Virus record (IMG/VR): IMGVR_UViG_3300030098_003782
Coordinates: 1 to 64,000 of that record
Source: a virus
Length of the DNA stretch: 64,000 nt
Strand: one strand, 5' to 3'
Positions within the stretch are counted from its first letter, which is position 1. Every line of letters starts with the position of its first letter. Of the stretch, positions 1-64,000 are shown one piece after another. A program made the translations under genes and the position numbers. The notes under the pieces were generated by a model. That model was not told the DNA's origin. It did no database searches and saw nothing but the letters and a program-made list of their open reading frames with translations.

Positions 1-50
1 ATAACGGATAAGTATTTACAGCTACTAGCTGCGTTTAAAGATAATGCCAT
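1..50 (-). CDS. Start of a truncated gene running off the left edge
   Basis: An ATG on the minus strand is followed by an open frame (MALSLNAASSCKYLSV) that is cut by the left edge. It follows an A/T-rich leader and the terminator at 61-105, so it probably begins the next unit of the late block. Too little is visible to assign a function. By position it should be another head or tail gene. Confidence 0.5.
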   Translation of the reverse strand, partial: MALSLNAASSCKYLSV

Positions 51-60
51 ATTTTTTAAT

Positions 61-105
61 TTTTAAAAAAAGACTAACAGGGGGACAATACCCCCTATAA
101 GTCTT
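61..105 (-). terminator. Rho-independent terminator after the 169-residue gene
   Basis: On the minus strand AAGACT pairs with AGTCTT and AGGGGG with CCCCCT around a TATTGT loop, followed by a run of Ts. It lies about 15 bases past the stop codon at 120. Confidence 0.8.
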
Positions 106-119
106 ATTAAGTTAAGAGA

Positions 120-629
120 TTATGCTAATACTCCTGTAAGTACGTACTCTATATATAAAGTAAGCGAACCTGCATCTAACTGATCATCAGTTACTGTCAT
201 TAACACTTCTGAGTCTGCAGTAAGTTTAACAAAACTTGCTGATCTTAAAGCAGCATCCTCAATATTAGTATCTTGACTTGCATCTGCAGCTGAAGCATAT
301 CCAATTTTTGTACCGTGAGCACCTGCATCCCAAATATCTACACCAGTAGCATCAGATGTTTGAATATCTATATCATCTACAATTGCATCTAAAGCTCCAG
401 TATATCCTAATGAGATTTCAGCATCTTCTGTTGCATCATCATCTGAGAATGTTTCATCTACATAGTAATAAGCTTTAATTAGTAAAGCACCATCTGGAAG
501 TACACATTTACCATTAGTAGCACTATAGCTACCTACAGGTAAAACAGAACCAGTCCACGCACTCATTTCTGAAATATCAAATTCAGCAACTGCTACAAAT
601 TTGTTATTCATATGATTATTTCTTGCCAT
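120..629 (-). CDS. Small putative structural protein (169 aa), possibly capsid decoration
   Basis: Not assigned to a named family. The protein is Ala/Asp/Thr-rich with few basic residues, has alternating hydrophobic segments that suggest a beta-rich fold, and ends SLTLYIEYVLTGVLA, the kind of C-terminal strand seen in small phage head-surface proteins. It is the last gene before a strong terminator and lies 25 bases from the next gene, which shares the MAR- start. The structural role rests on position after the major capsid protein and on composition. A tail or fibre component is possible. Confidence 0.6.
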   Translation of the reverse strand: MARNNHMNNKFVAVAEFDISEMSAWTGSVLPVGSYSATNGKCVLPDGALLIKAYYYVDETFSDDDATEDAEISLGYTGALDAIVDDIDIQTSDATGVDIWDAGAHGTKIGYASAADASQDTNIEDAALRSASFVKLTADSEVLMTVTDDQLDAGSLTLYIEYVLTGVLA

Positions 630-654
630 TTTATTTTATTTTTTAAGATTAATA

Positions 655-1584
655 TTATAAGTTAACTGAACCAAATCCTGCACTATTCATCCACGGATTA
701 AGTTTTCCTTCAAAGATTAAATTATCAGCATCAGTTGTTACTAATGCAATATTAATCTCTATTAAGTTATCAACTCCGTTTATTTGTGAAGATGAAGATC
801 CATCTTTAGTAGCTACAATTGAATACATGTCGTAGTTAGTACCAGTTGCTGCATACGTAGTAGGAGCAATAGGTTGTTGAACTCTGTTATAGTATCCAAA
901 ATTAGTACCCTGAAGACTTTCTTCAAAAGCTTTTACTGCAAATCCATCACCATATCCAGGTTTTGCAACTTGAGTATCAGCAGATCCAAATCCAGATACT
1001 GTAGCTGTTAAACCTGCAGGTAATGATTCAGCAATAACTTCAAAAGTTGCTGGAGCATAATCCCAAGTATTACCACTTGTTGCTACTTGTCCTCTAATTG
1101 AACCTTCAAATACGTTTGCAGTACCAGTATCTGTACATGCAGTTTCTAACCAATCTGGACGAGAAGTTAATGCAGCATACGAAGCTGTAACTAATGCATC
1201 TACTGCTGATGCAGCTACACCTGAATTTATTTCTGTAGCAAAGCTAAAAAATTCCGGAGTTGGGCCGTCAGTTCTAATAAACTTAATTACAACATCTGCT
1301 TTTTCAGTTGTATTTCCAGAATATGTTACTGTTTGTTTGTTAGACTGAGCAGCAGAATATAACTTACCGCTGTAGTTGATTACATCCTTACCGTAAATCC
1401 AAGGAGTATAGATATTATTTCCTGATGTTCCCTGAACAAATCGTATTTGTGCAGAATCAGATAAAGTATCTCCAGGAACTAATTGAGTAGGTCCTGTAGC
1501 ACTTAATTTTTCAATACCGACCGCACCTGCTGCCTCTACTCCTGTAGAAGTGGTACCATCGCTAATTAACAAATGTCTTGCCAT
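655..1584 (-). CDS. Putative virion structural protein (309 aa)
   Basis: No recognised domain. The protein is rich in Thr, Ser, Gly, Ala and Asn, has no coiled coil or membrane segment, and looks beta-rich and extracellular-type, as virion surface or tail-stump proteins often are. It begins MARHLL after an A-rich leader without a Shine-Dalgarno sequence. It sits in the late block between a putative head-tail connector gene and the small 169-residue protein. Probably a head or tail-stump component; the exact role is unknown. Confidence 0.6.
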   Translation of the reverse strand: MARHLLISDGTTSTGVEAAGAVGIEKLSATGPTQLVPGDTLSDSAQIRFVQGTSGNNIYTPWIYGKDVINYSGKLYSAAQSNKQTVTYSGNTTEKADVVIKFIRTDGPTPEFFSFATEINSGVAASAVDALVTASYAALTSRPDWLETACTDTGTANVFEGSIRGQVATSGNTWDYAPATFEVIAESLPAGLTATVSGFGSADTQVAKPGYGDGFAVKAFEESLQGTNFGYYNRVQQPIAPTTYAATGTNYDMYSIVATKDGSSSSQINGVDNLIEINIALVTTDADNLIFEGKLNPWMNSAGFGSVNL

Positions 1585-1608
1585 TTTTTCTAATTTTTAA
1601 ATTAATAA

Positions 1609-2751
1609 TTATTCATTTTTACCCACTTCTAATTCATGGGATTTGTATCGAGGGTCACTAATTCCCTCTAATATACTGCTAACTGTCATGTCCACAATCG
1701 TTTGATGAGTATGCTCAGGCAACTCGCAGTCAATCCCCAAAGATAGTGAAATTTTCTTTGGATTTCTTATATAAGTTATTTTTACAGAATCTATTATAAA
1801 TATAGCATTTGTATATATATCAATACTATTACCACGTATAGTAGTTAATGGATCTGTATGTTTTGTTGTATTAAAAGGATCACTTAATAATGTAAATATA
1901 TCATCATGTTGTATAAAAGAATTACCTACTACAATAGATTGTGTATCATCACTATTTGCCGCCACTCTTCTTTCATTATAATCTATCTCTGAACTAAGAC
2001 CTGTAGCAGATTGTAAAACAACACTAGTATCATCTAAAGCCGCTAAAGTAGAAACTGTACCTACTGATGCATCCCATTCAAACCATGGAATAACATTAGA
2101 ATCTACTACAACAATAAAAGATCCAGGATGATTTAAATCTCCAAATTCTTCCCAGTATACTTCAAATCCAGCTCCTGCATTATCTGGAATATCTGAAATT
2201 AAAGATGAAATATCTGCTGGAAATACAAAAGAACTAGAATTAGTCCATAAAGTTGCGGTGCCTGCTGTAAGATCATCTATATCTTCATATAAAACTATAG
2301 ACTCAGCAATTGTAGAATTGTTATTACATACAAAATCACTTAGACTTATTACAAAATAAGGCCTAACAAGATCTCCTGAAGGAACTTGTAAAGTCCAATT
2401 TATCTCTTTACAATCTTTATTTGATACAGCTCTAGATTGTTGAGAAATTAAATACATATAATTAGAAGGTAGAGTTACTGTATCTACCCATATATTAGGA
2501 TTTAATTGCTCTTTAAATGTTGCTGTAAGTTCTGTTTGTACCACAAGAGTTCTAAGATCATCAATTCTTTTTTGACTTTGTTCAAAACCTTTTCTATAAG
2601 TATTATTTTTACCATATCTAGTATTAATAAACTTAATTAAAGATTTATTTAACTCTATATCTATTTCTTGAGATAATAGCACATCAGCCTGGAGTGAATT
2701 AATTTTATCCACTCCTTGCTGAACTGCTAAATGCATTTGTTGTACATTCAT
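1609..2751 (-). CDS. Putative head-tail connector or ring protein (380 aa)
   Basis: The N-terminal part (about residues 1-95) is helical with a VQQGVDKINSLQADVLLSQE segment. This arrangement resembles the conserved crAss-like family placed a few genes after the major capsid protein and thought to form tail-stump or connector rings. The rest is beta-rich with many Asp, Ser and Thr residues. Its start is one base from the stop of the 270-residue gene upstream, so the two are probably translationally coupled. The family resemblance is from memory and would need a profile search. Confidence 0.55.
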   Translation of the reverse strand: MNVQQMHLAVQQGVDKINSLQADVLLSQEIDIELNKSLIKFINTRYGKNNTYRKGFEQSQKRIDDLRTLVVQTELTATFKEQLNPNIWVDTVTLPSNYMYLISQQSRAVSNKDCKEINWTLQVPSGDLVRPYFVISLSDFVCNNNSTIAESIVLYEDIDDLTAGTATLWTNSSSFVFPADISSLISDIPDNAGAGFEVYWEEFGDLNHPGSFIVVVDSNVIPWFEWDASVGTVSTLAALDDTSVVLQSATGLSSEIDYNERRVAANSDDTQSIVVGNSFIQHDDIFTLLSDPFNTTKHTDPLTTIRGNSIDIYTNAIFIIDSVKITYIRNPKKISLSLGIDCELPEHTHQTIVDMTVSSILEGISDPRYKSHELEVGKNE

Positions 2752-2752
2752 A

Positions 2753-3565
2753 TTATACTAATGATAATTCTTTTAGTTTTGCTCTTAAAATTGTTAATTT
2801 ACCAGAATTCTTTTTATCTTTAAGATGAATAACTGCATCTTCAGTTGTATCTCCTAAGACTTCATCAATAAAGATTACTTGATTTCCAATTTTTCTTAAA
2901 ACTCCAGCTGAAACCATTTCTTCAATTTCTGCTTTTAATTCTAAGTTTTTATCTGTTGCAATTCTAATGAATTTTTTAGGTTCATTATTCTTAATTTCAT
3001 AAAGAGCATTTTCAATTTGATCTTCAGTCATTCTATCTGGATTAGTACTAGACATAAGACGAAGGATTCTCTTCATATTTTTAAGATCGGATGAAACTTT
3101 AATAAATTCTTTATCAGCATCTTTCTTCATTTTAACTTTTAGATTTTTAACTTTATCTTCTCTTGAAAGATCCTGTATATAAAATCTTTTATTAAAATCA
3201 TTTTCCATTTCTATTTTAGTCATTGCTACGTGAGGGTGTTTAAGTATAAAATTATATTTAATAAAATCCATAATACTTAAAGGGTTTCCTTCCTCATCTT
3301 TACCAATTTCTAATTCTACTCCTGTAAATCCTACAGGAATTGTCATGTCTGCCCAAAATCTTTTAGAATGTTTAGGCCAATCAACATGTCCTGGTGAAAC
3401 ATCTAGGATTCCTTCTAAATATTTTTTTTCGTCTTTAGAATCAAATCCTTTTAAAGGTTGTCTGTTTACAAAAACGCTACTAAGCTTTATTTTTGCTTCA
3501 GCTCTTACTGCTTTAGGTAAGTGACCATCTAGGTCCTTTCTCCTTAAATAAACTTTTTTACTCAT
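2753..3565 (-). CDS. Conserved-type late protein of unknown function (270 aa)
   Basis: Lys/Glu-rich, mostly helical protein with no recognised motif. The central part (about 140-230) is highly charged and contains helix-rich segments such as SSDLKNMKRILRLM. The C-terminal end is again basic (LTILRAKLKELSLV). It is the first gene after the major capsid gene, separated by 136 bases that contain a terminator hairpin, so it may be expressed at a level different from the capsid protein. An auxiliary head or connector role is inferred from position only. Confidence 0.55.
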   Translation of the reverse strand: MSKKVYLRRKDLDGHLPKAVRAEAKIKLSSVFVNRQPLKGFDSKDEKKYLEGILDVSPGHVDWPKHSKRFWADMTIPVGFTGVELEIGKDEEGNPLSIMDFIKYNFILKHPHVAMTKIEMENDFNKRFYIQDLSREDKVKNLKVKMKKDADKEFIKVSSDLKNMKRILRLMSSTNPDRMTEDQIENALYEIKNNEPKKFIRIATDKNLELKAEIEEMVSAGVLRKIGNQVIFIDEVLGDTTEDAVIHLKDKKNSGKLTILRAKLKELSLV

Positions 3566-3639
3566 AATTCAGTTCTTTTAAAGTTTTAGTTAGTGGGTGT
3601 AAAGAATAACTCCCCGGATATATAGTCAATTAAAGAAGC

Positions 3640-3655
3640 GGGGGATTGCTCCCCC
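3640..3655 (-). terminator. Hairpin after the major capsid gene
   Basis: A perfect 6-bp stem (GGGGGA/TCCCCC, four-base loop) followed on the minus strand by GCTTCTTTAATTG. It is placed about 45 bases after the major capsid stop codon. It may be a partial terminator that lowers expression of downstream genes. Confidence 0.6.
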
Positions 3656-3701
3656 ACAACCTTAATCAAAAACCAATATATAGACGCAAATTAATGCCAA
3701 A

Positions 3702-5156
3702 TTAGGATGCTACACATGTAATATCGATAGAAGTATCAAATCTCTTAAGAGCGATACCAGCTGTCTTTAACATGTGAACACTTGCCCCGTCCACATCAGA
3801 TGCTCTAGCAGAAGTTGAATCAAATCCTCTAGGGACTACAGATCCAGCTACACACCATCTCATAGACTCACGACCTTTCTTAGAGATCATTTGTAGGTTA
3901 TTTTGACCATCATAATTTGATTGATCAACAAATACCATTCTATAAGATTCAAGAGAGTATCCAGTAGTTGGGTGCTTCGAACGAGCTTGAGCAACAGCAC
4001 CGTGATCAAATAGTGGTAATTTAACCACGTTCACAGTATGTCCATCAATATGATCGTACGAATTAAAGTAACCAGTTAAACCTAATGATCTACCAGAACC
4101 TGTAATAAACTTATGCTCACCTGTAGTCATCCAAGTATTTGTTTGACCTGCAAAGTGATTTTTAAGAGCCTCATCAAATTCTCTAGCACCACCAGTACCA
4201 GTATAAAGAGTTACTTGTTTTTTAGAAGCATCAGTCATTCCATAAAATAAATCACCGATGATGTTCTTTAATTTTGTTTCAGTCATTGTAGAGTAAGTAT
4301 CTGTTTCAACAATTTGCTCTAAAAGACCAGGACCTACGATTACAGGTTGTCCATTCTCATCTTTCATGTAAGTATGTCCGTTTGCATCATAAGTTTTTTG
4401 ACCATACCAGTAGTACATTTCACACTCTTCTTTAAAATCAAGCATGTGTAAGTACTCTTCATAGTCCATCCAAAGTTTAGTAGTTTTTCCACCTTTAGTA
4501 GGTAAAGAAAATTCAGCTACATAATCTTTAGCATTTCCAGACATGTGGTAAGATTTTCTAACTGTAGTTAGTTTATTTCTTACTTTACCTGGAGTTTCCC
4601 AGTTAGAAGCATTACCTCTAGAGAAGTCTACTCCTACAGGTGCATACATTTGAGCCCAAAGAGCTCCTGCTGTAATATCCGCTGCAGCTACTGTAGCTGT
4701 AGATACTGGGTTAACTAGTTGTAGTGTATATTTCCATGAAGTTCCTCCTGCAACTTGCTCAGGCTCTTTCATAATACGAGCTTGAGTACCTGCTTGAGAT
4801 ACTAATACATATGGAAATACAAAATGTTTATCAGGAAATTCCAACTCGAAAGTTGCTCCTCCTAAACCAACATTTGATGTTGTTGATGGCGTTGCTGCTA
4901 CTGGTCTCGTTCTCAATCTATGTGTTGCCACACGATACTCATATTCTAACCTGTCAATAGACTTGTAGTTACCAACACCTTCTGTTAGAAAAGATAAAGG
5001 AAATCTTTTATCGTCTTTACCTGCTAAATGAGTAATAATCGGAGACAGTTCAGTAGGTTTTGCCAACAACGCATTAGATAAACTGTTCATATCAGTCATC
5101 TGTGAATCATTGTAAAACGTCTTTTGGACGCTTATATTCGTTCCGTTTACTGCCAT
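3702..5156 (-). CDS. Major capsid protein (crAss-like, HK97 fold expected)
   Basis: A 484-residue protein, the typical length of crAss-like major capsid proteins, at the expected place after portal and scaffold-like genes. It starts MAVNGTNISVQKTFYNDSQM. It contains long mixed alpha/beta segments and a Trp/Tyr-rich central part around MDYEEYLHMLDFKEECEMYY. It has no signal peptide or membrane segment. Codon use is less AT-extreme than in neighbours, as expected for a highly expressed gene. It is isolated by short spacers on both sides: a small hairpin-forming 49-base spacer upstream and a terminator downstream. Identification rests on gene order, size and composition. Confidence 0.8.
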   Translation of the reverse strand: MAVNGTNISVQKTFYNDSQMTDMNSLSNALLAKPTELSPIITHLAGKDDKRFPLSFLTEGVGNYKSIDRLEYEYRVATHRLRTRPVAATPSTTSNVGLGGATFELEFPDKHFVFPYVLVSQAGTQARIMKEPEQVAGGTSWKYTLQLVNPVSTATVAAADITAGALWAQMYAPVGVDFSRGNASNWETPGKVRNKLTTVRKSYHMSGNAKDYVAEFSLPTKGGKTTKLWMDYEEYLHMLDFKEECEMYYWYGQKTYDANGHTYMKDENGQPVIVGPGLLEQIVETDTYSTMTETKLKNIIGDLFYGMTDASKKQVTLYTGTGGAREFDEALKNHFAGQTNTWMTTGEHKFITGSGRSLGLTGYFNSYDHIDGHTVNVVKLPLFDHGAVAQARSKHPTTGYSLESYRMVFVDQSNYDGQNNLQMISKKGRESMRWCVAGSVVPRGFDSTSARASDVDGASVHMLKTAGIALKRFDTSIDITCVAS

Positions 5157-5205
5157 TTTATTATAAATTTTATAGGGTACCTATCTCCCTGTTCAGGTAT
5201 ATTTT

Positions 5206-6297
5206 TTAAATACTAAGATCTAATTCATCAATATCAAAATTCTTTGCTCTTCTAGAAGATTTACGAGCACTTTTTACACTCTCCTCATTTCTAGATATTT
5301 TATCTCTTAAAGATTTTGAATTTCTTGTTTTAGCTTTTGTATTTATAATTTGGTCTAAATTGAATCCTTTAAACATTAAATAGTCTATAGCTAATCTAGT
5401 TTCTAAAGCTGCTTCAGAATGATCTAAATCTCTCTGAGTATAGCCTTCTTGATTTATAGGTTTAGAAAGGTAATTAAAAAATTTACTTTTTTCTCTTTCT
5501 GGAACCGTCAAACCAGAAAACTCTTTACCATTTTCAAGTGTATCTGCTACACCTTTCCAAAATTCTTCTTGTTGTTGGTATTGTTGAGCTCTCATTTGTT
5601 TTTGCTGTTCAACCATTTGCATTTGTCGTTGCTGTTGTACTTTACCTAAAGCTACTCTTGCAGCCTCTGCTTTATCATGAAGTTTACCTGAATCTGAATA
5701 ATCACTAATCATCTCTTTAGTAAAATCTCTATCGTGTCCTTTTAAACTAAAATATTCTGCTAAAACAGCTTTTTGACTTCGAACATCATCAGACTCTATT
5801 TTAATTTTATTATAATCTAAATTAGGATCATAAGCTTGCATAAAATTTTGACTTTCTCCTCCATTTAAAACATACTCTAAATGTTGTCTTACTAATGGAA
5901 ATTTATTCATAACTTCATCAATACGCTCATCTGCTAAAGTTTGAGCAATATCTTTAGTCATATTAATTAATCCTTCAGAAGTATCTTCATATTCATTATC
6001 TGTTTCATATCCAAATGCATTTAAAATTTCTGATACTACTGTCGAATCTTCTGATACTTCAGTCTCTTCATCTTTTTCAATTTCTTCTTTAACCTCTTCT
6101 TTTACAGGTTGAGGTTCTTGATTTTCAACTTCATTAACAACTTCTTCTTGTTGAACTTCTTCTTCTTGTTCAACATTTTTTGGTTCTTCTGTAGTAGGTA
6201 TTTCTTCATCAATAGCTACTGTTTCAACTCCATCACCTCCAATTACATCATCGAAAGTAATATCATCTAATTGTATTTTTTCATTTTCTGGGTCCAT
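5206..6297 (-). CDS. Putative scaffold-like capsid assembly protein (363 aa)
   Basis: The first 100 or so residues are extremely acidic (repeated E, D, V, Q). The middle is helical, with a Gln/Met-rich coiled coil (QQQRQMQMVEQQKQMRAQQY, about residues 221-240). The tail is basic then acidic (ARKSSRRAKNFDIDELDLSI). An acidic N-terminus, coiled coil and basic C-terminus directly before the major capsid gene is the usual signature of an internal scaffold. No separate prohead protease is recognised nearby. A capsid-internal cargo protein is the alternative. Confidence 0.65.
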   Translation of the reverse strand: MDPENEKIQLDDITFDDVIGGDGVETVAIDEEIPTTEEPKNVEQEEEVQQEEVVNEVENQEPQPVKEEVKEEIEKDEETEVSEDSTVVSEILNAFGYETDNEYEDTSEGLINMTKDIAQTLADERIDEVMNKFPLVRQHLEYVLNGGESQNFMQAYDPNLDYNKIKIESDDVRSQKAVLAEYFSLKGHDRDFTKEMISDYSDSGKLHDKAEAARVALGKVQQQRQMQMVEQQKQMRAQQYQQQEEFWKGVADTLENGKEFSGLTVPEREKSKFFNYLSKPINQEGYTQRDLDHSEAALETRLAIDYLMFKGFNLDQIINTKAKTRNSKSLRDKISRNEESVKSARKSSRRAKNFDIDELDLSI

Positions 6298-6397
6298 ATT
6301 TATTATTTTTTATTGGTTTTAAGTTACAAATTTACTAATTATATTAATATTTTTTATAGTTTTTTTATTTTTGAGTTTTATATTATTATATAACACT
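6298..6397 (-). promoter_or_regulatory. AT-rich spacer with a possible TAAATTTG promoter element
   Basis: A 100-base AT-rich gap in an otherwise tightly packed block. On the minus strand it contains TTAGTAAATTTGTAAC (the TANNTTTG-like part lies at 6327-6334), resembling the Bacteroidota -7 box. No clear TTG lies 17-19 bases upstream. A similar TTAGTTAAATTTGTCAG precedes the portal gene at about 13199. Confidence 0.25.
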
Positions 6398-7999
6398 TTA
6401 ACAATAATCACATCTATTTTTATTTAATTTTCTTACTCCTCCTTTTTTATATCTAGCTCCAAAACCAACACCAAAGTGTGGTTTACCTGTTTGAGGGTTA
6501 TATCCTGCAGATCCACTAATATTTAAAGGGCCCATAAGTCCTATCTGTCCAAATGCTCCTATATTAGTTAATTGTTTATTTGTTAAATCATAATTACCTT
6601 CAACGCCATATGAAAATTGGGGTCTACTACTTCCTCCTTTATTACCAAAAAATCCTCCCCAACCCGGTCGTCCTGCAAAATGATCTCCTGAATGAGCTAG
6701 TCTACCAGTAAGATTGTGAGTACCTTTTCCTTTAGTTGATAATGCGGGTGTTTTATAATTATATCCTACATCTAAATGTACTGGATTCCAATTCTTATCA
6801 TTAAGAAAACTCCAAAAACTACCTGGATCATTATACGGATTAAGTAAATGAGGTAAATTTGTTCTAAGATAACCCCCTATGTTAGCATGTACATCAGGAT
6901 CTTGATATGTACCTATTCTATTATCTACAACTTGTTGAAGATTATGATCCCATCCTGGTCCAAGATTTTGTGGTTGTCCCATAAATCCTTTACTAAAATT
7001 AAGTCCTCCTTTAAGTCCTAATCTAAATGGACTACCTATTGCATTTCCACACCCTTGACCTGATGATGTATCACATTCAAAATTAAGAGAATAGTTCATT
7101 AAATTATTTTTTACAGGATCAGGAGCTACTATATTAGTTGTTAATGGATCAGTATTAGGTCCTCCCTTTTGATATTTTCTTCTTAACCCACCCTTTTTAC
7201 TTATAGTTGCTTGTCCTCCAAAATCATCTGTTACTTGAAAAGGATCTAATTGGGTAGGATTAGATTGTTGAGCAACATTATTCATAAGTTCTACAATATC
7301 ATCATCTGAAAAATAATTAAATAATCTTTGTCCAATCCCTTCTGTTCCTTTTGCTTTTTGTAAATCTTCTAATGTAAATGGAGTAAACTCATCTCCAGTT
7401 GATTGAAACAAACCATCTCTTTCTAATTCATATCTTAATTGTATTAGATCTGCTCTTGTCTCTTGTGGTTTAGCGTCATGATGACTATAACTAATCATAT
7501 CATTATTTAACATTATATTTTTTGACGTAATATAATCTGATACATTTTCATCTAATGTCATTTGATTGTGATCAACATGTCCTAATTCATGAGCTAAAAT
7601 GCTATCGTGAGTTAAGTTTGTACCAAATTTTTTTGGAATATAACTTAATTCTGTCTCTGCATCATCCATATAAAGAATATTTTCTTTTTTATTAAAATGA
7701 GAACCTACATCTGATGCAATAGTACTATTAAATACTATATTAGGATTAGACATAAAATTTTTAGAAAGTTGATCTGCATACATTGGTTGAGCACCAACCT
7801 GATATCCCAGTCCACCATAATCTGCATGCAAAGAATTTGGTTTACCTGCAATATTTTTAGTTTTATCTAGTAGGTGATTATAATGACCACTACTAAGATA
7901 ATTACTATACCAATCTGTAACCCCAGAATAATCTGTTTCTGATACACCAGCAGTTTGATACATCCTAGGTCTTCTTTTATTTAATTTTTTCGTTTTCAT
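6398..7999 (-). CDS. Zincin metallopeptidase fused to a glycine-rich beta-barrel-like domain (533 aa)
   Basis: The N-terminal half carries a complete zincin motif, LAHELGHVDH (H137, E138, H141), with a downstream helix QETRADLIQLRYEL that can supply the third zinc-binding Glu. After the linker RRKYQKGG (about residue 280) the protein changes to glycine/aromatic strands such as GLKGGLNFSKG, LDVGYNYK, FGQIGLMGPLNISGSAGY and FGVGFGARY, which look like porin-type beta strands. It ends in KKGGVRKLNKNRCDYC. It overlaps the neighbouring 929-residue gene by one base and sits between the scaffold-like and portal genes. Probably a virion protein that processes other virion proteins or the host envelope. 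Substrate and location are inferred. Confidence 0.65.
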   Translation of the reverse strand: MKTKKLNKRRPRMYQTAGVSETDYSGVTDWYSNYLSSGHYNHLLDKTKNIAGKPNSLHADYGGLGYQVGAQPMYADQLSKNFMSNPNIVFNSTIASDVGSHFNKKENILYMDDAETELSYIPKKFGTNLTHDSILAHELGHVDHNQMTLDENVSDYITSKNIMLNNDMISYSHHDAKPQETRADLIQLRYELERDGLFQSTGDEFTPFTLEDLQKAKGTEGIGQRLFNYFSDDDIVELMNNVAQQSNPTQLDPFQVTDDFGGQATISKKGGLRRKYQKGGPNTDPLTTNIVAPDPVKNNLMNYSLNFECDTSSGQGCGNAIGSPFRLGLKGGLNFSKGFMGQPQNLGPGWDHNLQQVVDNRIGTYQDPDVHANIGGYLRTNLPHLLNPYNDPGSFWSFLNDKNWNPVHLDVGYNYKTPALSTKGKGTHNLTGRLAHSGDHFAGRPGWGGFFGNKGGSSRPQFSYGVEGNYDLTNKQLTNIGAFGQIGLMGPLNISGSAGYNPQTGKPHFGVGFGARYKKGGVRKLNKNRCDYC

Positions 8000-10788
8000 T
8001 ATCTAAGCCATTGTATTCTATAAGGATTCCATTCTACGTTATATGGTATTGGATTCCAATTTTCATCAAGATGCCCATAATTCCTACTAATATCTATTTG
8101 TGAATAAGGCTCTTTAGAATATCTTTTGATTAATCCACGTTCAGAACTGTTTGGTCCATAATGAGTATGATATTCAGGATCCCAATAGCTTTTATAATTT
8201 GATCGATCTGGCATTGCTCTTTCTTCTATTGTTCTATATAATCTAGATGGTACTTGTGTGATTTGGGACCACTTAGTTTTTACATTGGGATTAATATGTG
8301 CTAATTCTGCTATTAAATTATTCATATACAGTTGTTGTTTAAATCTATGTTTTATATCAGTTGGCCACGACATATTTTCTAAATTAGACCTATCACTTTC
8401 ACTTAATACTCCAAATTTAGGTATATGAATATTTCCACCTGATAGAACTTTATTTTCTAAGATATTGAATGGTTTAGATAACATTGGATACATTAAATTC
8501 TTTAGATATCCCATTTTAGATAAAACATTTGGGACAGCATGAGGTCTAAAATGTCCCTCTTCATTTGTTGGTAAATTCTTATGATTTGAATAATTATGTA
8601 TGTTCCCAACTCTAGATCCTTTTATCATGTTTAAAGCATCTTTCCAATGTAAAAATCCTTTTGACATATCGCTAAGTATATAAGGTGCATATTGTTGAAA
8701 ATTACCATCGTTTGAATATATATCATATACTTGTTTTTCGTTATCACTTAATTTATCATATGATTCTTTTGATAATGCAGATATTTCTATTTCAGGGATT
8801 AAATTCTCATATTTAGATTTTTTTTCTCCACCGTCTTTATGTTTATATGTACCATATTTACTTACTGTTGAATAAGGTTGCTTAAGAGATTGTTTAAGTA
8901 ATGCACGTTCACTACTATTTGGTCCGTAATGAGTATGGTACTCATGATCAAAATAGCTCTGGTAGTTTGAGTCATCTGGACTTTCTCCTTCTCTTATACT
9001 TCTTGATAATCTAGATAAAGGAGTTGTTAATTCAGACCATTTAGTTTTAGCTTCAGGATCAATATGTGCTAATTCCGCAAATAAAGTCCGCATATACTCA
9101 GGTACCTGCCTTTCGTATTCTTTGTCCCTCCTATTCCAAAACTCCTCTTCACTTATTGGGTAACGATCAGGATATTGATAATCCTCGTAGCTTTTTTTAA
9201 AACGTTGTGGAAGGTTAGGTATAGCAATATCTCCGGTTGGAAGGGTTTTTCTAAATACGTCATCCACAGTTCCTAATAATCCTGGTTTTAACGATTTTAA
9301 TCCAGGATACTCCCAGAATGGGGTCAACTTATTAGCGAGCGATGATTGAGCATGAGCTCTAAAATGTCCGTGTTCATCCATTTTCCATTTGTCACCGCTA
9401 GCTAAAGGTTTATTATATATATTTCCAACTCCAGATTTATCTACCATATTTATAGCATCTTTCCAATGTATATGCCCTTCTGTCCTATCACTTAATTGAA
9501 ACGGCATATATTGTTTAAAATCTTTAGAAGGAAGTGTATATGTATCATAAACTTGTTTTTGTGCATCACTTAATTTATTGTATGATTTATCTGACAGTGC
9601 AGATATCTCTACTTCAGGTATGGGGTTTCCACCATCTTCCATTTTTCTTAATCCACCTGTTTTTTTCTTTCTATTAAACAGTGGTATATTTAAACCAACT
9701 TGAAAACCAGGTTTTTTAGTAGCCAGATTATAATTATATTCTCCAGTTACTGGTCCAAGCCTCCCACTAATACCTACATGTTGTCCTGGTCTTAATGAAT
9801 GTTTAGTTCCCGCTTCATAAAACCCACTTAAATTCCATGGTATTATAGGAGCTGAATAACACATTCCTCCAAAACATCCTGCTTTACCTGGTCTACCAAC
9901 ACCTAAACTAAGTCTTGCAGATGCGTCTAATCCTTTAGGAAGTTTAATATTAGGCCAATTAATACCACCACTTGATTCAGTTGCAGGGACTTCAGTAGGA
10001 GGATCAACATTACCTGTACTAGGATCAAATATTCTAGCTGCAGTTGTTGTTGAAGGATATGATGTTGTAGGAGCTTTAAATCCATGTCCTAATTCTCCTT
10101 GAAATGATCCCATCCATCTAGTATCATAATCCCTCATATTATTAATTTTCCACTGAGGAGTTCCAAACCTATAATCCATATTAGCTCCAGTAAATATATT
10201 TCTATCATCTCCCCAACCTCTTGTTCCACGAATAGCTCCAATATCTAAATTGGGGGTAGAAAATCTATAGGTAGGAGAAAGAGATGCATTAATACCAGTG
10301 TTTCCACCCAAAACTTGGGATTTAAGACCAAATCCAGATGATCCTCCATATTGATATTTTCTGAATCCACCTTTTTGATATCCTGAAGGAGATTCTATTA
10401 TAGTTCCTTCATAAGGTCCAGTTGGTAAATCTTGTATTCCAGGAGGAACACCTTTATAACTTTCTACTAAATGACCTTGTTTATCTATCTTTTGAATATC
10501 TATTGGAGCTTTCATACCAACCGTATTAAAAGATGCTCCGGGTTGTACATCAGGGAAAGCCATAGATGCTTCAGTATTTCCTCTAGCATGTTCTTCTCTT
10601 AATCCTATTTCTTGTTCTTCTGGAGTATTAGCAACTTTCATTTCTTGTTCTTGTTGCTGTTTTTGCTCATATTCAGATATAAGATCTATACCTTGATCTG
10701 CAGCTTTAAACACATCAATTATACTGCCTGGAAAATTAGACAGTTTAATACGGTCTAATAAATCTCTTCTAGTCTGATTTGTTGGCAT
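7999..10788 (-). CDS. Large glycine-rich virion protein with a beta-barrel-like part and tandem degenerate-zincin repeats (929 aa)
   Basis: Residues 1 to about 140 are a charged leader. Then comes the linker GGFRKYQYGG, followed by glycine/aromatic strands to about residue 375 (for example GISGRLGPVTGEYNYN, GFQVGLNIPLF). After TGGLRKMEDGG there are two related copies of a domain of roughly 250 residues (about 384-655 and 660-915), each starting with an IPE(V/I)EISALS segment, containing AELAHI, and ending near EYHTHYGPNSSER. AELAH looks like HExxH with the first His lost, so the repeats are probably non-catalytic. The start overlaps the end of the portal gene by 20 bases. Likely a virion or ejected protein; function unknown. 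Confidence 0.6.
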   Translation of the reverse strand: MPTNQTRRDLLDRIKLSNFPGSIIDVFKAADQGIDLISEYEQKQQQEQEMKVANTPEEQEIGLREEHARGNTEASMAFPDVQPGASFNTVGMKAPIDIQKIDKQGHLVESYKGVPPGIQDLPTGPYEGTIIESPSGYQKGGFRKYQYGGSSGFGLKSQVLGGNTGINASLSPTYRFSTPNLDIGAIRGTRGWGDDRNIFTGANMDYRFGTPQWKINNMRDYDTRWMGSFQGELGHGFKAPTTSYPSTTTAARIFDPSTGNVDPPTEVPATESSGGINWPNIKLPKGLDASARLSLGVGRPGKAGCFGGMCYSAPIIPWNLSGFYEAGTKHSLRPGQHVGISGRLGPVTGEYNYNLATKKPGFQVGLNIPLFNRKKKTGGLRKMEDGGNPIPEVEISALSDKSYNKLSDAQKQVYDTYTLPSKDFKQYMPFQLSDRTEGHIHWKDAINMVDKSGVGNIYNKPLASGDKWKMDEHGHFRAHAQSSLANKLTPFWEYPGLKSLKPGLLGTVDDVFRKTLPTGDIAIPNLPQRFKKSYEDYQYPDRYPISEEEFWNRRDKEYERQVPEYMRTLFAELAHIDPEAKTKWSELTTPLSRLSRSIREGESPDDSNYQSYFDHEYHTHYGPNSSERALLKQSLKQPYSTVSKYGTYKHKDGGEKKSKYENLIPEIEISALSKESYDKLSDNEKQVYDIYSNDGNFQQYAPYILSDMSKGFLHWKDALNMIKGSRVGNIHNYSNHKNLPTNEEGHFRPHAVPNVLSKMGYLKNLMYPMLSKPFNILENKVLSGGNIHIPKFGVLSESDRSNLENMSWPTDIKHRFKQQLYMNNLIAELAHINPNVKTKWSQITQVPSRLYRTIEERAMPDRSNYKSYWDPEYHTHYGPNSSERGLIKRYSKEPYSQIDISRNYGHLDENWNPIPYNVEWNPYRIQWLR

Positions 10789-13192
10789 TCTTTGCTTTTG
10801 CTTGTTTATCTGCTATTTCTTTTTTTGCTCTAATATCTCTATTTGCTGTATCTCTTTTAATATATTCTGCTTCTCTTTTTGTACTATTACTTTCTATTTC
10901 ACTGTCTCTTTTCATTATATCTGCCTCTCTAGAAAGCTGATTAGATTCTCTATCTATTTCTTCTTTTGCTTGATCTCCTCTAGATTTTTCAATTAACTCT
11001 TGTTCTCTTAATGCTAATTCTTTTTCTTTTATTTCAAAATCTCTAACCATTTTTTCTAACTGTAAAGACTCAACTCCGGTAGATGCCTGTTGTTTAGACT
11101 CAGCGTTTATTAAAGCTATTTCAATATCTTTTTGACGATCTTTTTCGTTTTCAATATTTTCTGCTTCCAATTCCATTTGTTTCATCTGAGTCTGATGTTG
11201 TAATGCTTGTTGTTGTGCTTGTTGCTGTGCCTGTTCTAATTCAGCTGCAGCTTTATCAGCTTTTTTAAGATTATCTTTAATTTGTGTAAAGCTGTCTGAA
11301 TCTAACATTTCTGCAATATCTCCCGGTTTAGCACCATTCTGCATCATAGCCTGAGTAAGTCCTCTAATGTTTTGTAACTTCTCAGCATCTTTACCTGCAT
11401 CAGAAACAAATATACCATAATTAGTTTCCATGTGTTGCATAGTATCAATATTTAAAAAGTCAGTGGTACCGTCTGGCATTACATATGTAGACTTTTTACC
11501 TGTTAACCATGCTTCTTTAGAATAGTCTAATAAAGCTTGAAAATCTCTTTGTTCCATTCTTTCAAATTTTCTAAACAGATCTTCAGTAATATGTGAGGAC
11601 TGTAATATAGCCTGTTGTGAAGATGCTTTACCTTCATAAGCTCCTATCTCTCCTTGTCTTTGTCTACTTACTCCTGAAATCTTTTCCCATTCCTGTAAAA
11701 TACTTTCTAGTAAAACAACATATTGTTGAATAGTTTTAATAGACATATCCATTACAGATTGATGTTGAGGATTTAATTGAATACCTTCTTTATTATAATC
11801 TACCCAAGCAATACCTGTACCTTCTACATAATACATAAATTTATCCATGTCCCATTTTTTAGGGATCATATTAATATCAAATTGTGCAATAATATCTTTA
11901 GATCTAGCAATAGCAAGTTCTAATCTATATTTATAAATATTATAATTTAGTTGATAAGGTATCCCTAATTTAACTAATGAAATATTTTTAGCGTTTACAT
12001 CTGAATATCTTCTACCATTAATAGGTAATTTACATCTAGAAGGGTTATCAAGAGAAAGTCTTTGATTTGCAATTGGATTTATATTAATATAAAAACGACC
12101 ATCTATCCTTGTTCCCTCCCAAACTTCATTAATCCATTTCCATTCTATTTTAGCACCAGCTTCTTTTAATTCTGCAGGTAATCTAAATCCATCTGGAACT
12201 TCTTGTTCTTCTATAGTGCCTGTCATTGGATCCATATAAGCTAAAAATCCTATTCTTTTTCTAGATTTCCAATAAACATTTACAACTTCTACTAATCTAT
12301 TTCTAAAAGAATTTGCATCTTTATTAGAAGAGTGCGCATATAAAAATGATACATCACTTTCAGAATGTCTAGGTTCTTCAAGTTCTAATACTTGTTGTTC
12401 TGATAAAGAATCATAATAATGATCTATTACAGTTGATGCGTGTACATATTTTCTAACTATAGCCCAATCTCCATCTTCAACAAATTCTAAATCAGGATCA
12501 AGATCATAATCTACATCAATAGGGTTAAGTATTTCATAAAAAGGTTCACCATTTCTTACTCCTCTATGAGTATAAACTTCTCCTGCTACTAAATAATGGA
12601 ACCATGCTTTTTGTATCTTATCATAAACTTCTTGATCTTGAAAAATAAAATTTAAAGCTTTTTGTCCCAGTAAAGCTCTTTGATCAACATAACTACTTTC
12701 AAACATTTCTGCTATATGTTGAGGCATAGGATTTTCTTGTTGTTGTTGTTCTGGACTCATGCCCATATCCTGCCCCTGATTTTGAACTGCTTGCATAAAA
12801 TGCAATTGTAAATTCATAAAAATTGCTTGAGATTTAGCTTGTTCTTTTATAGTTGTAGTATCTGCATTTTGTACTGTAACAGTATAATTGAGAGGCCTCT
12901 TAGATTTTTCCCCTAGAAGAAGATCAATTATGGGTTTGATAATGGGGTAGTTACGCATTTCAGAAGGAAAGTTTTTACGGGATTTACCGTAAGGTTTTAA
13001 TACGTACTTGTAATCAGCCTCATCAATTATACCATTATAGTAATCATATAGTATTTTAAGTTCATCTTTTCTTTGTGAATAGCCTGAACCAGAATCAGAG
13101 AGATCTATGAATGCTTCAACGCATTGTTCTCCCCATTTTTTTGTTTTTTTGCTTATAGGCAGTTTTTGCCTAGGTATTTTATCATATCCCAT
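10769..13192 (-). CDS. Portal protein
   Basis: An 807-residue protein following the terminase and SET-domain genes, which is the portal position in crAss-like phages, and of the large size typical for that group. The N-terminal two thirds is mixed alpha/beta with aromatic segments. A KISGVSRQRQGEIGAYEGKA segment (about residues 505-524) resembles the conserved part of phage portals before the central helix. From about residue 640 on it is a long Gln/Glu/Lys/Ala-rich coiled coil (QAQQQAQQQALQHQTQMKQM), which would extend into the head. It forms the dodecameric DNA gate of the capsid by family knowledge. Confidence 0.8.
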   Translation of the reverse strand: MGYDKIPRQKLPISKKTKKWGEQCVEAFIDLSDSGSGYSQRKDELKILYDYYNGIIDEADYKYVLKPYGKSRKNFPSEMRNYPIIKPIIDLLLGEKSKRPLNYTVTVQNADTTTIKEQAKSQAIFMNLQLHFMQAVQNQGQDMGMSPEQQQQENPMPQHIAEMFESSYVDQRALLGQKALNFIFQDQEVYDKIQKAWFHYLVAGEVYTHRGVRNGEPFYEILNPIDVDYDLDPDLEFVEDGDWAIVRKYVHASTVIDHYYDSLSEQQVLELEEPRHSESDVSFLYAHSSNKDANSFRNRLVEVVNVYWKSRKRIGFLAYMDPMTGTIEEQEVPDGFRLPAELKEAGAKIEWKWINEVWEGTRIDGRFYININPIANQRLSLDNPSRCKLPINGRRYSDVNAKNISLVKLGIPYQLNYNIYKYRLELAIARSKDIIAQFDINMIPKKWDMDKFMYYVEGTGIAWVDYNKEGIQLNPQHQSVMDMSIKTIQQYVVLLESILQEWEKISGVSRQRQGEIGAYEGKASSQQAILQSSHITEDLFRKFERMEQRDFQALLDYSKEAWLTGKKSTYVMPDGTTDFLNIDTMQHMETNYGIFVSDAGKDAEKLQNIRGLTQAMMQNGAKPGDIAEMLDSDSFTQIKDNLKKADKAAAELEQAQQQAQQQALQHQTQMKQMELEAENIENEKDRQKDIEIALINAESKQQASTGVESLQLEKMVRDFEIKEKELALREQELIEKSRGDQAKEEIDRESNQLSREADIMKRDSEIESNSTKREAEYIKRDTANRDIRAKKEIADKQAKAKNANKSD

Positions 13193-13267
13193 AATCTGAC
13201 AAATTTAACTAAATTTTTATTATTTTACTACATACTAAATTATTTGTAAATCTCTATTATAAATATA
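13193..13267 (-). promoter_or_regulatory. Spacer upstream of portal with a TAAATTTG element
   Basis: A 75-base AT-rich gap. On the minus strand it has TTTAGTTAAATTTGTCAG just before the portal start, similar to the element before the scaffold-like gene. No good -33 TTG is seen, so a host-type promoter is uncertain. It may be a phage-specific late element. Confidence 0.25.
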
Positions 13268-13627
13268 TCATTCAAGATAATTACAAATATCATATAAACC
13301 GTATTTTAATGTTAGCTCTTCTCCCTGTTCTATTTTTCTTAATGTTTTTAATCTTCTATAATCATCATCTCCTTCATCTTCTATTAGTTCACAATTAGGT
13401 TCTTCTGAATGATTTATAAAACCTCCTAATGGTGTCCTTATATAATTATGTTGAAAATTTGGATCATAAACATGAGTAATACCTATAACCACCTCTCCCG
13501 GAATATCTTCTTTTGCGAGGATCCCTGCTCCATGAATATTTGATGGTCCTATTGTTAAGTACTCTGGAAGAGGGTTATAAGGTTCTTTATCTTTACATTT
13601 ATCCATATTAATAATAATTTTGATCAA
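13268..13627 (-). CDS. SET-domain protein, putative protein lysine methyltransferase (119 aa)
   Basis: The whole protein is a compact SET domain. The motif GPSNIHGAGILAKEDIPGE (27-45) matches the first SET motif (GxGxFA type), FINHSEEPNCE (70-80) matches the S-adenosylmethionine-binding NHSxxPNC motif, and GEELTLKYGLYD (102-113) matches the closing E-L-x-x-Y motif. No pre- or post-SET cysteine cluster is present. It overlaps the TerL stop codon by 20 bases, and a second ATG at codon 8 would nearly remove the overlap. Its target could be a virion or host protein; methylation in this phage is inferred only from the family. Confidence 0.75.
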   Translation of the reverse strand: MIKIIINMDKCKDKEPYNPLPEYLTIGPSNIHGAGILAKEDIPGEVVIGITHVYDPNFQHNYIRTPLGGFINHSEEPNCELIEDEGDDDYRRLKTLRKIEQGEELTLKYGLYDICNYLE

Positions 13628-15578
13628 ACCACTTATCTGTAGCTCTATCTTCTAATATATCTTTAACTTCTGCATTATATAATTCTCTAGTATGATACAT
13701 TCCTATCATTAATGCCATTACACGGTCAAAGTTTCCTACGTGATTAAATTTAATTAGTTCCAATAATAATGCAGGATCATATATTTTATGCAAATTTAGT
13801 AATTGTTTTCCACTTTCGTCAGTATTTCTTACAGTATTTAACCAATCTCTTATATATATCTCACCTTGACGTTTTCTAGCATCGGTCATATGCATTCCAT
13901 ATTGACGTTTTACTGTCTTACTCCTAAGTTCTCTTTTATCTAACATTTCAAATTCTTCTTGAAGTTTATGTAACTTCCTATATCTTTTTGCGTAAGCTAT
14001 AACCTCACCACGGTCATTCTCAAATCCTATCTTACATCCATAATAATCTGCTAATAAAAATAAATTTCTATTATAATCGTCTTGTGTTTTAGGTCTTCCT
14101 ACATAAGAAGCTACTATAATATCATCTGGTTGAGAAAGATTATTAGGACGTTTAATTACATAAGCTGCTCCTAAAGAGGAACTGTCTGCAGATTGATTTT
14201 GGCCATAAGGGTCATGACAAATTACATACATATTTAAAGGAACTTGTTGTTCTTGATTTTTATAAGGAGCTTCATATATAACTACAGCTCCAGTTTTATC
14301 ATCATCTTTTCTATGAGGGAATTTAATTATTTGTCTAAGATCTCCATCAGGAGTAAATTTAACTTCTCCTTTGGAATTATGATATAATTTACCAACTGTT
14401 CCAATAGATTGAAGACCTCTAGCTTTAACAATATTATATTGTTCTTGTAGTGATGCAATATCAAATAAATTAGCTGTTACTTGTAAGGTAGCTTCTTGAG
14501 GAGAAAAAGGGTGCTCTGCTATATATTGGTCTAACGATTTTGCATCAGCTGCACCTTTTTTCTTTTCCCTCATATCTTTTTCATATTCTACCGCATCATC
14601 TTCTATTGAATTTCCTTGATTATCTATAAATCCATCTAAGTTTTTTTGAATAGGAATAAAATATCCACATTTAGTTCCAAATGCACCTTCATCCCAAATA
14701 TTATCATAATCCATACAATCATAAGCTGCAGGGTTATAGAATATCTCTTCCATTGCTTCAAAATCTGCACCTTCTGTACCACCTGTACCAAATGCAATCA
14801 TCATCCCTAAAGTTTTTGCTCCTTGTCTCATAGTAGGCATTGTTACCTCCCAAGCTTTTAATAATCCTGGAAATGAACCTGCTTCTTCAAAAAATACTAA
14901 TTCTCCTGCTTTACCCCTAACTTTATCTGGAGCATCTTTTAAACTTACCCCCATTATTTGAGATTTCATCCCCATTTCAATCTCTAATCCATTTACTTTC
15001 TTTTTATATCCTGCCATTTTATGCATCTCCCTATCTCTTAATCTAGGTTGAGCCCATGCAGTATGATCATCTATAAATGATAAGAATTCCCAAGCTTTAG
15101 ATAGAAGACCATCACCAATTAAATATTCTTTTTGCGCTGCAAATACGAAATTTTTAGAATTTTTTATAAAGAAATAATTACGAGCAAGCATAGATCCAGC
15201 TTTATATGAATATCCTTTACGTCTAGCTTTAAGAACAATCATATGTTTATTATCTGCTCTAGCTTTATCTATTTCTTGGAAATATTCCCAATCTCCATCA
15301 TAAAATCTTGGAAAAGATCTTTCACGTCTAGATTGAGTTGTGCCATCCGGTAACTTTTCATCTATAGCCCTATCAATAGGACAATAGTTTAAATAAAAAT
15401 AATGAAATCCAGTAACATGTAGTTCATCTACTTGATATCCATAAAGACATCTTTTTCTTTCCTCATCCCAAAAGTCGTAATATTCTTTTGTTCCAGGAAG
15501 TGCTCTTGTATAATACCCGTGCTCTAAGAATGTAAGTGCTGCTGGTCTTATTCTATTTATATCTTTAAATTTAGACAT
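13608..15578 (-). CDS. terL: Large terminase subunit (DNA packaging ATPase-nuclease)
   Basis: A 656-residue protein. The ATPase part shows a Walker A-like segment KARRKGYSYK (117-126), a Walker B GELVFFEEAG (225-234), and a coupling motif IAFGTGG (261-267). The C-terminal RNase H-like nuclease part shows CHDPYG with Asp 456 and a later acidic FENDRGE segment. It packages DNA into the prohead through the portal. Its start overlaps the preceding 90-residue gene by 22 bases and its end overlaps the SET-domain gene, so this run is probably translationally coupled. Confidence 0.9.
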   Translation of the reverse strand: MSKFKDINRIRPAALTFLEHGYYTRALPGTKEYYDFWDEERKRCLYGYQVDELHVTGFHYFYLNYCPIDRAIDEKLPDGTTQSRRERSFPRFYDGDWEYFQEIDKARADNKHMIVLKARRKGYSYKAGSMLARNYFFIKNSKNFVFAAQKEYLIGDGLLSKAWEFLSFIDDHTAWAQPRLRDREMHKMAGYKKKVNGLEIEMGMKSQIMGVSLKDAPDKVRGKAGELVFFEEAGSFPGLLKAWEVTMPTMRQGAKTLGMMIAFGTGGTEGADFEAMEEIFYNPAAYDCMDYDNIWDEGAFGTKCGYFIPIQKNLDGFIDNQGNSIEDDAVEYEKDMREKKKGAADAKSLDQYIAEHPFSPQEATLQVTANLFDIASLQEQYNIVKARGLQSIGTVGKLYHNSKGEVKFTPDGDLRQIIKFPHRKDDDKTGAVVIYEAPYKNQEQQVPLNMYVICHDPYGQNQSADSSSLGAAYVIKRPNNLSQPDDIIVASYVGRPKTQDDYNRNLFLLADYYGCKIGFENDRGEVIAYAKRYRKLHKLQEEFEMLDKRELRSKTVKRQYGMHMTDARKRQGEIYIRDWLNTVRNTDESGKQLLNLHKIYDPALLLELIKFNHVGNFDRVMALMIGMYHTRELYNAEVKDILEDRATDKWFDQNYY

Positions 15579-15829
15579 TTATCTTTAATTTTTAAAAGTT
15601 CTGCACATTTTTCATATTCTTCTGTTCCTGTAAAATACTCTATTACCATATCTATTACATCTGCTGTTCTTCCATCTTCTTCTATAGGATCAAAAGGCAA
15701 ATAAAATCTGTCATCGCCATTCTTTTCAAAATTTTCGTAAATGTCATCTAAAGTTTTTCTTCTAGTAATAATCTCATAAGCATTTTCCATTGCTTCTTCA
15801 TATATTTGATAATCCTCTAAAAAATCCAT
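15557..15829 (-). CDS. Small acidic protein upstream of TerL (90 aa)
   Basis: Not recognised. The protein is rich in Asp, Glu and Tyr and mostly helical (YEEAMENAYEIITRRK, DVIDMVIEYFTGTEEYEKCAELL). The start overlaps the stop of the upstream gene by one base and the end overlaps TerL by 22 bases, so it is co-translated with the packaging genes. It could be a terminase accessory protein. Confidence 0.55.
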   Translation of the reverse strand: MDFLEDYQIYEEAMENAYEIITRRKTLDDIYENFEKNGDDRFYLPFDPIEEDGRTADVIDMVIEYFTGTEEYEKCAELLKIKDKCLNLKI

Positions 15830-16350
15830 TACATACTATATTTATTTACTTCAACTCCACCTCTATTAGTGTTAGCTGCTTGTTCTTCTTTTTTGACTAT
15901 ATCTTCTAATCTTGTAAGGCCGTCTACAACTTGCCCCATTTTAGATAAATTAGCTATTAAATCTTTTGCGTGAAATATAGGTTTACCATGATCATCCATT
16001 AAATGTAAGTCTATATCTCTAAAATATTTTTCTAATTTTATTATAGATTCTCTAGCTGCTTTTAATAATCTTACTGCTGAGGTTTCTATTAATTTTTCAT
16101 ATTTATCACAAGCTCCTAATATTTTTTCAGAAGGAGTCCATTTCTTTTTTTCTCCAAATATACTATTTTTTACTTCAACTTGACGTTGATCCCACTCATA
16201 AACTGAAAACGGTGATCTATGATCTATCATAAAATATACAAATGAAAGTTCATCCGTATTTAATTTTTTAAACTCTGGTATAGATAATGCGTATGCACTA
16301 GGTACAGCTTTATCATCATCTATATGTATTAAATCATCTCTCAATGCCAT
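15829..16350 (-). CDS. Candidate small terminase subunit (173 aa)
   Basis: No named family is recognised. The protein is predominantly helical; the C-terminal half (ESIIKLEKYFRDID to GLTRLEDIVKKEEQ) could form the oligomerising core of a small terminase. Its place two genes before TerL, with overlaps on both sides, fits that role. No clear helix-turn-helix is visible, so the assignment is a hypothesis from context. Confidence 0.5.
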   Translation of the reverse strand: MALRDDLIHIDDDKAVPSAYALSIPEFKKLNTDELSFVYFMIDHRSPFSVYEWDQRQVEVKNSIFGEKKKWTPSEKILGACDKYEKLIETSAVRLLKAARESIIKLEKYFRDIDLHLMDDHGKPIFHAKDLIANLSKMGQVVDGLTRLEDIVKKEEQAANTNRGGVEVNKYSM

Positions 16351-16819
16351 AATAGTCTCCTCTTTTTATCCATTCTTTTTTTGCATGTTCTTCTAGTCTC
16401 AAATTATTATATAGTTTAACATCTACTACATACTCTGAAGAATATAATTCCTTTAATATAGTATATCTATGATTACCGTCCATTAATACATATCTATATA
16501 TTTTATTTGTTTTTTCACACTGTCTTATTTTTTGACTTATTGTTAAAGGGTCTTTTAATCCATATTCTTTTATATCTTCTTTTAATTTATCCCAATCATA
16601 TTTAGTATCATTTATTATTTTGGTAATATACCTATTAGAAGTATATATATCTTTTAAAGGTATTTTAATATAAGAGTAAGTCATATCTCTTTTGACATCT
16701 ATTATTTTAACACTTAATCTATAACGTCTAAATAAATTTAAAAATTCTCTTTTTATTTTATTCCATTTTTGAGGGCGATACCCCAAAAATCTTCGTAATT
16801 TAAATAGAAGTTTTTTCAT
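16334..16819 (-). CDS. ParB/Srx-like nuclease-fold protein (161 aa)
   Basis: Residues about 50-140 follow the ParB N-terminal fold. IPLKDIYTSNRYI corresponds to box I, DWDKLKEDIKEYGLKDPLTI to the helix and strand before the core, and VLMDGNHRYTILKEL to box II (GNHRY in place of the usual GxHR). No DNA-binding ParB C-terminal domain is present, so it is a stand-alone domain of the kind phages use as a CTPase/nuclease or regulator. It overlaps genes on both sides in the packaging cluster. Possible roles are packaging-site recognition or DNA processing. Confidence 0.65.
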   Translation of the reverse strand: MKKLLFKLRRFLGYRPQKWNKIKREFLNLFRRYRLSVKIIDVKRDMTYSYIKIPLKDIYTSNRYITKIINDTKYDWDKLKEDIKEYGLKDPLTISQKIRQCEKTNKIYRYVLMDGNHRYTILKELYSSEYVVDVKLYNNLRLEEHAKKEWIKRGDYYGIER

Positions 16820-17030
16820 TATTATTTTTTAATCTATTTATATGTTTTACTCTTTCAGACTTCACAGAGAATTTACCAAAATATGGGAGACGTATAGTTT
16901 CAAAATTACCCTCTTTTATAATTTTAGCTGCATATCTAAATTGGTGATTAATTATTTCTTCTACTTTTTTCAAAGGTAAATCATATTTATTAGCTAAACT
17001 ATATATAATCTCTTTTTTATTTTTAGACAT
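16800..17030 (-). CDS. IHF/HU-like DNA-bending protein (76 aa)
   Basis: The protein begins with a helix pair (IIYSLANKYDLPLKKVEEII, NHQFRYAAKII) followed by FETIRLPYFGKFSVKSERV. This matches the HU/IHF pattern of two helices and a beta strand (xIRLPxFGxFxVKxR). It is slightly shorter than HU. IHF-like genes are part of the conserved crAss-like gene set, which supports the call. It may shape DNA for packaging or act in replication. Confidence 0.7.
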   Translation of the reverse strand: MSKNKKEIIYSLANKYDLPLKKVEEIINHQFRYAAKIIKEGNFETIRLPYFGKFSVKSERVKHINRLKNNNEKTSI

Positions 17031-17274
17031 CTTGCTTTTTCCATTTATCTTCAGGGCATGTTGAAGTTTTCCATTTAGCTTTATGTTCTAATTTACAACC
17101 ACATGTTGTACATCTCATAACATCTCTTTTTAAAGATGGACATTCTAAACATGTTTCTAATCTTTCTTTATAGTCCTCTTCTGTTACATTGGGTGCTCCT
17201 TGAGCTATATATGTACCTAAATCTTTAGAAAAGTTTTTAATCATTTTAAATACTGAAGGATATATTCTACTCAT
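17023..17274 (-). CDS. Zinc-ribbon protein (83 aa)
   Basis: The C-terminal half has CLECPSL, then CTTCGCKL and a final CPEDKW, giving five cysteines in a C-x2-C...C-x2-C pattern that can bind zinc. The N-terminal half is a short amphipathic helix region. Small proteins with this RLETCLECP...CGCKLEHKAKW pattern are common beside packaging genes of marine myoviruses and other phages, but their role is unknown. It overlaps neighbours by 8 bases on both sides. Confidence 0.65.
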   Translation of the reverse strand: MSRIYPSVFKMIKNFSKDLGTYIAQGAPNVTEEDYKERLETCLECPSLKRDVMRCTTCGCKLEHKAKWKTSTCPEDKWKKQDV

Positions 17275-17383
17275 CTATTTGTTCTACTTTTAAATTAACT
17301 AATTCACCATTTTTATCTTGGATTACAATTATTACATAAGGATCTGCTTCAAAAAAAGAAAATACTAATCCAAAATACATCAT
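17267..17383 (-). CDS. Very small protein (38 aa)
   Basis: ATG at 17383 overlaps the TGA of the upstream gene (ATGA) and the TAG at 17267 overlaps the start of the zinc-ribbon gene by 8 bases. This is the same coupling pattern as the rest of this run. The peptide starts MMYFGLVFSFFEADPYVII and ends NLKVEQIDE. It looks like a single small beta-type domain. The gene fills what would otherwise be the only gap in the cluster. Function unknown. Confidence 0.55.
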   Translation of the reverse strand: MMYFGLVFSFFEADPYVIIVIQDKNGELVNLKVEQIDE

Positions 17384-17712
17384 TTTTTATTTATCGTTAT
17401 TTCTACAATATCTGTATCTGGGTCTAAAAAAGGATTTAATGTGTATATATTTCCTTTTTTTAACATTGTACCTTTATCTTTAAAACTTTTTACATAGTTA
17501 TTTAAAGTATTGTAATCTTTAATCCCCACCATTCTAGCTACTTCTTTTTTATTTCTAACACTACATAAATTTATTTCTTCTGTAATATTATTAACATCTA
17601 TAAAAGATGCTAATATTTTTAATTCTTTTTCTGTTAAATTAAAAATACCATTCCATAATTGAATATACTTATATGTACTGTCTATATTAACTTTTATTTT
17701 TTTCTTTTTCAT
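17380..17712 (-). CDS. Putative winged-helix DNA-binding protein (110 aa)
   Basis: The segment FNLTEKELKILASFI, followed by RNKKEVARMVGIKDYNTLNN and VKSFKDKGTMLKKGNIYTLNP, gives a helix, a helix-turn-helix and a beta wing, the layout of a winged helix-turn-helix. Both termini are basic. It lies in the promoter-proximal part of the late block, so a role as late transcription factor is possible but unproven. Confidence 0.6.
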   Translation of the reverse strand: MKKKKIKVNIDSTYKYIQLWNGIFNLTEKELKILASFIDVNNITEEINLCSVRNKKEVARMVGIKDYNTLNNYVKSFKDKGTMLKKGNIYTLNPFLDPDTDIVEITINKK

Positions 17713-17896
17713 TTTCTAATATTTCAATTAATTTTTTGTCTCCTACCATAGGTCTAGCTCCTTTTTGTATTTTATACTCTTCAGGTTTAAATATACACTT
17801 AACCTCTGTAATAATATTATTAGAGTTTCTTTTAACAATCCATCTTCTACCTCTTACGGTACCTTGTTTTTTTAATACTTTTACTAGTGTTGACAT
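17687..17896 (-). CDS. Small basic protein (69 aa)
   Basis: Lys/Arg-rich protein with a beta-type N-terminal half (GTVRGRRWIVKRNSNN, IITEVKCIFKPEEY) and a helical Lys/Glu tail. No family recognised. It overlaps the winged-helix gene by 26 bases. A nucleic-acid-binding role is suggested only by charge. Confidence 0.5.
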   Translation of the reverse strand: MSTLVKVLKKQGTVRGRRWIVKRNSNNIITEVKCIFKPEEYKIQKGARPMVGDKKLIEILENEKEKNKS

Positions 17897-17899
17897 AAT

Positions 17900-18031
17900 T
17901 TATATTATTTTATTTCCTGTTATTAAACATATATGTTTATCCTTAGTTGTAAATAATCTGCGTTTACATTCTTTATTATGAAAACCTAAGTAATGTAAAA
18001 ATTTATATTTTCTTAATAAGTTTCTAAACAT
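17900..18031 (-). CDS. Very small basic protein (43 aa)
   Basis: An open frame from ATG 18031 to TAA 17900 (MFRNLLRKYKFLHYLGFH... to LITGNKII). Its start overlaps the stop of the upstream 80-residue gene by 8 bases, the same overlap seen elsewhere in this cluster. The peptide is strongly basic with aromatic residues and two cysteines. Function unknown. The opposite-strand frame here has no such context. Confidence 0.5.
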   Translation of the reverse strand: MFRNLLRKYKFLHYLGFHNKECKRRLFTTKDKHICLITGNKII

Positions 18032-18266
18032 CTTTAAATATTATTTTTGCTCTACCATTCTCTATACTAATAGAAGCTGTTTTAGATTGCCTATTAAATT
18101 CTTCAATATATTCAGATATATTTTCTTTATCACATATATATGATAAAAATACCTGTAATTCCTTAGCAGCTAGTCTAGCAGAATCTCTAATTTCTTCTGC
18201 TTTAACCTTAGCATCTAATAAGCTTTGAAAGTCTTCTATTGATATAGTAACAGATCCGTTTACCAT
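18024..18266 (-). CDS. Small helical protein (80 aa)
   Basis: Begins with a beta-type stretch (MVNGSVTISIEDFQSLLDAK) followed by a long helix (EEIRDSARLAAKELQVFLSY) and a short C-terminal strand pair. No family recognised. It overlaps the GroES-like gene by 7 bases, so it is made from the same transcript. A partner or regulator of capsid assembly is possible by position only. Confidence 0.5.
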   Translation of the reverse strand: MVNGSVTISIEDFQSLLDAKVKAEEIRDSARLAAKELQVFLSYICDKENISEYIEEFNRQSKTASISIENGRAKIIFKDV

Positions 18267-18523
18267 TTACCTAATAGTTGATGTTCAGAAATCATTATAC
18301 AAGATTTTCCATCAAGTTCTACTAACATGGCTTCTGATCTAGGATCAACCATAGCGGTTTCACCTACTTTAACAAAACCACATTGTGGTCCTACAGCAAG
18401 TACCTCTAATATATTAGTGGAAATACTTTTTGCAGTACTCTCATCTAAAATAATTCCAGAATCTGTTGTTGATTTGCTTGGGTCTGGAAGGACAACCCAC
18501 GATCCGTTTGGTTTAAATTTCAT
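18260..18523 (-). CDS. GroES-like co-chaperonin (87 aa)
   Basis: The layout matches the GroES/Cpn10 beta barrel. The strand GSWVVLPDPSKSTTDSGIIL (8-27) corresponds to the V-L-P-D-P...S-G-I-x-L part, a mobile loop region spans about 28-36, and LEVLAVGPQCGFVKVGETAM (39-58) corresponds to the V-x-A-V-G-x...x-V-K-V-G-D segment. A final strand ends EHQLLGKW. T4 gp31 is the known phage precedent: it replaces host GroES so that GroEL can fold the capsid protein. It is the first gene of the late block, directly after the divergent regulatory region. Confidence 0.75.
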   Translation of the reverse strand: MKFKPNGSWVVLPDPSKSTTDSGIILDESTAKSISTNILEVLAVGPQCGFVKVGETAMVDPRSEAMLVELDGKSCIMISEHQLLGKW

Positions 18524-18541
18524 AGTCTATATATTTTTGTA

Positions 18542-18573
18542 CAAATATATAAACTATTTTTTTATAAATCCAA
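18542..18573 (-). promoter_or_regulatory. Possible Bacteroidota-type promoter for the late block
   Basis: The minus strand has TATATTTG (18542-18549), the TANNTTTG -7 box, about 19 bases before the GroES-like start codon. A TTG lies 21 bases upstream (18571-18573), slightly longer than the usual 17-19 spacing. The same TATATTTGTAC string occurs in the better-spaced promoter at 24624-24652. Confidence 0.4.
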
Positions 18574-18600
18574 ATATTTTTTATATTTTTTTCAATAGGG

Positions 18601-18840
18601 TATAATTTCCCCCCTTGATTTTCTCTATTTCAAGTTGTGATTTCCCTCTAGCAGTGCTCCTTTATTTAAGGGACCCAAGGATAGTAATACTGATGTTAAT
18701 TCACCGCACTTACCTGTGTGCAATCTATCCTAACTAGAGTTTATACGTTAACTCTTTTGCAATTACCGGAGAAAACTCTATCTCTATTTGAGACTACAAT
18801 CCGATGTCTAATCCCGTTTTTGGTTACCAGGGGATGAATG
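18601..18840. ncRNA. Candidate structured RNA or origin element
   Basis: A stretch richer in G and C than its surroundings with a series of short complementary arms: GGATAG/CTATCC (18679-18684 with 18725-18730, enclosing GCAC/GTGC), AGAGTT/AACTCT (18736-18741 with 18750-18755), GAGA/TCTC (18769-18772 with 18781-18784), AGAC/GTCT (18791-18794 with 18806-18809) and CCC/GGG (18813-18815 with 18831-18833). There is no coding frame and no tRNA pattern. Strand and function are not known. It could be an RNA or a folded DNA origin. Confidence 0.4.
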
Positions 18841-18904
18841 ATATTGCGATGCAAACATACAAAAAAATCCTAATAAAAAAAATAAAACATAAAAAATTTT
18901 TTTT

Positions 18905-18948
18905 GAGGGGGTTTGTGAACGTGTGAACCACTACCATCAAAGACCCCC
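18905..18948. promoter_or_regulatory. Hairpin upstream of the first early gene
   Basis: GGGGGTTTG pairs with CAAA(GA)CCCCC around an inner part containing GTGAACGTGTGAACCAC. It is 46 bases before the ATG at 18995. The neighbouring T-run is on the 5' side for the plus strand, so it is not a normal terminator for that strand. It may be an operator, an early RNA leader or part of an origin. Confidence 0.4.
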
Positions 18949-18994
18949 ACTTAGTTTCGATAATTTTATCACCCAACCTTAAAAATATAATAAC

Positions 18995-19219
18995 ATGGAA
19001 ACAACTAACAGTTCAATGGTATCAGTAGAATCATTCATCGTCACTAAGAATCCTAACTACTTCATCGTAACCTTCGAGGATACTGAGGTAGAGGTAGGGG
19101 ACGAACTACATGTAACTCAATTTAATACTAGACTTATTTTAAAATCTAATAAGGATAAGTATGAGAAACTCATGAAGAATGGAACTACCGTTAAAATGAA
19201 TACAACTCCTAGAGATTAG
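18995..19219 (+). CDS. Small early protein (74 aa)
   Basis: The first gene of the early block. It is a small beta-rich protein (FIVTKNPNYFIVTFEDTEVE...LILKSNKDKYEKLM) without a recognised family. Its codon use is more GC-rich than in its neighbours (for example AACTACTTCATCGTAACC), which together with its own terminator suggests strong early expression. A host take-over or DNA-binding role is speculation. Confidence 0.6.
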   Translation: METTNSSMVSVESFIVTKNPNYFIVTFEDTEVEVGDELHVTQFNTRLILKSNKDKYEKLMKNGTTVKMNTTPRD

Positions 19220-19236
19220 GGGTTGTATTTCTTTTT
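19199..19236 (+). terminator. Terminator overlapping the end of the 74-residue gene
   Basis: AATACAACTCC (19199-19209) pairs with GGGGTTGTATT (19219-19229) over 11 bp with one wobble, followed by TCTTTTTG. The left arm is inside the coding sequence, so the gene and its terminator are one compact unit. Confidence 0.8.
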
Positions 19237-19280
19237 GTTATGTCTTTGAAACACAAGTCTCGAGACATTCATAATACTTG

Positions 19281-19339
19281 TTGTGAGTTTGTGTGTGTGA
19301 GTGTGACAACCAAGTCACATTCACCACATTTTCCCACAA
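19281..19339. promoter_or_regulatory. Long imperfect inverted repeat
   Basis: TTGTGAGTTTGTGTGTGTGA...GTGAC pairs with GTCACATTCACCACATTTTCCCACAA around AACCAA. The central 9-bp stem is GAGTGTGAC/GTCACATTC. It lies between the terminator of the first early gene and the next small gene. It could be an operator or a structured leader. Confidence 0.45.
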
Positions 19340-19386
19340 TTTGACAATCAACTAGAATGTTAACATATAAATATATAACACAACCA

Positions 19387-19497
19387 ATGAAATTAAACAT
19401 TAAAACCTTTTGGATAACTACAATAGTTATGATAATTATAATCATAGCTATTAATATCTTTTTAAATCTATACTTATCAGGTGGATGTATAATATAA
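19387..19497 (+). CDS. Small membrane peptide (36 aa)
   Basis: ATG at 19387 opens MKLNIKTFWITTIVMIIIII, followed by AINIFLNLYLSGGCII and TAA. It has a short basic N-terminus and one long hydrophobic segment, so a single-pass inner-membrane peptide is expected. Its strand and spacing fit the early genes. The longer opposite-strand frame at 19269-19502 is probably its shadow. Candidate roles include superinfection exclusion or lysis timing, but nothing in the sequence decides. Confidence 0.5.
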   Translation: MKLNIKTFWITTIVMIIIIIAINIFLNLYLSGGCII

Positions 19498-19530
19498 AAC
19501 AAATAAATAACTAATTAAAACTTATCAATC
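19498..19530 (+). promoter_or_regulatory. Early leader motif, copy 1
   Basis: Contains ACAAATAAATAACTAATTA before the ATG at 19531. Close variants occur before the genes at 20011 (ACAAATAAAATTAACTAATTA, 19970-19990) and 20391 (ACAAATAACAATTAAAT... with AAATAACTAA, 20350-20385). It may be an early phage promoter or a translation enhancer. Confidence 0.35.
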
Positions 19531-19929
19531 ATGAAAGAAACAGAATTAGATACTAAGATCTTAAACAAAAACTTAGAAATAACTAGAGTAACTAAACAAC
19601 TTGATGATTTAACATCAGATTATGTTGAGTTAAAAGAAAAATTAAATCAAAAAGATAAAAGTTTACATTTCTTATTAACTGAAGTTCATGAAAGAATGTA
19701 TGAAATGACAGAATATTTTGAAAGATTACAACCAATCAAACTTAATCCAATAAATACAGATGAATTAGATTATTATAATAAAATAACAACTGATTTAACT
19801 GATGAAAAAGAAATGATAGAAACTAAACTATTTAGATTAAAAGACATAGATGAAATGACTGATTTTGATGATCAAACTAGTCGTTCAATCTTAAAAGATT
19901 TAAGAAAAGTAATTAAATCCCTTGAATAG
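19531..19929 (+). CDS. Early coiled-coil protein (132 aa)
   Basis: Almost entirely charged helix with heptad-like leucines (LDTKILNKNLEITRVTKQLD, TSDYVELKEKLNQKDKSLHF), and a second helical half rich in Asp, Glu, Lys and Thr. No catalytic motif or membrane segment. It is an independent unit with its own leader and a terminator that overlaps the stop codon. Function unknown. Confidence 0.6.
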   Translation: MKETELDTKILNKNLEITRVTKQLDDLTSDYVELKEKLNQKDKSLHFLLTEVHERMYEMTEYFERLQPIKLNPINTDELDYYNKITTDLTDEKEMIETKLFRLKDIDEMTDFDDQTSRSILKDLRKVIKSLE

Positions 19930-19946
19930 GGGTTTAATTACTATTT
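19908..19946 (+). terminator. Terminator overlapping the end of the coiled-coil gene
   Basis: AGTAATTAAATCCC (19908-19921) pairs with GGGGTTTAATTACT (19929-19942) with one mismatch or bulge. The stop codon lies in the loop. The following sequence is ATTTATAA, so the U-run is weak. Confidence 0.65.
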
Positions 19947-20010
19947 ATAATTAAACATTTATTACGACAAATAAAATTAACTAATTATAAACATTTAAAC
20001 AACAAACATT

Positions 20011-20217
20011 ATGAAAATTAAATTAAAAGGACAATGTGTAGACATTAAAAAGAACAGTATCGAAGAATTAACAAGATTACAAAAAGTAATAATCCAAGAG
20101 ATTAAACTAAATAATCGTAAGGTTAGAAAACAACTATTAGAATTATCACTAGGAATAGTTAACAAAAGAATCAGTGACATTGCTTACGATTTAGCATACG
20201 CTAACGAAGTACAATAA
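20011..20217 (+). CDS. Small early protein (68 aa)
   Basis: A basic helical protein (MKIKLKGQCVDIKKNSIEEL, then EIKLNNRKVRKQLLELSLGI, ISDIAYDLAYANEVQ). No family recognised. The start is well defined by an A-rich leader. It is followed directly by the folded intergenic element at 20224-20341. Confidence 0.55.
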   Translation: MKIKLKGQCVDIKKNSIEELTRLQKVIIQEIKLNNRKVRKQLLELSLGIVNKRISDIAYDLAYANEVQ

Positions 20218-20223
20218 CAATAT

Positions 20224-20341
20224 AAAGAATAGCTAACAGAATATCTGCAGAATTCCCCAAGATCGGGGTTAAACGTATTTTAACCTTAAATAACAGTATC
20301 TTAAAAGTCATATAAAGGATCAGGTGTGACAGCTATTCTTT
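20224..20341 (+). ncRNA. Candidate branched structured RNA
   Basis: A perfect 11-bp closing stem (AAAGAATAGCT 20224-20234 with AGCTATTCTTT 20331-20341) encloses CAGA/TCTG, CCCC/GGGG (20255-20258 with 20265-20268) and GGTTAAA/TTTAACC (20267-20273 with 20279-20285). The last two share two G residues, so they compete or stack. It lies in the 173-base gap between two early genes and the right arm runs into TTTTATT. It could be a riboswitch-like leader of the 208-residue gene, a terminator or a small RNA. Confidence 0.45.
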
Positions 20342-20390
20342 TATTAAAACAAATAACAATTAAATATTAATCAAATTAAATAACTAAATT

Positions 20391-21017
20391 ATGAAAAAAC
20401 CAGAAATTAACTCAGGGAGTTTAGAAACATTAGTAGAAGGAAACTGTCTACTAATAAATGCAAAAATTGTAGGACAAAATAAAGATAAAGTTCAATTACA
20501 ATTTGCAGAGAAAATATCAACAAGTAAAACTGAAGCTACTTCAGATGTTACAAGTTTAATATCATATTTCAATAGATATGATGATAGATTCTCATCAGGA
20601 GCACAAAGATCTTGGGCAGTAATGGATATTCAAGCTGCAACAGAAGATTATGGAATAGATTTTACAACTACAGGAGATTGGTATGAATCACAAGAAGGAA
20701 CAATGATGGATCTAAACATATTAAATCCAGTATTAAATAATGGAAGAATGGTAAGATTACAAATTGTAGAAACTACAGAGCCTAATCCTTATCAAGAAGC
20801 AAATGTTGAGAAAACATGTAAAACAAGAGGTAAAGGTGGATCACCAATTACTTATAAAGGTAATTATATTTGGAGAAATGTATATCCAGTAGGTGTTTTA
20901 TCTTTAGATGCTGTTATTCCTCATACATTATTGGAAGCAGATCCAGTTGAAGTTAAAATCGAAACAACTAATGAAGAAATGGTTGGTGAGTTAGAGACTG
21001 ATAATATTGGTCTTTAA
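20391..21017 (+). CDS. Early protein of unknown function (208 aa)
   Basis: An acidic, soluble protein with mixed beta/alpha pattern. Landmarks are ISYFNRYDDRFSSGAQRSWA (57-76), a Trp/Tyr segment TTTGDWYESQEGTMMDLNIL, and a Cys-containing basic loop KTCKTRGKGGSPITYKGNYI. No catalytic motif is recognised. It is an isolated unit with a structured leader and a strong terminator, and looks designed for high early expression. An OB-fold nucleic-acid-binding protein is conceivable but unproven. Confidence 0.6.
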   Translation: MKKPEINSGSLETLVEGNCLLINAKIVGQNKDKVQLQFAEKISTSKTEATSDVTSLISYFNRYDDRFSSGAQRSWAVMDIQAATEDYGIDFTTTGDWYESQEGTMMDLNILNPVLNNGRMVRLQIVETTEPNPYQEANVEKTCKTRGKGGSPITYKGNYIWRNVYPVGVLSLDAVIPHTLLEADPVEVKIETTNEEMVGELETDNIGL

Positions 21018-21028
21018 GTTATCTTAAG

Positions 21029-21071
21029 TATTAAAGGGAGTGAAGTGAGTAATAGCTCCCTTTAATATTTT
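21029..21071 (+). terminator. Terminator after the 208-residue gene
   Basis: TATTAAAGGGAG (21029-21040) pairs perfectly with CTCCCTTTAATA (21056-21067), followed by TTTTATTT. Confidence 0.85.
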
Positions 21072-21095
21072 ATTTATTAACTTAAAATATAAATT

Positions 21096-21320
21096 ATGTC
21101 AAAAATGGGATGGATAGCACAAATGATTGAAGATGGTAGTTATGAAATATTTAAACAATCATATAAAAATGCATCAAAAAATAATAGTGAATTCTTTAAA
21201 TTTGAAGGAGCAAATTGTGATATAAGTTTAGGTAAACATATTTGTAAATATGTAGATAATTATTTACTAGAACAACACAAATTAAATAAAAAATTAGAAA
21301 ATGATATACTTAATCAGTAA
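21096..21320 (+). CDS. Small protein preceding the DNA polymerase (74 aa)
   Basis: A helical protein with aromatic residues (MGWIAQMIEDGSYEIFKQSY, GKHICKYVDNYLLEQHKLNK). No family recognised. Its end overlaps the polymerase start by 20 bases, so it is translationally coupled and may be a replication accessory protein. Confidence 0.55.
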   Translation: MSKMGWIAQMIEDGSYEIFKQSYKNASKNNSEFFKFEGANCDISLGKHICKYVDNYLLEQHKLNKKLENDILNQ

Positions 21321-23193
21321 CACACAAAGTTTAAGTCCTAATTTTAAATCTGCTACAATAGATGATGTAGTAAACTATTGTAAAGATAAAGAAGTATTAG
21401 GCGTAGATACAGAAACAGAAGGAATGGACTTCACTTGTAAGAAAATGATAATGTTTCAAATAGGTGATGAAGATAATCAATATATAATTGACACAAGATT
21501 CATATCAATTGAACCATTAAGAGGCATCTTAGAGTCCAAAAATATTATTAAAATATTTCATAACGCCAAGTTTGATTATAAATTCATAAAAGCAACATCA
21601 AATATTGAACTTGAGTGTGTCTATGACACTTTCCTTGTTGAAAGAATATTAAATTGTGGTAAGGATGGGATGAAATATGGACTCAAAGATGTATGTAATA
21701 AATATTTAAATGTAGAATTAAATAAAGATGTAAGGAATCAATTTATTGGTCTAACTGGTCAACCTTATAAAGATGATCAAATAGTTTATGGTGCTAAAGA
21801 TGTAGAATATTTAATAAATATAAGAAAGCATCAATTACCATTAATAGATAAATATAAATTAAATAATGTAGTTGACTTAGAAAATGAAGCAGTATTAGCA
21901 TTCTCTGATATAGAATACAATGGTTTAGATTTAGATATAGAACAATGGAAAACATTAGAAGATATAAATACTACTGAAGCTGATGCTTTAGCTTTTAATT
22001 TAGATCAAGAAATAGTAGAAGATACTAAATTAGAAAAGTTTGTATCTAAATATATTCAAACAGATATGTTCACAGCTGTTGAAGACTTAAGAAAGGTTGA
22101 CGTTAAATGGACATCACCTAAACAAGTATTAAATGTATTTCAAACTATTATACCTAAACTTGAAAATGTAAATGGTAGAGAAATGTATAAATATAGATTT
22201 AAACATAATATTATAGATACATATATTAGATATAAAGAAGCAATGAAATTGTGTACATCATATGGACATAAATTCTTTGATAATTTATCATCAGATAATA
22301 AAATTCATACAAATTTTCATCAAATTCTAGACACAGGTAGAGTAAGCTCATCTAAACCTAACATGCAACAAATACCAGCAGATAATAGATTTAGGAATTG
22401 TTTTATTGCACCTGACGGATGGAGCTTTGTAAGTGCTGATTACTCAAGCCAAGAGTTAAATGTAATTGCCTTTGGATCTAAAGATCCTGTGTGGTTGGAG
22501 GCTTTAGAAGAAGGACAGGACTTACATTCTACCTGTGCAGAATTAGTATATGGAGATGAATGGACTAATGCAGCTGAAGATAATTGTCTTTATAATATAA
22601 ATAAATTTAAATGTAAATGTAAAAAACATCAAAAACTTAGAACAAATGTTAAAACAATTAATTTCGGTCTTGCTTATGGCATGGGTCCCAATAAGCTTGC
22701 TGATACTCTTAATATCAGTGTGGATGGAGCTAAAGAACTCATCGAAAAGTACTTCAAAGCGTTCCCAGCAATTAAAGGATTCTTAGATAAATTAGGTAAC
22801 TATGGTAAAAAATATGGTTATATTAAAACATTTCCTCCTTATAATAGGCGTAGATGGTTTACTAATTGGTATCCTAGAATATGGGATAATAAATCAGCTA
22901 GTATGCAATTAGGTACAATTGAACGTGCATCTAAAAATACACCTATTCAAGGAGCTAGTGCAGATATGACTAAACGTGCTTTAGTATTAATGCGAACATA
23001 TATTCAAAGTCGTAATATGCCAGTTAAATTAGTAATGACTGTACATGATCAGATAGATACTATTTGTCACAATGAATATTTAAATGAGTGGACAAGAGAT
23101 ATGCAAGCAATAATGGAAGAAGCTGCATTAGAAATAGTAACTAATGGCTTATTAAAAGCTGAAGTAACAGTAGATAAATGTTGGACAAAATAA
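21301..23193 (+). CDS. Family A DNA polymerase with 3'-5' exonuclease
   Basis: A 630-residue replicative polymerase. Exonuclease motifs: GVDTET (Asp36, Glu38), FHNAKFDYKF (Asp92) and YGAKD (Asp167). Polymerase motifs: TGRVSSSKPNMQQIP, motif A SADYSSQELN (Asp380), motif B KTINFGLAYG (Lys451, Tyr459) and motif C TVHDQID (His582, Asp583). Motif C usually reads HDE; here the Glu is Gln584, which is unusual. Between motifs A and B is a Cys/Lys-rich insertion (KFKCKCKKHQ) that could bind zinc or DNA. Family A is the polymerase type found in one part of the crAss-like group. Confidence 0.93.
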   Translation: MIYLISNTQSLSPNFKSATIDDVVNYCKDKEVLGVDTETEGMDFTCKKMIMFQIGDEDNQYIIDTRFISIEPLRGILESKNIIKIFHNAKFDYKFIKATSNIELECVYDTFLVERILNCGKDGMKYGLKDVCNKYLNVELNKDVRNQFIGLTGQPYKDDQIVYGAKDVEYLINIRKHQLPLIDKYKLNNVVDLENEAVLAFSDIEYNGLDLDIEQWKTLEDINTTEADALAFNLDQEIVEDTKLEKFVSKYIQTDMFTAVEDLRKVDVKWTSPKQVLNVFQTIIPKLENVNGREMYKYRFKHNIIDTYIRYKEAMKLCTSYGHKFFDNLSSDNKIHTNFHQILDTGRVSSSKPNMQQIPADNRFRNCFIAPDGWSFVSADYSSQELNVIAFGSKDPVWLEALEEGQDLHSTCAELVYGDEWTNAAEDNCLYNINKFKCKCKKHQKLRTNVKTINFGLAYGMGPNKLADTLNISVDGAKELIEKYFKAFPAIKGFLDKLGNYGKKYGYIKTFPPYNRRRWFTNWYPRIWDNKSASMQLGTIERASKNTPIQGASADMTKRALVLMRTYIQSRNMPVKLVMTVHDQIDTICHNEYLNEWTRDMQAIMEEAALEIVTNGLLKAEVTVDKCWTK

Positions 23194-23204
23194 AAATAAA
23201 TAAT

Positions 23205-23438
23205 ATGGATAAAGAATTAGTAGAATATTTCATTAATGAAATGATAGAAGATAAAGAATGGCATGATAGGTGGAAAGCAAATCATATTGAATTTGACAAC
23301 TATTTTAAATATAGTGGTAAAATTGAAGAAGATTCACCTAGTTATCAATTTGAATCTCAAAATGTTACTAAATATAATGATAAATTATATGAAATAAAAA
23401 TAAAAGAAAAAGAAAATGAACACATTAACACTATTTGA
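23205..23438 (+). CDS. Small acidic protein (77 aa)
   Basis: Charged, aromatic-rich protein (MDKELVEYFINEMIEDKEWH...NHIEFDNYFKYSGKIEEDSP). Function unknown. The start at 23205 is preferred over 23178 because it follows an AT-rich leader and avoids overlapping the polymerase. The end overlaps the helicase gene by 23 bases. Confidence 0.5.
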   Translation: MDKELVEYFINEMIEDKEWHDRWKANHIEFDNYFKYSGKIEEDSPSYQFESQNVTKYNDKLYEIKIKEKENEHINTI

Positions 23439-24603
23439 CATGGATCAAGTAAAAGATATAGAACAAAGACGAGCATTAAATGCTTGGGTTAAAGCTGATT
23501 ATATAGGTAGTATAATAGCTGGAACAGGTTTTGGTAAATCTAGATGCGGAATATTAGCAATAAAGCATACACTTTCTCATAAAAATACATGTCCTGAATC
23601 AGGTAAAGCTTTAATACTGGTTCCTACCATACAACTCCAAGATCAATTTCATGAAGAGTTTTATAAATGGGACGCAGGAGATCTTTTAAATCAAGTGGAT
23701 ATTTTATGCTATCAGTCTGCTTATAAACTTCAAAATGAACATTATGATATTGTAGTGTGCGATGAGATACATTTAGGCCTTAGTAAAGAATATAAAAAAT
23801 TCTTTGATAATAATACATATGATAAATTACTATGTATGACAGCTACTATACCTGAAGATCAAGAATATGCTAATTATTTAAATATATTAGCACCTACAAT
23901 TTATAGTATTACATTAGATGAATGTGTTAAACTAGGATTAATAAGCCCTTATAAAATAGAATGTATACCTGTAGAATTAACTTCAGATGAAAGAGAACAA
24001 TATAAAAGTATCAACAATCAATTTGTTAGATATAAATATATGTTAGGAGAGTTTAATGCTTTTGATCGAGCTAAACAAATTATGAGTACTTCAAATTCTC
24101 ATCCTGAAGATAAAAAAGCTGCAGCACAATTCTATCAAGCTATTAGAGCAAGAAAAGCAATTATAGATTTCGCTGAAAATAAAATATTAAAGTTTAAATC
24201 ATTAGTAATGAATAATTTAGACAATAAGATTTTAGCTTTTAGCGGAGCTAATGCTTTTACTGATCAACTATCTGAATCAATATCTCCTTTAGCAATGTCT
24301 TATCATTCAGGTAAGACTAAGAAACAAAGAGAATTTGCTTTAGATGCATTTAAAAATGATGTAATAAAAGTATTATGTTCAACAAAAGCATTAAATCAAG
24401 GATTAGATATTCCTGATGCTAATATGGGTATAATATGTGGTATAACAAGTAAATCTCTACCTATGATACAACGAGTTGGAAGACTTGTTAGATTTCAAGA
24501 AAATAAGGTAGGTAAGATAGTAATACTATATGTTAAAAATAGTCAAGAAGAGAAATGGCTTAAAAACTCTACTAAAAATTTGGATAACGTAATATGGATG
24601 TAA
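23416..24603 (+). CDS. SF2 DNA helicase (DEAD/DEAH family)
   Basis: A 395-residue helicase: motif I AGTGFGKS (35-42), Ia VPTIQLQDQ, motif II DEIH (116-119), motif III MTATIP, motif V ALNQGLDIPDANMGI and motif VI IQRVGRLVRF. Both RecA-like domains are present without extra domains, like the UvsW type of phage helicases. It probably remodels forks or recombination intermediates. It overlaps the preceding small gene by 23 bases. Confidence 0.85.
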   Translation: MNTLTLFDMDQVKDIEQRRALNAWVKADYIGSIIAGTGFGKSRCGILAIKHTLSHKNTCPESGKALILVPTIQLQDQFHEEFYKWDAGDLLNQVDILCYQSAYKLQNEHYDIVVCDEIHLGLSKEYKKFFDNNTYDKLLCMTATIPEDQEYANYLNILAPTIYSITLDECVKLGLISPYKIECIPVELTSDEREQYKSINNQFVRYKYMLGEFNAFDRAKQIMSTSNSHPEDKKAAAQFYQAIRARKAIIDFAENKILKFKSLVMNNLDNKILAFSGANAFTDQLSESISPLAMSYHSGKTKKQREFALDAFKNDVIKVLCSTKALNQGLDIPDANMGIICGITSKSLPMIQRVGRLVRFQENKVGKIVILYVKNSQEEKWLKNSTKNLDNVIWM

Positions 24604-24623
24604 AAAATAATTAAATAAAAGTT

Positions 24624-24652
24624 TTGTATTATGAAAAAAATGTTTATATTTG
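24624..24652 (+). promoter_or_regulatory. Bacteroidota-type promoter
   Basis: TTG (24624-24626), an 18-base spacer, then TATATTTG (24645-24652), which matches the Bacteroidota sigma-A pattern TTG-N17-19-TANNTTTG. The next gene starts at 24690. The host RNA polymerase could therefore transcribe the second half of the replication block. Confidence 0.6.
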
Positions 24653-24689
24653 TACTCACGTTCCGTTTAACTATAAAAGAATTTTTGAT

Positions 24690-25247
24690 ATGAAGATAGA
24701 AATAGATTTTGAAATACTGAAAGAAACTAATATGAGTTCTGATGATTTTACATATTTATTTATAATATATCGAAAAGGATTTAATTATTTAAACAGCCTT
24801 AATTTAAAACCAAACTTAGAAGAATTGGAAAGAAAAGGATATATAAAGATCGGTGAAAGTCCTGATAATCATGTTATTAGACAGGAATTCATCGATCTTT
24901 TTGTGTCTGATTTTGATTCAATGTTTGCAGAATTAATAAGCAAGTATCCTATGAAAGTCAATTCTTCTTCAAGAGGTGTTAGGGTATTGCATGCTAAGGA
25001 TCCAGATGCTATGGCTAATAAAAAAGCTAGAATGAGGTACAAAAAAATTGTTGATAATAAAGTATATAAACATAAATATATAATGAAATGTTTAGATAAA
25101 CAATTAGCAATTGAAAGAAATAACCTTGAATATTTACAAAACTTAGAAACATGGATTAATAACCATACTTGGGAAAAGTATGAAAACTTAGATGAAAATG
25201 CAATACAAAAAGACCCCCTTAAACCAAGAATCACAAGATCTTTATAA
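24690..25247 (+). CDS. Putative replication accessory protein (185 aa)
   Basis: The start MKIEIDFEILKETNMSSDDF is chosen because the upstream in-frame ATG at 24624 lies inside the promoter. The first 65 residues form a helix-rich, winged-helix-like unit (DFTYLFIIYRKGF, ELERKGYIKIG). The C-terminal half is basic and then coiled (KKARMRYKKIVDNKVYKHKY). It overlaps the DnaB-like helicase gene by 56 bases, so a helicase loader or replisome organiser is a reasonable guess, not shown by motif. Confidence 0.55.
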   Translation: MKIEIDFEILKETNMSSDDFTYLFIIYRKGFNYLNSLNLKPNLEELERKGYIKIGESPDNHVIRQEFIDLFVSDFDSMFAELISKYPMKVNSSSRGVRVLHAKDPDAMANKKARMRYKKIVDNKVYKHKYIMKCLDKQLAIERNNLEYLQNLETWINNHTWEKYENLDENAIQKDPLKPRITRSL

Positions 25248-26148
25248 GAAAAGAGGTTTTAAAAGCATAGACCAATCAGTTACAACTTCTATTAATGAGG
25301 TTAGAACTGCTATGCTCGGTAATAGACCAGTCTTTCCAACTAAATGGGCAAGACTAAATAAAAACTTATTAGGAGGATTACAACCTGGTAAGATGTATGT
25401 AATTGCTGGTAGACCTGGAGTAGGTAAATCAGCATTTAGTAATCAGATGATATTTGACATATTAGATAATGAACTTAAAGAGAAAGTTATAGTATTATAT
25501 TGGAGTTTTGAAATGCCAGGACACCAACAAATATTAAGAGCTGGATCAAAAGACGTTAAAAAACAAGTGTTAGATTTATTATCAGTAGAAAATAAATTAA
25601 GTGAACAAGATTATGAACTATATAAAGATAAAGTATCAAAATATAGAAGATATCCTATTCACTTTAATAATGTTCCTAGAACTATAGAATATATTAAGCA
25701 AACTAATGTAGACATAACAAATAATGATCCTAATCTTAGGATTATAAATATATTTGATCACTCAAGGTTAGTAGTAGGTAATGCAGATTCAGAACTTCAA
25801 AGATTAAATGAGCTATCTAAAGGATGTATGTGGATGCAAGCTAAAATGGGAGTTATAAATATATTATTATCTCAGCTTAATAGAAATATAGAACAGGAAC
25901 ATCGTGCTAAAGCACAATATCAACCACTGCTAACAGATTTATTTGGTGGTGATAGTATCGGACAGGATGCACATGTTGTAATGATGTTGCAACGTCCATA
26001 CGATTTATATGGAATAACAGAGACATATTGCCATGAAGATCCAATAGGATTATTAGCTGTTCATGTAGAAAAGAATAGAGATGGTTTACTTGGTATGATA
26101 CCTTTTGAAGCAGAAATGTCAACATTTACAATTAAAGAAAGGAAATAA
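25192..26148 (+). CDS. DnaB-like replicative helicase (RecA-fold ATPase)
   Basis: A 318-residue protein equal to the C-terminal ATPase part of DnaB without the usual N-terminal helical domain. Walker A is AGRPGVGKS (72-80). The loop WSFEMPGHQQILRAGS corresponds to the motif with the catalytic Glu, and IINIFDHSRLV and ILLSQLNRNIEQE are the Walker B and sensor parts. GLLAVHVEKNRDGLLGMIPF resembles the closing strand of this family. It unwinds DNA at the fork, presumably with the primase at 29017. Confidence 0.85.
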   Translation: MKMQYKKTPLNQESQDLYKKRGFKSIDQSVTTSINEVRTAMLGNRPVFPTKWARLNKNLLGGLQPGKMYVIAGRPGVGKSAFSNQMIFDILDNELKEKVIVLYWSFEMPGHQQILRAGSKDVKKQVLDLLSVENKLSEQDYELYKDKVSKYRRYPIHFNNVPRTIEYIKQTNVDITNNDPNLRIINIFDHSRLVVGNADSELQRLNELSKGCMWMQAKMGVINILLSQLNRNIEQEHRAKAQYQPLLTDLFGGDSIGQDAHVVMMLQRPYDLYGITETYCHEDPIGLLAVHVEKNRDGLLGMIPFEAEMSTFTIKERK

Positions 26149-26149
26149 A

Positions 26150-26332
26150 ATGAAAGAAAAAGCAATAGAAATAGTTAAAAATTTAACTAAAACAATTAAT
26201 AGTTTAGAACATAGAAAAAATCCTATAGGTTTAATTAGAAATGATATGTTTTCTTTACCAACAGCTTCTAAAGATAAACTTATTAAAAAAAGAGATGAAC
26301 TAATAACTAAATATAATATAAAATGGAAATAA
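26150..26332 (+). CDS. Small basic helical protein (60 aa)
   Basis: Starts MKEKAIEIVKNLTKTINSLE one base after the helicase stop codon. The in-frame ATG at 26105 lies inside the helicase gene and is rejected. Lys/Ile-rich, no recognised family. It is the first of a run of five very small genes. Confidence 0.5.
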   Translation: MKEKAIEIVKNLTKTINSLEHRKNPIGLIRNDMFSLPTASKDKLIKKRDELITKYNIKWK

Positions 26333-26427
26333 TAATTTGCACAACAATATTTATTTTGGGGATAGCTGTAGGAATTTATGCAGCTTCTCAAATGGATGAA
26401 GATATAAATAAAAGAACAAAAAAATGA
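26323..26427 (+). CDS. Small membrane peptide (34 aa)
   Basis: MEIIICTTIFILGIAVGIYA followed by a short charged tail (ASQMDEDINKRTKK): one hydrophobic segment and a cytoplasmic-type tail. It overlaps the preceding gene by 10 bases and the following one by 4. Confidence 0.45.
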   Translation: MEIIICTTIFILGIAVGIYAASQMDEDINKRTKK

Positions 26428-26585
26428 TGTATATAGTATTAATTTTAACAGGAATATTTGCAATATGGAGCACACTTTATGTCTACTCTATAAAGAAAAA
26501 AGGAGTAAATAATATAATAAATAATATAAAAGAATATGAGCAAAAAGAAAGGAAAAACAAATGTAAAGTTAGCAGTTCTAAATGA
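26424..26585 (+). CDS. Small membrane protein (53 aa)
   Basis: MMYIVLILTGIFAIWSTLYV is a hydrophobic segment. It is followed by YSIKKKGVNNIINNIKEYEQ, a basic and helical tail. It overlaps the previous peptide by four bases (ATGA) and the next gene by 50 bases. Together the two membrane peptides look like a coupled pair. Confidence 0.45.
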   Translation: MMYIVLILTGIFAIWSTLYVYSIKKKGVNNIINNIKEYEQKERKNKCKVSSSK

Positions 26586-26694
26586 AATTAATCATGTAGA
26601 TAAACGATTAAAAAGATTTAAGAATAATGAAGAAGAAACTTCTAAATTAATGGCTAGACGTAATACACTAAGGAGTAAATTAAAAACTAAATAA
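26536..26694 (+). CDS. Small basic protein (52 aa)
   Basis: MSKKKGKTNVKLAVLNEINH, continuing as a Lys/Arg-rich helix (VDKRLKRFKNNEEETSKLMA). It overlaps the membrane protein by 50 bases in another frame and the next gene by one base (TAATG). The long overlap lowers confidence slightly, but the chain of coupled starts supports it. Confidence 0.4.
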   Translation: MSKKKGKTNVKLAVLNEINHVDKRLKRFKNNEEETSKLMARRNTLRSKLKTK

Positions 26695-26864
26695 TGAATT
26701 GGAACAGTAAAACAAAACAATGGACAGATTTAAAATCTGTAACAGTAATTAGAATGGCTACAATTGCTAGAAAGTTAAAAGCTAAACGCATGTCAATAAA
26801 AAACATTGCAGAAGTTCTTGATAGAAGCGAGAGTAGAATTAGAGAATATCTTAAAACCAAATAA
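26694..26864 (+). CDS. Small helix-turn-helix protein (56 aa)
   Basis: After a short leader the segment IARKLKAKRMSIKNIAEVLD and RSESRIREYLKTK form a clear helix-turn-helix (KxMSIKxIAEVLxRSESRIREYL). It overlaps the upstream gene by one base (TAATG) and is one base from the ATPase gene. Probably a small DNA-binding regulator or replication protein. Confidence 0.6.
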   Translation: MNWNSKTKQWTDLKSVTVIRMATIARKLKAKRMSIKNIAEVLDRSESRIREYLKTK

Positions 26865-26865
26865 T

Positions 26866-27564
26866 ATGGAATTACCAAAAACGAAGGTAAAGGCTAGCCG
26901 TAAATCGCCTAAAAATATGATAATATATGGTCCTCCTAAAATTGGTAAGACTACTATATTATCACAGTTAGATGATTGTTTAATTATTGACTTAGAAAAT
27001 GGTTCAGATATGATTGATGCTTTAAAAATTAAAGTAAATAATTTAAAAGAACTTGCTGATGTCGGTAGAGAAATAATCAAACAAGGAAAACCTTATAAAT
27101 ATATTGCTATTGACACTATATCTAAATTAGAAGAATGGTGTGAAGAAGAAGGTAAGAAAATTTATATGAAAACTCCTATGGGTAAAAACTTTGAAACTAA
27201 AAACCCTGGTATGTCAATACTATCATTGCCTAATGGCGCTGGCTATTTATATTTAAGAATGGCCTATAAAAAATGGATAGATAGATTAAACTTATTAGCG
27301 GATCATGTTATCTTAGTTGGACACCTTAAAGATAAAATGCTTGAAAAGAAAGGTAAAGAGGTTGCTGTAAAGGATCTTGATTTAACTGGTAAAATTAAGC
27401 AAATAACCTGTGCTAATGCTGATGCTGTTGGTTATATTTATAGAGAAGAAGAAGAAACTATGGTTTCATTTAATTCTATGGATGATATAACTGCAGGTTC
27501 AAGATGTGCACATTTAAAAGGAGAGACCATGCCTATGAATTGGTCGGATATATATATAGATTAA
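26866..27564 (+). CDS. Sak4-like RecA/AAA ATPase (recombination)
   Basis: A 232-residue protein starting MELPKTKVKASRKSPK at 26866; the ATG at 26806 lies in the preceding gene. Walker A is GPPKIGKTT (22-30), a Walker B-like strand is CLIIDLEN, and YIAIDTISKLEEW and HVILVGHLKDK follow. This is the AAA_24 pattern of phage nucleotide-binding proteins such as Sak4, which promote single-strand annealing with SSB. The SSB-like gene two positions downstream supports that partnership. Confidence 0.75.
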   Translation: MELPKTKVKASRKSPKNMIIYGPPKIGKTTILSQLDDCLIIDLENGSDMIDALKIKVNNLKELADVGREIIKQGKPYKYIAIDTISKLEEWCEEEGKKIYMKTPMGKNFETKNPGMSILSLPNGAGYLYLRMAYKKWIDRLNLLADHVILVGHLKDKMLEKKGKEVAVKDLDLTGKIKQITCANADAVGYIYREEEETMVSFNSMDDITAGSRCAHLKGETMPMNWSDIYID

Positions 27565-27575
27565 ATTAAACAAAA

Positions 27576-28205
27576 ATGATTAAAATGAGAAAAAATGTAG
27601 AAGCAGGGAGAACCCCTGAAAAAATTACCGTATCAATGATCGATCAGGATCTTAAAGACGGTATTAGTAAACCAGAAATGGCAATTAAATATGGTATTAA
27701 ACCATGGGAAGTAGATGAAATGTTTAAACATCCATTTCTTAAAGGTAGAAGACCTAGTAGAAAAAAAGCTTTATCTTTTAGCTTTGTAGATGATATAACA
27801 GAAGACAGAATAAAAGAAACTGGTACTGTTATAGATAAAGATATACCAGGATTTGAAGGAACTAAAGAACAATTAGAAGAAATAGATCCTAATCAAATGA
27901 CTTTAGAAGATGCTATACAAGATACTATAGATGAAACTGAAAATCTTGTTAATAAAGCAAAAGAAACTAATGATTCTATTGTAGATTTACTTGGCCCTCA
28001 TACTCAGACTCCAGAAGAAACTATTAAAGAAGCTGCAGAATGGACAGCTAAAAATGAAGATGGAGAAAAGATAGAGTTAGATCAAGAAGATCAAGATACA
28101 CTTAATGATGCTTTTAATACTTTCGTAAATGAAGATGGAAAAACATTAAAAGAAACTTTTGACGAAGAGTTAGAAGATGAAGACGATGACACGTTTGAAC
28201 TATAA
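27576..28205 (+). CDS. DNA-binding-like protein with long acidic tail (209 aa)
   Basis: The N-terminal 65 residues are basic and contain a helix-turn-helix-like part (DGISKPEMAIKYGIKPWEVD). The rest is strongly acidic and helical and ends ELEDEDDDTFEL. It lies between the Sak4-like ATPase and the SSB-like gene. It may link the recombination and replication proteins; no family is recognised. Confidence 0.55.
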   Translation: MIKMRKNVEAGRTPEKITVSMIDQDLKDGISKPEMAIKYGIKPWEVDEMFKHPFLKGRRPSRKKALSFSFVDDITEDRIKETGTVIDKDIPGFEGTKEQLEEIDPNQMTLEDAIQDTIDETENLVNKAKETNDSIVDLLGPHTQTPEETIKEAAEWTAKNEDGEKIELDQEDQDTLNDAFNTFVNEDGKTLKETFDEELEDEDDDTFEL

Positions 28206-28231
28206 ATTAATAATAATTAAAAACAATAAAA

Positions 28232-29017
28232 ATGGCAATACAAAGTAATGCAAGTACAGAAGAAGTTATGGGGGGAATGAAAACATTCTCAGGTTTAACT
28301 AATGTAAAAGTTATAGCGGTAAATCCAACATTAGCAGAATTACATGCTGTGGGAATTAATGTTAAACAAGAACCTAATTATAATATTACTATGGGAGATG
28401 AAGAATATAAGAAGATTGTATTCTGGTTAGAAAATTCTGACGGTAACTTTAAATTAGAAATATTAATGCAACCAAAAGAAAGAGTTTCACAAACTGGTAA
28501 ATATCAATGGATGAATAATATTGGTCAATCTACTTGGTCTGAAGAAGAACCTACATATGAGTGGTGGAAAAAAGAAGGTCAAAGAAAAGCATATACAGGT
28601 GAAGAAACTCTTATTAATTTTGTTAAAGCTTGGGCTAACGTAGCATCAGGAGATGAAGTTTATTTTGATTCTATGCCTGCAATAGCTAATGGAACTTTAT
28701 CAGAAGTTAAATCATTAATTTCTAGTTTACATACTAATGAAGTTAGAGTACTTATTGGAGTTAAAGATGATAAATATCAACAAGTATATACTAAACATTT
28801 TGGGCGAATAAAACCTCAACGTGATGATTTATTTGTTAGAGCTTTAAATGATGACTATGGTTCGTTTAATGCTGACTTTAATGCAGACCTTAAATGGGGA
28901 ACACATGTTCCTTCAGCTACATTAGTAACTCCTGACACTATTAATGAAAATGAAGATTGGACAGCAGAACCTGCGATGGCAGGAAATGGTAAAACAGATG
29001 AAGACCTTCCATTTTAA
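28232..29017 (+). CDS. Putative single-stranded DNA-binding protein (261 aa)
   Basis: A beta-rich core is followed by a flexible acidic tail ending GNGKTDEDLPF. The final DEDLPF matches the acidic C-terminal tip of SSB proteins (DDDIPF type), which recruits partner proteins. Position next to the primase and downstream of the Sak4-like ATPase fits. It shares one base with the primase start. The OB fold itself cannot be confirmed by eye. Confidence 0.65.
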   Translation: MAIQSNASTEEVMGGMKTFSGLTNVKVIAVNPTLAELHAVGINVKQEPNYNITMGDEEYKKIVFWLENSDGNFKLEILMQPKERVSQTGKYQWMNNIGQSTWSEEEPTYEWWKKEGQRKAYTGEETLINFVKAWANVASGDEVYFDSMPAIANGTLSEVKSLISSLHTNEVRVLIGVKDDKYQQVYTKHFGRIKPQRDDLFVRALNDDYGSFNADFNADLKWGTHVPSATLVTPDTINENEDWTAEPAMAGNGKTDEDLPF

Positions 29018-30012
29018 TGATTAGCTCAAGAAGCAGTCAAGATCATTTACATACTGATGTCATACTTGGTAAAATTACTGAGTATGACATTTTTATGTAT
29101 TATTGTCCTAGTTTTAAAGAATTGGGTAAAAAATTTTGTAGTGAACTACGCGAAGATAAGACACCAACTGCATCTATTGTAGCGTGGAACGGAAATTTAC
29201 TTTATAAAGATTTTGGACATCCTGATCATACTTTTAATTGTTTTAGTTATGTACAATTTAAATATAATTGTACATTTATAAATGCTCTTAAAATAATTGA
29301 TTGCGACTTTAATCTTAATTTAAGTACTAAAAAAGAAGAATCTTTATTTACAATGGGATATCTTGGATACAAAAGAAACCAACCTGAATTTACTGAAAGA
29401 ATTACGATAATTAAAAAGAAACGCAGATCTTGGAATAAAGAAGATGCGAACTTTTGGCGAAAATATTTGGTAAGTAAAAAAATACTTAATACTTTTGCAG
29501 TTGAACCAATAAGTCATTACTGGGTGAATAACAACAGATTTACTTGTAAATCAATAACTTACGCTTTTAAATTCAAAAATCGATATAAAATCTATTCTCC
29601 TTATGAAGAAAAAAATAAGTGGTTAAGCAATACAAAAAAGACAGACATACAAGGCTATAACCAACTCCCGAATAAGGGTGAGAGACTTATTATTACTTCT
29701 TCACTTAAAGATATTATGTGTTTATATGCTGCAGGCTATCATTCGATTGCTATGCAAAGTGAAATGCAAATACCAGATGAGAAATTAATAAGTGAGCTTA
29801 AAAATAGATTCAATACAATAGAAATTTTATACGATAACGATTTTAATAAAGAAAGTAATCCAGGCCAAACAATGGCTAAGAAAATTTGTGACTTATATGG
29901 TTTTAATAACATCTGTATACCAAGTAAATTTAAATCAAAAGATCCATCTGATTTAATATACAAAGTAAACAGTTTTAATGAACTTAAAAATATATTAAAT
30001 GACAAGAGATGA
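29017..30012 (+). CDS. DnaG-like primase with Toprim domain (331 aa)
   Basis: The N-terminal part (ELGKKFCSELREDKTPTASI, GNLLYKDFGH, NCFSYVQFKYNCTFINALKI) follows the CHC2-type primase layout but with an incomplete zinc site. The C-terminal part is Toprim: LIITSSLKDIMCLYAAGYHS with a following strand, then TIEILYDNDFNKE carrying the Asp-x-Asp pair, and PGQTMAKKIC. It makes primers for the polymerase and works with the DnaB-like helicase. Confidence 0.75.
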   Translation: MISSRSSQDHLHTDVILGKITEYDIFMYYCPSFKELGKKFCSELREDKTPTASIVAWNGNLLYKDFGHPDHTFNCFSYVQFKYNCTFINALKIIDCDFNLNLSTKKEESLFTMGYLGYKRNQPEFTERITIIKKKRRSWNKEDANFWRKYLVSKKILNTFAVEPISHYWVNNNRFTCKSITYAFKFKNRYKIYSPYEEKNKWLSNTKKTDIQGYNQLPNKGERLIITSSLKDIMCLYAAGYHSIAMQSEMQIPDEKLISELKNRFNTIEILYDNDFNKESNPGQTMAKKICDLYGFNNICIPSKFKSKDPSDLIYKVNSFNELKNILNDKR

Positions 30013-31168
30013 AGTAATTGAAAAATTTAGAACACGTAAAGGATTTTTAAAAAAAGGAGCACAATGGTTAGCTGATAAATGGGATATTGATATAGCTATT
30101 ATTAAAGATTGTAAAAAACTTGTAACTTCAGAAGAATGGGTACAAGAACGAATGAATAATGATAATGGACACGAATTAAGTCAAAGTCAAGCATTTACAA
30201 AACATTTATTAGATAACGGATTAACAATGGCAGACGTAAAGTCTGTTAAGTTTTGGCAGAACTTTAATGGAGAACAAAGATATAGTATAGTAACACATAA
30301 TCAATGGCATGAACAGCCGCAGGTTAAAGAAGAGCTACTTAAATATATAAAAACAAGATCAACTAAAGTACCAAAACTTAAATATAAAAAACCAAAAGAC
30401 CCTATTTGCTATGAAATATCTTTACCAGATATACATTATGGTAAAATAACTGATGAAGGATCAGAAGCATTAGAAAAGCATTATATACAAGCTATTCAAG
30501 ATTTACATAGAAAAGCGGATGGTTTAGAGATTGAAAAATTTCTTTTACCTGTGGGTAATGACGGACTTAATTCAGAAGGTATGAGTAGAGCTACAACTAA
30601 AGGTACACCTCAACAAGATAGTATGCGTTGGCGCCAATCTTTTAGAGGATACTGGCATTTAGTTACAAAAGCAATTGATTATTTATCACAATTTGCTCCT
30701 GTAGATGTGATAGTTGTACAAGGTAATCATGATTTTGAACGAATGTTTTATGTTGGTGAAGTATTAGATGCTTTATATCACAATAATAAAAATGTATCTG
30801 TAGACAATAGTTTAGAATCACGTAAATATTATGAATATGGTACAAATATGATTATGTTTACACATGGTGACAAAGAAAAACCTCAAGAGCTTCCATTATT
30901 AATTGCTACTGAAGAACCAGAAATGTGGAGTAGATGTAAAGTTAGAGAAGTACATTGTGGGCATAAACATAAAGAGATGCTTAACGAGTATATGGGTACT
31001 AAAGTTAGATTTATTCCTAGTATATGTGCTAATGACACTTGGCATAAAACACAAGGTTATGTGGGAACATTACGGTGCGGACAAGCATATATTTGGAATA
31101 AAAATAGAGGACTAGAAGGATATTTACAAACAAATGTAATGAATTATGACGAAGAAAAAGTATGCTAG
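29999..31168 (+). CDS. SbcD/Mre11-like metallophosphoesterase (389 aa)
   Basis: All calcineurin-like phosphoesterase motifs are present: LPDIHYG (Asp144, His146), VGNDGLNSEG, VQGNHDFER (242-245 GNHD), MFTHGDKE and HCGHKHKE (321-324). A roughly 130-residue N-terminal part, mostly helical with a possible helix-turn-helix, precedes it. Probably a DNA nuclease acting in recombination or end processing. No SbcC-like partner is seen in the window. It overlaps the primase stop codon. Confidence 0.8.
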   Translation: MTRDEVIEKFRTRKGFLKKGAQWLADKWDIDIAIIKDCKKLVTSEEWVQERMNNDNGHELSQSQAFTKHLLDNGLTMADVKSVKFWQNFNGEQRYSIVTHNQWHEQPQVKEELLKYIKTRSTKVPKLKYKKPKDPICYEISLPDIHYGKITDEGSEALEKHYIQAIQDLHRKADGLEIEKFLLPVGNDGLNSEGMSRATTKGTPQQDSMRWRQSFRGYWHLVTKAIDYLSQFAPVDVIVVQGNHDFERMFYVGEVLDALYHNNKNVSVDNSLESRKYYEYGTNMIMFTHGDKEKPQELPLLIATEEPEMWSRCKVREVHCGHKHKEMLNEYMGTKVRFIPSICANDTWHKTQGYVGTLRCGQAYIWNKNRGLEGYLQTNVMNYDEEKVC

Positions 31169-31589
31169 AAGAAAAAGATCTAAAGTTAAAAATGCTAAAA
31201 AATCTACATATAAAGGACTCGAATTTAAATCTAATCTAGAATTACATTGTTATAAAAAATTAGAAGAAGCTAAAATTAAAGTTAAATATGAACAGGAAAC
31301 ATTTACTATATTTCCTGCAATGGTTTATCCTTTAGCTTGTTATGAAGGAACAGCTAAAAAGCTTTATAACAAAGGATCTAAAATCAGGCCTATAACATAC
31401 ACTCCTGATTTTGTAGATCCAAACGGTAAATTTATTATCGAAACAAAAGGCTATGCAAATGAGTCTTTTCCTTTAAGGTGGAAACTATTCAAGAAACATC
31501 TTAAAGAAAACAATCATCACTATGTGCTATTTATGCCAAGAAATAAAAAGCAAGTAGATGAGGTTGTAGAACTTATCAAACAATTATAG
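31146..31589 (+). CDS. PD-(D/E)XK endonuclease (DUF1064-like, 147 aa)
   Basis: After a basic leader (MTKKKYARRKRSKVKNAKKS) the nuclease core is visible: a first Glu in KSNLELHCYKKL, YTPDFVDP and FIIETKGYA (the PD...ExK motif), then a final helix. This matches small phage resolvase- or nickase-type nucleases. It overlaps the phosphoesterase by 23 bases and ends at a strong terminator, which suggests a DNA-processing pair. Confidence 0.8.
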   Translation: MTKKKYARRKRSKVKNAKKSTYKGLEFKSNLELHCYKKLEEAKIKVKYEQETFTIFPAMVYPLACYEGTAKKLYNKGSKIRPITYTPDFVDPNGKFIIETKGYANESFPLRWKLFKKHLKENNHHYVLFMPRNKKQVDEVVELIKQL

Positions 31590-31594
31590 GTTAG

Positions 31595-31666
31595 AGGGGA
31601 GGTTAGTGATTTAATTAATAACTGTGCGGTTATACTTTGTGGTAATTACAATTCCTCCCCTTTTTC
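31595..31666 (+). terminator. Branched terminator after the endonuclease gene
   Basis: AGGGGAGG (31595-31602) pairs with CCTCCCCT (31654-31661), followed by TTTTCC. Inside is a second hairpin ATAAC/GTTAT (31618-31622 with 31629-31633). The stem-internal loop is longer than in a simple terminator, so a regulatory RNA is also possible. Confidence 0.65.
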
Positions 31667-31684
31667 CTTTTACATTATTATATT

Positions 31685-31888
31685 ATGAAAAAAAGACCAA
31701 GAAGAACTCCAAGATCATGGAAAATAGTAGGTAAAAAAGTTATTGAATATTTTTACAATAACCCATATGCTAATAGTCATGAGGAGATAAGTGAAAAATT
31801 TAACATAGATAAATCTTCAATACGTAAAATACTTAGTGAAGAAATAGACCGTAGATTTAAAAATGCGGAAAGAGTAAGAAACTTATAA
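31685..31888 (+). CDS. Small helix-turn-helix protein (67 aa)
   Basis: A basic start (MKKRPRRTPRSWKIVGKKVI) is followed by NSHEEISEKFNIDKSSIRKI, a typical helix-turn-helix, and a basic end. It follows the branched terminator, so it probably starts its own unit. Likely a DNA-binding regulator; the target is unknown. Confidence 0.65.
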   Translation: MKKRPRRTPRSWKIVGKKVIEYFYNNPYANSHEEISEKFNIDKSSIRKILSEEIDRRFKNAERVRNL

Positions 31889-31907
31889 ATCAATTAAATA
31901 AAAAATT

Positions 31908-32123
31908 ATGAATTACGACCAATGGAAATTAAGTAACCCTATAGATGACGGATATGGATACAACATGTTAAGCGATTGTTGCGGAGCATTAATGTATGAT
32001 GATTGTGATATTTGTCCTGAGTGTAAAGAACATTGTGAACCTATAGAGGATTATGAATATGAAGCCGCTAAAAAAGAGGCATATGAAGAAATGAAAGCAG
32101 ATGGGGAAAGAGACGAGTTTTAA
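31908..32123 (+). CDS. Small zinc-ribbon protein (71 aa)
   Basis: The cysteines are in LSDCCGALMYDDCDICPECKEHCEP, a C-C-x-C-x2-C-x2-C-type cluster, followed by an acidic helix. Small proteins with this DCCGA...ICPECKEHC pattern occur in many marine phages and bacteria. Role unknown. Confidence 0.65.
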   Translation: MNYDQWKLSNPIDDGYGYNMLSDCCGALMYDDCDICPECKEHCEPIEDYEYEAAKKEAYEEMKADGERDEF

Positions 32124-32139
32124 ATAAATTAAATTAAAC

Positions 32140-33312
32140 ATGAGAACAGTACAAGATCAACTCTCTAGAATATCAAAAACATTGATATTTTCAGAGCCTT
32201 TCTATGGTATCTTTCTTATTGGATTACAAAAAGAATTCAATAAGCAGTGCGCTACCGCAGGTGTAGGAAAACACGGTATTGGGATGAGACTAGTAATCAA
32301 CCCAGATTTCTTTGGTGAACTTAGTGAGTTACATCAACAAGGTTTACTAAAACATGAGCTATTACATATAGCTTTTGGACATATTATATTAGCGGATAAA
32401 TACTCTAATAAAAAACTATTTAATATTGCGGCAGATATAGAAATCAACCAATATATTGATAGTAACATGTTGCCAGCTGGCGGGCTAACTTTGGATACGT
32501 TTAAAGAGCTTAATCTAAAGAAAAGAGCAGGTACTGCTTATTATTACAAGAAACTTGAAGAAACTATGGATTGTAATGGTAATAGCAGCTGCGATGCGGT
32601 ACAAGAAATTCTTGACCAAATGGATGGTAATAGTCAATATTGCCATAAAGAATGGAAAGAAATTGGTGATTTGCCTGAAGCTGAGAAGAAACTAGTACAA
32701 AAGCAATATGAGCATCAGATGAAACAGACTGCAGAAGAGATCCAAAAGAAATGTGGTACTATCCCTGGTGAGCTAGCAGAGATTATTGAAAGACTATTTA
32801 CTATAAACCCTCCTAAATTCAATTGGAAGCAATATCTTAAAAGGTTTATTAATAACGCATCTAAAATCTATACTAAAAAGCTTAGACGTAAATATAATAA
32901 GCGTTATTCAGGTAATCCGGGTCTTAAAATTAAGCATAAAAATCATGTGCTAGTTGGCGTAGATACTTCAGGCTCAGTAAGCAGCGAAGAGTTAATAGAG
33001 TTTATGCATGAGTTAAATCATATGCACAAAACTGGTAACCAAATTACTGTAGCACAGTTTGATACAGAACTAACTGATGTTTCAGAGTTTGATCCTAAAA
33101 AGAATTGGGAAATTAAAGGTAGAGGTGGAACATATTTTCAACCAGTTATAGATCATTATAATGACCCTAAAACTAAATACTCTGCTTTTATATGTCTTAC
33201 TGATGGTGAGGCCCCTAATCCTGAAAAATGCCCTAAGAATGCTTTATGGGTACATAGTAGCAGATCTTCTATAAATGAAGATTTAACTGGAATAAAAATA
33301 CAATTAAATTAA
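32140..33312 (+). CDS. VWA-domain putative metallopeptidase (390 aa)
   Basis: The N-terminal half has a zincin motif KHELLHIAFGH (His72, Glu73, His76) and a downstream FNIAADIEINQYID segment. The C-terminal half is a von Willebrand A domain starting at VGVDTSGSVSSEE (MIDAS Asp275 to Ser279) and later CLTDGEAP. This two-domain plan matches the DUF2201-type metallopeptidases that are encoded beside MoxR ATPases. The MoxR gene follows 6 bases after the stop codon, so the pair probably acts together. Confidence 0.8.
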   Translation: MRTVQDQLSRISKTLIFSEPFYGIFLIGLQKEFNKQCATAGVGKHGIGMRLVINPDFFGELSELHQQGLLKHELLHIAFGHIILADKYSNKKLFNIAADIEINQYIDSNMLPAGGLTLDTFKELNLKKRAGTAYYYKKLEETMDCNGNSSCDAVQEILDQMDGNSQYCHKEWKEIGDLPEAEKKLVQKQYEHQMKQTAEEIQKKCGTIPGELAEIIERLFTINPPKFNWKQYLKRFINNASKIYTKKLRRKYNKRYSGNPGLKIKHKNHVLVGVDTSGSVSSEELIEFMHELNHMHKTGNQITVAQFDTELTDVSEFDPKKNWEIKGRGGTYFQPVIDHYNDPKTKYSAFICLTDGEAPNPEKCPKNALWVHSSRSSINEDLTGIKIQLN

Positions 33313-33318
33313 ACAAAA

Positions 33319-34494
33319 ATGAATCAAGTAAACTTAAACATTGATGAACTACAAAATTTTGTAGGACACATCATAAAAAACAATCGTCATTTACAGGCAG
33401 ACGGAAAAAAGCCTGTAGCAATTGAAGTAGTAGGTGAATCTGGTATTGGTAAAACTACTAGTATTATGGATATGACTCAAGCACATGGCTTGGATTTTGT
33501 TAAATTAAATTTAGCACAAATCGAAGAGCTTGGAGATTTAGTTGGATTTCCTATTAAACAATTCCAAATGTGGACTATGAAGGGAGATAAAAAGATAGGT
33601 AAATGGGTAGATGAAGTAGCAGTTAATGACCATTCTAAACTAGGTTTTCAAACTACTGGTAAAAGTAGAATGTCTTATTCAGCCCCGGAGTGGATCGCTG
33701 ATAAGAAAGCAGGCGGTGTATTATTGCTTGATGACTGGAACCGTGCAGATGTAAGATTTATTCAAGCGTGTATGGAGCTAGTAGACAGACAGCAATATAT
33801 ATCATGGACTCTTCCTAAAGATTGGCATATTATATTAACTGCTAATCCTGATAATGGAGATTATATGGTTAATTCTGTCGATGCAGCTCAGAAGACTCGT
33901 TACATTACTGCAAACTTAAAGTTTGATATAGATGTATGGGCCCGCTGGGCGGAGGAGAATGATATAGACACTAGGTGTATTAACTTCTTGCTAATGCATC
34001 CTGAACTAGTTACACAAGAGACTAATGCTAGGTCTATTTCAACGTTCTTTAATGCTATATCTAGTATAAAGAGCTTTGAAGACCAATTGCCGTTAATCCA
34101 AATGATTGGTGAAGGTAGTGTAGGTAACGAATTTGCATCTATGTTTACCACATTTATAAATAACAAATTAGATAAGCTAATAACTCCTAAAGAAATAGTA
34201 ACTGGACCAGAAGAAGTATTGGCCCAAATAACTGAGTGTATAGGTAAAGACGATAACTATAGAGCTGATATAGCTAGTCTTTTAGCAACCAGAGTAGCTA
34301 ATTTCTCTGTTGCTTTTTCAAAAACGGACACTGTAACACAAAAAATGCAACAGCGTCTTATTAATCTATGCACAAAAGACTATTTTACTAATGATTTAAA
34401 ATATTTAGTAGTTAGGACTATATTTAATGGAAATAAGCAGAAGTTTAACCAAATGATGATGAATCCAGCTATCGTCAAAATGACAATTAAATAA
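33319..34494 (+). CDS. MoxR-like AAA+ ATPase (391 aa)
   Basis: Walker A GESGIGKT (39-46), Walker B VLLLDDWNRAD (134-144) and sensor region IILTANPDNG are clear. AQKTRYITANLKFDI follows as the arginine-finger part. MoxR ATPases act with VWA proteins as a chaperone or metal-insertion pair; RavA/ViaA is a cellular example. Here it is followed within 2 bases by a 343-residue protein of unknown function, giving a compact three-gene cassette. Confidence 0.85.
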   Translation: MNQVNLNIDELQNFVGHIIKNNRHLQADGKKPVAIEVVGESGIGKTTSIMDMTQAHGLDFVKLNLAQIEELGDLVGFPIKQFQMWTMKGDKKIGKWVDEVAVNDHSKLGFQTTGKSRMSYSAPEWIADKKAGGVLLLDDWNRADVRFIQACMELVDRQQYISWTLPKDWHIILTANPDNGDYMVNSVDAAQKTRYITANLKFDIDVWARWAEENDIDTRCINFLLMHPELVTQETNARSISTFFNAISSIKSFEDQLPLIQMIGEGSVGNEFASMFTTFINNKLDKLITPKEIVTGPEEVLAQITECIGKDDNYRADIASLLATRVANFSVAFSKTDTVTQKMQQRLINLCTKDYFTNDLKYLVVRTIFNGNKQKFNQMMMNPAIVKMTIK

Positions 34495-34496
34495 TT

Positions 34497-35528
34497 ATGG
34501 CAAGTAAAAATATACACGCAGGTGAATTCCCGGATCAAGCAATAATTGATCTGGGATTCGAAGACGGTACTAGTGTTGGATTTATGGTTGGTAATATGGA
34601 TATAAAAGAGGTATATTTATCAGAGTCTAAAGCTCAATACGATAAATTAATAGAACTTTTAGAAACAGAAACAACAGCTGATTTAACTCAAGTTAAAAGA
34701 GCTTTTATATTACCAATGCATAATGTATCAACTGATAGATTAAAAGCAGCATTAAAAGAACATAAAATTAGTATTACTAATGATTATGAAAAAGCTGATT
34801 TTATTATACCGCATACTAATTTTCATGATACATATACTCAAGTAGATAATATTCCACAAAATAAATTAATGTTTAAAATATATAATGGATATTTTTCTAA
34901 TGATCATAGACAGGCAGTTCAAGATTATCATAGTGATACTGGTTACAATGTTTTATTAGATAAAAGATCTTTAGGTAATTATAATCAATGGAATATAGAA
35001 TATACTAGTGCTCCTTATGATAGTTATTGCTTTAGTAATATGGCTATTGTACTAGCTGCAATGGTTGAGGATGGTGAACTACAAGTTATTGAAACAGATA
35101 CTATTCTTAATCAATCTGCTAATAGAGTTCCTATGACTAAAGAGTTAATGGAAGATATTAAAAAGATGATAGATGGATATGACGTTTCTGATGAAGAATT
35201 AGAAATGGCTGGAAAAATTATCCCAACTATTGATCCTACTGGAGAACCGTATTTATTATATGAATATTCTGATTTCTTACAAAATAAATCATATAGTTAT
35301 AGTAGAAATAAAGATGTTCAATATTGGTTACAAAAACATAGAATATCAGAATTATCTCATTGTAATGCTGAACAAGCTATTAAATATTTTGAAGATAAAG
35401 GTATGTTAGATTCAAGATGTTTTAGAGCATTAGAAGTAGAATGTAGAAAAGAAATACAAATCCATAATAGGGAATTGTATACATTTAAAGTTCAAGTTAA
35501 ACCTGAGTACAGAAAATATATGCAATAA
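34497..35528 (+). CDS. Unknown protein of the MoxR/VWA cassette (343 aa)
   Basis: A soluble acidic protein with mixed alpha/beta pattern and no recognised motif. It has a strand-helix repeat in the first 120 residues, and a Tyr/Asn-rich middle. The C-terminal part contains RISELSHCNAEQAIKYFEDK. It starts 2 bases after the MoxR stop codon, so it is probably a substrate, adaptor or regulator of that pair. It is followed by the folded element at 35529-35657. Confidence 0.55.
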   Translation: MASKNIHAGEFPDQAIIDLGFEDGTSVGFMVGNMDIKEVYLSESKAQYDKLIELLETETTADLTQVKRAFILPMHNVSTDRLKAALKEHKISITNDYEKADFIIPHTNFHDTYTQVDNIPQNKLMFKIYNGYFSNDHRQAVQDYHSDTGYNVLLDKRSLGNYNQWNIEYTSAPYDSYCFSNMAIVLAAMVEDGELQVIETDTILNQSANRVPMTKELMEDIKKMIDGYDVSDEELEMAGKIIPTIDPTGEPYLLYEYSDFLQNKSYSYSRNKDVQYWLQKHRISELSHCNAEQAIKYFEDKGMLDSRCFRALEVECRKEIQIHNRELYTFKVQVKPEYRKYMQ

Positions 35529-35554
35529 CTGAGGAGAGTTGTTTGCATAACACT

Positions 35555-35629
35555 CATGTTTAATTTGATTGCATAGAAGGGGGATAACAGAGGCCTAGTG
35601 AAACATGATTTCCAAGGACAAAACCCCCT
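35555..35629 (+). ncRNA. Candidate pseudoknotted regulatory RNA
   Basis: CATGTTT (35555-35561) can pair with AAACATG (35601-35607). AGGGGG in that loop (35578-35583) can pair with CCCCCT beyond it (35624-35629). The pairings cross, so the element is either a pseudoknot or two exclusive states. It also has two TTGCATA copies. It lies between the MoxR cassette and the exonuclease gene at 35658. Confidence 0.4.
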
Positions 35630-35657
35630 GATATGTTTAACCATTAAAAATTAAAAT

Positions 35658-36413
35658 ATGAAAGAAAAGATAGCCCTAATAGATGGCGATAGTTTAATCT
35701 ATTATGAAATGGGTAAGCCTACCCTAGAAGAGGCGATAGAAAGTTTGGATGGTAGATTGCATCAAATGTTTGAACAAACAGAAGCAACACACTATGCTGG
35801 ATTTCTTACATCTGGTAAATGTTTTAGATATGCGGCAGCTAAAACTAGACCTTATAAAGGAAATAGAAAACACGGTGATAAACCTATTATATTTCCTGCT
35901 ATAAAAGAATATTTAAGACAACATTGGGGATTTACATCTGTTACTGAGCTAGAAGCTGATGATTTAGTTTCTATATATCATAACAATGAAAATACAGTTA
36001 TATGCAGTCCTGATAAAGATGTACTTTATCAAAATGAAGGAAAACATTATAATTATGGAAAAGCAGAACACGTAGAATGTACAAGCGGTCAAGCTAAAAC
36101 ATTTTTATGGAAACAAATGTTAATGGGAGATTCAACAGATGGTATACAAGGAGTACCAAAAGTAGGAGAAAAAACTTCAGAAAAATGGGTAAATACTACT
36201 CGTCCATTAGATCTTCCTGAATTTGTATTAGAAAAATATATAGAAAAATTTGGAATTCATGGTGGAATCTCTAACTTTGCAGAGACATTCAAACTTATAT
36301 ACATTTTAAAATGTAAAAGTGAAGTTCGTAAAGAATTAGATATTGAATTACCAACTTTAAAATATCTAATTAATGAAGTTAAATCTAAAAATCCTGATGA
36401 TCTATGGCAATAA
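35658..36413 (+). CDS. 5'-3' exonuclease (flap endonuclease, T5/T4 type)
   Basis: A 251-residue protein. LIDGDSLIYY (first Asp), TRPYKGNRK, LEADDLVS (Asp pair), CSPDKDVL (Asp pair) and the helix-3-turn region MGDSTDGIQGVPKVGEKTSE are the conserved FEN family motifs. It removes RNA primers and processes DNA 5' ends. It follows the folded element, which may control its expression. It overlaps the next gene by 10 bases. Confidence 0.85.
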   Translation: MKEKIALIDGDSLIYYEMGKPTLEEAIESLDGRLHQMFEQTEATHYAGFLTSGKCFRYAAAKTRPYKGNRKHGDKPIIFPAIKEYLRQHWGFTSVTELEADDLVSIYHNNENTVICSPDKDVLYQNEGKHYNYGKAEHVECTSGQAKTFLWKQMLMGDSTDGIQGVPKVGEKTSEKWVNTTRPLDLPEFVLEKYIEKFGIHGGISNFAETFKLIYILKCKSEVRKELDIELPTLKYLINEVKSKNPDDLWQ

Positions 36414-37171
36414 AGTGTACTGATTTAATATACAAACCTGTAAATGCTTTAACAATTAGACTTTCAGGTGGAACAAAATCTTTAATACCTCATACGGTAA
36501 ATAATAAAATCATATCTTTAGAAAGTCCAGATGGTATAATTACATCAACAGACTCAATCATGGATATTAAAAAATTTAAATATAAAATAAATATAATTGA
36601 ACAAATAACAAGACAGGGCGTATTATACTATGATTTATCAACAGCCAAAAGAACTAAAAGCTCAACATTTATTTTACCTATGTTAGGAGGAAAAAGAAGA
36701 TTATTTTTCTGGAACACATTATTGATGAATGCCTTTGTAGGCATAGAAGACAAAAAAGATTGCATTGTATTACTATATAAATTTTCTATGGATCCTTTGT
36801 TTTTAAAATTTGAAAAAGCAATAAAAACTTTTAATAATTTCTTAGAAAAAATAGATATAGATCCTTATCATGTATTATTTATATTTAACATTCCTAAAAT
36901 ACATGTTAAAAATTATAATAAATTAAAACAAGGAAAATACTCAGAATTAGATGAAGACTATAAATTAGATATATTAGAATTTCATGATTTTTCTTTCAAA
37001 AAAGGACAAGTTGCACAGGTTTTATGGAAATCAGAAAAAAGAAGAAAAGCAATGGAAAAAGCTTTGAACGCAGATATAGATCCTGAATCTGAATTATTAA
37101 CAGCTATAGATTTTGATAAAGAAATTTATGATTTAGAAATATATGAAATCAAAAAACAATTAAAAATATGA
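36404..37171 (+). CDS. Unknown early protein (255 aa)
   Basis: Basic, mixed alpha/beta protein, with a hydrophobic strand set (KDCIVLLYKFSMDPLFLKFE, YHVLFIFNIPK) and a charged C-terminal helix. No family recognised. It overlaps both neighbours by a few bases, so it is part of the exonuclease operon. Confidence 0.55.
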   Translation: MAIKCTDLIYKPVNALTIRLSGGTKSLIPHTVNNKIISLESPDGIITSTDSIMDIKKFKYKINIIEQITRQGVLYYDLSTAKRTKSSTFILPMLGGKRRLFFWNTLLMNAFVGIEDKKDCIVLLYKFSMDPLFLKFEKAIKTFNNFLEKIDIDPYHVLFIFNIPKIHVKNYNKLKQGKYSELDEDYKLDILEFHDFSFKKGQVAQVLWKSEKRRKAMEKALNADIDPESELLTAIDFDKEIYDLEIYEIKKQLKI

Positions 37172-37554
37172 CAAAAAAGAAAAAAGATATAAAAATGTCT
37201 GTACCTGAAGGTATGGAGTTTAATAAATCATATAATATAAGTGATACATTTGGAGGTCATAGTAAATATTACTATGATTTTGATAGAAACAAAGGAGAAT
37301 ATATAACCTTTGATGAAAAATTAGATATCATTGTAAAAAGTGTAACAGATTTATTAAAAGAAAAAAATAAAGCATACGGTGATAGTGCGTTAAATCCTGC
37401 TGGTATATTCAGCAAACTTAACGCTACCGAAGCTTTATGTGCTAGAATTGATGATAAAATTATGAGGATTAAAAACAAAGGTATTAATGATGAAACAGAA
37501 GATACAGTTAATGATTTGATTGGATATTTATTGTTATTAAAAATGTCTATGTAA
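37168..37554 (+). CDS. Nucleotide-modification-associated domain protein (DUF1599/MazG-like, 128 aa)
   Basis: The C-terminal 85 residues (LDIIVKSVTDLLKEKNKAYG, ALCARIDDKIMRIKN, TEDTVNDLIGYLLLLK) follow the all-alpha domain found beside phage nucleotide-modification enzymes. The acidic ARIDDK and TEDTVNDL parts resemble the MazG-type metal site. It is the last gene of the early block, immediately before the bidirectional terminator. It may hydrolyse or sense a nucleotide; the substrate is unknown. Confidence 0.6.
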   Translation: MTKKKKDIKMSVPEGMEFNKSYNISDTFGGHSKYYYDFDRNKGEYITFDEKLDIIVKSVTDLLKEKNKAYGDSALNPAGIFSKLNATEALCARIDDKIMRIKNKGINDETEDTVNDLIGYLLLLKMSM

Positions 37555-37586
37555 AAAGAAAGGGGGTTAATTACCCCCCTTTTTTC
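37555..37586. terminator. Bidirectional terminator between converging blocks
   Basis: AAAGGGGGT pairs with ACCCCCCTTT around TAATT, with a T-run on both strands (AAAAAGAAA on the left, TTTTTT on the right). It ends the early block on the plus strand and the giant-protein block on the minus strand. Confidence 0.85.
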
Positions 37587-37597
37587 CGACAATTTTT

Positions 37598-40500
37598 CTA
37601 GAGATTAAACCACTTAATAGCCTCTCCAGGAGTTGTACTAGTCCCAACACCTTTTAGTATAGGAACAGCCTTTTCTAGTTTATTATCCCATTTAAGTTCT
37701 CCTTTTTTATTTTTACCTGATTTTCTTTGGTAGTATATATTTTTTTCAGGTATTAATCCTCCCATATTACCAGTACCAAAATAATACATATTTTCTAAAG
37801 TAGATAAAGCAAATGCAAAAATATTTTCTATAGGTCTAACTGTTGCAGTAGGAGATTTAGTTAATCTCCATGTTTCTTCAGGATTTACATAAAATAAAAG
37901 TTCTGATCGTAGTCTTCTGTTTTGATACAATAAGAAATTAGTTGCCCAAGAATTAGGTTCTTCATCATCAGGATCTATTAGTAATGCCGCTGCAAAAGAA
38001 AGTAAAAATGATCCAGCAAGAGAATTTATTTCTATTGCTACTCTTCTTATATTTTGTTTTTCTAGTTCAGACATATTTTTATATTGATTGCTTTGAGATT
38101 TAATAGAGTCTCTAAGCATTTTATAAAAAGTAACATAAGTTCCTTGAGTCAATGCTCCTAATTCATGATCTGAATGCCATGTTTCTCCATGTCCAAATCT
38201 TCTTCTGTATCCAGGAACCATCCATCCTCTAAATAACATTACCAATTTACCATACCAATGTCTTTTTAAATGATTAGAATCAAATTGATTATATACACCA
38301 TTAGTACGTTTATTTATACCGTGAAGTCTATTCATAAATCTAACCTTATCAAAATTAGCTACTCTTGGATCTATTTTAAGTCTTCCATTAACTTGACTAT
38401 GAGCATCTAACATTGTCATATCAGATCCATCAGGATTTTTTAATTGTTTACCATTTTTATCTTTAGCTTTCATAAACTCAAGCATTGCCATACCTCTAGT
38501 AACTTGCACCTCATGCTCTGCTCCATGTTGTAAGAAAAACAATGCATCTGAAGAAAATAATTTTTTAGCATTTGAACCTGTTACATTTTTACCGTTAGTT
38601 TTAGCAAATTGTCCTTGAATCATATCATACTCATTTAACATTTGGCCTACAAATGTAGTAGGAGCTATTTTACCTAAATCTCCAATTCCTCCACCTTTAC
38701 TCCAATAAGTTGTTTTTGCTTTTAAAACTGATTTTCTATCTACAAACTGACCGGCCGCAGCTTCACTCCATCCTATTATATTATCAAGTACGTTTTGGTT
38801 AACTCCTTGCAATAAGTTAAAAGATAAAGCATTCATAGCAGTATATCCGGCTAATTTACCTGATAATTTATTAGCTTCAAACTGTTTACCTAAAAATGTA
38901 AATTGTTTTTTAATTGTTTTTTCTCCATATATATTTTGATCTAAAAAAGATGTTAAATGTTTAAAATTATTAGTTTCATGACCTTCTTTAGACCTAGGTT
39001 GTTCAATACCTAAACCTTTTGCTAAACTATTTATAATCTTTATACCTGATGGAGAAGTTAAATCTGTTTCTCTAGATTCAATTATATCTGTCATGATTTG
39101 TATTTCTGCTTGAATACTTGCTTTTGCTTCGTAAGTATTTGCCATAGCCACAAATTGCAGTAAACTAGATGTTATATCTAAACTAATATCTTTTTTGTCA
39201 ACTGCATTAGTATAAAATGCAGGAACAACTTTACGCTGTTTACCTCCAATGGTTTCCCATTGCTGTCCGTATATATGCTGATCTGTTTCTGTAATATCTG
39301 TACCATCAATCCACCATTCTTTTAATGTAGGTAATACTCCTTTTTCTATAAGCATGTCTTTATCAACTTTTCTTATTGAAGGTAACATATACGACATTTC
39401 ACTAAAACTATCTCTTCCTAATTGATGACCTGCGGATCCTAATTTATCTTGATGCTCTTTATATATTTTTAAAACTCCTTCATAGAATTTTTTAGATTTA
39501 GGATTAGCCATAATAGCTTTATACTTTGGATTCGTATAGTCTGTTCTTTTTCTCCCGTCAGACATTTTTTCTCCTCGTGAGGGTCTTAATAAAGATCCTT
39601 TAGGAGTTAATTGTGATGGATATCTAGGATTAACATAATAATTAGTTTGTCTCCAATTATCTAAAATACTTAATTCCATTTCATAAGTAGTCAATTGATC
39701 TACTTCTAAAGCGGTAATTGTATTATCATCTACCTTTTTTTGGAATGGTCTCATTACTTTATAAAGATCTTGAATCTTTTTTTCATGCTTTTCCATTATT
39801 TGTTGAGCATCTTTTTTAGGTACTGTATTTTCTCTTCTCCATTTACCCATAGCCTCTCCAAATGCTCTTCGTGTTAATCTGTACAATTCATCTCTAGTTT
39901 GAGCTCTGTATACAATTTTACCATTAACTTTGTAATTATCTATACTATTTAAATAGTCTTCAAATAACTCATCGCTCTCAAAATCTTTTCTTTCTCTAAA
40001 ATAAGTTTTATTTTTTGCTTCTATAACTGCTTTTTGTTTATTAATTTGGTACCTATTCATATCATCTGGTTGTACTATACTAGCTCTATCAATTTGTTTA
40101 TAAGTACCTTTTTCATCTCTCACCCAAGTTTTAACACTTTCAAGCATTTCTCCATATAATTTTTCAACATTATTAATAGACTTTCCTTCACTAAATTCTT
40201 TATACAGATTCATTATTTCATATGCAGTATCTCTACTTTTATCTTCGCCTTTTATTAAAGAGTCTTTAACCGCTAGTGCAAATAATTGAATAGCATTATC
40301 ATTAGAATATACTAATGGATCTAACCAAAATGAAAACTTACTTGCATCTTTAGAAGCTCTAGTTAATATTTCAGTTAAAGCCTGTTTATGCATTTTTTTA
40401 CTTTCTAACTGTTCTTTTACTAATTCAATAAGATTTTCATCATATTCTTCTTTAGTTATCCTATTTGTTCTAAGATCATTTTGTAAAGAAACAAATTTAT

Positions 40501-42130
40501 TACTTTTTTTATCTAGATGTCTAGTAGCAGCTACTACTTTATTTTCTAAAGTTTCTTGTTCATCAATATTTTGTATTAAACTGTCTATATTTTCATTTAC
40601 TTCTTGAGAAATATAAGGAGTTAAAAAATCAGCCATTGCTGGAATAACTATTCTGAAATATTGATCTTGTAAAGATCTTCTTTGTCTTACTACAGCGCCT
40701 AATTTATCATATGTAGTTTGGAAAGCAGTTGTATGTTTTGCCATGCCTTGCTTTTCTGTAGTAAATAATGTTTCTAATCCTTCTAAAATATCAAATCCTC
40801 TAATATATTCATTTAATTCTGAAACACTAGAAGCATCTTTAGAATCTAATTTTTCACCATTTTTTATTTTATTTTCTAATAATTGATATTTATTAGCAAT
40901 ATTAGCTGTAATTTTAGCAGACATGTCTATAAAAGATATAAAATCCTCTAATGTCTTTACGCTTTCTAAAGTTTCTTCTAGAGATTCAGCTCTTGCTTGA
41001 CTTGCAGCATCATTACGTTGTTCTGCTATTTTTTTAAGTTGTCTAGTATATATTCTAACTTCATCTATTTTCTTTTGTAAAGAATTTTTGTCTCTAGACT
41101 CTTGAGTAAATCCACTTATATTACCAACAAAAGCCTCAGATCTTAATTCTCCAGCAAACATTTGTTCTGCTAATACGGCAGCAGCATTTTGCCTTATTCC
41201 AAACATTTTTCCAATAGATCTAAATATTTTATTTAATAATATTCTAAATTTAGATGGATTTTTTCTTTCTATTTTAGCTCCTTCTATACCTATAGCTGTA
41301 GCTAATATTTCTTTATCTAATTTAACTCCATCTAAATGAGGATAAGCATCTATTACATCTAAAGCTATAGAAGATCCTTGTAATTGTTTTAAAGCCTGTC
41401 TTATTAAAGGATTTTGCATTCCTAATAAATCTACGTATATATGCCCAAATTCATGATAAACACTATCATCTTGTAGATATTCATTATTTAATCTAATGAC
41501 AGCAGATCTAGGTCCCACACCTCTAACATCAGCAGAAACATTTTCTGCTAAATCATTAGTAAATTCTATTCTAGTTTTTATTCCTACGTTTTTAAAAACA
41601 TCTTGTAATTTAGAAGCTTTTTTAGCAGACTCACTTAAAGCCTCTTCTTTTCCATATAAAGCTCTATTTTCTGATGTATTTTCTCTTCTAACCTGCTCAG
41701 AAAGAGATTGTTCAGCTAATTTCATTTCTCTTTCTTCCTTTTGTCTAGCTAATAATTCCTCTTCAGCTTGAATTTCTGCAATATCTTCAGGAAAAGTCAT
41801 ATTTTTGATATTGTTAAGAACTGCAGTATTTATTTTAAAGGTATACTTTTCATTTCTTTCATGTCCAAATCTATTTCTAGTTTGCCCTTTATACTCATAG
41901 TCAATTAAATTAGGATATCTTCTATTTATTCTTCTAACATGATTTAAAGCTATACTAGAGTCTTCTCCTTGATAAATATACATTTGTCCTTTATATTGCT
42001 GTATAACGTTATACTCTTTTAAAATATCATGTATCATACCTAAATTAGGATTTCTTTCCTGTAACGCATTATATAAATGCGTTAAAAATTGATTAGGTCT
42101 ACCATGTAAGTAATATCTACATCTTTTCAT
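37598..42130 (-). CDS. Giant virion protein with zincin motif (1510 aa)
   Basis: Residues 1-110 form a small basic domain. A Glu/Arg coiled part follows, then a zincin motif VYHEFGHIYVDLLG (His226, Glu227, His230) with KEILATAIGIEGA downstream as possible third-ligand helix. Most of the remaining length is charged helix. Near the end is a hydrophobic segment (INSLAGSFLLSFAAALLID). It starts one base from the RNA polymerase gene, so the two are coupled. By analogy with crAss-like phages it is probably packed in the virion and ejected. The peptidase could open the envelope or release proteins from the capsid. Confidence 0.6.
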   Translation of the reverse strand: MKRCRYYLHGRPNQFLTHLYNALQERNPNLGMIHDILKEYNVIQQYKGQMYIYQGEDSSIALNHVRRINRRYPNLIDYEYKGQTRNRFGHERNEKYTFKINTAVLNNIKNMTFPEDIAEIQAEEELLARQKEEREMKLAEQSLSEQVRRENTSENRALYGKEEALSESAKKASKLQDVFKNVGIKTRIEFTNDLAENVSADVRGVGPRSAVIRLNNEYLQDDSVYHEFGHIYVDLLGMQNPLIRQALKQLQGSSIALDVIDAYPHLDGVKLDKEILATAIGIEGAKIERKNPSKFRILLNKIFRSIGKMFGIRQNAAAVLAEQMFAGELRSEAFVGNISGFTQESRDKNSLQKKIDEVRIYTRQLKKIAEQRNDAASQARAESLEETLESVKTLEDFISFIDMSAKITANIANKYQLLENKIKNGEKLDSKDASSVSELNEYIRGFDILEGLETLFTTEKQGMAKHTTAFQTTYDKLGAVVRQRRSLQDQYFRIVIPAMADFLTPYISQEVNENIDSLIQNIDEQETLENKVVAATRHLDKKSNKFVSLQNDLRTNRITKEEYDENLIELVKEQLESKKMHKQALTEILTRASKDASKFSFWLDPLVYSNDNAIQLFALAVKDSLIKGEDKSRDTAYEIMNLYKEFSEGKSINNVEKLYGEMLESVKTWVRDEKGTYKQIDRASIVQPDDMNRYQINKQKAVIEAKNKTYFRERKDFESDELFEDYLNSIDNYKVNGKIVYRAQTRDELYRLTRRAFGEAMGKWRRENTVPKKDAQQIMEKHEKKIQDLYKVMRPFQKKVDDNTITALEVDQLTTYEMELSILDNWRQTNYYVNPRYPSQLTPKGSLLRPSRGEKMSDGRKRTDYTNPKYKAIMANPKSKKFYEGVLKIYKEHQDKLGSAGHQLGRDSFSEMSYMLPSIRKVDKDMLIEKGVLPTLKEWWIDGTDITETDQHIYGQQWETIGGKQRKVVPAFYTNAVDKKDISLDITSSLLQFVAMANTYEAKASIQAEIQIMTDIIESRETDLTSPSGIKIINSLAKGLGIEQPRSKEGHETNNFKHLTSFLDQNIYGEKTIKKQFTFLGKQFEANKLSGKLAGYTAMNALSFNLLQGVNQNVLDNIIGWSEAAAGQFVDRKSVLKAKTTYWSKGGGIGDLGKIAPTTFVGQMLNEYDMIQGQFAKTNGKNVTGSNAKKLFSSDALFFLQHGAEHEVQVTRGMAMLEFMKAKDKNGKQLKNPDGSDMTMLDAHSQVNGRLKIDPRVANFDKVRFMNRLHGINKRTNGVYNQFDSNHLKRHWYGKLVMLFRGWMVPGYRRRFGHGETWHSDHELGALTQGTYVTFYKMLRDSIKSQSNQYKNMSELEKQNIRRVAIEINSLAGSFLLSFAAALLIDPDDEEPNSWATNFLLYQNRRLRSELLFYVNPEETWRLTKSPTATVRPIENIFAFALSTLENMYYFGTGNMGGLIPEKNIYYQRKSGKNKKGELKWDNKLEKAVPILKGVGTSTTPGEAIKWFNL

Positions 42131-42131
42131 A

Positions 42132-45100
42132 TTATATTGATTTTATATTTACACATCTTTTTTTAGCATCTTCATTATCCTCAACAATTTCATCTATTCT
42201 TTGTTCATGATATTTTGCTAAACCTGGTTGAATATTTTCTCTACCTGCTTGATTACCTTGTATTACAGATTTATCTACTCTCATACCTTCAGAATTATAA
42301 ATATTTAATTCTTTTAATCCATAAGGTATTCCTTTAGTAGTAGATCTTTTATATAAAACATTATCACCTACTTCGTCTACTTTAACAAATAATTTAGTAC
42401 CTTGTGGAGAAGACACTTTAAAATAATCTGTTGTTTTATTTAAAATCTTAGAATATATTCTACTATCTTTTTTATTTAGTTGAATTGTATTTGCAGCTAC
42501 AGACTCTTTATTAACTTTAATTTGATTAACTACATCAGTGTAATAAAAATTACGTATAAAATCATGTGCAAAATTATTACCTAAATATTCTATTTCATCT
42601 AATAATTCAAATTGCTCATAAAAATAAGTTGATGAATTACTTAATACTTCTACAGGTATTATATCTATAAAACTATCATGTCCCGGAGTAAATCCATGTG
42701 ATAATAAAGATATACGTATAAAATCAGTAGCCAACTCTCTTATTTCTGCTTCTGAATCTAAAAATAGATTTTTTAATCCTAAAGAAAATAAATCTGTTTC
42801 ACTTTTTGTAAATGAATTAATATTTTGAAATTTAACTCTAGTTAATATTGAATCTTCCTTAAGATTTTCTGGATGTTCTATTATATTTTTTATAAACATA
42901 TTTTCCTCTAATCTAGGAAATTTAGCTTTTAAATCTTGTAGTTTTGCTAATACATTTGTTTTTGGTCGTATTAATAGATTTCTTATATTATCTTCTGTAA
43001 ATACTGTAGATTTTAAAGGGCTATTTTCTTTAGACATTATTTCTAATAATATAGCTTCTTCTATAAGTCTATGATCAACATCAGATAAATTATCTTTATT
43101 TAATAATGTTCTTATTTGCTCTTTAACTTTAATTACAGATCTTTTATTATGAATAAAAAATTCTGATCCAAAATCTAATAATTTATCAATTAACTGTTTG
43201 TAAGATTTTTGTAGGGGATATGATTCTCCTTCTAAAACACTATTAAGACCTCCAATTAAATCGTTTTGTACTAAAACATCTTTTCTTGATTTATATGATA
43301 ATAATCCACCAAAATTAGCCTGATCTGCACCTTTATCTTGATTTAAAAGTACATAAGCACTTGTTAAATCTCTTCCTGTTTTATGGAAAGATAAGAAATT
43401 ACTAAGATACTGAAGTTGATCTTCATGAATTATATTTTCTTCTGATATATTACTTAATTTTTCCGTAGACATTTCTACAAATCCAAAATCTGAAACTTCT
43501 GAAAATGGCATATCTATATGCTGCCCAACAGTATATTTTGATGTATAGGTATTCCAAGTTTCACTTACAGCTTCGTATAACATATTAGGTGTATATTCAC
43601 CATCTTGATATACTCTAGTTAACATTCTAATAACAGGTTGATTTAAAAAGTCATGCGTAACATATTCATTAATACCTAAAGAGTCAAATAAAATACTAAT
43701 AGGCGCAGTTAAAGCATTATCATTTCTAAAATACATATCTGGATTTTTAGCATTATCTACTGCAGAACTAATACGCTTAGAAATATTATATTCAATCAAT
43801 TCACTTTTTTCACCTCTTGTACGATTAGAAGTAGTTTTATCATCAAATATAGATTGTAAATTATTATATTCTTGACCATCTATAACAGGAGCTAAACCAG
43901 CTTTTAAATGTAATTGAGAATAAACTGCAATATTTTTACCGGTTGCGGCATTAGCATATATTCCAATACCACTGTTACCATCTTTATTCATTCTTTCTAA
44001 TTGAATTTCAGAAAAAGAATCATTATGATCAAATTCTTCTTTTAGTCCTAAAGTTTCTTTAACTTGATTTGCTATAAATGCAAGATTAGGAGAGTCTAAT
44101 GGGGTTACTACCTCTCCAAAATGTGCAAAAGATTTAAGAATAGATTCTGCTAAATCAATTATTATATTTTCTAACTCAGGTCTTTCTAGTTTTTCTAATG
44201 CTGAATAATCTACTTCTGGGCCTATAAATAAATTTCTATAATTTACATTTATTTTTTCCTGTCTTCCAGTCTCAGGGTTTTTTCTTGTATTAGGCTTCAT
44301 TAATTGTAATGTATCAATATCAAAATCAGCTCCCATTTGAACTGTAATACCTGCAGGAACCATAATTGCTTGATCATAATTTCTAGGTAATATATACTTA
44401 ATAATCATAGGAAGCATAGAATTTTTACCTTGAGTAGGAATACGATATCCTATTAATATTCTTAATTCTTCAGGCATTGTGGATAAATCTTCCCCAGGTT
44501 TAAATCCATATTGAGCAGCTAGTTCTTCACTAATAGCTACTTCTGCATGTTTTATAGTACCATTTTCATTTCTAATAAATTTTAATTCTGTCCAAGAGCT
44601 TGGTAAACCCGTAGCTTGATCCCATGTTATATGGCCTCCTAATTCTGCTATTTGTTTAGCACTTCCTCCATTAATTGTTTGTTTAACAATATCTTTTTTA
44701 AGCATCCCCATAATAATACTTTCAAACTTTCGTTTTAAAGTTGGAAAAGCTAAAGGTATTTTAAATCTATAGTTTCCTTTTTCTGTTTTTTCAATCTCTA
44801 AAGCTTTTATATAATTTTCAGCTAATTCTCTATCTTTAATTTCTTGTATTAATCTGGTTCTTAAATTTTTAAGTAAATTTAATTGTGCTGTATTTTGGGC
44901 TTCATATCCAACTGCTTTTACTAAATCTCCATATCCTAAATCATTCATAAGCTTTTTATAGCTTTTATCAATCATATTTGATACAGTATTATGATATAAA
45001 TCAAATACCTGTCTTCCATTTAAAGCTCTTTCATTAATTCTATTTTGATTTACAATATAATTTAATGCGGGATCATTTAAATCTATATTAGATATAATAC

Positions 45101-48100
45101 CTAACATAAATTGTCTACCCAATAAACCATAATCTTTAGTTTTTTCAGGTATTATTTGTGGTATTCTAAATCCTGATCCAGGTAAAGTAGTTACATCCAT
45201 ATTAGTTAATCTGTCTAACACTTGATCAGTATCATTTAAATTTTCTACTCCTGTATAAGCTAATTTTTTAGTACTTACAGTATTTAATACATGCATAGTA
45301 GGTAATTCTGCAAAATTTCCTTCACCTTCTAATCTTTGTCTAATTAACTCTGCAGTAGGATTATTTAATGTAAATTCTTCTGTTAATACCATATAAGAAT
45401 TTTTTGTATTTTGAGGCATCATCATACCATTTTTTTCAACCATAGCATCAAAATATCCTTTTATAGGCTCAAGTCTTCTACGCCTTCCACTATTATCCCT
45501 AAAAAATTTATTTCCAGATCTTCCATTTTTATAATTTTGATATGCCTCTTCATCTTCTTTTTGCCACTCTCCTTTACCTTCTTTAAAAGCTTTATAAAAA
45601 TCTATAGATACAACTCCAAAAGCATCTGACTTATTAGACCTTTTATATGAATTTCCTATTTTTTCTGCATTTATATCTCCTTGAGCTTCTAAAGTTGCTG
45701 TTATAGAATCCCCAATTTGCTCATAAACTACCGGAGTAGTAAAAAAGTCTTCCATTAAACCTTCATTAAACTGTCTATAAAATCCATATCCAGGATCTTT
45801 TAAGTCTCCTTTTAATAATAATTTATACCCAGGAGTTTCCATATTACCAAATCTTTTAGAAAAATCTGTATAACTTTTATTAAAAGCTATCCCTCCTCTA
45901 GTAAATTTTTGTAGTTCAATCTTATGAACCATATTATTAAACTCATATTGTCTAAATAATTCTTCAAGACTAGAATATGGATTAGAAACAGATTTTTTAA
46001 GTTTATCTAATATACCTTTTGATTGATAATAAGCCATATTTTTCTTAGCTCTTTCGTTTAAAGCATCTATAACTTTTGCAACCTCATTGTTTAAAGCATC
46101 ATTAACAGCTTCTCTATTAATAACCATCACATCTCCAGAAAGATAATCTTTCCAGTCTACATCACTTAAAAGATATTGTATTTTTGTTTGAAATACAGCT
46201 GAATTTTCAACCGGTGTTAATTGTAACAATTGAAAAGCTTTACCATCTTTACTTCTTGGGGATTCTTGATAATGAAATCCAGGTATTAACTGATTATCTG
46301 GTAATCCTCCTTCTTCTACTGATTCTGTTTGTAAATCTGCTTGTTGATATCTCATCAAGTCTTGAATTATAAGACCTTTAATTATATCTTTATCAGATAA
46401 ATTAAGTTTAGTTTTAATAGTATCTATAGAAGGAACTGTATAAGCTTTTAACTTAGATCTGTCAGAAAGATTAGGTACAAACATTTTAACGTATCCTCTT
46501 TTTCCTGATCTATCCATAAAAGCTCCAAGTCTTATATAAGCAGATTGTATCTCATTCATTTCACCAAAATCAAAAGATCTTCCACTAAATTTTACATATC
46601 CATCAAATATTTCAGTTGTTAAATTTGCTCTAGCTTCATTAGAAAAATTACCTGCAAGACCTCCATATATTGTTAACCATAAAGATCTGGCTTTAGAATT
46701 ATATTCTGCAGGATTATAAAATACATCTTTTAAAAATGGTTCAAAAAACTCTCTATTATTACCTTTAAGATTTAAAATTAAATCATCCATAGGAGTAGGC
46801 ATATTTATAGGATGTATTGAATTATTTTTAACATTTAAAAATGATGTAAATAAATCTACTTGTCCAGACATTGCTATACTAGAAAATTTAGATAAAATAC
46901 CTCTATAAGTAGTATATATATTTTCTCCTTTATTTACACCTTTTACAAGTCTAGATACTTCTGTCGCAGTTCCATTATCTAGCATATTTTTATATAATGC
47001 AACTCCTTTTAACTTTTGACCTGTTTTAGAAAATTCGGTAGAACCTTCATTAAAATATGTTGTTAATAATTCTTTAGATTTTTGAGGTGAGCTTGTTATA
47101 TCAACTCCTAAAATATGTAAAAAATTAATTAAATCTTCTATTCTTTTTTCTGGTAAAGGTTTAGACGGATTATCATTATAAATTTTATTCATAGATTTAA
47201 AAGTTGTATTTAATTTAGATACTCTTTTTTTATTTGTACTATAAATTAAATTATCCCCAACTTGTCTTATACTGTATAAATGTCTTTCATTTGGAAATCC
47301 TTTATGCTGCACAGCATTTGTTCTCCATTGATCTATAATTCTAGTTTCTACCGCATTTCTATTAGAATTCATAAACTGTAATCCTTCTGTAGTTTCTTTA
47401 GCTAAGAAAAAATTATTTTTACTTTGCATAAAAGTAAATGCAAAACCAGCTCTTAAATTATTATCTGTAGTTTCTCTTAATCGTTTAACAACTTCAGCTA
47501 TATGAGGTTTTGTTTTACCTGCAATATCTAATCTGTTAAGTATTATTGGAAAGGATGTTGAATCTGCTAATATACTTTGAATGTCTTTATAGACCGTATC
47601 AAAAGGTAAGTAATTTTCATAGCCTAAATATGAAGATTCTCCTGAAGGAATAGTTGATAAAAATTCTTTTATTTGAGAATTTATTTTATTTCTCATATCT
47701 TCTTCTACTCTAGATCTAGAATAAATTCTTTCATAAGCTGTTCCCTCCTCTACCTCTTCTAATATAACTTCTCCAAGTTTTAATTTTAATCCATAATTTA
47801 CTAAACCATCCTGCATTAAACTTTCAAATCCTACTCTTCTTAAATTTTCAAGTTCTGAATTATCAATTATATCATTCCAATTTGTATAAATATTTAATAA
47901 ATATTCATGATTATTTTGATTAGGATACATATGAGTTTTAGGCTCTCCTTTTATAGGTCTAACAGATTGTTTTTTAATTTGATTATTAAATAATATTTTG
48001 TCATCTCTTTTTTCATACCATTCTCTTAATACTTCTAATTTCTCTGCTCCCTCTATGGGTAGTCCCTCATTAGTAGAAAAAGCCTCTCTAAGAACTGAAT

Positions 48101-50501
48101 TTTTTACTTTATTATTTAAAGTTTTATATGGAACTTTTTTATTTTGATCTTTATAACTTTGTATTGTATTTCTATATCTAGCTGTTAAATAGTCTATAAC
48201 TTCTTTAATATTTGCATCTGAATATCCTTCTATACTATTAGCTGTATCAGGTCTAAATCTTTGTATATTTCTTTTAAATGTTACAGGAACTACGTTAGAT
48301 TCAAGCATTTCATAAGCTTGTTTTATAGTCATACTATCTTTAAAAAGAGATTTAATAAAATTCCATATATTTTTAAAGAACTTACCTATTTTGCCGCCAG
48401 GAGTTGCCTGCCCATCAGTTAGCATATACTCACTAAACTCTTCAGCCATTTTTTCTTCTAGTACTAATTTCTCAGCTTCTTTTATAGATAACTTTTCTTG
48501 TCCAAATTGTTTTCGTATCTTATTTATTTCTCTTATTTCTTTGTCTGTAGGTATACCGTATTTTTTTCTAGCCTCTTTATACAAAGATTCTCTTTGTTTA
48601 TCATTCATCCATATTCTAAACATACCATGAAATCCTTCATGAAATTCTGTTCCTATTTTAGCATTTTGGTATAAATAAAATGCCATATTTTCAAAATATC
48701 CATGTCTAGTTATATTACCTATTTTATTAACTCCTTCTAATACAGTGGTAGATCCTTTACCAAATCTATCTTCTAACCACTGTTTTGCTTTTTCTTTATC
48801 TATTCTAGGAGAATGTCTAGCATCTCTTTCTGCGCTAAATACAGTTAAGTCATCTAAATCTTCAGGTTTTATTTTAGGAGCTGCAGATATATTAGGTGGA
48901 TTAGTTTTTGCTGTTGGAGGCCCTAAATTAGGAGATATAGCTGGATTTAAACCTCCTTCTGGAATTATAGTAGGATCAGTTAATATAGATTTACCGTCTA
49001 TTAATACATCATTAAATATTACATGTGTATTATAGTAAATAGATCCTTCTATATTTTTTAAATCTGTATTTAAAATTGCTCCATGGTTTTTAATTGGTAT
49101 ATTATAAGCATAGGGGTCACCATGAGCCTCTTCATCAAATAAATATTCTTGATATGAATTATATCCCCCAGGTTTAGTAAATCCTGGAATAGAAAATTTT
49201 TCTTGGCTAGTTAATAAATCTACATTTATTTGGTGTTTTTTATTTTTAAGTGTATTTAAAAATTCATTTATTAAATAACTTGTTTCTTTTGATTTTGGAG
49301 ATTTTATTTTCTTTGATGTTTTCCATTTAAAGTTTGGTACAGGAGAATCTATAGACTCTTCTACAAAACGCCCAACATCATATACAAACTCTTCTCCGTT
49401 TAACCCTTTATTAAACTCTTTAGAATCTATTCTTATAGCTTTATCATGTGTAGGACTATAAAAATTTAAGAATACTACATTTCCTTCATTAAGAGGAACT
49501 TCTTCAATAGATAAAAAATTAGGATCTTTATGTGCAACTTCAAATAATGTGCTATTACCTACTACTTGATTAATATTTTCAACTCTATTTTCAGATAATT
49601 CATTTAATATATATTCATAAGCCTTATCAGATAAATTTCTAGTACTTAATTTAACATATGAATACTTACCTTCTGGAGTCATGGTTAGAGAAAATATTTG
49701 TCCCATATGTTCAGGTTGAGGTATTCTAGTAGGATCTCCTAAATCTCCAATAATAGCCTCTTGTATCTTTGGGTTTAAATAGCTTAAATCTCCAGGATTC
49801 CATCTAGGAGTTTTACCTATACCTGTAGCAACAAGTAATATAGGTCTAGTTTCTTCTCCCGTAGGTGTTATAAAATTACCATCAATATCTCTAAGTGTAG
49901 TCATTTTTAACTCTTCAGTAATATTAAAAAATACTGGCATACCCCCAATTCTAATATTATTAAAATTAGGTATTTTAGAGTCTACTTGTAATTCAACTTT
50001 TTTCGGATTTTTAGCCGTTAAAGCTTCATATATTGCTTTTCTAATATGAGTATTTACATTATGTTCTTTAAAAGATTCTAATAAATCTAATCTATTACCT
50101 TCTTTATCTACAATATATAAAGGAGCTTCTATCCAAGGCTCTTCAAATTTATCTTTATTATTTGCCCAATAATCATTTTCAATAAATTGAATTTCTACAA
50201 AATCTCCAGGTAATACTTTAGGAGTATTTAAATTAGATTGATCTAAATTATCAGAAACATTATTTATAGTATTTGGATTTTTCTTTACAGGTACTATTTC
50301 ATCACCTTGAATTCTAACAGCTCTTCTAATCCTACCTTCTACATTTTGAATTTCATTACCATATTTAGCATTAGCAATTTTTATTTTACTACTATCAACT
50401 TCTTTATTAGGTTGTAGTCTAGCTTCAATTGCAGCTTTTAATTTGGCGATTTCAGCAAGTCTAGCTTCTATATCGCTTATTCTTTTTTTATTACATCCCA
50501 T
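42132..50501 (-). CDS. Giant virion RNA polymerase (2789 aa) with metallopeptidase-like domain
   Basis: The catalytic loop of a two-barrel RNA polymerase is visible as QMGADFDIDTLQLM (Asp2059, Asp2061, Asp2063). It is preceded by LIGYRIPTQGKNSMLPMIIK, the equivalent of the R-x-P segment of cellular beta'. The DFDID loop is the signature of the crAss-like virion polymerase (phi14:2 gp66), which is ejected into the cell and transcribes early genes. At about residues 615-720 there is a zincin motif TEFHEGFHGM (His621, Glu622, His625) with a Glu-rich helix EEKMAEEFSEYML. The N-terminus is a short coiled coil. It is one of the largest proteins in the genome and is coupled to both neighbours by gaps of 1-4 bases. 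Confidence 0.85.
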   Translation of the reverse strand: MGCNKKRISDIEARLAEIAKLKAAIEARLQPNKEVDSSKIKIANAKYGNEIQNVEGRIRRAVRIQGDEIVPVKKNPNTINNVSDNLDQSNLNTPKVLPGDFVEIQFIENDYWANNKDKFEEPWIEAPLYIVDKEGNRLDLLESFKEHNVNTHIRKAIYEALTAKNPKKVELQVDSKIPNFNNIRIGGMPVFFNITEELKMTTLRDIDGNFITPTGEETRPILLVATGIGKTPRWNPGDLSYLNPKIQEAIIGDLGDPTRIPQPEHMGQIFSLTMTPEGKYSYVKLSTRNLSDKAYEYILNELSENRVENINQVVGNSTLFEVAHKDPNFLSIEEVPLNEGNVVFLNFYSPTHDKAIRIDSKEFNKGLNGEEFVYDVGRFVEESIDSPVPNFKWKTSKKIKSPKSKETSYLINEFLNTLKNKKHQINVDLLTSQEKFSIPGFTKPGGYNSYQEYLFDEEAHGDPYAYNIPIKNHGAILNTDLKNIEGSIYYNTHVIFNDVLIDGKSILTDPTIIPEGGLNPAISPNLGPPTAKTNPPNISAAPKIKPEDLDDLTVFSAERDARHSPRIDKEKAKQWLEDRFGKGSTTVLEGVNKIGNITRHGYFENMAFYLYQNAKIGTEFHEGFHGMFRIWMNDKQRESLYKEARKKYGIPTDKEIREINKIRKQFGQEKLSIKEAEKLVLEEKMAEEFSEYMLTDGQATPGGKIGKFFKNIWNFIKSLFKDSMTIKQAYEMLESNVVPVTFKRNIQRFRPDTANSIEGYSDANIKEVIDYLTARYRNTIQSYKDQNKKVPYKTLNNKVKNSVLREAFSTNEGLPIEGAEKLEVLREWYEKRDDKILFNNQIKKQSVRPIKGEPKTHMYPNQNNHEYLLNIYTNWNDIIDNSELENLRRVGFESLMQDGLVNYGLKLKLGEVILEEVEEGTAYERIYSRSRVEEDMRNKINSQIKEFLSTIPSGESSYLGYENYLPFDTVYKDIQSILADSTSFPIILNRLDIAGKTKPHIAEVVKRLRETTDNNLRAGFAFTFMQSKNNFFLAKETTEGLQFMNSNRNAVETRIIDQWRTNAVQHKGFPNERHLYSIRQVGDNLIYSTNKKRVSKLNTTFKSMNKIYNDNPSKPLPEKRIEDLINFLHILGVDITSSPQKSKELLTTYFNEGSTEFSKTGQKLKGVALYKNMLDNGTATEVSRLVKGVNKGENIYTTYRGILSKFSSIAMSGQVDLFTSFLNVKNNSIHPINMPTPMDDLILNLKGNNREFFEPFLKDVFYNPAEYNSKARSLWLTIYGGLAGNFSNEARANLTTEIFDGYVKFSGRSFDFGEMNEIQSAYIRLGAFMDRSGKRGYVKMFVPNLSDRSKLKAYTVPSIDTIKTKLNLSDKDIIKGLIIQDLMRYQQADLQTESVEEGGLPDNQLIPGFHYQESPRSKDGKAFQLLQLTPVENSAVFQTKIQYLLSDVDWKDYLSGDVMVINREAVNDALNNEVAKVIDALNERAKKNMAYYQSKGILDKLKKSVSNPYSSLEELFRQYEFNNMVHKIELQKFTRGGIAFNKSYTDFSKRFGNMETPGYKLLLKGDLKDPGYGFYRQFNEGLMEDFFTTPVVYEQIGDSITATLEAQGDINAEKIGNSYKRSNKSDAFGVVSIDFYKAFKEGKGEWQKEDEEAYQNYKNGRSGNKFFRDNSGRRRRLEPIKGYFDAMVEKNGMMMPQNTKNSYMVLTEEFTLNNPTAELIRQRLEGEGNFAELPTMHVLNTVSTKKLAYTGVENLNDTDQVLDRLTNMDVTTLPGSGFRIPQIIPEKTKDYGLLGRQFMLGIISNIDLNDPALNYIVNQNRINERALNGRQVFDLYHNTVSNMIDKSYKKLMNDLGYGDLVKAVGYEAQNTAQLNLLKNLRTRLIQEIKDRELAENYIKALEIEKTEKGNYRFKIPLAFPTLKRKFESIIMGMLKKDIVKQTINGGSAKQIAELGGHITWDQATGLPSSWTELKFIRNENGTIKHAEVAISEELAAQYGFKPGEDLSTMPEELRILIGYRIPTQGKNSMLPMIIKYILPRNYDQAIMVPAGITVQMGADFDIDTLQLMKPNTRKNPETGRQEKINVNYRNLFIGPEVDYSALEKLERPELENIIIDLAESILKSFAHFGEVVTPLDSPNLAFIANQVKETLGLKEEFDHNDSFSEIQLERMNKDGNSGIGIYANAATGKNIAVYSQLHLKAGLAPVIDGQEYNNLQSIFDDKTTSNRTRGEKSELIEYNISKRISSAVDNAKNPDMYFRNDNALTAPISILFDSLGINEYVTHDFLNQPVIRMLTRVYQDGEYTPNMLYEAVSETWNTYTSKYTVGQHIDMPFSEVSDFGFVEMSTEKLSNISEENIIHEDQLQYLSNFLSFHKTGRDLTSAYVLLNQDKGADQANFGGLLSYKSRKDVLVQNDLIGGLNSVLEGESYPLQKSYKQLIDKLLDFGSEFFIHNKRSVIKVKEQIRTLLNKDNLSDVDHRLIEEAILLEIMSKENSPLKSTVFTEDNIRNLLIRPKTNVLAKLQDLKAKFPRLEENMFIKNIIEHPENLKEDSILTRVKFQNINSFTKSETDLFSLGLKNLFLDSEAEIRELATDFIRISLLSHGFTPGHDSFIDIIPVEVLSNSSTYFYEQFELLDEIEYLGNNFAHDFIRNFYYTDVVNQIKVNKESVAANTIQLNKKDSRIYSKILNKTTDYFKVSSPQGTKLFVKVDEVGDNVLYKRSTTKGIPYGLKELNIYNSEGMRVDKSVIQGNQAGRENIQPGLAKYHEQRIDEIVEDNEDAKKRCVNIKSI

Positions 50502-50504
50502 ATA

Positions 50505-53500
50505 TTAAGTATTACAATTATCGTCTTCTTTGTTAAGCTCTTGTCTTAACCGTTCCTCCTCTTCTAAAAGTTGTTGATAATATTCATCTACACCTTCTAT
50601 AGGAAGTACATCTACTTCAGCTGTTGAGTTATCTATATCTTTTTTCATATCATCATTTAACTCCTCTTTTAATCTTTGTTCTTCTTCTGGAGATATCTCT
50701 TCCTTTATTATTACTTCTTCAGTTGAAAAATCTGTTTTATCTGTTTGAGTTTCACCCTCAACTGTTTCTTCTGTGTTTAAAACAACATCACCTTCTATAA
50801 CTCCTAACTCAATAAGTTTTTCATAAGCATATCTTCTACTTCCCTTTGCATTGTCTCTTCCTGCTCTATAAGGAGCTTGAAATGATAATGTTCCCATTAA
50901 TTTTGAATCGTAATCACTTTTTCGAAGAGGTATTCCTTCTTCTATTTCTTCTTTTATTTCTGGCATTAATTCTGCAGTAACTCGTTCAGAATTACCAGTA
51001 TTTATAGGACCAGTTCCCCATATCCATCTTTGCATAGCATTAACTAGTATAGCTTCGCTGTGTTCTTGAGGATTATTTAAAATATCTTCCATTAAAAAAT
51101 CAGCAATTAATTCGTTTCCTTTTCCTGTTTCTTTAGCTTTGCTATAAATAAATCTTTCTATTTCTTTTTCTGACCTATTTTTATCACGGTATAGTTGTAA
51201 TACTTCTTTATGCTTGTCTTGAAGAACATCTTCTAATAATTTTAATCTTTCTTCTTTACTAGTTACAGGAGGAATACCTTTAATTTTTCTAAAAGATCTA
51301 TGCTTACCGCTTTTCTCATCTTCTTCAATAGGGGTTTCTTTCTTTGTATTATTTTTAGGATTTAATTTTACAGCTTTAAGAGCTTCTAAAACATTAAGTT
51401 TATGTCTTAAATATTTAGCCTGTTTAGGATTATCTCTAATTTCATCTAATTCTTTTATAGTTTTTTCTATTTCCTTATCTATAAGTTCAACAGAAACATT
51501 TGGATCTCCATATTTATCTTGAATTGCTATTTCTTGTTTTTGCATTTTTTTAACTTCAGCTTCTACTTCTTTACGCTTTGCTTTACTAACTGCAGAAGGA
51601 ATATTTCTTAATGCACTTTGTGGATCAGATTCAGTATTTATAATTTCATCTGCTCTTCTATTTGCTGCGTTTTTAATACTTTGCTCTCCTGCAGCTAAGG
51701 CAGCTCTAATATAATTAGTTCGTCCTCTATTTGTTTGTAATCTATTCCAGTTCTCCATAAGATCTTGTAAATTACGATGTAAAAAATAATATTCTGACAT
51801 CTGTTTTTGTATAGCCTCTTTATCTAAAGGATGTTCAAATTTAACATTTTTAACTGAATTTGCAACACCATCTGTAAAAGTTTTATAAGCTTTATTATGC
51901 AGTTCATTTAAATCTTCTTTAGGAATTTGGGCCATAGTTGTTATAACATTTCCATTTTCATCTGTTTTTCCTGTTGCTTGTGCATTTAAAATGTATTCTT
52001 CTACTAAAGCATCAAATTGCTCAGTAGCTAAATCTACTTGTTCTTCTAATGTGCTTAAGGTTACACCTGGAACTAGTGAATCTATTTCTTTAGCTTTATC
52101 TTCTTTTTGGTTACTTATAGTATCTAAAAAAACTGCATTATGAAGAAGTTGAGCTTTAAGCATTTGATTTTCTTTTATTCTGTTTGCTTCTCTTTCTCTT
52201 CTAGTTTTTCCCATTAAAACTCTTGGAAGACCTTTTGTTGCTTCTTCAGAAAACATTTCATCTAAAGCATTTTTTCTTCTAACTATAGTTTCAGTTTCTT
52301 CTAGCATATTATCAATAACTTTATTTTTATCTATTTGTATATCTTGAGCTATACCAAAAAGATTTTTAAATTCTGTATCAGAAAGAGATCTAAAGTCATT
52401 TAATCTAGTTGTAAAAAATTCTAATGTACCTGCATTATCTAATGTTGATATTTCATTTATAAGAGCTTGAGTCATTGCTTGATCAGCTAACTTATCTTTA
52501 CCTTCAGCTCTGTATTTATCAGCTTTATCTAAATAGTACGAAGTTGCTGAACTAGATTGACCTCTATTAATAATACCCATAAAAGCGTCATCATTCATAA
52601 TTTCCTGAACTCTAGAAGCTAGTTTATTTCTATTTTTTACTCTACTATAAGTACCTACACTTCCTCCTATACCTCCAACTATAGCTCCAATCATCATAGA
52701 TTCTAATCCTTCTGTTTCTCCAAACGTTCTAGATAAACCTTCAGTTATAGCTTCTGTTGAAGTTATACCTCCATCATTATCAAATCTAGAAGCATAATAT
52801 TCTGTAGAAGCTACATTAGTAGCATATTGACCTCCTTCTTGTATTGCTTCTACAGTCATTCCTCTTCTTGCTCCACTTGTCCATTTTCTTAATCTTCCTA
52901 ATTTAGAGGCTGATCCTTTATCTACTATTTGTTTACCAGTTTGTTGTAATCCTCCTCCAGTTATTCCACCTTTTAAACTTTGTTTAGTTACACCCCCAGC
53001 TAAAAATTTACCAAACATACCTACATTAGTTATAGATAATATAGACATATTAGCTGCAAAACTAGCATTACCAGCAGCTTGAGATAAAGCTTCTATTTCA
53101 TTTAAAACATGTCCAGGTATACCTTCAGGATATTTTTCTAGAGCTTCGTCCATTAATCTTCTTTTTATATTTTTTTGAGTTTCTCTAGCTTCTACAGAAG
53201 ATTCTGCTAAAGACATCATAGCCCCTGCTTCTAAAGTTAATAGTCCTTTTTTAATTCTTCCTGTTTTATTAACTTTGTCATACATTGATAATAACTGTTC
53301 TCCTCGTTTAGTTCCTTTAGCTGTTTTATAAAGTTTATGTATTCTTTCAGCTTTAGTTGCAGCATTTAATACCCTACTCGCTTGAAGAACTCTACCAGCT
53401 ATTCCTATAGCGCCATATCCTCCAGTCATCCATACAGTTGCTAGTGATCCTAAAGTGTATCCTAAACCATTAGCAGCTTTATCAGCCCAAAAGTTAGCTG

Positions 53501-54053
53501 TGCCCATTCTACCCCAAAGACCCATATCTTGCTCTGCTCTTGTATAATAATTAGGCATTTCTTTTCTACCCCATTCATTCCACCCATCTACCATTTTACC
53601 AATTTCATTATTATGATATTGACCACCACTTAACATTTCATCAATACCAGCTATTATACCTATAGTATTTTCTACTATAGCCCCTCCTGTAGTTATAGCT
53701 GCTTTTTTAAGTCCATGATTCCATTTTTCTCCAGTAGTTTGTTTTTGTGCCCTTAGTTCATTCCATTCTTCTCCATAAGCACTGAATATAATTCCATATT
53801 TACTGTATTTAGATGGATGATCATATTCACCCAAGTCCGGATTCCATTGTTTATATGATAAATCCCTATGTCTGAACATAGAAGGATCAGTTATACGTCC
53901 GCTTTTAGGTCCTACAGGTAAAGGCATATCAGGATCTATATGTAAACTATTTGTAAAATTAGTAGGTCTATGCCTTTTTCTATAATTAGGTAATTTAATA
54001 TCCTTATCTATATTTATACCTGTATAATATTTTGATCTATCGTGATGGCTCAT
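50505..54053 (-). CDS. Giant putative ejected protein with glycine-rich membrane-like segments (1182 aa)
   Basis: The first 480 residues contain several glycine/alanine-rich hydrophobic segments, such as GAIVENTIGIIAGIDE, GLGYTLGSLATVWMTGGYGA and MMIGAIVGGIGGSVGTYSRV. They look like membrane or glycine-zipper segments used by podovirus ejection proteins. The rest is highly charged helix with a very acidic tail. It lies next to the virion polymerase. Probably an internal virion protein that helps form a channel through the cell envelope. No enzymatic motif was found. Confidence 0.55.
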   Translation of the reverse strand: MSHHDRSKYYTGINIDKDIKLPNYRKRHRPTNFTNSLHIDPDMPLPVGPKSGRITDPSMFRHRDLSYKQWNPDLGEYDHPSKYSKYGIIFSAYGEEWNELRAQKQTTGEKWNHGLKKAAITTGGAIVENTIGIIAGIDEMLSGGQYHNNEIGKMVDGWNEWGRKEMPNYYTRAEQDMGLWGRMGTANFWADKAANGLGYTLGSLATVWMTGGYGAIGIAGRVLQASRVLNAATKAERIHKLYKTAKGTKRGEQLLSMYDKVNKTGRIKKGLLTLEAGAMMSLAESSVEARETQKNIKRRLMDEALEKYPEGIPGHVLNEIEALSQAAGNASFAANMSILSITNVGMFGKFLAGGVTKQSLKGGITGGGLQQTGKQIVDKGSASKLGRLRKWTSGARRGMTVEAIQEGGQYATNVASTEYYASRFDNDGGITSTEAITEGLSRTFGETEGLESMMIGAIVGGIGGSVGTYSRVKNRNKLASRVQEIMNDDAFMGIINRGQSSSATSYYLDKADKYRAEGKDKLADQAMTQALINEISTLDNAGTLEFFTTRLNDFRSLSDTEFKNLFGIAQDIQIDKNKVIDNMLEETETIVRRKNALDEMFSEEATKGLPRVLMGKTRREREANRIKENQMLKAQLLHNAVFLDTISNQKEDKAKEIDSLVPGVTLSTLEEQVDLATEQFDALVEEYILNAQATGKTDENGNVITTMAQIPKEDLNELHNKAYKTFTDGVANSVKNVKFEHPLDKEAIQKQMSEYYFLHRNLQDLMENWNRLQTNRGRTNYIRAALAAGEQSIKNAANRRADEIINTESDPQSALRNIPSAVSKAKRKEVEAEVKKMQKQEIAIQDKYGDPNVSVELIDKEIEKTIKELDEIRDNPKQAKYLRHKLNVLEALKAVKLNPKNNTKKETPIEEDEKSGKHRSFRKIKGIPPVTSKEERLKLLEDVLQDKHKEVLQLYRDKNRSEKEIERFIYSKAKETGKGNELIADFLMEDILNNPQEHSEAILVNAMQRWIWGTGPINTGNSERVTAELMPEIKEEIEEGIPLRKSDYDSKLMGTLSFQAPYRAGRDNAKGSRRYAYEKLIELGVIEGDVVLNTEETVEGETQTDKTDFSTEEVIIKEEISPEEEQRLKEELNDDMKKDIDNSTAEVDVLPIEGVDEYYQQLLEEEERLRQELNKEDDNCNT

Positions 54054-54061
54054 ATATAATT

Positions 54062-56746
54062 TTAATTTTTGAGATATCTTCTATATCTTAAAATATTCTC
54101 AGTTAATATTGCTAATCCTTTTGATTTATCATGAACTTCACCATCAATAATAACAGTATTATTTTCATAGTCAAATGTTACATTAGAGTATTCACTTGGA
54201 CTATATTGATCTAGCCTTTGTTGTATTCCAGAAATCCATTTTTTATTAACTTCAAATTCTGCACTTCCTAAGTATTCATTTAAAGCTGGTATACTAATTT
54301 GAGACGCATCAGCTAAGAAAGCTATAACATTACCTTCATCTTCACCACTTGTTATTTTAACTGGTATATAAAGTTGAGCTTCTCCCCCAACTTCCATATT
54401 GGTTATTCCTATTTGACTTGTTACAACTTCATATTCTCCTATATTATGTTCTTGAATACTTTTTGCACTAAATCCTGCATCAGTTTTACCATTAGCAGAT
54501 TGTAACATAAGTTGTGATGGAACAACGCCATCTTTAAAAAAGTTTTTTAGTGCTGCATTAACCTGTCCTGATGTTTCATATGTTGAACCAAAATTAGTCA
54601 TAATCATTGTTTCCATAGAAACAGGAGAATCATCAAATCTTCCTGCGAATGCATTTTCTGCTGTAGTTTTTTCGTTCTCTAACATTTCGTCAATAGCTTT
54701 TACAAAATCACCTGCTGCATCAGCCATTTGATTATTCCACATCTGTGCGTTCATAACTGTTTGAGCATCTAGTTTTTTATTTGGATCCACCTTTCTGAGT
54801 AAAGCGCCTGTTACTAGATTTGTTAAATAGAAATTATCCATACTTCCTACAGGAGATACTGCAGTTGGGCTACCTATATTCATTCCTTTAAGATCTAATA
54901 AACTAGTTATTGGTGTATCTGGATTCCATTCATTATACATATCTACTATATCTTGTCCTGTAAGTGAAAATTCTTGATTTGAGTGAAACCACGGATTTGC
55001 AGCAGTAAGTAATTGAAGTCCTCCACCTAAAAACCAATCATCTCCTCCAACAGCCATAAAATCTGTATTATTAATTTGCTCTCCTCTAAGTTCTACATAT
55101 TCATTATAACTTAAATTTGTATGATCTCCTACAGAAAGTTCAGGAAGTTTTATATTAATTTTTTGATTTGTTACATCATATAACTGCATATCACTAGCCA
55201 TACCATTTAATACGTCATGATATTTATTAATATCTAAACTATTAACATCAGCATAAGTATTTAAGTGTGTTTGACCAACTTCTCTTTTAAAGCGCATTTC
55301 TTCTGTATAATCTAAATACTCTGAATAAATACGATCTGAATATTTTTGATCACTTTCTCCATCTAGCCTTTCTGGAGCATTACCTGGTTTCCAGTCTAAA
55401 TATTCTAATATAGGAGCATTAGCATTTTGATATGCAGTTTTATATGCATTAAGATGCTTTTGAACTAATCCTATAACTTGAATATCAGATAAATTATCAA
55501 TATCTAATCCTTCTCCTTTTGTAGGAAGTTCATTACCAAGATTATCATATTTAATATCATCTGGATGAACATTTTCAGTCCATTGAATTTGCTTAAGATA
55601 ATTTCTTAAATTCTTTACATAATCACCTCTTTTTTCAACTGCATCATCATAGTCTAGAGATAAAGGTTTAACATGTACAACTTCACTATAAGAAATATCA
55701 TCTGTATTAAATTGAGAATTAATGTTCTTTAATTTAGTTTTTTCTTTCTCTTTCCACATTTCGTCATAACTTATCTGTCTTCCAGATGCTACTGTTCTCT
55801 TGCCTCCATAAGTACCTACAGCTAATTGAGTTTCTCTTGCTACAGCATTTTTATATAACAATTCTTGTAAAGCTTTTAAAGGCCCTATCTCGTCTACTCT
55901 AGGCATTATTTCATCTTCCTTAATATCTCCATTTTGAATTAGTTGATTAATAGAATGTAATGCAAGAGGTATACCCTCGCTATCTGTTTGAGCTAAATTA
56001 TATGTATTTAAATCTATCTCCTGAGCTAAAGAAGCTTGAACATCTGGATCAGACATAACATCATTAACAACCATTTGTATTAGTTCAGTAGGAATTTCAG
56101 ATGTTTTACTTGTAGTTCTAACCCAATATTTAGGTTCTCCTTTATCTCCTCTAGTAGTAGTAATTTCAAAATCTTCATTATAAGGAATATCAGTACCTAA
56201 ATTTTGACGAATAAAAGGTTTAACCGCTTTCATTCTTTCTACTACTTTTTCTGTAATATCTACATCATGAAAAAAGTTTCTACCATTATAAATAGAATTG
56301 TCTTGAAGTACACCATTTTCATCATACTGAATACCTTGATATAAATAATCAGATTGAGCTAATCTACCTTGATATGTATTTGCATTTATATCACCCTTAT
56401 CATAAGCTTTTTGAAGTCTTTCCATATAGTCTTGTCTGTTCTTAACACTTTGTGCTATAGGACTATATTCATTAGTAAATGCTCTAGCTCCTTTATTTAT
56501 GGCTATACCTAAAGTTTCATAATCTCCACGATTAGCCCAATTTTCTAACATTCCAGTATATTTTTGAGATAACTGATTTTTTAAGTGAGCATCTTTTTCT
56601 AAAGATTGCATTTGACCTACAGAATTAGAAAACTCATCAGCTGCAGAATATCCTTCTATGTATTGATTTCTTGCTAATTTAGCTAATTCTACTGTACCTA
56701 AATCTCTATAACTTGAGATTGGTTTTGGTATATTTATTCTTGCCAT
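54062..56746 (-). CDS. Large virion protein of unknown function (894 aa)
   Basis: Soluble acidic protein, helical at the start and end and mixed in the middle. It has no membrane segment, zinc motif or signal peptide. It starts MARINIPKPISSYRDLGTVE after a short spacer. Between the ejected-type 1182-residue protein and the peptidoglycan-degrading protein, it is probably another ejected or internal protein. Confidence 0.55.
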   Translation of the reverse strand: MARINIPKPISSYRDLGTVELAKLARNQYIEGYSAADEFSNSVGQMQSLEKDAHLKNQLSQKYTGMLENWANRGDYETLGIAINKGARAFTNEYSPIAQSVKNRQDYMERLQKAYDKGDINANTYQGRLAQSDYLYQGIQYDENGVLQDNSIYNGRNFFHDVDITEKVVERMKAVKPFIRQNLGTDIPYNEDFEITTTRGDKGEPKYWVRTTSKTSEIPTELIQMVVNDVMSDPDVQASLAQEIDLNTYNLAQTDSEGIPLALHSINQLIQNGDIKEDEIMPRVDEIGPLKALQELLYKNAVARETQLAVGTYGGKRTVASGRQISYDEMWKEKEKTKLKNINSQFNTDDISYSEVVHVKPLSLDYDDAVEKRGDYVKNLRNYLKQIQWTENVHPDDIKYDNLGNELPTKGEGLDIDNLSDIQVIGLVQKHLNAYKTAYQNANAPILEYLDWKPGNAPERLDGESDQKYSDRIYSEYLDYTEEMRFKREVGQTHLNTYADVNSLDINKYHDVLNGMASDMQLYDVTNQKINIKLPELSVGDHTNLSYNEYVELRGEQINNTDFMAVGGDDWFLGGGLQLLTAANPWFHSNQEFSLTGQDIVDMYNEWNPDTPITSLLDLKGMNIGSPTAVSPVGSMDNFYLTNLVTGALLRKVDPNKKLDAQTVMNAQMWNNQMADAAGDFVKAIDEMLENEKTTAENAFAGRFDDSPVSMETMIMTNFGSTYETSGQVNAALKNFFKDGVVPSQLMLQSANGKTDAGFSAKSIQEHNIGEYEVVTSQIGITNMEVGGEAQLYIPVKITSGEDEGNVIAFLADASQISIPALNEYLGSAEFEVNKKWISGIQQRLDQYSPSEYSNVTFDYENNTVIIDGEVHDKSKGLAILTENILRYRRYLKN

Positions 56747-56759
56747 ATTTTATTTATTA

Positions 56760-59700
56760 TTAAAAGTATTTGGTTTGTCCCATTCCGTACATATTAGCAT
56801 AATTAGCTATATCTTCATTTGTACAATTTTCACAGAATAGTCTTCCATCCTGATGATATAAAGTCCCACCTAAGTGTCTTCTTAATAACATACGATTTGT
56901 AGTATTATCTATACTATATCCTTGAGCTTTTAAGGTATCTCCTTTATATCCTAAAACATCTCTAGTTAATTGTCCTATACCCTGAGCTGCAGAGAATATT
57001 CCTGAATACTTCATATATTCTTGATCATCTCTCCATTTATTTAAAGCTGCTGTATTAAAAGCTTGTACATCTTGTAGCCTCTTAGCTTCTTGTTGCTGTA
57101 ATTGCATATTTTGTGTCATCGCTTCTTGTTCTTGTCTTACATTAAAAAGCTCTGTTTGATTTTCAATTGCAACATTTTGATTTTCTATATTAGTGTTATA
57201 ATCTTTTTCTAACTTTGCAATCTCCATATCACCTTTATGCTTCTTGCCCCAGGTTGCCATTCTATTTATTAAATTGGCAGGACCTCCTCCAGACTGATCT
57301 ATAAAAGTATTCATAGCATTAAAATCAGCATCGTTTTTAGCTCTTTGCATATTTAAATTTATGTGATTTAATTTTTGAGCTCTTACTCTTTTTGGGACTA
57401 TAGGAGATGTAACTCCAGATTCAAAAGGAAGTGTTTCTGGTTTTGGTTGAGTATGAAGTAATGAATATGCTGCTGGTGCTAAATTGGCTAAAGCTCCCAT
57501 ACCAATAGCTACATCAGCTCCTCTATCGCCAGTTATACTTCTTTGCCACCATGGAAGTTGTTCTATTTCTTCTTTATTTACTAATGAATTATTAACAGTA
57601 GATACACCTGTACTACCATCTTCAAGTAAAGGACCAATAAATTGTTGATTAGGCCTTTGTATAAAATCAGGAATTCCATCATTATCTTCATCTGTTAAAG
57701 GAATTGGTTCTATATAAGATCCGGTAGGAACAAACCCTTCATCTATTCCTCCCATCAATTGATCCCATGCGGCTTGATGCTGTGGCCCCCATTGTGTAGT
57801 ATTATCCCAATTATAAGGTTTATATTTTCCACTTAACGGATCATATTGTGATCTATGCCATCTTTCATAATCTGCTCTAAATTCATCAAAACTAGAATAT
57901 CCTCTAGCATTTAATTCTTCTTCTGTAGGTTGCACATAAGTACCATAATTTTTCATAGCAGAGTATGAAGAATCAACATCACCTTCTGAGTATTTAAATT
58001 CAGGAGGATTTATATATCCTTTATCAGATAAATAGTTTTCAGCATCTATTGAAAAATAATCTCCTATTTGATTCCCATCTTCAAAATTAGTTGTAACATC
58101 ACCTTCTCGTGTAAATCCAGTAATTAAATTATAATCATTATCAACTGATTTATTATTATTAAATTTTCCAGCTATAAAATTTGGACCATAGTTTTTAACT
58201 CCTTCTGTTAAATTTATTTGACCATTATTATCAGATGTAAATTGTCCTGTATGAGTATATCCCCAATCAACAAATTCTTCTCCAGAATCCTCTGCTGCAT
58301 CTATATCGTTATAAGTAAATTCACCTGTTCCATGAGGCTTTCCATCTTTAAACTCTCCTTGGTACATTCCAATAATATAATCTGTACCTGCTGCAGGAAC
58401 AAACTCATGATCTAAAATCATTTCTCCAAGAGGGTCTTTTTCATCAGCATTTGGTGTCCAATATGTATACATAACTCCGCTACCATCTTGACAATTGCCA
58501 CTTATACATACAGTATATCCGTCACCCATTTCAGCATTAAATCCATAAGCTCTATCATAATCTTTTCTAAGCCCTATTGTTTCTTTTGGACCCTCTTCTT
58601 TTTCTTCTTTTTCTGGTTTTATTTCTTTATATTTACCATCTACAACTTGATAAAGATTTCCATTTTTTTCACTTTGATAATACCTGCCCTCTAAAGCATT
58701 TTTTATCTTTGGAGTACCTATAATTGGATTTTCTAAATTACTACCTAAACCTTCTAATATAGCATTATATTGAGCCATTGCTTCATTCCAACTTATACCT
58801 GCAGTTGCTGGATTAACCTTACCTTCACTTTTTTTGTCAGGATCTAAAGGATAATCAAATCTTTTTGGAATACTTGGATTTGCTATACCTCCATTTTCAT
58901 ACTTCATAAATCCTCCATGCTTAGCTTCTTGTACTTTATTAGGACTTCTACCAGCTGCTTTTTCTTGCATTCTTGCTAAGTAATTAATCTGCTCTTGATC
59001 TCCACCAGAAGCTAAAATTTGTTTATGCATATCAGCAAAAGACATACCTCCTTTCTTTAAATGTGAAGAAAAGAAATAATCTTTTGCTCCGCCATTTTTC
59101 ATAACTACTTTATCCATAGTTTCTCCATCTTCTACTTCAGTCATAGGATCTACTAAAATACCTCCTTGATCGTGAGTTTGACCAGTAAATTCTACTGCGT
59201 CTGATCCTGGTATAGTAGTCATCATACCTCCAGGTAGTTGTTGCATTTTTTGATATAAACTAGGATTAGACATATACATTCCTCCAGATGCCTGTTTTTG
59301 TCTAAGACCTCCATTTTGAAACCCAAATAAATATTCTGTAATACCCATATCAGGTAAATTAAACCATCCTCTTTTTCCTACTGAACTATAAGGTCCCTTT
59401 TTTGACTTTTTAGTTTTTTCAGTTTTATCTTCAGATTCAGGAATTTGAAAAGTATAAGAATCTTCAAATGACGGGCCTATCATCACAGATCTATTTGGAT
59501 TTTCTTTATAATTAAATTCAGATACAGCTTGATTATAATAGTCAGGAGTACCATGAACATCTGAAGATGTATTATAATAATCAGACCAATATTGACCAAT
59601 ACCTTCAACTGATGTTGGTGCTGCTGTAGGATCAAGCATATAATATAACCTAGCCGCTAAAACATTAGCTAACGGATTAGATCTAACCTGCTCTAAAGTC

Positions 59701-60020
59701 ATATTATTAAAGTCTATTCCAAATTTGTCTTTAACTTGTTGTAATTTTTTCTTATTTTTAGGATGAGATTTAACGTCTTTAATGGCGTTATATGCAGGTG
59801 GCATTATTTGCATATAGTTTGTACCTGCAGAAGGATTCCATCCTCCTGTAGATTCTGCTATAGCTGTATAAGTTAATAAATCTTTACCTCCATATTCATC
59901 AGAAACTTTTTGAATAGCATCAGCTAATTCAGGTTTTAAATCTCTATATGTAGTACTTTTTAATGGAATACCTTGAAAGTCATCCCAATATCCAGCATTT
60001 TGATATTTCTTTCTTAACAT
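56760..60020 (-). CDS. Virion lytic transglycosylase with MORN and calcium-binding-like motifs (1086 aa)
   Basis: After the linker MLRKKYQNAG, residues about 20-190 form a soluble lytic transglycosylase domain. IAESTGGWNPSAGTNYMQIM holds the catalytic Glu and the N-Y-M-Q-I-M motif, and LANVLAARLYYMLDP follows. The linker motifs NGGLRQKQASGG and HGGFMKYENGG come next. Around residue 520-590 a MORN-type repeat is seen (MYQGEFKDGKPHGTGEFTYN). Further on DEDNDGIPDF resembles a calcium-binding D-x-D-x-D-G loop. The C-terminus is coiled. It should cut peptidoglycan during DNA entry. Confidence 0.75.
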   Translation of the reverse strand: MLRKKYQNAGYWDDFQGIPLKSTTYRDLKPELADAIQKVSDEYGGKDLLTYTAIAESTGGWNPSAGTNYMQIMPPAYNAIKDVKSHPKNKKKLQQVKDKFGIDFNNMTLEQVRSNPLANVLAARLYYMLDPTAAPTSVEGIGQYWSDYYNTSSDVHGTPDYYNQAVSEFNYKENPNRSVMIGPSFEDSYTFQIPESEDKTEKTKKSKKGPYSSVGKRGWFNLPDMGITEYLFGFQNGGLRQKQASGGMYMSNPSLYQKMQQLPGGMMTTIPGSDAVEFTGQTHDQGGILVDPMTEVEDGETMDKVVMKNGGAKDYFFSSHLKKGGMSFADMHKQILASGGDQEQINYLARMQEKAAGRSPNKVQEAKHGGFMKYENGGIANPSIPKRFDYPLDPDKKSEGKVNPATAGISWNEAMAQYNAILEGLGSNLENPIIGTPKIKNALEGRYYQSEKNGNLYQVVDGKYKEIKPEKEEKEEGPKETIGLRKDYDRAYGFNAEMGDGYTVCISGNCQDGSGVMYTYWTPNADEKDPLGEMILDHEFVPAAGTDYIIGMYQGEFKDGKPHGTGEFTYNDIDAAEDSGEEFVDWGYTHTGQFTSDNNGQINLTEGVKNYGPNFIAGKFNNNKSVDNDYNLITGFTREGDVTTNFEDGNQIGDYFSIDAENYLSDKGYINPPEFKYSEGDVDSSYSAMKNYGTYVQPTEEELNARGYSSFDEFRADYERWHRSQYDPLSGKYKPYNWDNTTQWGPQHQAAWDQLMGGIDEGFVPTGSYIEPIPLTDEDNDGIPDFIQRPNQQFIGPLLEDGSTGVSTVNNSLVNKEEIEQLPWWQRSITGDRGADVAIGMGALANLAPAAYSLLHTQPKPETLPFESGVTSPIVPKRVRAQKLNHINLNMQRAKNDADFNAMNTFIDQSGGGPANLINRMATWGKKHKGDMEIAKLEKDYNTNIENQNVAIENQTELFNVRQEQEAMTQNMQLQQQEAKRLQDVQAFNTAALNKWRDDQEYMKYSGIFSAAQGIGQLTRDVLGYKGDTLKAQGYSIDNTTNRMLLRRHLGGTLYHQDGRLFCENCTNEDIANYANMYGMGQTKYF

Positions 60021-60038
60021 AATTTTTATTTTTTTTAA

Positions 60039-62306
60039 TTAATATCCGTATCTTGGAACTCCTCTCATAAATCCTCCACCTCTATACATTACATTTCTAC
60101 CAAGATTTTGTCCAGATATTGTTTTTTGTGCTAAGTTACCAGCTGCAATATTAGCTAATTGAGAACCATATAAACCTCCCACTCTTTCATTTAAATCATA
60201 TATAGCTTCATTTCTATTAGCGGCCGCTTCTGATTCATAATCTCTCTGAGCTTGTGCAGCCTTTCTAGTACCAAATGCTTGTTTTCCATATCCCCACAAT
60301 GCTCCAAGTCCAGCTCCAATTGCTGTACCAGGTCCTGGAAATAAAGATCCAATTGTAGCTCCAGTTCCAGCAGATTGTAATACAGATCCTGTATATTCTC
60401 CAAAATTAGATTTAGTTGGATCATCATCGTCAGCTAATGCACTAACTCCCATTCCTGCTAATGAAGCAATAGTACCTAATCCTGCTCCTGATTGTGCAAA
60501 TGATTTTAATCCTGCACCAATAGCGCTACCCCCAACTTCAGACCCTATAGCAGCAGCATCAGCAGCTGTAGAAGCCGCAGTAGGTGCCGCATATGGTACT
60601 CCTTTAAAAGCCATTTGTGATCCCTTAGCAGTTAATTCAGCACCTTTAGCAGCTGCTTCTGTTGCAGCCCCTGCTACTCCTGGAGCTAATGCTCCTCCAG
60701 CTTTGCTTAACTCAGCACCTTTAGCCATTAAATTAGCTGCTCTAACAGTTTTATAAGCATCTACTCCACCAGCTATAGCTGAACCAAGTGTTGATGCTTC
60801 ATGTTCAGGAAATAATGTACTACCTATTCCTCTAGCCAAAGTGTTTGCAGTTCCTTCTACTTGTGAAGCAGCAGTTCCTGCCATTGCTTCTGCTTGCATA
60901 GCTTCTTGTTCCGCTAGTGCTTCGTCTTGTATTCTCTGTTGTTCAGTTGACTGTCTTAATCCAGTTGCTTCTTGTGACAGTGATTGTCCTACAGTTCCTA
61001 ATTGTTGTAGTCTTTGTGCTTGTATATTAGGATCTGTTTCTTCTCCAACAATTGTAGATGTATATCCTAATTGAGGAGCAGTACCTTGTCCTGCACCCGA
61101 TAATGTATTGTCATACATTCCTCCTGTCTCTCTTCTAAATGGACCTTCTGGACCCTTTTGAGTTCTTCCACTAAGAGGTATATTAACACCCCATCCTCCA
61201 GTCCACCCTGCAGCATCTTTTCCTACATTCATTGAAAATGGACCATAATTTACGCTTCCACCATAACTTGTTCCTGGAGAAAAAGATTTTTCAGTTCCGT
61301 ATCCAATATTTCCTCTAATTCCCCAATTTGAATTTTGAGGGTAATATCCTAATCCTGCCTGTACATGACCGTATCCTCCTTTATTTAGACCAGTTTCTAA
61401 TGTATTAAATACATCTCCCGTTTTAGTATTATAATAATTATTACTCCCTTTTAACAAGGATCCTATTTCTCCTTCGATTCCTCCTACGAGACTACCACTT
61501 TTATTTAAAGGATGTTGATAAGCGTAATTAAGTCCTAGAGTTGTTCTGTTTTTATCCAAAGCTGTTCCTTCATTTACTCCAGAACCTGCTTTATCACGTA
61601 TATTACCTCTATACATCATACTACTAGTAAGACTTGGGCTTATACTAAAACTACCTCTACTACCTTCAAGCCCAGATAATTCATAATCAGTATCTGGACC
61701 TGTCCTTAAGAATGCTGGACTGTAATTAGCATTTAGAGTAGTACCTTGTCCTATACCAAAATTACCACTAAGACTAGGATTAAAAAAATCTGCTTGTCTA
61801 TTTCTAATTGCTATAGGCTCATCTAACCAGTTTTGATATCTATTAAAATGTCGTGATCCAGGCTCATAGCCAAATGGATTATTTTTGTTTAAATCTATTA
61901 CTTTAGGATCAGGTTTAAATCCTGCATTTTGATATTTTTTAGTACCCCCATATCTGTATTGCATAGGTCTAATACCTCCTGTTTTTAAAGATCCTCTAGG
62001 AACAGTTCCCTTTACTGGAGGCAAACCTTTAACTCTTTGACCTTTTTTGTACCCATCTGTACCGTCACTTATATAGTAAGTTCCTATTTGAACTTGTTGC
62101 ATAGATCCAGAAGGTGTTGATCCAGATTGATCTGGAACAAGATGTATAATTTTTCCTATTCTAGTATTTTCATCTACCTCTTGAAGTTTAACTTCTCCAT
62201 CAATTCCACTAATAAATTCTTGTAAATCTGGGGTATTAGCAGAATTTAGAATCATGTCCCACAGACTCTTTGTTTTTCCACCATTTTGATATAATTTTGT
62301 TTTCAT
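60039..62306 (-). CDS. Glycine-rich virion protein with beta-barrel-like and glycine-zipper parts (755 aa)
   Basis: Start chosen at 62306 (MKTKLYQNGGKTK). The ATG at 62339 lies inside the upstream gene, and MKTK-type starts recur in related proteins here. Several linker motifs (KLYQNGG, GGIRPMQYRYGG, KKYQNAG) precede a 200-residue stretch of glycine/aromatic strands (GSFSISPSLTSSMMYRGNIR, GHVQAGLGYYPQNSNWGIRG, GGSVNYGPFSMNVGKD), which resembles outer-membrane beta strands. The C-terminal part is Ala/Gly-rich with glycine zippers (ATIGSLFPGPGTAIGAGLGA). A channel-forming, ejected protein is a good hypothesis. Confidence 0.6.
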   Translation of the reverse strand: MKTKLYQNGGKTKSLWDMILNSANTPDLQEFISGIDGEVKLQEVDENTRIGKIIHLVPDQSGSTPSGSMQQVQIGTYYISDGTDGYKKGQRVKGLPPVKGTVPRGSLKTGGIRPMQYRYGGTKKYQNAGFKPDPKVIDLNKNNPFGYEPGSRHFNRYQNWLDEPIAIRNRQADFFNPSLSGNFGIGQGTTLNANYSPAFLRTGPDTDYELSGLEGSRGSFSISPSLTSSMMYRGNIRDKAGSGVNEGTALDKNRTTLGLNYAYQHPLNKSGSLVGGIEGEIGSLLKGSNNYYNTKTGDVFNTLETGLNKGGYGHVQAGLGYYPQNSNWGIRGNIGYGTEKSFSPGTSYGGSVNYGPFSMNVGKDAAGWTGGWGVNIPLSGRTQKGPEGPFRRETGGMYDNTLSGAGQGTAPQLGYTSTIVGEETDPNIQAQRLQQLGTVGQSLSQEATGLRQSTEQQRIQDEALAEQEAMQAEAMAGTAASQVEGTANTLARGIGSTLFPEHEASTLGSAIAGGVDAYKTVRAANLMAKGAELSKAGGALAPGVAGAATEAAAKGAELTAKGSQMAFKGVPYAAPTAASTAADAAAIGSEVGGSAIGAGLKSFAQSGAGLGTIASLAGMGVSALADDDDPTKSNFGEYTGSVLQSAGTGATIGSLFPGPGTAIGAGLGALWGYGKQAFGTRKAAQAQRDYESEAAANRNEAIYDLNERVGGLYGSQLANIAAGNLAQKTISGQNLGRNVMYRGGGFMRGVPRYGY

Positions 62307-62307
62307 T

Positions 62308-64000
62308 TTATTTATATGTTTTACGTACTGCTGCTTCACCAGAGTACAAATTTAGTAAATTATTGCTTATGTTGTTATAAATTAGACGAATTCCTGCCCA
62401 TTTATCTATAAATTTTCTTCTATTTTGCCATTCTTTAGCTGTATCTATGTAAGATGGATTTATAATTTCACTCATTCCATCAACAATAAACATATTATTT
62501 GTAGAAGAAGTTGTTATAGTTCCTGTATTAATTCCTCCTATTATATTAGGATTTGTTATAGTTCCTGCCATATAATAAGAACTTGTATCTATAGCTATTG
62601 CTGCCATGTCTCTAAAATTATTTACTTTCCAATTATTACCTACTCTTCTAATATTAACTAAATATTCAAGAGCAGTTGGAGCTACAGCTCTACTACCATC
62701 CAATTCTCCTGCAGATATTTGTAAAGTATTATATACAAAGAAAGAAGTAAATCCGTGTTCTAGTACACTAATATTTTGAGGATTAAAAGTTTCTAAAGTA
62801 TAGTTGAAACTTGCTAATAATGTATCTTCTTCTCTATATTCATTATGTATATATTCTATTTCAAATGGAGATACTTCTCCATAAAAATTTCCTCTTGAAT
62901 CTGAATTATGCTTCCAAATATAATTAGACTGGTCAGTAATAGAATAAAAATCTTTTGATGTATTAAAGTATATATATGGAGTATAATCATGGAATCCACA
63001 CCACACATTAAATTCTGGATAGTAAGATATAGTCCATCCTTTAGGAGTAAAATACGTATCATCATCCCAATCAAGAGGATCAAATGTAAATGTATTAGGT
63101 CCTCCAGGATTATCATTAACAATTACAGTTACATATTGACCAACATCACAATCAAAAAATATTTCACCTCCTTGCCATGTTGATCCAGCTTGTGCTATTG
63201 TTGATAAATACTCATTCCATCCAGTAATAAAATCAGATGTAGGTATAAGATCTTTTTTAGTTAATATAATTCTTTTAAATTTAGGATCATATATTGCTGT
63301 AAGCCCAAGACCTATTACAGGATTATCAAATATTATACTAATACATGAAGCATTAAAACTATATGCTTCTAACGCAAATGTTAAGTTATTTTCAAACCAA
63401 TTTTCCATTCCTGCAGTACTAATTTCATTTAGCTTATCTTTCATTAAAAATACTTTTTTAGCATTTCTATCTATAAAGAAATATCCATAATTAGTAGTTG
63501 CTGTTGCCCACTGAGATTGTGTACCTCCATATCCCTTATCTGTTTGCATTATTTCATCTGGATCCTGCTGGAATATATCTCCACTACCTACAAAAGCTTC
63601 AGTACCGTCTTTCATTTGCATTTGCTGTTTACCTTTGGTAACATACAAACTTTCTTCCATATGGAAATATAATAAATTATTAAAAGAAGATAGTTTCCAC
63701 AACTCCCCTCTATTTTTTGGAGCATCTTTAAATTCATTTGCTAAGAATAATCTATAGTTATCTGTTAAACTAGTAGTATCTCTTTTAACACTTCTATGTG
63801 CTCTTGTAGGAAATTCAGTCTGTTCAATTTCTTTTAACGGTAATGGAAAAGCTGGTCTTAAATCATTTTCAGCTGAAAAACTATCATCATAATTTAAATT
63901 ATCTTGATGTGTAAAATCATCTTCTCCATTAGCTTGTATCATTCTTTTAGCTATAGATCCTGGAAAATATAAATCTTTATCGCTTTCAGTATGTCTAAAA
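62308..64000 (-). CDS. Tail protein, N-terminus cut by the right edge
   Basis: The frame is open past the ATG at 63942 to the window end (codons read FRHTESDKDLYFPGSIAKRM before it), so that ATG is internal and the gene continues off the edge. The visible 560 or so residues are beta-rich with many aromatic, Asn and Thr residues, and no membrane segment. A long acidic-aromatic protein just upstream of the ejected proteins fits a tail hub or tubular protein in crAss-like phages. The family is not certain. Confidence 0.6.
   Translation of the reverse strand, partial: FRHTESDKDLYFPGSIAKRMIQANGEDDFTHQDNLNYDDSFSAENDLRPAFPLPLKEIEQTEFPTRAHRSVKRDTTSLTDNYRLFLANEFKDAPKNRGELWKLSSFNNLLYFHMEESLYVTKGKQQMQMKDGTEAFVGSGDIFQQDPDEIMQTDKGYGGTQSQWATATTNYGYFFIDRNAKKVFLMKDKLNEISTAGMENWFENNLTFALEAYSFNASCISIIFDNPVIGLGLTAIYDPKFKRIILTKKDLIPTSDFITGWNEYLSTIAQAGSTWQGGEIFFDCDVGQYVTVIVNDNPGGPNTFTFDPLDWDDDTYFTPKGWTISYYPEFNVWCGFHDYTPYIYFNTSKDFYSITDQSNYIWKHNSDSRGNFYGEVSPFEIEYIHNEYREEDTLLASFNYTLETFNPQNISVLEHGFTSFFVYNTLQISAGELDGSRAVAPTALEYLVNIRRVGNNWKVNNFRDMAAIAIDTSSYYMAGTITNPNIIGGINTGTITTSSTNNMFIVDGMSEIINPSYIDTAKEWQNRRKFIDKWAGIRLIYNNISNNLLNLYSGEAAVRKTYK
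62339..62375 (-). promoter_or_regulatory. Possible promoter element before the 755-residue gene
   Basis: The minus strand has CTAAATTTGTACTC about 45 bases upstream of the 62306 start (the TANNTTTG match lies at 62348-62355). It resembles the elements before the portal and scaffold-like genes. It lies in coding sequence and has no clear -33 box, so it may be chance. Confidence 0.2.

Follow-up and report, generated by a model that had tools for sequence, protein, structure and literature searches.

Polyvalent proteins of phages and conjugative elements, which are predicted to be injected together with DNA, were described by Iyer et al. in 2017 (PMC5512222), in a paper whose main text mentions neither a beta-barrel nor a crAss-like phage. 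In phi-crAss001 the N-terminal part of cargo protein C1 is stored in the tail (PMC10172136), and the N4-like phage DEV ejects outer-membrane-pore proteins, leading its authors to suggest that crAss-like phages may do likewise (PMC10925440). The 64,000-nucleotide stretch analyzed here (the window) belongs to a marine crAss-like phage and bears on how such phages bring their DNA and proteins, including a giant polymerase, through the Gram-negative envelope.

The window contains the three ORFs singled out by the original prediction, each with a Gly-rich segment of alternating strands, and like all features given below they lie on the minus strand: P1 (6398-7999, 533 aa), P2 (7999-10788, 929 aa) and P3 (60039-62306, 755 aa counted from its ATG). 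P1 and P2 were rightly assigned to a capsid cassette, as both lie between the portal protein (10769..13192; phrog_6547, E 1e-127) and the major capsid protein (3702..5156; phrog_11589, E 7e-91). P3 is flanked by the tail-end 'muzzle' protein on one side and by the RNA-polymerase block on the other. The adjoining muzzle/virion structural protein is represented by its C-terminal part (62308..63942; phrog_15100, E 1e-43), its homologue in L100, the contig of the closest P3 relative, being 1821 aa long. The cargo-block context is given by a giant virion RNA-polymerase-type protein of 2789 aa (42132..50501), the last 622 aa of which match the 'putative RNA polymerase' of gut crAss-like phages in tblastn (E 4e-5 to 4e-4).

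To characterize the segments, we scored alternation in a 9-residue in/out window and expressed it as z against shuffles of equal composition. The segments of P1, P2 and P3, with Gly contents of 16.7%, 16.2% and 17.0%, scored 5.1, 2.5 and 2.4, respectively, six barrel segments from five families spanned 2.4-5.1, and the reference barrels OmpA (residues 1-192), OmpF and OmpX scored 4.3, 1.6 and 1.4. Fourteen control segments, taken from the rest of P1, P2 and P3 and from capsid, portal, cargo, RNA polymerase and Cellulophaga phage tail/fibre proteins, ranged from -1.9 to 1.0, indicating that the alternation exceeds composition or chance. The barrel segments of P1 and P2 aligned in hhalign over the last 46 columns (E 1e-5) and those of P2 and P3 at E 4e-5, values that are rough since the alignments are shallow. 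A last-strand end motif, polar-x-G-x-x-hydrophobic-x-hydrophobic, closes 12 of 19 barrel modules compared to 1 of 92 other module ends; in its strict form it is present in the P2 and P3 barrels and absent from that of P1, which ends in an aromatic residue (Tyr).

Five barrel segments gave weak family matches, all of them to outer-membrane families (PorP/SprF, OMP_b-brl, YadA anchor and OEP; family B5 matched YadA_anchor/OMP_b-brl), and no segment scored above any curated family cut-off. The AlphaFold model of the homologues in locus L010 is of low confidence (mean pLDDT 40; the first barrel is mostly at ~50-74, the second below 45), and its best 50 PDB matches are transmembrane barrels without exception, headed by the designed TMB10 (VIA-align Z 13.6, 131 residues, rmsd 2.6); the size suggested by this low-confidence model is ~8-10 strands. 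A single-sequence model of the P3 barrel was unusable (mean pLDDT 32). Structure prediction, proposed with the original prediction as a check, thus spoke for transmembrane barrels in what it matched and was weakened by low pLDDT and the loss of the P3 model. Searching PDB sequences with the barrel profiles or the P3 barrel returned no meaningful relative, tblastn of GenBank phages with P2, P3 or the barrel segments alone returned nothing significant, and the viral structure library gave weak matches, none with E < 1e-3. Among the latter, as leads only, were a protein of the NIOZ-UU157 virus and a 'large polyvalent protein associated domain' protein. Taken together, the alternation, the end motif, the barrel-only structural matches and the weak family matches uphold the earlier statement that the segments resemble outer-membrane beta-barrels and are unlike ordinary phage proteins.

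All three proteins are modular. P1 starts with a zincin-like metallopeptidase module (residues 1-280, 7160..7999; phrog_24249, E 2e-10), which is preceded by the basic tag RPRMYQTAG, harbors a HELGH zinc-binding motif read from the translation (residues 137-141, 7577..7591) and is 27% identical to the second zincin of Cellulophaga phage phi4:1 gp041. It is followed by a beta-barrel-like module of family B1 (residues 281-520, 6440..7159), with homologues at 65-70% in L010 and 33-41% in L007/L008, and by the C-terminal linker/tail KKGGVRKLNKNRCDYC (6401..6451); a similar GG-basic tail closes most complete slot proteins (the slot being defined below). P2 carries an N-terminal DUF192-like domain (residues 1-148, 10345..10788; PF02643, E 2e-4) that at 21.9 bits is below the gathering cut-off of 27 bits; the domain reaches 28.8-31.4 bits in L006, L007, L008, L023, L032 and L034, where it aligns with that of P2, and is 53-80% identical in most loci. 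No relative turned up when bacterial genomes were scanned with the DUF192-like profile, and so the host taxonomy is deduced from related phages. The linker QKGGFRKYQYGG (10342..10377; recognized by the consensus from 125 linkers) leads from this domain to the B2 beta-barrel-like module (residues 149-388, 9625..10344), which has homologues in L010, L102 and L006 and ends in the beta-signal-like QVGLNIPL, followed by the linker KTGGLRKMEDGG. The rest of P2 consists of two 'ISAL' modules, A (residues 389-655, 8824..9624), also present in L010, L016, L023 and L025, and B (residues 656-929, 8002..8823), a tandem duplicate of A at 44-49% identity.

In P3, a B3 beta-barrel-like module (residues ~123-405, 61092..61940) is inserted between KYQNAG and RRETGG linkers and matches TIGR03519 (PorP/SprF) at 18.7 bits (E 1e-3), short of the curated cut-off of 90.55 bits. 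The conserved cargo core, assigned by homology (residues 406-755, 60042..61091), contains a glycine-zipper hydrophobic segment and is 31-36% identical in three related contigs. In L100 the barrel is nearly absent, reduced to a short remnant, and other P3 relatives are without it; in single-sequence scans of IMG/VR, full-length P3 found no relatives and its barrel found only L100, with the match in the linker region. The neighboring 1086-aa cargo protein (56760..60020; phrog_3108, MORN PF02493) has linkers as in P3, a lytic-transglycosylase-like module at its N-terminus and a MORN repeat, and its phrog_3108 family also matches a slot module in L023. The linker motif is confined to 4 of the 44 window proteins, namely P1, P2, P3 and the 1086-aa protein.

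We compared what we term the slot, which has the portal as its upstream border and the major capsid protein on its other side, in the 38 loci with complete slot genes. The order portal, slot protein of 143-1553 aa, scaffold and capsid is kept, with the slot protein hypervariable; the putative scaffold at the downstream border (5206..6297 in the window) holds the equivalent position in all loci that are long enough and is ~50-75% identical. The slot protein can be a bare 143 aa or, as in P2, a DUF192-like N-terminus followed by modules on basic 'KKGG-x-K' linkers. In relatives these modules are zincins, lysozymes, ADP-ribosyltransferases and barrels of at least four sequence families, including ART-PolyVal PF18760 in L013 (E 3e-14), lysozyme2 in L016 and SLT in L032/L034. 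The proposed search of crAss-like relatives did yield barrel homologues, at the slot in only 14 of the 38 loci; the barrel is dispensable, the other 24 lacking it. Because lysozyme, zincin and ADP-ribosyltransferase modules alternate with the barrels, the latter give the impression of an optional member of a larger tool set.

Modules are exchanged at the linkers. In the pair L010/L102 the flanks of the slot, 5.6 kb ahead of it and 3.7 kb beyond it, are 96.4% identical, but the interiors have nothing in common except a single 0.7-kb barrel module and short linkers. Of 55 distinct breakpoints, 31 are no more than 36 nt away from a GG codon pair, compared to 10.8 expected and a maximum of 22 in 20,000 simulations. 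Short linker DNA is shared at the swap borders of this pair. A conserved DNA recombination site is not favored as the main cause of linker conservation: the linker Gly codons vary, the commonest pair, GGT-GGA, occurring in 40 of 125 linkers, suggesting that selection acts on the protein motif.

P1, P2 and P3 are probably packed in the virion, judging by analogy to phi4:1, in which the protein homologous to the zincin module of P1 (lysozyme-GG-zincin-GG-zincin) is a virion protein by MS/MS. The P3 core probably resembles cargo protein C1 of phi-crAss001, given its position after the muzzle gene and its profile match to gp45 residues 101-221 (hhalign E 2.7e-5, probability 74%). At least two disparate domains, as in polyvalent proteins, are found in P1 (zincin and barrel) and P2 (DUF192-like, barrel and two ISAL modules); of the polyvalent effector domains, only zincin is recognized in the window proteins themselves, and combinations of lysozyme, ART and zincin occur in relatives.

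We therefore consider it fairly probable that the three proteins are polyvalent virion cargo with exchangeable outer-membrane-barrel modules, released into the host at infection. Each consists of a conserved core (DUF192-like in P2, glycine-zipper in P3) and accessory modules on basic GG linkers, the barrel-like segment being one class in an exchangeable set with zincins, lysozymes/transglycosylases and ADP-ribosyltransferases. The protein would exit the particle unfolded and get to the periplasm, where the host BAM machine may fold the barrel module into the outer membrane, so that the enzymes linked to it are tethered to the envelope and/or the host outer membrane is altered. To our knowledge, there is no established route to BAM for a beta-barrel coming from outside. 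More tentative is the fuller version, in which a fast-evolving portal-side cassette, shuffled at GG linkers, supplies injected polyvalent proteins whose exchangeable barrels BAM inserts from inside, anchoring the fused lysozymes or proteases.

The original prediction had proposed that the barrels assemble into an outer-membrane channel for entry of DNA or the giant polymerase, which now appears very unlikely. It is consistent with the position of P3, which has the muzzle as one neighbor and the cargo protein with the transglycosylase-like module as the other, with the likeness of its core to C1 and with the DEV outer-membrane pore as a precedent (PMC10925440), yet it conflicts with the barrel-free slot loci and P3 relatives, with the mere remnant in L100 and with a slot protein that shrinks to 143 aa. 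Moreover, ~8-10 predicted strands are too narrow for DNA unless oligomeric, and characterized phage outer-membrane ejection pores of the T7 gp14/DEV type are helical (PMC10925440). That close relatives replace barrels by enzymes suggests optional envelope tools and not a fixed DNA channel.

It is rather unlikely that the segments are soluble or virion-structural Gly-rich beta domains, lumen- or fibre-like sheets that imitate membrane strands: the tail/fibre controls scored only -0.5 and 0.7, the best structural matches are all membrane barrels and the end motif marks barrel modules specifically, even if model confidence is low, curated family cut-offs are not reached and fibres, too, have Gly-rich beta repeats. 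The barrels might instead keep out competitors (superinfection exclusion) or obstruct BAM or a receptor, with no role in entry; they are as optional and highly variable as arms-race modules should be, and the P3 barrel has a weak match to PorP/SprF, which in Bacteroidota is an outer-membrane protein of type IX secretion. We nevertheless find this explanation unlikely, as the barrels are fused, in what are probably virion proteins, to modules that cleave peptidoglycan and protein, and this fits early delivery over late expression. Least probable of all are tail or head decorations working outside the cell, suggested by the 'tail protein' annotation in the phi17:2 gp042 record and contradicted by the lysozyme, zincin and ADP-ribosyltransferase modules and by the likeness between the P3 core and an internal cargo protein.

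If phages do deliver an outer-membrane barrel, they would possess an entry or envelope-modifying tool of a new type. The hypervariable portal-side slot offers a ready map of the freight that crAss-like phages carry into their hosts, and its natural barrel-plus and barrel-minus relatives make barrel function testable.

Like the polyvalent proteins of Iyer et al., those described here join disparate domains in one polypeptide, draw on zincin, lysozyme and ART-PolyVal and are encoded among late virion genes, whereas the outer-membrane-type barrels, the recurring GG linker and the exchange at one portal-side syntenic slot set them apart. P3 shares with phi-crAss001 C1/C2 (gp45, gp46; PMC10172136) the position after the muzzle gene, a basic N-terminus ahead of the first GG and, probably, its glycine-zipper core; however, neither a zincin motif nor a barrel-like module is visible on inspection of the gp45 sequence, and here P3 and the 1086-aa protein appear to divide its counterpart between them, with accessory modules. 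Cellulophaga phi4:1/phi17:2 gp041/gp042 similarly have a lysozyme-like module, GG, zincin, GG and zincin, but their gene lies beside a muzzle homologue and not the portal, and no barrel-like module was recognized in them. The P3 barrel and B5 show weak sequence similarity to PorP/SprF (T9SS) and YadA-type anchors, respectively, far below curated cut-offs, and so membership is not claimed. Finally, podovirus ejection pores (T7 gp14, DEV gp72/gp73) are likewise phage-supplied envelope proteins carried in the virion, but those are helical, conserved and required, whereas the barrels here, to which pattern and model assign beta structure, are optional, variable and not conserved.

The source record, of 68 kb, belongs to a crAss-like phage with a portal (phrog_6547, E 1e-127), a major capsid protein (phrog_11589, E 7e-91), a terminase (phrog_6681), a muzzle-type virion protein (phrog_15100) and a polymerase-type protein of 2789 aa. 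The three ORFs predicted to carry outer-membrane barrels are real and all on the minus strand: P1 (533 aa, 6398-7999) and P2 (929 aa, 7999-10788) lie between the portal and the scaffold/capsid genes, and P3 (755 aa, 60039-62306) between the muzzle and the polymerase block. A 1510-aa protein adjoining the giant polymerase (37598-42130, minus strand) has an HEFGH sequence that may be a further zincin motif, in agreement with the metallopeptidases that accompany virion polymerases.

The strand pattern was scored explicitly for in/out alternation against shuffles of the same composition, and the barrel-like character of the sequences was borne out: the segments of P1, P2 and P3 gave z of 5.1, 2.5 and 2.4, and three further segments from relatives 4.4, 3.4 and 2.9, compared to -1.9 to 1.0 for 14 control segments, drawn among others from Cellulophaga phage tail and fibre proteins and from the remainder of P1-P3 (OmpA, OmpF and OmpX, as reference barrels, gave 4.3, 1.6 and 1.4). 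A second sign, independent of this score, is a beta-signal-like end motif (polar-x-G-x-x-hydrophobic-x-hydrophobic), which closes 12 of 19 barrel modules versus 1 of 92 other modules; the P1 barrel lacks it in its strict form, as do the three homologues closest to that barrel, and these four end in Tyr or Phe.

We then modelled residues 146-622 of a related locus, L010, which contain homologues of the P1 (65-70% identical) and P2 (55-60%) barrels, using AlphaFold2 with nine sequences. Confidence was low overall (pLDDT 40; mostly 50-74 in the first barrel), and the 50 best PDB matches of this low-confidence model were all transmembrane barrels (BamA/LptD, BtuB, VDAC, porins). In VIA-align, the top match was a designed ten-strand transmembrane barrel (Z 13.6, rmsd 2.6, 131 residues), followed by OMPLA, Pla and a Vibrio porin (Z 9-10.5), while the second barrel aligned to FapF and OmpG (Z 8-9). 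This evidence covers the P1 and P2 homologues; the P3 barrel yielded no usable model. Family matches, all below curated cut-offs, linked the P3 barrel to PorP/SprF (E 1e-3), and the barrel families B1 (that of P1) to OMP_b-brl (E 0.015), B2 (that of P2) to OEP (E 0.056) and B5 to OMP_b-brl and YadA_anchor (E 0.005-0.008); two further weak matches fell in unrelated families. Each is weak alone, and the case for outer-membrane proteins lies in the agreement of five segments of four families. The B5 module (L052:14838-15128 and relatives; ~97 residues), with its weak YadA_anchor matches, reads as a helix followed by ~4-5 strands, and might form a trimeric barrel.

Across 80 IMG/VR loci gathered via the portal, the gene directly after the portal, which we term the slot, encodes products of 143 to 1553 aa, while downstream, in loci long enough, the scaffold is ~50-75% and the capsid 82-92% identical. 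In most slot proteins the N-terminus is a DUF192-like domain sharing 53-80% identity with its P2 counterpart; in one subgroup it is shorter but related. The remainder is a chain of modules: zincin-type HExxH, lysozyme/transglycosylase (PF18013, PF01464) and ADP-ribosyltransferase (PF18760) domains, 'ISAL' domains, hydrophobic helical segments, and barrels that fall into at least four families. Between modules stands a basic linker, for which 125 examples give the consensus Y-K/Q-K-G-G-hydrophobic-K/R-K, and whose motif occurs in 4 of the 44 window proteins: P1, P2, P3 and the 1086-aa protein adjoining P3.

Several other features of these proteins were observed. The 'ISAL' domain of P2 is tandemly duplicated (8002-9624, minus strand; copies 44-49% identical, His and Glu invariant) and gave no match in PDB or Pfam. 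The N-terminal module of the second slot protein in L010 (15172-17445, 757 aa), judging by its ILMQHGTS and VVCYMGSCF stretches, may be a caspase-like cysteine peptidase. Many slot proteins (L052, L055, L056, L057, L019, L035, L039, L049) end in a short conserved tail such as GGYKKKCKYGCW, possibly a capsid retention signal or a processing site. The slot proteins of L065, L049 and L061 also contain pre-toxin-like hydrophobic segments, as well as a small domain ending in WKN (WPSIFQDEEGNWFKGN...FAREGNWKN) that recurs from locus to locus.

Modules are exchanged at the linkers. L010 and L102 have 96.4% DNA identity over the 5.6 kb that finish with the DUF192-like domain, and again over the 3.7 kb that begin where the slot ends; in the interval, what the two have in common is one 0.7-kb barrel module (96%) and linker stretches of 55 bp. 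When all loci were considered, similarity broke off at 55 distinct points past the conserved N-terminus, and 31 of these were no more than 36 nt from a GG codon pair (10.8 expected; maximum of 20,000 simulations, 22), an association that fits either targeted recombination or tolerance of linker joints alone.

Barrels are also dispensable: of the 38 loci whose slot genes are complete, 14 had a recognised barrel, the L075 slot protein is bare (143 aa), in L100, which is closely related in the P3 region, the barrel has shrunk to a short remnant, and the remaining P3 relatives align to the core only. A channel that was conserved and required would not show this pattern, and since the predicted barrels are moreover small, the DNA channel proposed in the original prediction is unlikely. 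Other evidence points to cargo. The zincin module of P1 has a match in Cellulophaga phage phi4:1 gp041 (gp042 in phi17:2), a lysozyme-GG-zincin-GG-zincin protein recorded in GenBank as 'structural protein' on the basis of MS/MS, and the P3 core matches residues 101-221 of phi-crAss001 gp45 (hhalign E 2.7e-5), which is the C1 cargo protein and is housed in both the capsid and the tail (PMC10172136). The transglycosylase-like family phrog_3108 is represented in the 1086-aa protein as well as in one portal-slot protein; therefore the P3 region and the portal slot draw on one module set. We infer, with support falling at each step, that P1, P2 and P3 are probably packaged in the virion, that they may be released into the host envelope along with the DNA, that BAM could then fold the barrel into the outer membrane and, most tentatively, that the barrel might anchor linked enzymes or modify the host outer membrane.

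In the literature searched, of which coverage was partial, no account of beta-barrel modules in the cargo of crAss-like phages came to light, and we claim no priority. Multi-domain injected proteins are already known as polyvalent proteins (PMC5512222); the main text of that paper does not contain the word 'barrel', whereas the proteins described here carry barrel-like modules.

Follow-up and report, generated by a model that had tools for sequence, protein, structure and literature searches.

Many large phages bring multidomain proteins into their hosts, and how such proteins are loaded and how their parts are separated and released is poorly explained. The DNA analysed here, a window of 64,000 nt from a virus record that is itself a 68-kb fragment, raises this question through a short motif shared by four proteins of 533, 929, 1086 and 755 residues. 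The initial annotation had listed the motif in forms such as RRKYQKGG, GGFRKYQYGG and KLYQNGG, placed it at domain borders of unrelated virion proteins, and proposed a processing site or a shared packaging/ejection tag. Every string it quoted was found, all on the minus strand and all within the four open reading frames. An additional copy that it had overlooked, RMYQTAG, lies at the N-terminus of the 533-residue protein (nt 7946-7975, minus strand). Across 55 ORFs of the window (20,720 aa), the strict pattern [KR].[YMF][QEN].[GA]G occurs seven times, against a mean of 0.36 and a maximum of 2 in 200 residue shuffles, and all seven copies are confined to the four proteins.

The genes for the 929- and 533-residue proteins sit between the portal and major head protein genes, and those for the 755- and 1086-residue proteins adjoin the muzzle-type gene. 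Their features, from N- to C-terminus, are as follows.

7946-7975, minus strand: N-terminal tag RRPRMYQTAG of the 533-residue protein (aa 9-18), from the sequence
7259-7714, minus strand: zincin-like peptidase module with HELGH at nt 7577-7591; homologous stretches in the L074 slot protein (aa 864-1011) and C-terminally in phi17:2 gp42
7160-7198, minus strand: joint KKGGLRRKYQKGG (carries RRKYQKGG; aa 268-280) at the peptidase/barrel border, pLDDT below about 32
6455-7102, minus strand: barrel A module (aa 300-515), a transmembrane-type beta-barrel by module comparison and model
6401-6454, minus strand: C-terminal tail RYKKGGVRKLNKNRCDYC, Gly-Gly and then basic and aromatic residues, from the sequence
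10381-10788, minus strand: conserved N-domain of the 929-residue protein, weakly DUF192-like, ending GYQKGG (Pfam scan and alignment of relatives)
10342-10383, minus strand: joint GYQKGGFRKYQYGG (carries GGFRKYQYGG; aa 136-149), from the sequence and alignment of relatives
9664-10341, minus strand: barrel B module (about aa 150-375), its barrel nature suggested by strand-pattern similarity
9628-9666, minus strand: joint KKTGGLRKMEDGG (carries GGLRKMEDGG; aa 375-387), from the sequence
8002-9627, minus strand: module C, present twice (about aa 390-630 and 654-890), by module comparison
8827-8844, minus strand: KHKDGG directly before the second module C copy
59991-60020, minus strand: N-terminal tag MLRKKYQNAG of the 1086-residue protein (C1 slot), from the sequence and relatives
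59319-59990, minus strand: lysozyme-like N-terminal module, by comparison; barrel A takes its place in L153
59280-59321, minus strand: joint FQNGGLRQKQASGG (aa 234-247) ahead of the conserved C1 core, by alignment
58887-58922, minus strand: joint KHGGFMKYENGG (carries GGFMKYENGG; aa 367-378), the last Gly-Gly invariant in 6/6 relatives
62277-62306, minus strand: N-terminal tag MKTKLYQNGG of the 755-residue protein, from the sequence and relatives
61920-61985, minus strand: joint KTGGIRPMQYRYGGTKKYQNAG (carries KKYQNAG; aa 108-129), from the sequence and relatives
61137-61919, minus strand: beta-rich module (about aa 130-390) without counterpart in the otherwise collinear L154 homologue
61119-61136, minus strand: RRETGG, its Gly-Gly unchanged in 6/6 relatives, ahead of the conserved GGMY core
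60042-60089, minus strand: C-terminal tail MYRGGGFMRGVPRYGY, Gly-Gly invariant in 6/6 relatives

The tentative zincin-like assignment is based on the HExxH motif and similarity to phi17:2 gp42, the peptidase half having no Pfam match and a low-confidence AlphaFold model. The 755-residue model has a mean pLDDT of 36, too poor to name the fold of the beta-rich module. Direct searches of viral contigs returned only one identical contig for the 533-residue protein and no relatives of the 755-residue protein; tblastn of the 1086-residue protein against phage records gave no match.

Comparison with relatives bore out the placement at domain borders. The description of the four proteins as unrelated was half right: they are mosaics and draw on common modules (zincin-like peptidase, transmembrane-type beta-barrels, lysozyme-like and others). 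Relatives carry the same modules in different genes and orders, joined at the motif, and whole modules have been fused or lost there. Barrel A recurs at the N-terminus of the L153 C1-slot protein and within the L078, L075 and L076 slot proteins; barrel B recurs in L078 and L074. In the C1 slot the N-terminal tag is retained and the module behind it replaced in 6/6 cases, or 10/13 with further relatives. At three aligned borders, all six homologues compared (about 30-57% identity) keep Gly-Gly unchanged. BLAST alignment ends lie at most 10 aa from a motif in 17/177 cases against 3% expected, a modest excess among data points that are not independent.

The sharpest break lies behind the N-domain of the 929-residue protein. 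In 40/40 relatives this domain ends in Y-x-x-G-G with the Tyr and both Gly invariant, and identity falls from 0.68 before the second Gly to 0.08 directly after it (n=40). Codons at this end vary freely: synonymous identity at the joint (0.68) equals that of the remaining domain (0.65), and for the second Gly it amounts to 0.31. Given this break and this codon freedom, the motif core is [YF]-[QK]-x-[GA]-G; it is under selection at the protein level and marks module starts, N-termini included. The first of the two end positions is Gly or Ala only, and the fullest form is K-K-G-G-(Y/F/L/I/V)-(K/R)-x-K-Y-Q-x-(G/A)-G. The element stands at N-termini, between modules and, shortened to Gly-Gly plus a basic tail, at C-termini, and module swaps between genes fall exactly behind the second glycine.

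Because the strict pattern was drawn from the window, the test used relatives only and left the window out. The motif exceeds composition: 59 cargo-class proteins hold 25 copies against 1.3 in shuffles, and 1,019 other proteins hold 10 against 5.2. With the pattern widened slightly, the counts are 44 against 1.7 in the same 59 proteins, and 10 against 6.1, near chance, in non-cargo proteins. When every Gly-Gly in cargo proteins is taken as an unbiased context, Y/F stands at -4 in 30% (background 8%) and Q at -3 in 26%; Gly-Gly in other proteins has neither peak. The -4 peak persists when the N-domain sites are removed (75/349 versus 139/1240, p = 2e-6). The full motif is absent from many relatives' slot proteins, save for Y-x-x-G-G at the N-domain end. 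The element is typical of cargo-type proteins in one aquatic branch of the crAss-like phages. When the pattern was relaxed to an aromatic, one or two residues and [GA]G, it was mostly not above shuffles in the window proteins or in gut crassvirus C1 proteins, and we therefore make no claim for the gut crassviruses.

The proteins bearing the motif are probably cargo injected into bacteria, judging from gene position and the virion proteins of crAss001. The genes run muzzle, cargo, C2, RNA polymerase proteins, as they do around C1 (gp45) and C2 (gp46) of crAss001 (Bayfield et al., 2023, PMC10172136), except that two genes here (755 and 1086) occupy the place of one. A C-terminal stretch of the 1086-residue protein aligns weakly with gp45 712-792 at matching C-terminal positions (hhalign E 0.0058, probability 6%, 80 columns). 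Unlike the proteins here, gp45 is without the K-Y-Q-x-G-G spelling, and its Gly-Gly plus nearby aromatic elements are not above shuffles. Some of the crAss001 C1 protein is found in the tail and some in the capsid, and PMC10172136 mentions no cleavage. The polyvalent proteins described from phages and conjugative elements (Iyer et al., 2017, PMC5512222) are large mosaics among virion genes with zincin-like, lysozyme-like and other modules; the proteins here likewise join globular domains of unlike kinds in a single polypeptide, in the mosaic combinations seen among relatives, are encoded beside virion genes, and carry a putative zincin-like module. They differ in that beta-barrel modules are common here, and in that a defined element marks module starts, where PMC5512222 describes no shared boundary motif (no linker, glycine or DUF192 match).

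What, then, does the element do? The most likely reading, to which we give a probability of roughly 40%, is that a peptidase associated with the virion cuts the chain behind the second Gly. The element would be a processing site of cargo-type proteins, and a particle-borne phage peptidase, most likely a zincin-like HExxH domain, would cut at that point either as the particle assembles or at delivery. The cut would free separate effector units (peptidase, lysozyme-like, beta-barrel and others) and strip a short basic leader, which before its removal may aid prohead loading in the manner of the T4 capsid targeting sequence. That sequence is short, sits at the N-terminus of ejected proteins housed inside the head, and is removed by a phage protease; T4 sites are of the L/I-x-E type and terminal only, unlike the element here. 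Since the units would separate after the cut, we propose that fusion, splitting and module exchange at these points are harmless, and the element would thereby explain the free rebuilding of such cargo proteins. The Gly/Ala-only position and the invariant Gly-Gly are stricter than a plain hinge should demand, and we count this for processing, together with the residue-exact break, the retained N-terminal tags, the module fusions and losses at the element, the -4 peak and the nearby HExxH motifs; that many slot proteins of relatives lack the full motif counts against it.

Iyer et al. (2017, PMC5512222) had come by a different route to the proposal that zincins process multidomain injected proteins into units, and the element would supply this idea with a concrete site. 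Against processing, the N4 virion polymerase has a peptidase domain of this kind and is packaged in one piece (PMC5512222), and some small basic phage proteins carry five or six motif copies each, so that cutting would leave only scraps of them. In African swine fever virus, the protease pS273R cuts core polyproteins at their borders, after the second Gly of Gly-Gly-X (PMC10308890). Gly-Gly-X likewise stands at module borders here; the likeness is in spelling only, the virus belongs to a different realm, and no relative of pS273R was found within the window. In the searchable literature we found no earlier description of the motif or of processing of crAss-like virion proteins.

The suggestion that the 533-residue peptidase processes the sites found no support as such: its zincin module is exchangeable and comes and goes among relatives, and we reject it as the single enzyme. 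HExxH-bearing virion RNA-polymerase proteins are steadier across relatives, and the window encodes two.

37598-42130, minus strand: 1510-residue RNA-polymerase-associated protein with HEFGH at nt 41441-41455, identified by motif
42132-50501, minus strand: 2789-residue RNA-polymerase protein, role putative, with HEGFH at nt 48627-48641, identified by motif

The 1510-residue protein, whose type is present in G001-G004 and G010, is a candidate processing peptidase. By motif, HExxH also occurs in the matching giant proteins of crAss001, p-crAssphage, crAss002, FpV4 and cr50_1, and peptidase-type HExxH motifs lie nearby in nearly all longer records. Pfam scans of window ORFs for a dedicated Gly-Gly protease returned only a DUF2201_N metallopeptidase-like domain, which was rejected as the constant protease (present in 4/15 records and missing from several long relatives). 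No cysteine protease of the African swine fever virus/adenovirus type was among the Pfam-scanned ORFs of the window, itself part of a 68-kb fragment record.

A loading or ejection tag that stays uncut is the other leading explanation, and a possible one. As a basic-aromatic binding motif it would draw the protein into the prohead or align it at the portal or tail, with Gly-Gly as hinges facing the folded module; partners could be DNA or a scaffold-like protein that is strongly acidic (nt 5206-6297, pI 4.5, charge -38, acidic N-terminus). The element is indeed symmetric (tag-GG-module at N-termini, GG-tag-GG internally, GG-tag at C-termini): of 25 internal copies in relatives, 19 are preceded by [GA]G at a distance of 1-5 residues, and 'GG-basic' tails occur in 14/51 tagged against 11/540 other proteins of the viral set. 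Its terminal placement recalls loading peptides, and the proteins with five or six copies suggest multivalent binding. A near-constant core is nevertheless odd beside a fast-changing partner, the shell proteins having diverged far, and the exact [GA]-G invariance exceeds the needs of a hinge.

It is unlikely that the elements are plain flexible linkers of ejected proteins that unfold and thread the portal and tail like beads on a string, their sequence preserved chiefly through shared ancestry and the exchange of modules. Joints and termini of the 533-residue model have pLDDT below about 32, and the resolved stretches of crAss001 C1 (214-245, 425-552) lie close to Gly-Gly elements; yet a Tyr at -4 that is invariant in 40/40 N-domain ends would be useless in a hinge, and the core also stands at N-termini, where a linker is unneeded. 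Still more improbable is a DNA-level recombination site, although it may help exchange: breakpoints coincide with the element and copies within one genome agree in 142/186 codons against 115.6 predicted from codon usage, but across relatives the conservation of synonymous sites is no higher at the joint than at other positions, any Gly codon serves for the second Gly and N-terminal copies are retained without exchange, so that the codon comparison largely refutes this cause of the conserved spelling. Chance or composition, conceivable in proteins rich in K, G, Q and Y whose looser pattern mostly matches shuffles, is ruled out by the shuffle counts, the 40/40 break and a DNA-pattern scan for KKYQNGG, in which 45/53 distinct matches in viral contigs lie inside ORFs of at least 80 aa (15 N-terminal) against 18/77 (0 N-terminal) in cellular genomes, chiefly chance matches that serve as background.

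Processing behind the second glycine can be tested directly there, since the shared boundary element would fix the point of separation, and the element offers an easy way to find cargo modules, unknown effectors included, in uncultured crAss-like phages. Its extension to a general 'cut here' code, with one element, a virion-borne peptidase and interchangeable effector cassettes across a large aquatic crAss-like group, including membrane beta-barrels deliverable to the host outer membrane, is doubtful. The Cellulophaga phage phi17:2 protein gp41, annotated as structural and without the Lys-Tyr-Gln N-terminal tag, adjoins gp42 with its 533-type peptidase module and carries FQAGG, YQNGG, FQIGG and FQSGG (4 against 0.06 in shuffles).

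The four motif-bearing proteins, cargo-type products of 533, 929, 755 and 1086 aa encoded on the minus strand, are mosaics, and the motif (core [YF]-[QK]-x-[GA]-G, as in KKYQNGG) is a protein-level boundary signal of their exchangeable modules. In the 533-aa protein, a barrel module (barrel A) occupies aa 272-524, from RRKYQKGG onward. In a related contig, L153, the same barrel makes up the first 250 aa of the 1086-type protein, where it begins with MYKKYQKAG, ends with KKGGFRKYQNGG and stands in place of a different module at the 1086-aa N-terminus; it also lies inside the 929-type proteins of L078, L075 and L076. The zincin-like peptidase module of the 533-aa protein was found within the 929-type protein of L074, and the 755-aa protein's beta-rich module is absent from L154, leaving a clean gap between aa 130 and 389. 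A 1553-aa mosaic in L081 (12294-16952) contains a stretch, VVYHGSGKKFDTF...GIYTTP, that by eye resembles an ADP-ribosyltransferase module.

All motif strings quoted in the initial annotation are present in the window and confined to the four named proteins, and the enrichment over composition at issue there was confirmed (7 strict copies versus 0.36 in shuffles). Because the pattern was derived from the window data themselves, it was tested on relatives gathered via the portal (501 related contigs, 80 kept) and via the muzzle-type protein (three contigs); whole contigs were fetched, the window was excluded and duplicate copies were removed. The relatives held 44 copies in 59 cargo-class proteins (1.7 in shuffles) versus 10 copies in 1,019 other proteins (6.1 in shuffles), several of the 10 being in proteins of cargo kind. 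A single DNA pattern for KKYQNGG was also scanned across viral contigs and bacterial and archaeal genomes. The match fell within an ORF 80 aa or longer in 45 of 53 distinct viral cases versus 18 of 77 cellular ones, at most 20 residues from the start in 15/53 versus 0/77, and with a further [GA]G just upstream in 17/53 versus 1/77. This is a viral protein motif whose use extends beyond close relatives of the window; of the matching phages tested, three share portal, terminase or head families with the window and others do not. In a motif-free check that considered only Gly-Gly pairs, those of cargo proteins were preceded by Tyr/Phe at -4 in 30% (background 8%), Gln at -3 in 26% and Lys at -2 in 25%, peaks absent from the pairs of other proteins. 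Removal of the sites in the conserved start of the 929-aa protein (N-domain) left a -4 peak of 21.5% versus 11.2% (p = 2e-6, a guide only, since the counts contain homologous sites).

The border is exact to the residue. Y-x-x-G-G closes the N-domain in 40 of 40 non-redundant 929-aa relatives with a recognisable N-domain end, Tyr and both Gly being invariant. Across the 31 positions that end with the second Gly, sequence pairs are on average 0.68 identical, and across the 25 that follow, 0.08. Codon identity, computed among sequences sharing the same residue, reaches 0.68 at the joint against 0.65 elsewhere in the N-domain, and is 0.31 for the second Gly. These figures indicate that the protein rather than the DNA is conserved and that the point of module exchange lies directly after the second Gly. 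Gly-Gly is likewise invariant at three borders in alignments of 755- and 1086-type proteins (6/6 sequences). An N-terminal tag is kept while the next module changes (MLRKKYQNAG, MFRKKYQNGG, MYKKYQKAG, MHRKKLKTKYQSGG, MFRKKFIDRLRDKYQTGG, MKNSILKKLSKKYNKGG), and by our count 10 of 13 distinct 1086-type proteins, a tally that includes an independent set of loci, show K/R-x-(Y/F)-x-x-(G/A)-G, or something near to it, within ~25 residues; a frequent C-terminal ending is Gly-Gly followed by a basic, aromatic tail.

Our leading reading, at a probability of roughly 0.4, is that a candidate enzyme would cut the cargo proteins after the second Gly. The [GA]-G is strict, residues after the second Gly show no strong preference, modules fuse and split freely, and peptidase motifs occur within the particle's own RNA polymerase proteins. 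Zincins have been proposed to process such multidomain injected proteins (PMC5512222), and Gly-Gly-X sites serve in African swine fever virus core polyproteins (PMC10308890); against cutting, the related peptidase-bearing virion polymerase of N4 is packaged uncut (PMC5512222). Because the record is fragmentary, little can be concluded from the lack of a protease in it. Somewhat less probable is an uncut loading or ejection tag. Cutting and tagging may both be true: in T4, a loading sequence is later removed. A plain linker seems unlikely.

HExxH occurs in both very large RNA-polymerase-associated proteins of the window (37598-42130 and 42132-50501) and in their giant counterparts in crAss001, p-crAssphage, crAss002, FpV4 and cr50_1. 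A DUF2201_N metallopeptidase-like protein (window 32140-33312) is shared with the longer related records G002, G003 and G006 and absent from G001 and the gut phages tested.

The motif reaches the cultured phage phi17:2, whose gp41 has four [YF]-Q-x-G-G copies (0.06 in shuffles) against none in a further seven of its structural proteins that were checked. In the gut crassviruses crAss001, p-crAssphage and crAss002 this spelling is nearly absent and looser forms are no higher than in shuffles, so we make no claim for them. Their cargo proteins contain a few copies of another recurring spelling, (Y/F)-(K/R)-C-G-G with basic residues, often C-terminal:

p-crAssphage 52837-53628, cargo protein with the (Y/F)-(K/R)-C-G-G spelling
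crAss002 40547-42217, cargo protein with the (Y/F)-(K/R)-C-G-G spelling

A small basic protein, MGKQMIKRKDGSYSQRGLWDNI (G008 32817-33341; also G002, G003 and G006), bears several Lys-Met/Tyr-x-x-Gly-Gly repeats, and its sequence is fused inside a cargo-type protein of L005. Small lysine-rich phage proteins of L049, L064, L065 and L058 carry five or six tag copies, some with glycine-zipper stretches; the L065 gene comes after those for portal and major head proteins.

Confidence in the barrel A model is moderate, pLDDT being 50-79 in many blocks and near 30 or below at joints and termini. It matches a designed 10-strand transmembrane beta-barrel with Z 12.8 (130 aligned, rmsd 2.9) and KdgM/NanC-type porins with Z near 10. 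Modules of virion-type proteins that resemble transmembrane beta-barrels lie at window 6455-7102 (barrel A itself, 533-aa protein, aa 300-515), about 9664-10341 and 61137-61919. Their last strands often end aromatic (FGARY, GLNIPLF), as in outer-membrane proteins, and so does RLKKSF at the true C-terminus in L151. Speculatively, such a barrel, if it entered along with the genome, could assist outer-membrane crossing.

The viral record is 68 kb long, of which the window covers 64 kb. Matches to phage families were obtained for the window's terminase, portal, major head and muzzle-type proteins, with crAss-like phages closest to the terminase (42%). The right-end order, muzzle-type (1787 aa), 755, 1086, 894 and three very large proteins, resembles crAss001 gp44 (muzzle), gp45 (cargo C1), gp46 (C2) and RNA polymerase proteins gp47/49/50 (PMC10172136). 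By sequence, homology between the 1086-aa protein and gp45 is weak. The 929- and 533-aa genes are flanked by portal on one side and scaffold-like/major head genes on the other, and gene position suggests that the cargo-type proteins reside in the virion. The scanned set gave a SET-domain Pfam match, which the sequence suggests is a small ORF at 13268-13627 between portal and terminase genes; the 1086-aa protein (gene 56760-60020) contains a MORN repeat at aa 553-572.

Follow-up and report, generated by a model that had tools for sequence, protein, structure and literature searches.

What is the GC-rich stretch that separates the two divergent gene blocks of this crAss-like phage? The phage is represented by an IMG/VR record of 68 kb, and the window, by which we mean the whole stretch of DNA analysed, comprises positions 1 to 64,000 of that record. 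A virion block on the minus strand and a replication block on the plus strand (DNA polymerase A, helicases) diverge at ~18.6–19 kb. The virion block opens with a groES-like co-chaperonin gene (18260–18523, minus strand) and contains the gene for the terminase large subunit, terL (13608–15578, minus strand), whose product is 42% identical to that of the gut phage cr114_1 (Suoliviridae). An ORF on the same strand (16334–16819) weakly resembles ParB-like partition proteins and families of DNA methyltransferases. An initial annotation had singled out positions 18601–18840 as a GC-rich unit with local complementary arm pairs and without a gene, tRNA or known RNA family, and had offered a replication origin, an abundant phage RNA or a target of the virion polymerase as explanations. 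The description holds. GC content is 37–39% at 18600–18850 compared with 18–24% in the left flank and ~29–31% just to the right, and the proposed borders are nearly exact relative to the conserved element at 18595–18850. A scan of the window found neither an ORF nor a tRNA in 18601–18840, comparison with relatives found no coding frame in the element, and Rfam 15 gave no match at gathering score either for the element in the window or for its divergent relatives; relaxing the threshold to E ≤ 10 added nothing of note for the window element.

The arm pairs themselves are present, but whichever strand is folded, the single sequence gains nothing over dinucleotide-shuffled versions of itself (z = −1.06 and −1.13), so the hairpins of the lone sequence are within what chance provides. 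It is in relatives that the pairing becomes compelling. The covariance analysis of related phages that the initial annotation had called for finds conserved pairing in ten helices on the minus strand, and from this comparison we are nearly certain that the element is a conserved, previously undescribed RNA: a structured noncoding RNA of ~255 nt folding into two domains (18595–18850, minus strand). The 5′ end is placed at about 18848, and the 3′ border where conservation is lost. Mean DNA identity of relatives to the window is 77% over the RNA as against 69% over groES. A search of open-access journal papers found no previous report of a conserved RNA belonging to crAss-like phages.

All helices lie on the minus strand. 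Domain I (18759–18847) is closed by P1 (18847–18843 with 18763–18759) and contains P1a (18834–18831 with 18815–18812), P2 (18805–18800 with 18770–18765) and P2a (18793–18790 with 18784–18781). Domain II (18632–18754) comprises P3 (18754–18751 with 18635–18632), P4 (18738–18733 with 18652–18647), P5 (18731–18725 with 18684–18678), P5a, P5b and P6 (18675–18670 with 18660–18654), arranged around a nested P3–P4–P5 junction. A short 3′-terminal hairpin or tail (18595–18616) carries the near-invariant sequence AAGGGGG (18616–18610). A Shine–Dalgarno role for this sequence was considered and dropped because the alignments contain no AAGGAGG variants. RNAalifold had also proposed a long-range CCC/GGGGG pairing, which we rejected since the covariation sits in the local P1a hairpin instead. 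In divergent members from several clades P1a is frequently capped by a GNRA loop (GAAA, GAGA, GUAA), and an additional small hairpin follows P1 in domain I. P2a varies between a small stem-loop and, in locus L121, an extension of nearly 100 nt, and another divergent member, L257, adopts the same general layout when folded unaided.

Over the full length (20 sequences, 49 pairs in the ten helices), 96.6% of paired cells retain pairing as against 88.8% in shuffles, 22 pairs are doubly changed as against 12.2, and the covariation score is 0.334 as against 0.176, a value reached by none of 500 shuffles; shuffle comparisons of this kind can be inflated by relatedness among the sequences, but controls in which the pairing partner is slid along the alignment retain that relatedness and give just 34–47% paired. 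Larger samples of the separate domains agree, with a score of 0.326 against 0.174 and 206 doubly changed cells against 65 for domain II (61 sequences), and a score of 0.494 against 0.251 for domain I (34 sequences). The compensatory changes thus exceed both the shuffled and the slid controls, and they are accompanied by strand-specific wobbles and by a promoter in the right orientation.

Read on the minus strand, the wobble positions comprise 95 G-U and 15 A-C pairs, which identifies the minus strand as the RNA strand. The same asymmetry bears on two of the functions first proposed for this locus. Pairing in DNA hairpins would give G-U no advantage over A-C on one strand, so an origin formed by such hairpins is not supported, and the GC-skew switch in the window merely tracks gene orientation. 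An origin of another kind, in which the transcript serves as an RNA primer or forms an R-loop to start DNA replication at the divergent region, would suit an RNA that the window and most relatives place in the gap separating the divergent virion and replication blocks. We nevertheless regard it as very unlikely: in L257/G018 the RNA lies outside any divergent gap (both ORFs flanking it in phage G018 run in its own direction), the skew switch again follows the gene strand, and a simple R-loop needs no ten-helix RNA with a conserved 3′ end.

The virion polymerase fares worse still. CrAss-like phages carry such a polymerase, and for the initial annotation's idea of a virion-polymerase target the hairpins would be recognised at the DNA level, in the manner of N4 promoters. 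We give the idea almost no credence, given that the strand-asymmetric G-U pairs show selection on RNA and that a host-type promoter lies directly upstream of what is a ~255-nt multi-branched RNA. A second conserved element, at 18885–18975 on the plus strand and thus oriented toward the replication block, occurs once in the window and in ~15 relatives; it consists of AAAAAATTTTTTT followed by GGGG..TTTGTGAACGTGTGAACC..AAAGACCCC. We consider it a candidate early rightward promoter or leader, possibly one used by the virion polymerase, and as an early rightward signal it is a better candidate than the element at 18595–18850.

The host-type promoter is recognised by its −7 box, TATGTTTG (TAnnTTTG, 18859–18852, minus strand), which is of the Bacteroidetes type, directly precedes the RNA and falls just outside the interval 18601–18840. 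The −33 box is weak in the source phage. TAnnTTTG occurs just upstream of the RNA in 76 of 82 dereplicated relatives (11.1 expected), at a distance that is nearly constant within the main clade. As for the suggested abundant phage RNA, it is the phage RNA part that is borne out, by covariation, by the strand-specific G-U pairs and by this promoter at a fixed place.

How widespread is the RNA? Among 44 marine loci fetched through groES, 39 carry it upstream of that gene. Searching with nhmmer detected 36 of the 39, L040 among them with weak support (E = 0.02); L040 was then confirmed by a covariance model, which also brought in L035, L042 and L044. The remaining five contigs stop less than 1.03 kb from groES. 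A DNA-pattern search contributed 118 more loci, 115 of them with the element, and two further patterns yielded 53 new loci, all positive at 56–112 bits. The total comes to ~200 homologous loci, with some contigs counted more than once. Many marine crAss-like phages thus have the RNA once per genome, where the block of virion genes begins, 3–9 kb upstream of terL (3 kb in the window) and on the same strand, an arrangement that holds down to 25–40% terminase identity. Each of six divergent records tested has a crAss-type terminase with a single RNA copy upstream on the same strand. Carriers include L254, L257, L271 and L297, as well as L121, whose nearest terminase is that of phi14:2 (38%). One relative has a tRNA gene near the RNA (L161:4494–4568). 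The terL gene of the 91-kb RNA-bearing phage L254/G017 (G017:76311–78290) has six in-frame TGA codons, which suggests TGA recoding in that phage.

The RNA also reaches the gut. Covariance model R2, built without the sequence of gut phage cr118_1 (Besingivirus coli), finds it there with 37 bits (E = 7.6e-7), in the gap before the chaperonin gene and 5.3 kb ahead of the terminase gene; a Blast search of the element against phages gave no match, and this genome was reached by covariance models only. A genome scan, supplemented by cmsearch for six, detected no copy in 19 other named Crassvirales, including crAss001, crAss002, p-crAssphage, DAC17, phi14:2, ProJPt-Bp1 and Fpv1; diverged copies could be missed by the looser scan used for the rest. 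Inspection by eye of the divergent gaps of phi14:2 and cr114_1 revealed no equivalent. A mobile or host-derived RNA finds no support: a core pattern of the element (one pattern only) occurs in none of 84,980 bacterial and archaeal species.

An RNA in this position could be a cis-acting leader of the late (virion) operon, which would fold as it leaves the host RNA polymerase and render that enzyme termination-resistant along the whole virion block, like the put RNA of HK022 and EAR, or would exert some other control of late transcription. It begins a few nucleotides past a host-type promoter and, across very divergent phages, is always found where the terL block starts, on the same strand; work on phi14:2 suggests that late genes are read by the host polymerase (PMC8375218). 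Terminator-like hairpins are not enriched 3′ of the RNA (4 of 190 as against 2.4 in shuffles), and at many loci a same-strand virion accessory gene begins 3–30 nt after it, so a transcript that reads on, with the RNA as its leader, is possible. These two observations also count against a separate transcription unit. On the other side, groES has its own promoter (TTTG at 18572–18569 and TATATTTG at 18549–18542, minus strand), and a TAnnTTTG box of its own precedes groES in 85 of 85 relatives, downstream of the RNA, so that the main operon can start without the RNA. Moreover, in L257 a 9-bp stem followed by a T run, an exception among the relatives, forms a terminator that closes the RNA unit just after the RNA, and the same operon runs without the RNA in other Crassvirales. 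Leader and separate gene thus each have evidence on their side, and a leader seems to us possible but rather doubtful.

The distance between the RNA and groES is itself variable, from less than 150 nt to 5.5 kb, which also speaks for a separate unit. The RNA is not bound to any one neighbour either: the next gene may be groES, PhoH-like or tail-like while the place of the RNA is unchanged. Where the gap is 0.25–5.5 kb it forms a variable slot with same-strand accessory genes, which by eye are LamG-like, tail-like or peptidase-like (for example in L002, L011, L029, L039, L068, L104 and L292).

The universal groES promoter and the L257 terminator lead us to prefer, at about an even chance, a separate RNA made by the host polymerase and acting in trans, although a cis element, too, would be expected to sit where the virion block begins. 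Judging from the host-type promoter, the host RNA polymerase would transcribe the RNA early, once the DNA enters, as a unit apart from groES, and the folded RNA would then bind a host machine or a universal phage machine that the phage always meets. Among the window ORFs tested, no phage protein was common to all genomes with the RNA and absent from all genomes without it, which points to a host or universal partner. A phage protein dedicated to the RNA is a less likely partner than a host component (RNA polymerase, ribosome, RNases, defence) or a core protein of virion assembly.

One special case of such a trans-acting RNA would be one that takes part in assembling the virion or packaging its DNA, much like the pRNA of phi29. 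The complex fold, the linkage everywhere to terL, portal and capsid genes and the confinement to phages by the one core pattern would suit it. But of 20 named Crassvirales whose terminases are homologous, 19 gave no match to the RNA, Rfam's pRNA gives no match, and plain synteny could explain the linkage; we consider a packaging role improbable.

CrAss-like phages rank among the most abundant human gut viruses and are also common in the sea. A complex RNA expressed from a host-type promoter at the head of the virion block would mean that part of their programme is run by RNA. More tentatively, and with somewhat more doubt than belief, we suggest that the RNA is ancient, nearly universal in a large marine branch of the Crassvirales and a working part of the infection machinery, for example by capturing host RNA polymerase or ribosomes or by serving in assembly or packaging; if so, it would represent a new mechanistic class of phage RNA. 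The family as defined here by models, motif and positions is directly testable, with cr118_1 as a named gut genome that carries it.

The RNA resembles several known RNAs but is not a member of their families. Bacterial 6S RNA is a single long hairpin with a central bubble, and is ruled out by the multi-branched covarying structure and by the lack of a match to the 6S model; a group I intron was likewise rejected, there being no Rfam match. The early TROVE gene of crAss001 (PMC8375218) prompted the idea of a Y RNA in a Ro RNP, which was discarded because the ten IMG/VR records that bear the RNA and cr118_1 contain no TROVE (Ro60) gene; only crAss001, itself without the RNA, has one. In cr114_1 (NC_055897), a RAGATH-7 RNA and a hatchet ribozyme, both on the minus strand, lie in an unannotated 1.4-kb gap (L164:1319–2784). 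They resemble ours in being structured RNAs placed between genes of a Suoliviridae phage, less than 2.5 kb from the divergent region, but they belong to other families and lie on the opposite strand, and cr114_1 lacks the RNA described here. The 6S RNA of lambda (the pR′ leader) is likewise a short RNA from a host-type promoter ahead of the late genes. It ends at a strong terminator and to our knowledge is not a conserved complex fold, whereas our RNA has a conserved fold and terminators after it are rare. The put RNA of HK022 and EAR are structured antitermination RNAs at the start of long operons, just after a host promoter. Ours shares their promoter-proximal place at the head of an operon but is larger and folds differently, and with a groES box throughout, the downstream operon need not depend on the RNA promoter. 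The pRNA of phi29 is, like ours, a phage-only structured RNA, and hairpin loops could in principle mediate contacts; the crAss-like RNA differs in being ~255 nt long, multi-branched, built of ten helices and unmatched in Rfam, and searches detected no copy in most of the Crassvirales that share the terminase type. GOLLD and ROOL are large phage-associated RNAs, much larger than ~255 nt. Orphan structured RNAs of phages and bacteria with Rfam entries and cryo-EM structures (PMC12286853), they share with ours the condition of a highly structured orphan; the crAss-like RNA stands apart from them in matching no Rfam family and in being fixed at the start of the virion block in crAss-like phages.

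What the first reader, a model, noticed from the sequence alone, without database searches (positions are those of the whole stretch)
42132..50501. A virion RNA polymerase fused to a metallopeptidase-like domain in one 2789-residue protein
The sequence shows a DFDID loop (Asp2059/2061/2063) preceded by an R-x-P segment, the core of a two-barrel RNA polymerase. About 1440 residues upstream it shows an HEGFH zincin motif (His621/Glu622/His625). Crass-like virion polymerases are known. The inference is that the zincin part cuts the polymerase free, or processes partner proteins, after ejection. A polymerase that carries its own protease would be a notable design.
Basis: partly seen in the sequence, partly recalled or inferred. 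Interest (0 to 1): 0.8.

Follow-up and report, generated by a model that had tools for sequence, protein, structure and literature searches.

The report
Virus RNA polymerase with attached protease
A crAss-like phage encodes one giant protein that joins the RNA-making enzyme it injects into its host to a protease-like (zincin) domain; both parts look real, but the pairing is widespread in these phages and already annotated, so the interest lies in lineages that keep the protease fold with a dead active site.

Summary
Confirmed: window 42132-50501 (minus strand) encodes 2789 residues with HEGFH at 621-625, YRIP at 2019-2022 and DFDID at 2059-2063. The polymerase half is a crAss-like virion RNA polymerase (phmmer to phi14:2 gp66, PDB 6VR4, E 1.9e-23). 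The upstream domain is a real zincin: H621, E622, H625 and a likely third ligand, E683, are invariant in 63 non-redundant relatives, and its AlphaFold2 model aligns best with zincins (Z about 6).
The design is not new. Nearly every relative found from the zincin has DFDxD 1230-1955 residues downstream in the same reading frame, including published gut phages (cr10_1, cr4_1). The prototype crAssphage annotation already reads 'RNAP associated protein fused to zincin protease'. A fused zincin and its self-processing were proposed for the N4 polymerase in 2017.
'Cuts the polymerase free' is possible but unproven. Against it: the zincin stays intact when gene splits separate it from the polymerase (crAss001); many polymerases lack it; and one clade keeps fused proteins of over 5000 residues in which both this zincin and a second one downstream have lost their active sites.
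Verdict: new member of a known kind. The dead-zincin clade and the second zincin in the next gene are the new observations.

The parts
42132..50501 (-). 2789-aa fused protein: upstream region, zincin-1, RNA polymerase
   Evidence: three IMG/VR relatives colinear over residues 1-2787 at 67-70% identity
48336..48800 (-). zincin-1 domain, residues about 568-722
   Evidence: AlphaFold2 model m666563740f4e, pLDDT mostly 85-97 here; VIA-align best matches are zincins, Z 5-6
48627..48641 (-). HEGFH, residues 621-625 (two zinc ligands and catalytic Glu)
   Evidence: H, E, H invariant in 63 relatives
48453..48455 (-). Glu683, likely third zinc ligand
   Evidence: invariant in 63 relatives; changed to T or another non-Glu residue in the clade that lost both His
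48234..48290 (-). low-confidence linker, residues 738-756; approximate place of the zincin/RNAP gene boundary in split relatives and candidate cleavage zone
   Evidence: pLDDT under 50 in the model; split gp47-like genes end 147-241 aa after the start of HExxH; cleavage itself is inference
43290..46085 (-). RNA polymerase core, residues 1473-2404, homologous to phi14:2 gp66
   Evidence: phmmer to 6vr4_A, residues 830-1395 and 1481-1775
44436..44447 (-).
   Evidence: Y, R, P invariant in 22 RNAPs
44313..44327 (-). DFDID, residues 2059-2063, catalytic metal-binding loop
50505..54053 (-). 1182-aa protein homologous to the N-terminal part of crAss001 gp47 and of the fused giant proteins
   Evidence: blastp to gp47, g067 and giant ORFs; phrog_32390 E 3.7e-27
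37598..42130 (-). 1510-aa protein: N-terminal zincin-2 plus a gp49/g065-like C-terminal part
   Evidence: blastp residues 865-1508 to crAss001 gp49, phi14:2 g065 and others
41441..41455 (-). second zincin motif HEFGH, residues 226-230 of the 1510-aa protein
   Evidence: H, E, H and a downstream Glu invariant in 20 relatives; model pLDDT 84.5, matches to LF-like and PPEP zincin folds Z 6-7.5

Best explanation
Identity (shown by sequence; [quoted passage not shown] Working (inferred; about 45%): the protein is made late, packaged as capsid cargo with its neighbours, and ejected partly unfolded ahead of the DNA. The zincin then trims the RNAP-block cargo polypeptides. In this phage the likeliest cut is in cis, in the loose segment after the zincin near residues 738-756, separating the gp47-like/zincin part from the polymerase; it may also act in trans on partner cargo. 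This is maturation or tuning, not an absolute requirement, because some lineages dispense with it.
For: RNAP homology with DFDID aligned to DFDID. Zinc-site residues invariant in 63 relatives. The fold comparison ranks zincins at the top, and the profile's best PDB matches are Pro-Pro endopeptidase/Zmp1 over the HExxH region (E 0.5, weak). In nearly all relatives found from the zincin, DFDxD lies 1230-1955 residues downstream in the same ORF. Natural gene boundaries fall on both sides of the zincin: some genes start about 100 residues before HExxH, others end 147-241 residues after it, so the flanking parts can work as separate chains. RNAP genes without a zincin are mostly already separate (24 of 28). 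gp47, gp49 and gp50 of crAss001 are virion proteins by mass spectrometry (PMC10172136).
Against: No cleavage has been observed. The zincin is intact in crAss001-type phages, where nothing follows it in the gene. 33 of 72 uncut RNAP loci had no detectable zincin-1 within the stretch fetched; a search of their whole records found it in only one. One clade of six keeps fused proteins (five with ORFs over 5300 residues) with no HExxH at all, i.e. both zincins dead. The zincin/fusion association is not significant in independent pairs (about 4 to 1). N4 virion RNAP, which also has a zincin, is packaged unprocessed (PMC5512222).
Confidence: 0.45

Rival explanations
1. The zincin is an injected effector that cuts host proteins (for example defence or transcription factors) early in infection; it is attached to the polymerase only to be packaged and delivered with it.
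For: The active site is conserved whether or not it is joined to the RNAP. The nearest folds include injected or secreted proteases that act on foreign targets. Iyer et al. list this option for polyvalent zincins (PMC5512222). Repeated loss and one inactivated clade fit an accessory role.
Against: The position next to the RNAP is extremely constant over very divergent phages, which is unusual for a free cargo effector; no swapping with other effector domains was seen at this place.
Confidence: 0.25
2. The domain is mainly structural: a folded spacer needed for packaging, ejection or assembly of the RNAP complex, with proteolysis secondary or absent.
For: Six relatives keep the domain in place although both His and the third Glu are lost (HExxH to WEAFR-type, Glu to Thr or similar), and one more lost the second His; the N4 region containing the zincin is required for encapsidation (PMC5512222).
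Against: In this phage and 62 other non-redundant relatives the four active-site residues are invariant although overall identity falls to 19-30%, which is hard to explain without catalysis or metal binding. Many phages lack the domain entirely.
Confidence: 0.2
3. HEGFH is a chance motif and there is no zincin.
For: No Pfam family matches this region in any of 63 members; Foldseek alone gives no significant PDB match.
Against: Invariance in 63 relatives and joint loss of all three ligand positions in one clade; zincins dominate the top VIA-align rows; the prototype crAssphage homologue is already annotated as zincin protease.
Confidence: 0.03

Closest known systems
Prototype crAssphage (Carjivirus communis, BK010471) KP06_gp45 'putative RNAP associated protein fused to zincin protease' and KP06_gp44 'putative RNAP catalytic subunit fused to unknown RNAP subunit'
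   Same: Same gene order and parts: gp47-like protein carrying HExxH 214 residues before its end, followed by the DFDxD polymerase
   Different: There the gene boundary separates zincin from RNAP, and the RNAP is fused to the gp49-like part; the zincin is too diverged for our profile to recognise reliably
Giant proteins of Suoliviridae: cr10_1 (4460 aa), cr4_1, cr53_1, cr60_1, cr113_1
   Same: Zincin and RNAP in one ORF, HExxH to DFDID 1431-1529 residues apart (1438 here)
   Different: Also contain the gp47-like N-terminal part that is a separate gene (50505-54053) here; four of the five use TAG as a sense codon
Bacteroides phage crAss001 gp47/gp50
   Same: Homologous zincin (GTTYHEAFH) and RNAP (DFDVD); both are virion proteins
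   Different: Encoded apart on opposite strands; zincin at residue 2157 of 2341 of gp47
Cellulophaga phage phi14:2 gp66 (PDB 6VR4)
   Same: RNAP homologous over the catalytic core
   Different: No zincin-1 in the gene or anywhere in the genome
Phage N4 gp50 virion RNAP and related polyvalent proteins
   Same: Virion RNAP fused to a zincin; autoprocessing already proposed (PMC5512222)
   Different: Polymerase is of the T7-like kind and the zincin lies after it, not before; profile match to our zincin is only suggestive (hhalign E 0.008, probability 5%)
Thermus phage P23-45 gp96
   Same: Two-barrel RNAP in one giant virion protein that also has a metallopeptidase domain (PMC10770324)
   Different: Fused to a tail tape measure protein of a long-tailed phage

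Membership tests
crAss-like two-barrel virion RNA polymerase | Sequence homology to phi14:2 gp66 over the catalytic core with DxDxD | tested here: met
   phmmer E 1.9e-23, DFDID aligned; Y/R/P of YRIP and D, F, D, D of DFDxD invariant in 22
crAss-like two-barrel virion RNA polymerase | Two double-psi beta-barrels in one chain | not tested
   Inferred from homology to the solved structure 6VR4; no model of this part was made
crAss-like two-barrel virion RNA polymerase | Packaged in the virion and active on early genes | not testable with these tools
   Shown for crAss001 cargo (PMC10172136) and, for phi14:2, cited in PMC10136315; not for this phage
Crassvirales | crAss-type terminase, portal, major head and muzzle proteins | tested here: met
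   phrog_6681, phrog_6547, phrog_11589 at E 1e-138 to 7e-91; Pfam crAss_MUZ E 4e-16
Zincin metallopeptidase | HExxH plus a third ligand | tested here: met
   H621, E622, H625, E683 invariant in 63 relatives and lost together in one clade
Zincin metallopeptidase | Zincin fold (sheet followed by the active-site helix and a glutamate-bearing helix) | tested here: met
   Model pLDDT 79.6 with strands before helix 86-99 (HExxH at 89-93) and helix 141-162 (Glu at 151); top VIA rows are LF, PPEP, IrrE/PprI, Z 5-6. Moderate, not strong; coordinates could not be inspected
Zincin metallopeptidase | Zinc binding and proteolysis | not testable with these tools
   needs protein
LF/PPEP-type (ATLF-like) zincin family | Significant sequence or structure similarity above other zincins | tested here: inconclusive
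   Highest rows but Z about 6 and tied with others; profile E 0.5 to PPEP-1/Zmp1; no Pfam match
N4-like polyvalent virion RNAP | T7-like RNAP domain fused to zincin | tested here: not met
   The RNAP is two-barrel gp66-like; works like it in having a fused zincin, but is not a member

The most novel reading that the evidence does not exclude
Two different zincins flank the crAss-like virion RNA polymerase (zincin-1 before it, zincin-2 in the next protein or fused after it) and act together as a built-in maturation system for the injected transcription machine; one phage clade has switched both off while keeping the whole block as one chain of over 5000 residues, a natural knockout that shows how the polymerase works without processing.
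Probability: 0.3. Interest if true: 0.65.

Novelty: new member of a known kind. Interest (0 to 1): 0.4.

Why it matters
crAss-like phages are among the most abundant viruses of the human gut, and how their giant injected polymerase is packaged, passed through a narrow tail and switched on is open. The comparison gives ready-made test cases: fused with live zincin, split with live zincin, zincin lost, and fused with both zincins dead. This makes the old proposal that zincins process injected phage polyproteins directly testable, and argues that processing, if it happens, is not obligatory.

Tried and rejected
Pfam and PHROGs on the whole protein: no informative hit; Pfam on all members of both zincin alignments: none. 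Foldseek against PDB: no significant match for zincin-1 (best E 0.6, LF); the best for zincin-2 is MATCAP, E 0.016. Hence reliance on VIA-align and conservation. Direct profile link to the N4 zincin: suggestive only. Considered that the zincin might be needed by every fused polymerase: rejected because of fused proteins without any HExxH and fused ones with zincin-1 lost but zincin-2 kept (L113, L117). Considered that the zincin/fusion association proves self-cleavage: raw Fisher p 9e-10, but independent pairs give about 4 to 1 with p 0.375, so not used as proof. Literature searches for crAss phage plus zincin, metalloprotease or peptidase in the held open library found no paper on it; the 2018 Nature Microbiology paper and the phi14:2 structure paper are not held, so prior mention in them cannot be excluded. 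One AlphaFold job went to zincin-2 rather than the RNAP core, because homology to a solved structure already settled the latter.

Full report
What is there. The ORF at 42132-50501 is on the minus strand and encodes 2789 residues. HEGFH is at 621-625, YRIP at 2019-2022 and DFDID at 2059-2063. By composition, 0.05 HExxH and 0.5 DxDxD motifs would be expected by chance in a protein of this make-up, so the motifs need support from relatives. The window is a crAss-like phage: terminase, portal and major head proteins match crAss-type PHROGs and 62308-63942 matches the Pfam crassvirus muzzle protein. The record is 68 kb long. No annotated phage is closer than distant homology (all matches under 60% identity, best coverage 29%), but three IMG/VR contigs encode full-length relatives at 67-70% identity.

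The polymerase. phmmer of the single protein finds one solved structure, 6VR4, the phi14:2 gp66 RNA polymerase, E 1.9e-23, over residues 1473-2080 and 2101-2404, with DFDID on DFDID and YRIP on YRIP. In 22 aligned polymerases the Y, R and P of YRIP, the glycine and the D, F, D, D of GxDFDxD, and several lysines are invariant. A profile from these finds 6VR4 at 3.6e-233, but that alignment includes phi14:2 itself and is not independent. I made no structure model of this part; the double-psi barrels are inferred from homology.

The zincin. From an alignment of known crAss-like homologues a scan of IMG/VR found 363 relatives, 80 of which were fetched. In 63 non-redundant sequences, down to about 19% identity, the invariant residues are H621, E622, H625 and E683. 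AlphaFold2 with that alignment gives pLDDT 79.6, about 90 in the core, with strands followed by the HExxH helix and then the helix bearing E683. Foldseek alone has no significant PDB hit, but VIA-align's top rows are zincins: lethal factor, Pro-Pro endopeptidases and IrrE/PprI, Z 5 to 6. The profile's best PDB sequence hits, though weak (E 0.5), are Pro-Pro endopeptidase/Zmp1 over the same HExxH region. Against predicted viral structures the matches are crAss-like giant proteins, among them one named 'Putative RNAP associated protein fused to zincin protease'.

How common the fusion is. In nearly every relative whose contig reaches far enough, DFDxD follows HExxH by 1230-1955 residues, mostly 1400-1560, in the same open reading frame. 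This includes published gut phages: cr10_1 (4460 aa, 1477 residues apart) and, reading TAG as a residue, cr4_1, cr53_1, cr60_1 and cr113_1. The exceptions are splits: crAss001, cr128 and Dulem 41 carry the zincin near the end of the gp47-like protein and the RNAP in another gene, and L053 is also split after the zincin. In a further group the gene starts at the zincin, about 100 residues before HExxH. In this window the break lies some 520 residues before the zincin domain: the 1182-aa protein at 50505-54053 is the gp47-like N-terminal part. The same chain is thus cut into genes at different points, often at the edges of the zincin. The prototype crAssphage has the same order, split after a diverged HExxH, and its record already names gp45 'putative RNAP associated protein fused to zincin protease'.

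The reciprocal test. Starting from the polymerase, of 80 loci 37 have the zincin in the same ORF, 2 in another, 33 have none and 8 are cut too short. Searching the whole records of the 33, plus phi14:2 and bajarodcaudo virus 1, found it in one of the 33 (L172) and weakly, in the gp47-like gene, in bajarodcaudo. The zincin-bearing state is spread over the whole polymerase tree with repeated losses; FastTree, labels far more clustered than in shuffles. Without a zincin the RNAP is usually a separate gene (24 of 28 rows, against 16 of 80 rows with a live zincin). The raw association is strong (p 9e-10) but only about 4 to 1 in independent pairs, not significant. The sample was collected by zincin for one half and by polymerase for the other, so proportions are not frequencies in nature.

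Dead zincins. Six loci of one clade (support 99) keep the domain, E 1e-24 to 1e-39, but with YWEAFRR-like sequence instead of YHEAFHR-like, and without the third Glu (tree). A seventh, L174, has HEVFE. In five of the six, single ORFs of 5338-5506 residues hold zincin-1 remnant, RNAP and gp49-like tail with no HExxH anywhere; the sixth (L112) is cut but also has none. In two of them (L112, L118) a zincin-2 remnant is recognisable but also lacks HExxH. The joint loss of the three ligand positions supports the assignment of the zinc site, and the persistence of a fused chain without any live zincin shows that self-cleavage by these domains is not needed in that clade.

A second zincin. The next gene (37598-42130, 1510 aa) has HEFGH at 226-230 in front of a gp49/g065-like part. 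In 20 relatives the H, E, H and a downstream Glu are invariant; the model (pLDDT 84.5) aligns with LF-like and PPEP zincin folds at Z 6-7.5. Some relatives carry gp47-like part, zincin-1, RNAP, zincin-2 and gp49-like part in one ORF, for example L106, 5331 residues.

How it most likely works. Shown: a crAss-like RNAP and an intact zincin site in one chain. Established elsewhere: crAss001 gp47, gp49 and gp50 are in virions and must pass a tail barrel with constrictions under 50 angstrom, so probably partly unfolded (PMC10172136); crAss001 makes gp47, the zincin protein, late and the RNAP genes in the middle stage, and its authors suggested gp47 could act in packaging, ejection or activation (PMC8375218). 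Inferred: the zincin processes the RNAP-block cargo, in this phage perhaps cutting in the loose stretch after residue 738, where split relatives have their gene boundary. From my own knowledge, not checked here, phi14:2 gp66 crystallised in a self-inhibited state with a cleft-blocking domain, so proteolytic activation would be an attractive purpose; but phi14:2 lacks zincin-1, so this cannot be the general rule. Rivals are an injected effector acting on host proteins and a mainly structural domain.

Known or new. Fusion of a virion RNAP to a zincin, with autoprocessing as a hypothesis, was published for N4 in 2017 (PMC5512222); a metallopeptidase domain in the P23-45 tape-measure RNAP is also described (PMC10770324); and the crAssphage zincin is in public annotation. 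This protein is therefore a new member of a known kind. What I found no record of in the held literature, which lacks the key subscription papers, is the breadth of the fusion, the gene breaks on both sides of the zincin, the paired second zincin, and the clade with both sites dead.

Noticed in passing
window 41441-41455 (minus), in 37598-42130: A second, different zincin (HEFGH) at the start of the gp49-like protein next to the polymerase, conserved in 20 relatives and in no Pfam family.
   Followed up: yes
L115, L116, L118, L120, L122, L112: A clade of fused crAss-like polymerase proteins whose zincin domains have lost all zinc ligands (HExxH changed to WEAFR-type; no HExxH anywhere in the ORF).
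   Followed up: partly
window 32140-33312 (plus): PHROGs calls this an HNH endonuclease, but Pfam gives a putative metallopeptidase (DUF2201_N, E 9e-19) plus a VWA-like domain, and it has HELLH near its start.
   Followed up: partly
window 6398-7999 (minus): A 533-aa tail-protein-like ORF (phrog_24249) contains HELGH at about residue 137 (window 7577-7591), perhaps yet another metallopeptidase.
   Followed up: no
L006 (crAss001) 17048-28338: PMC8375218 calls crAss001 gp49 the predicted catalytic RNAP subunit, but DFDVD and the gp66 homology are in gp50; gp49 has no DxDxD.
   Followed up: partly
L002, L007, L008, L014: The giant RNAP genes of cr4_1, cr60_1, cr53_1 and cr113_1 carry 38-73 in-frame TAG codons and no other stops, consistent with TAG being read as a residue.
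   Followed up: partly
window 17713-19530: A 1.8-kb stretch without an ORF of 100 aa or more between the minus-strand block and the plus-strand replication genes; a natural place to look for promoters of the virion polymerase.
   Followed up: no
window 56760-60020 (minus): A 1086-aa protein upstream of the RNAP block with a MORN repeat (Pfam E 1.3e-05).
   Followed up: no
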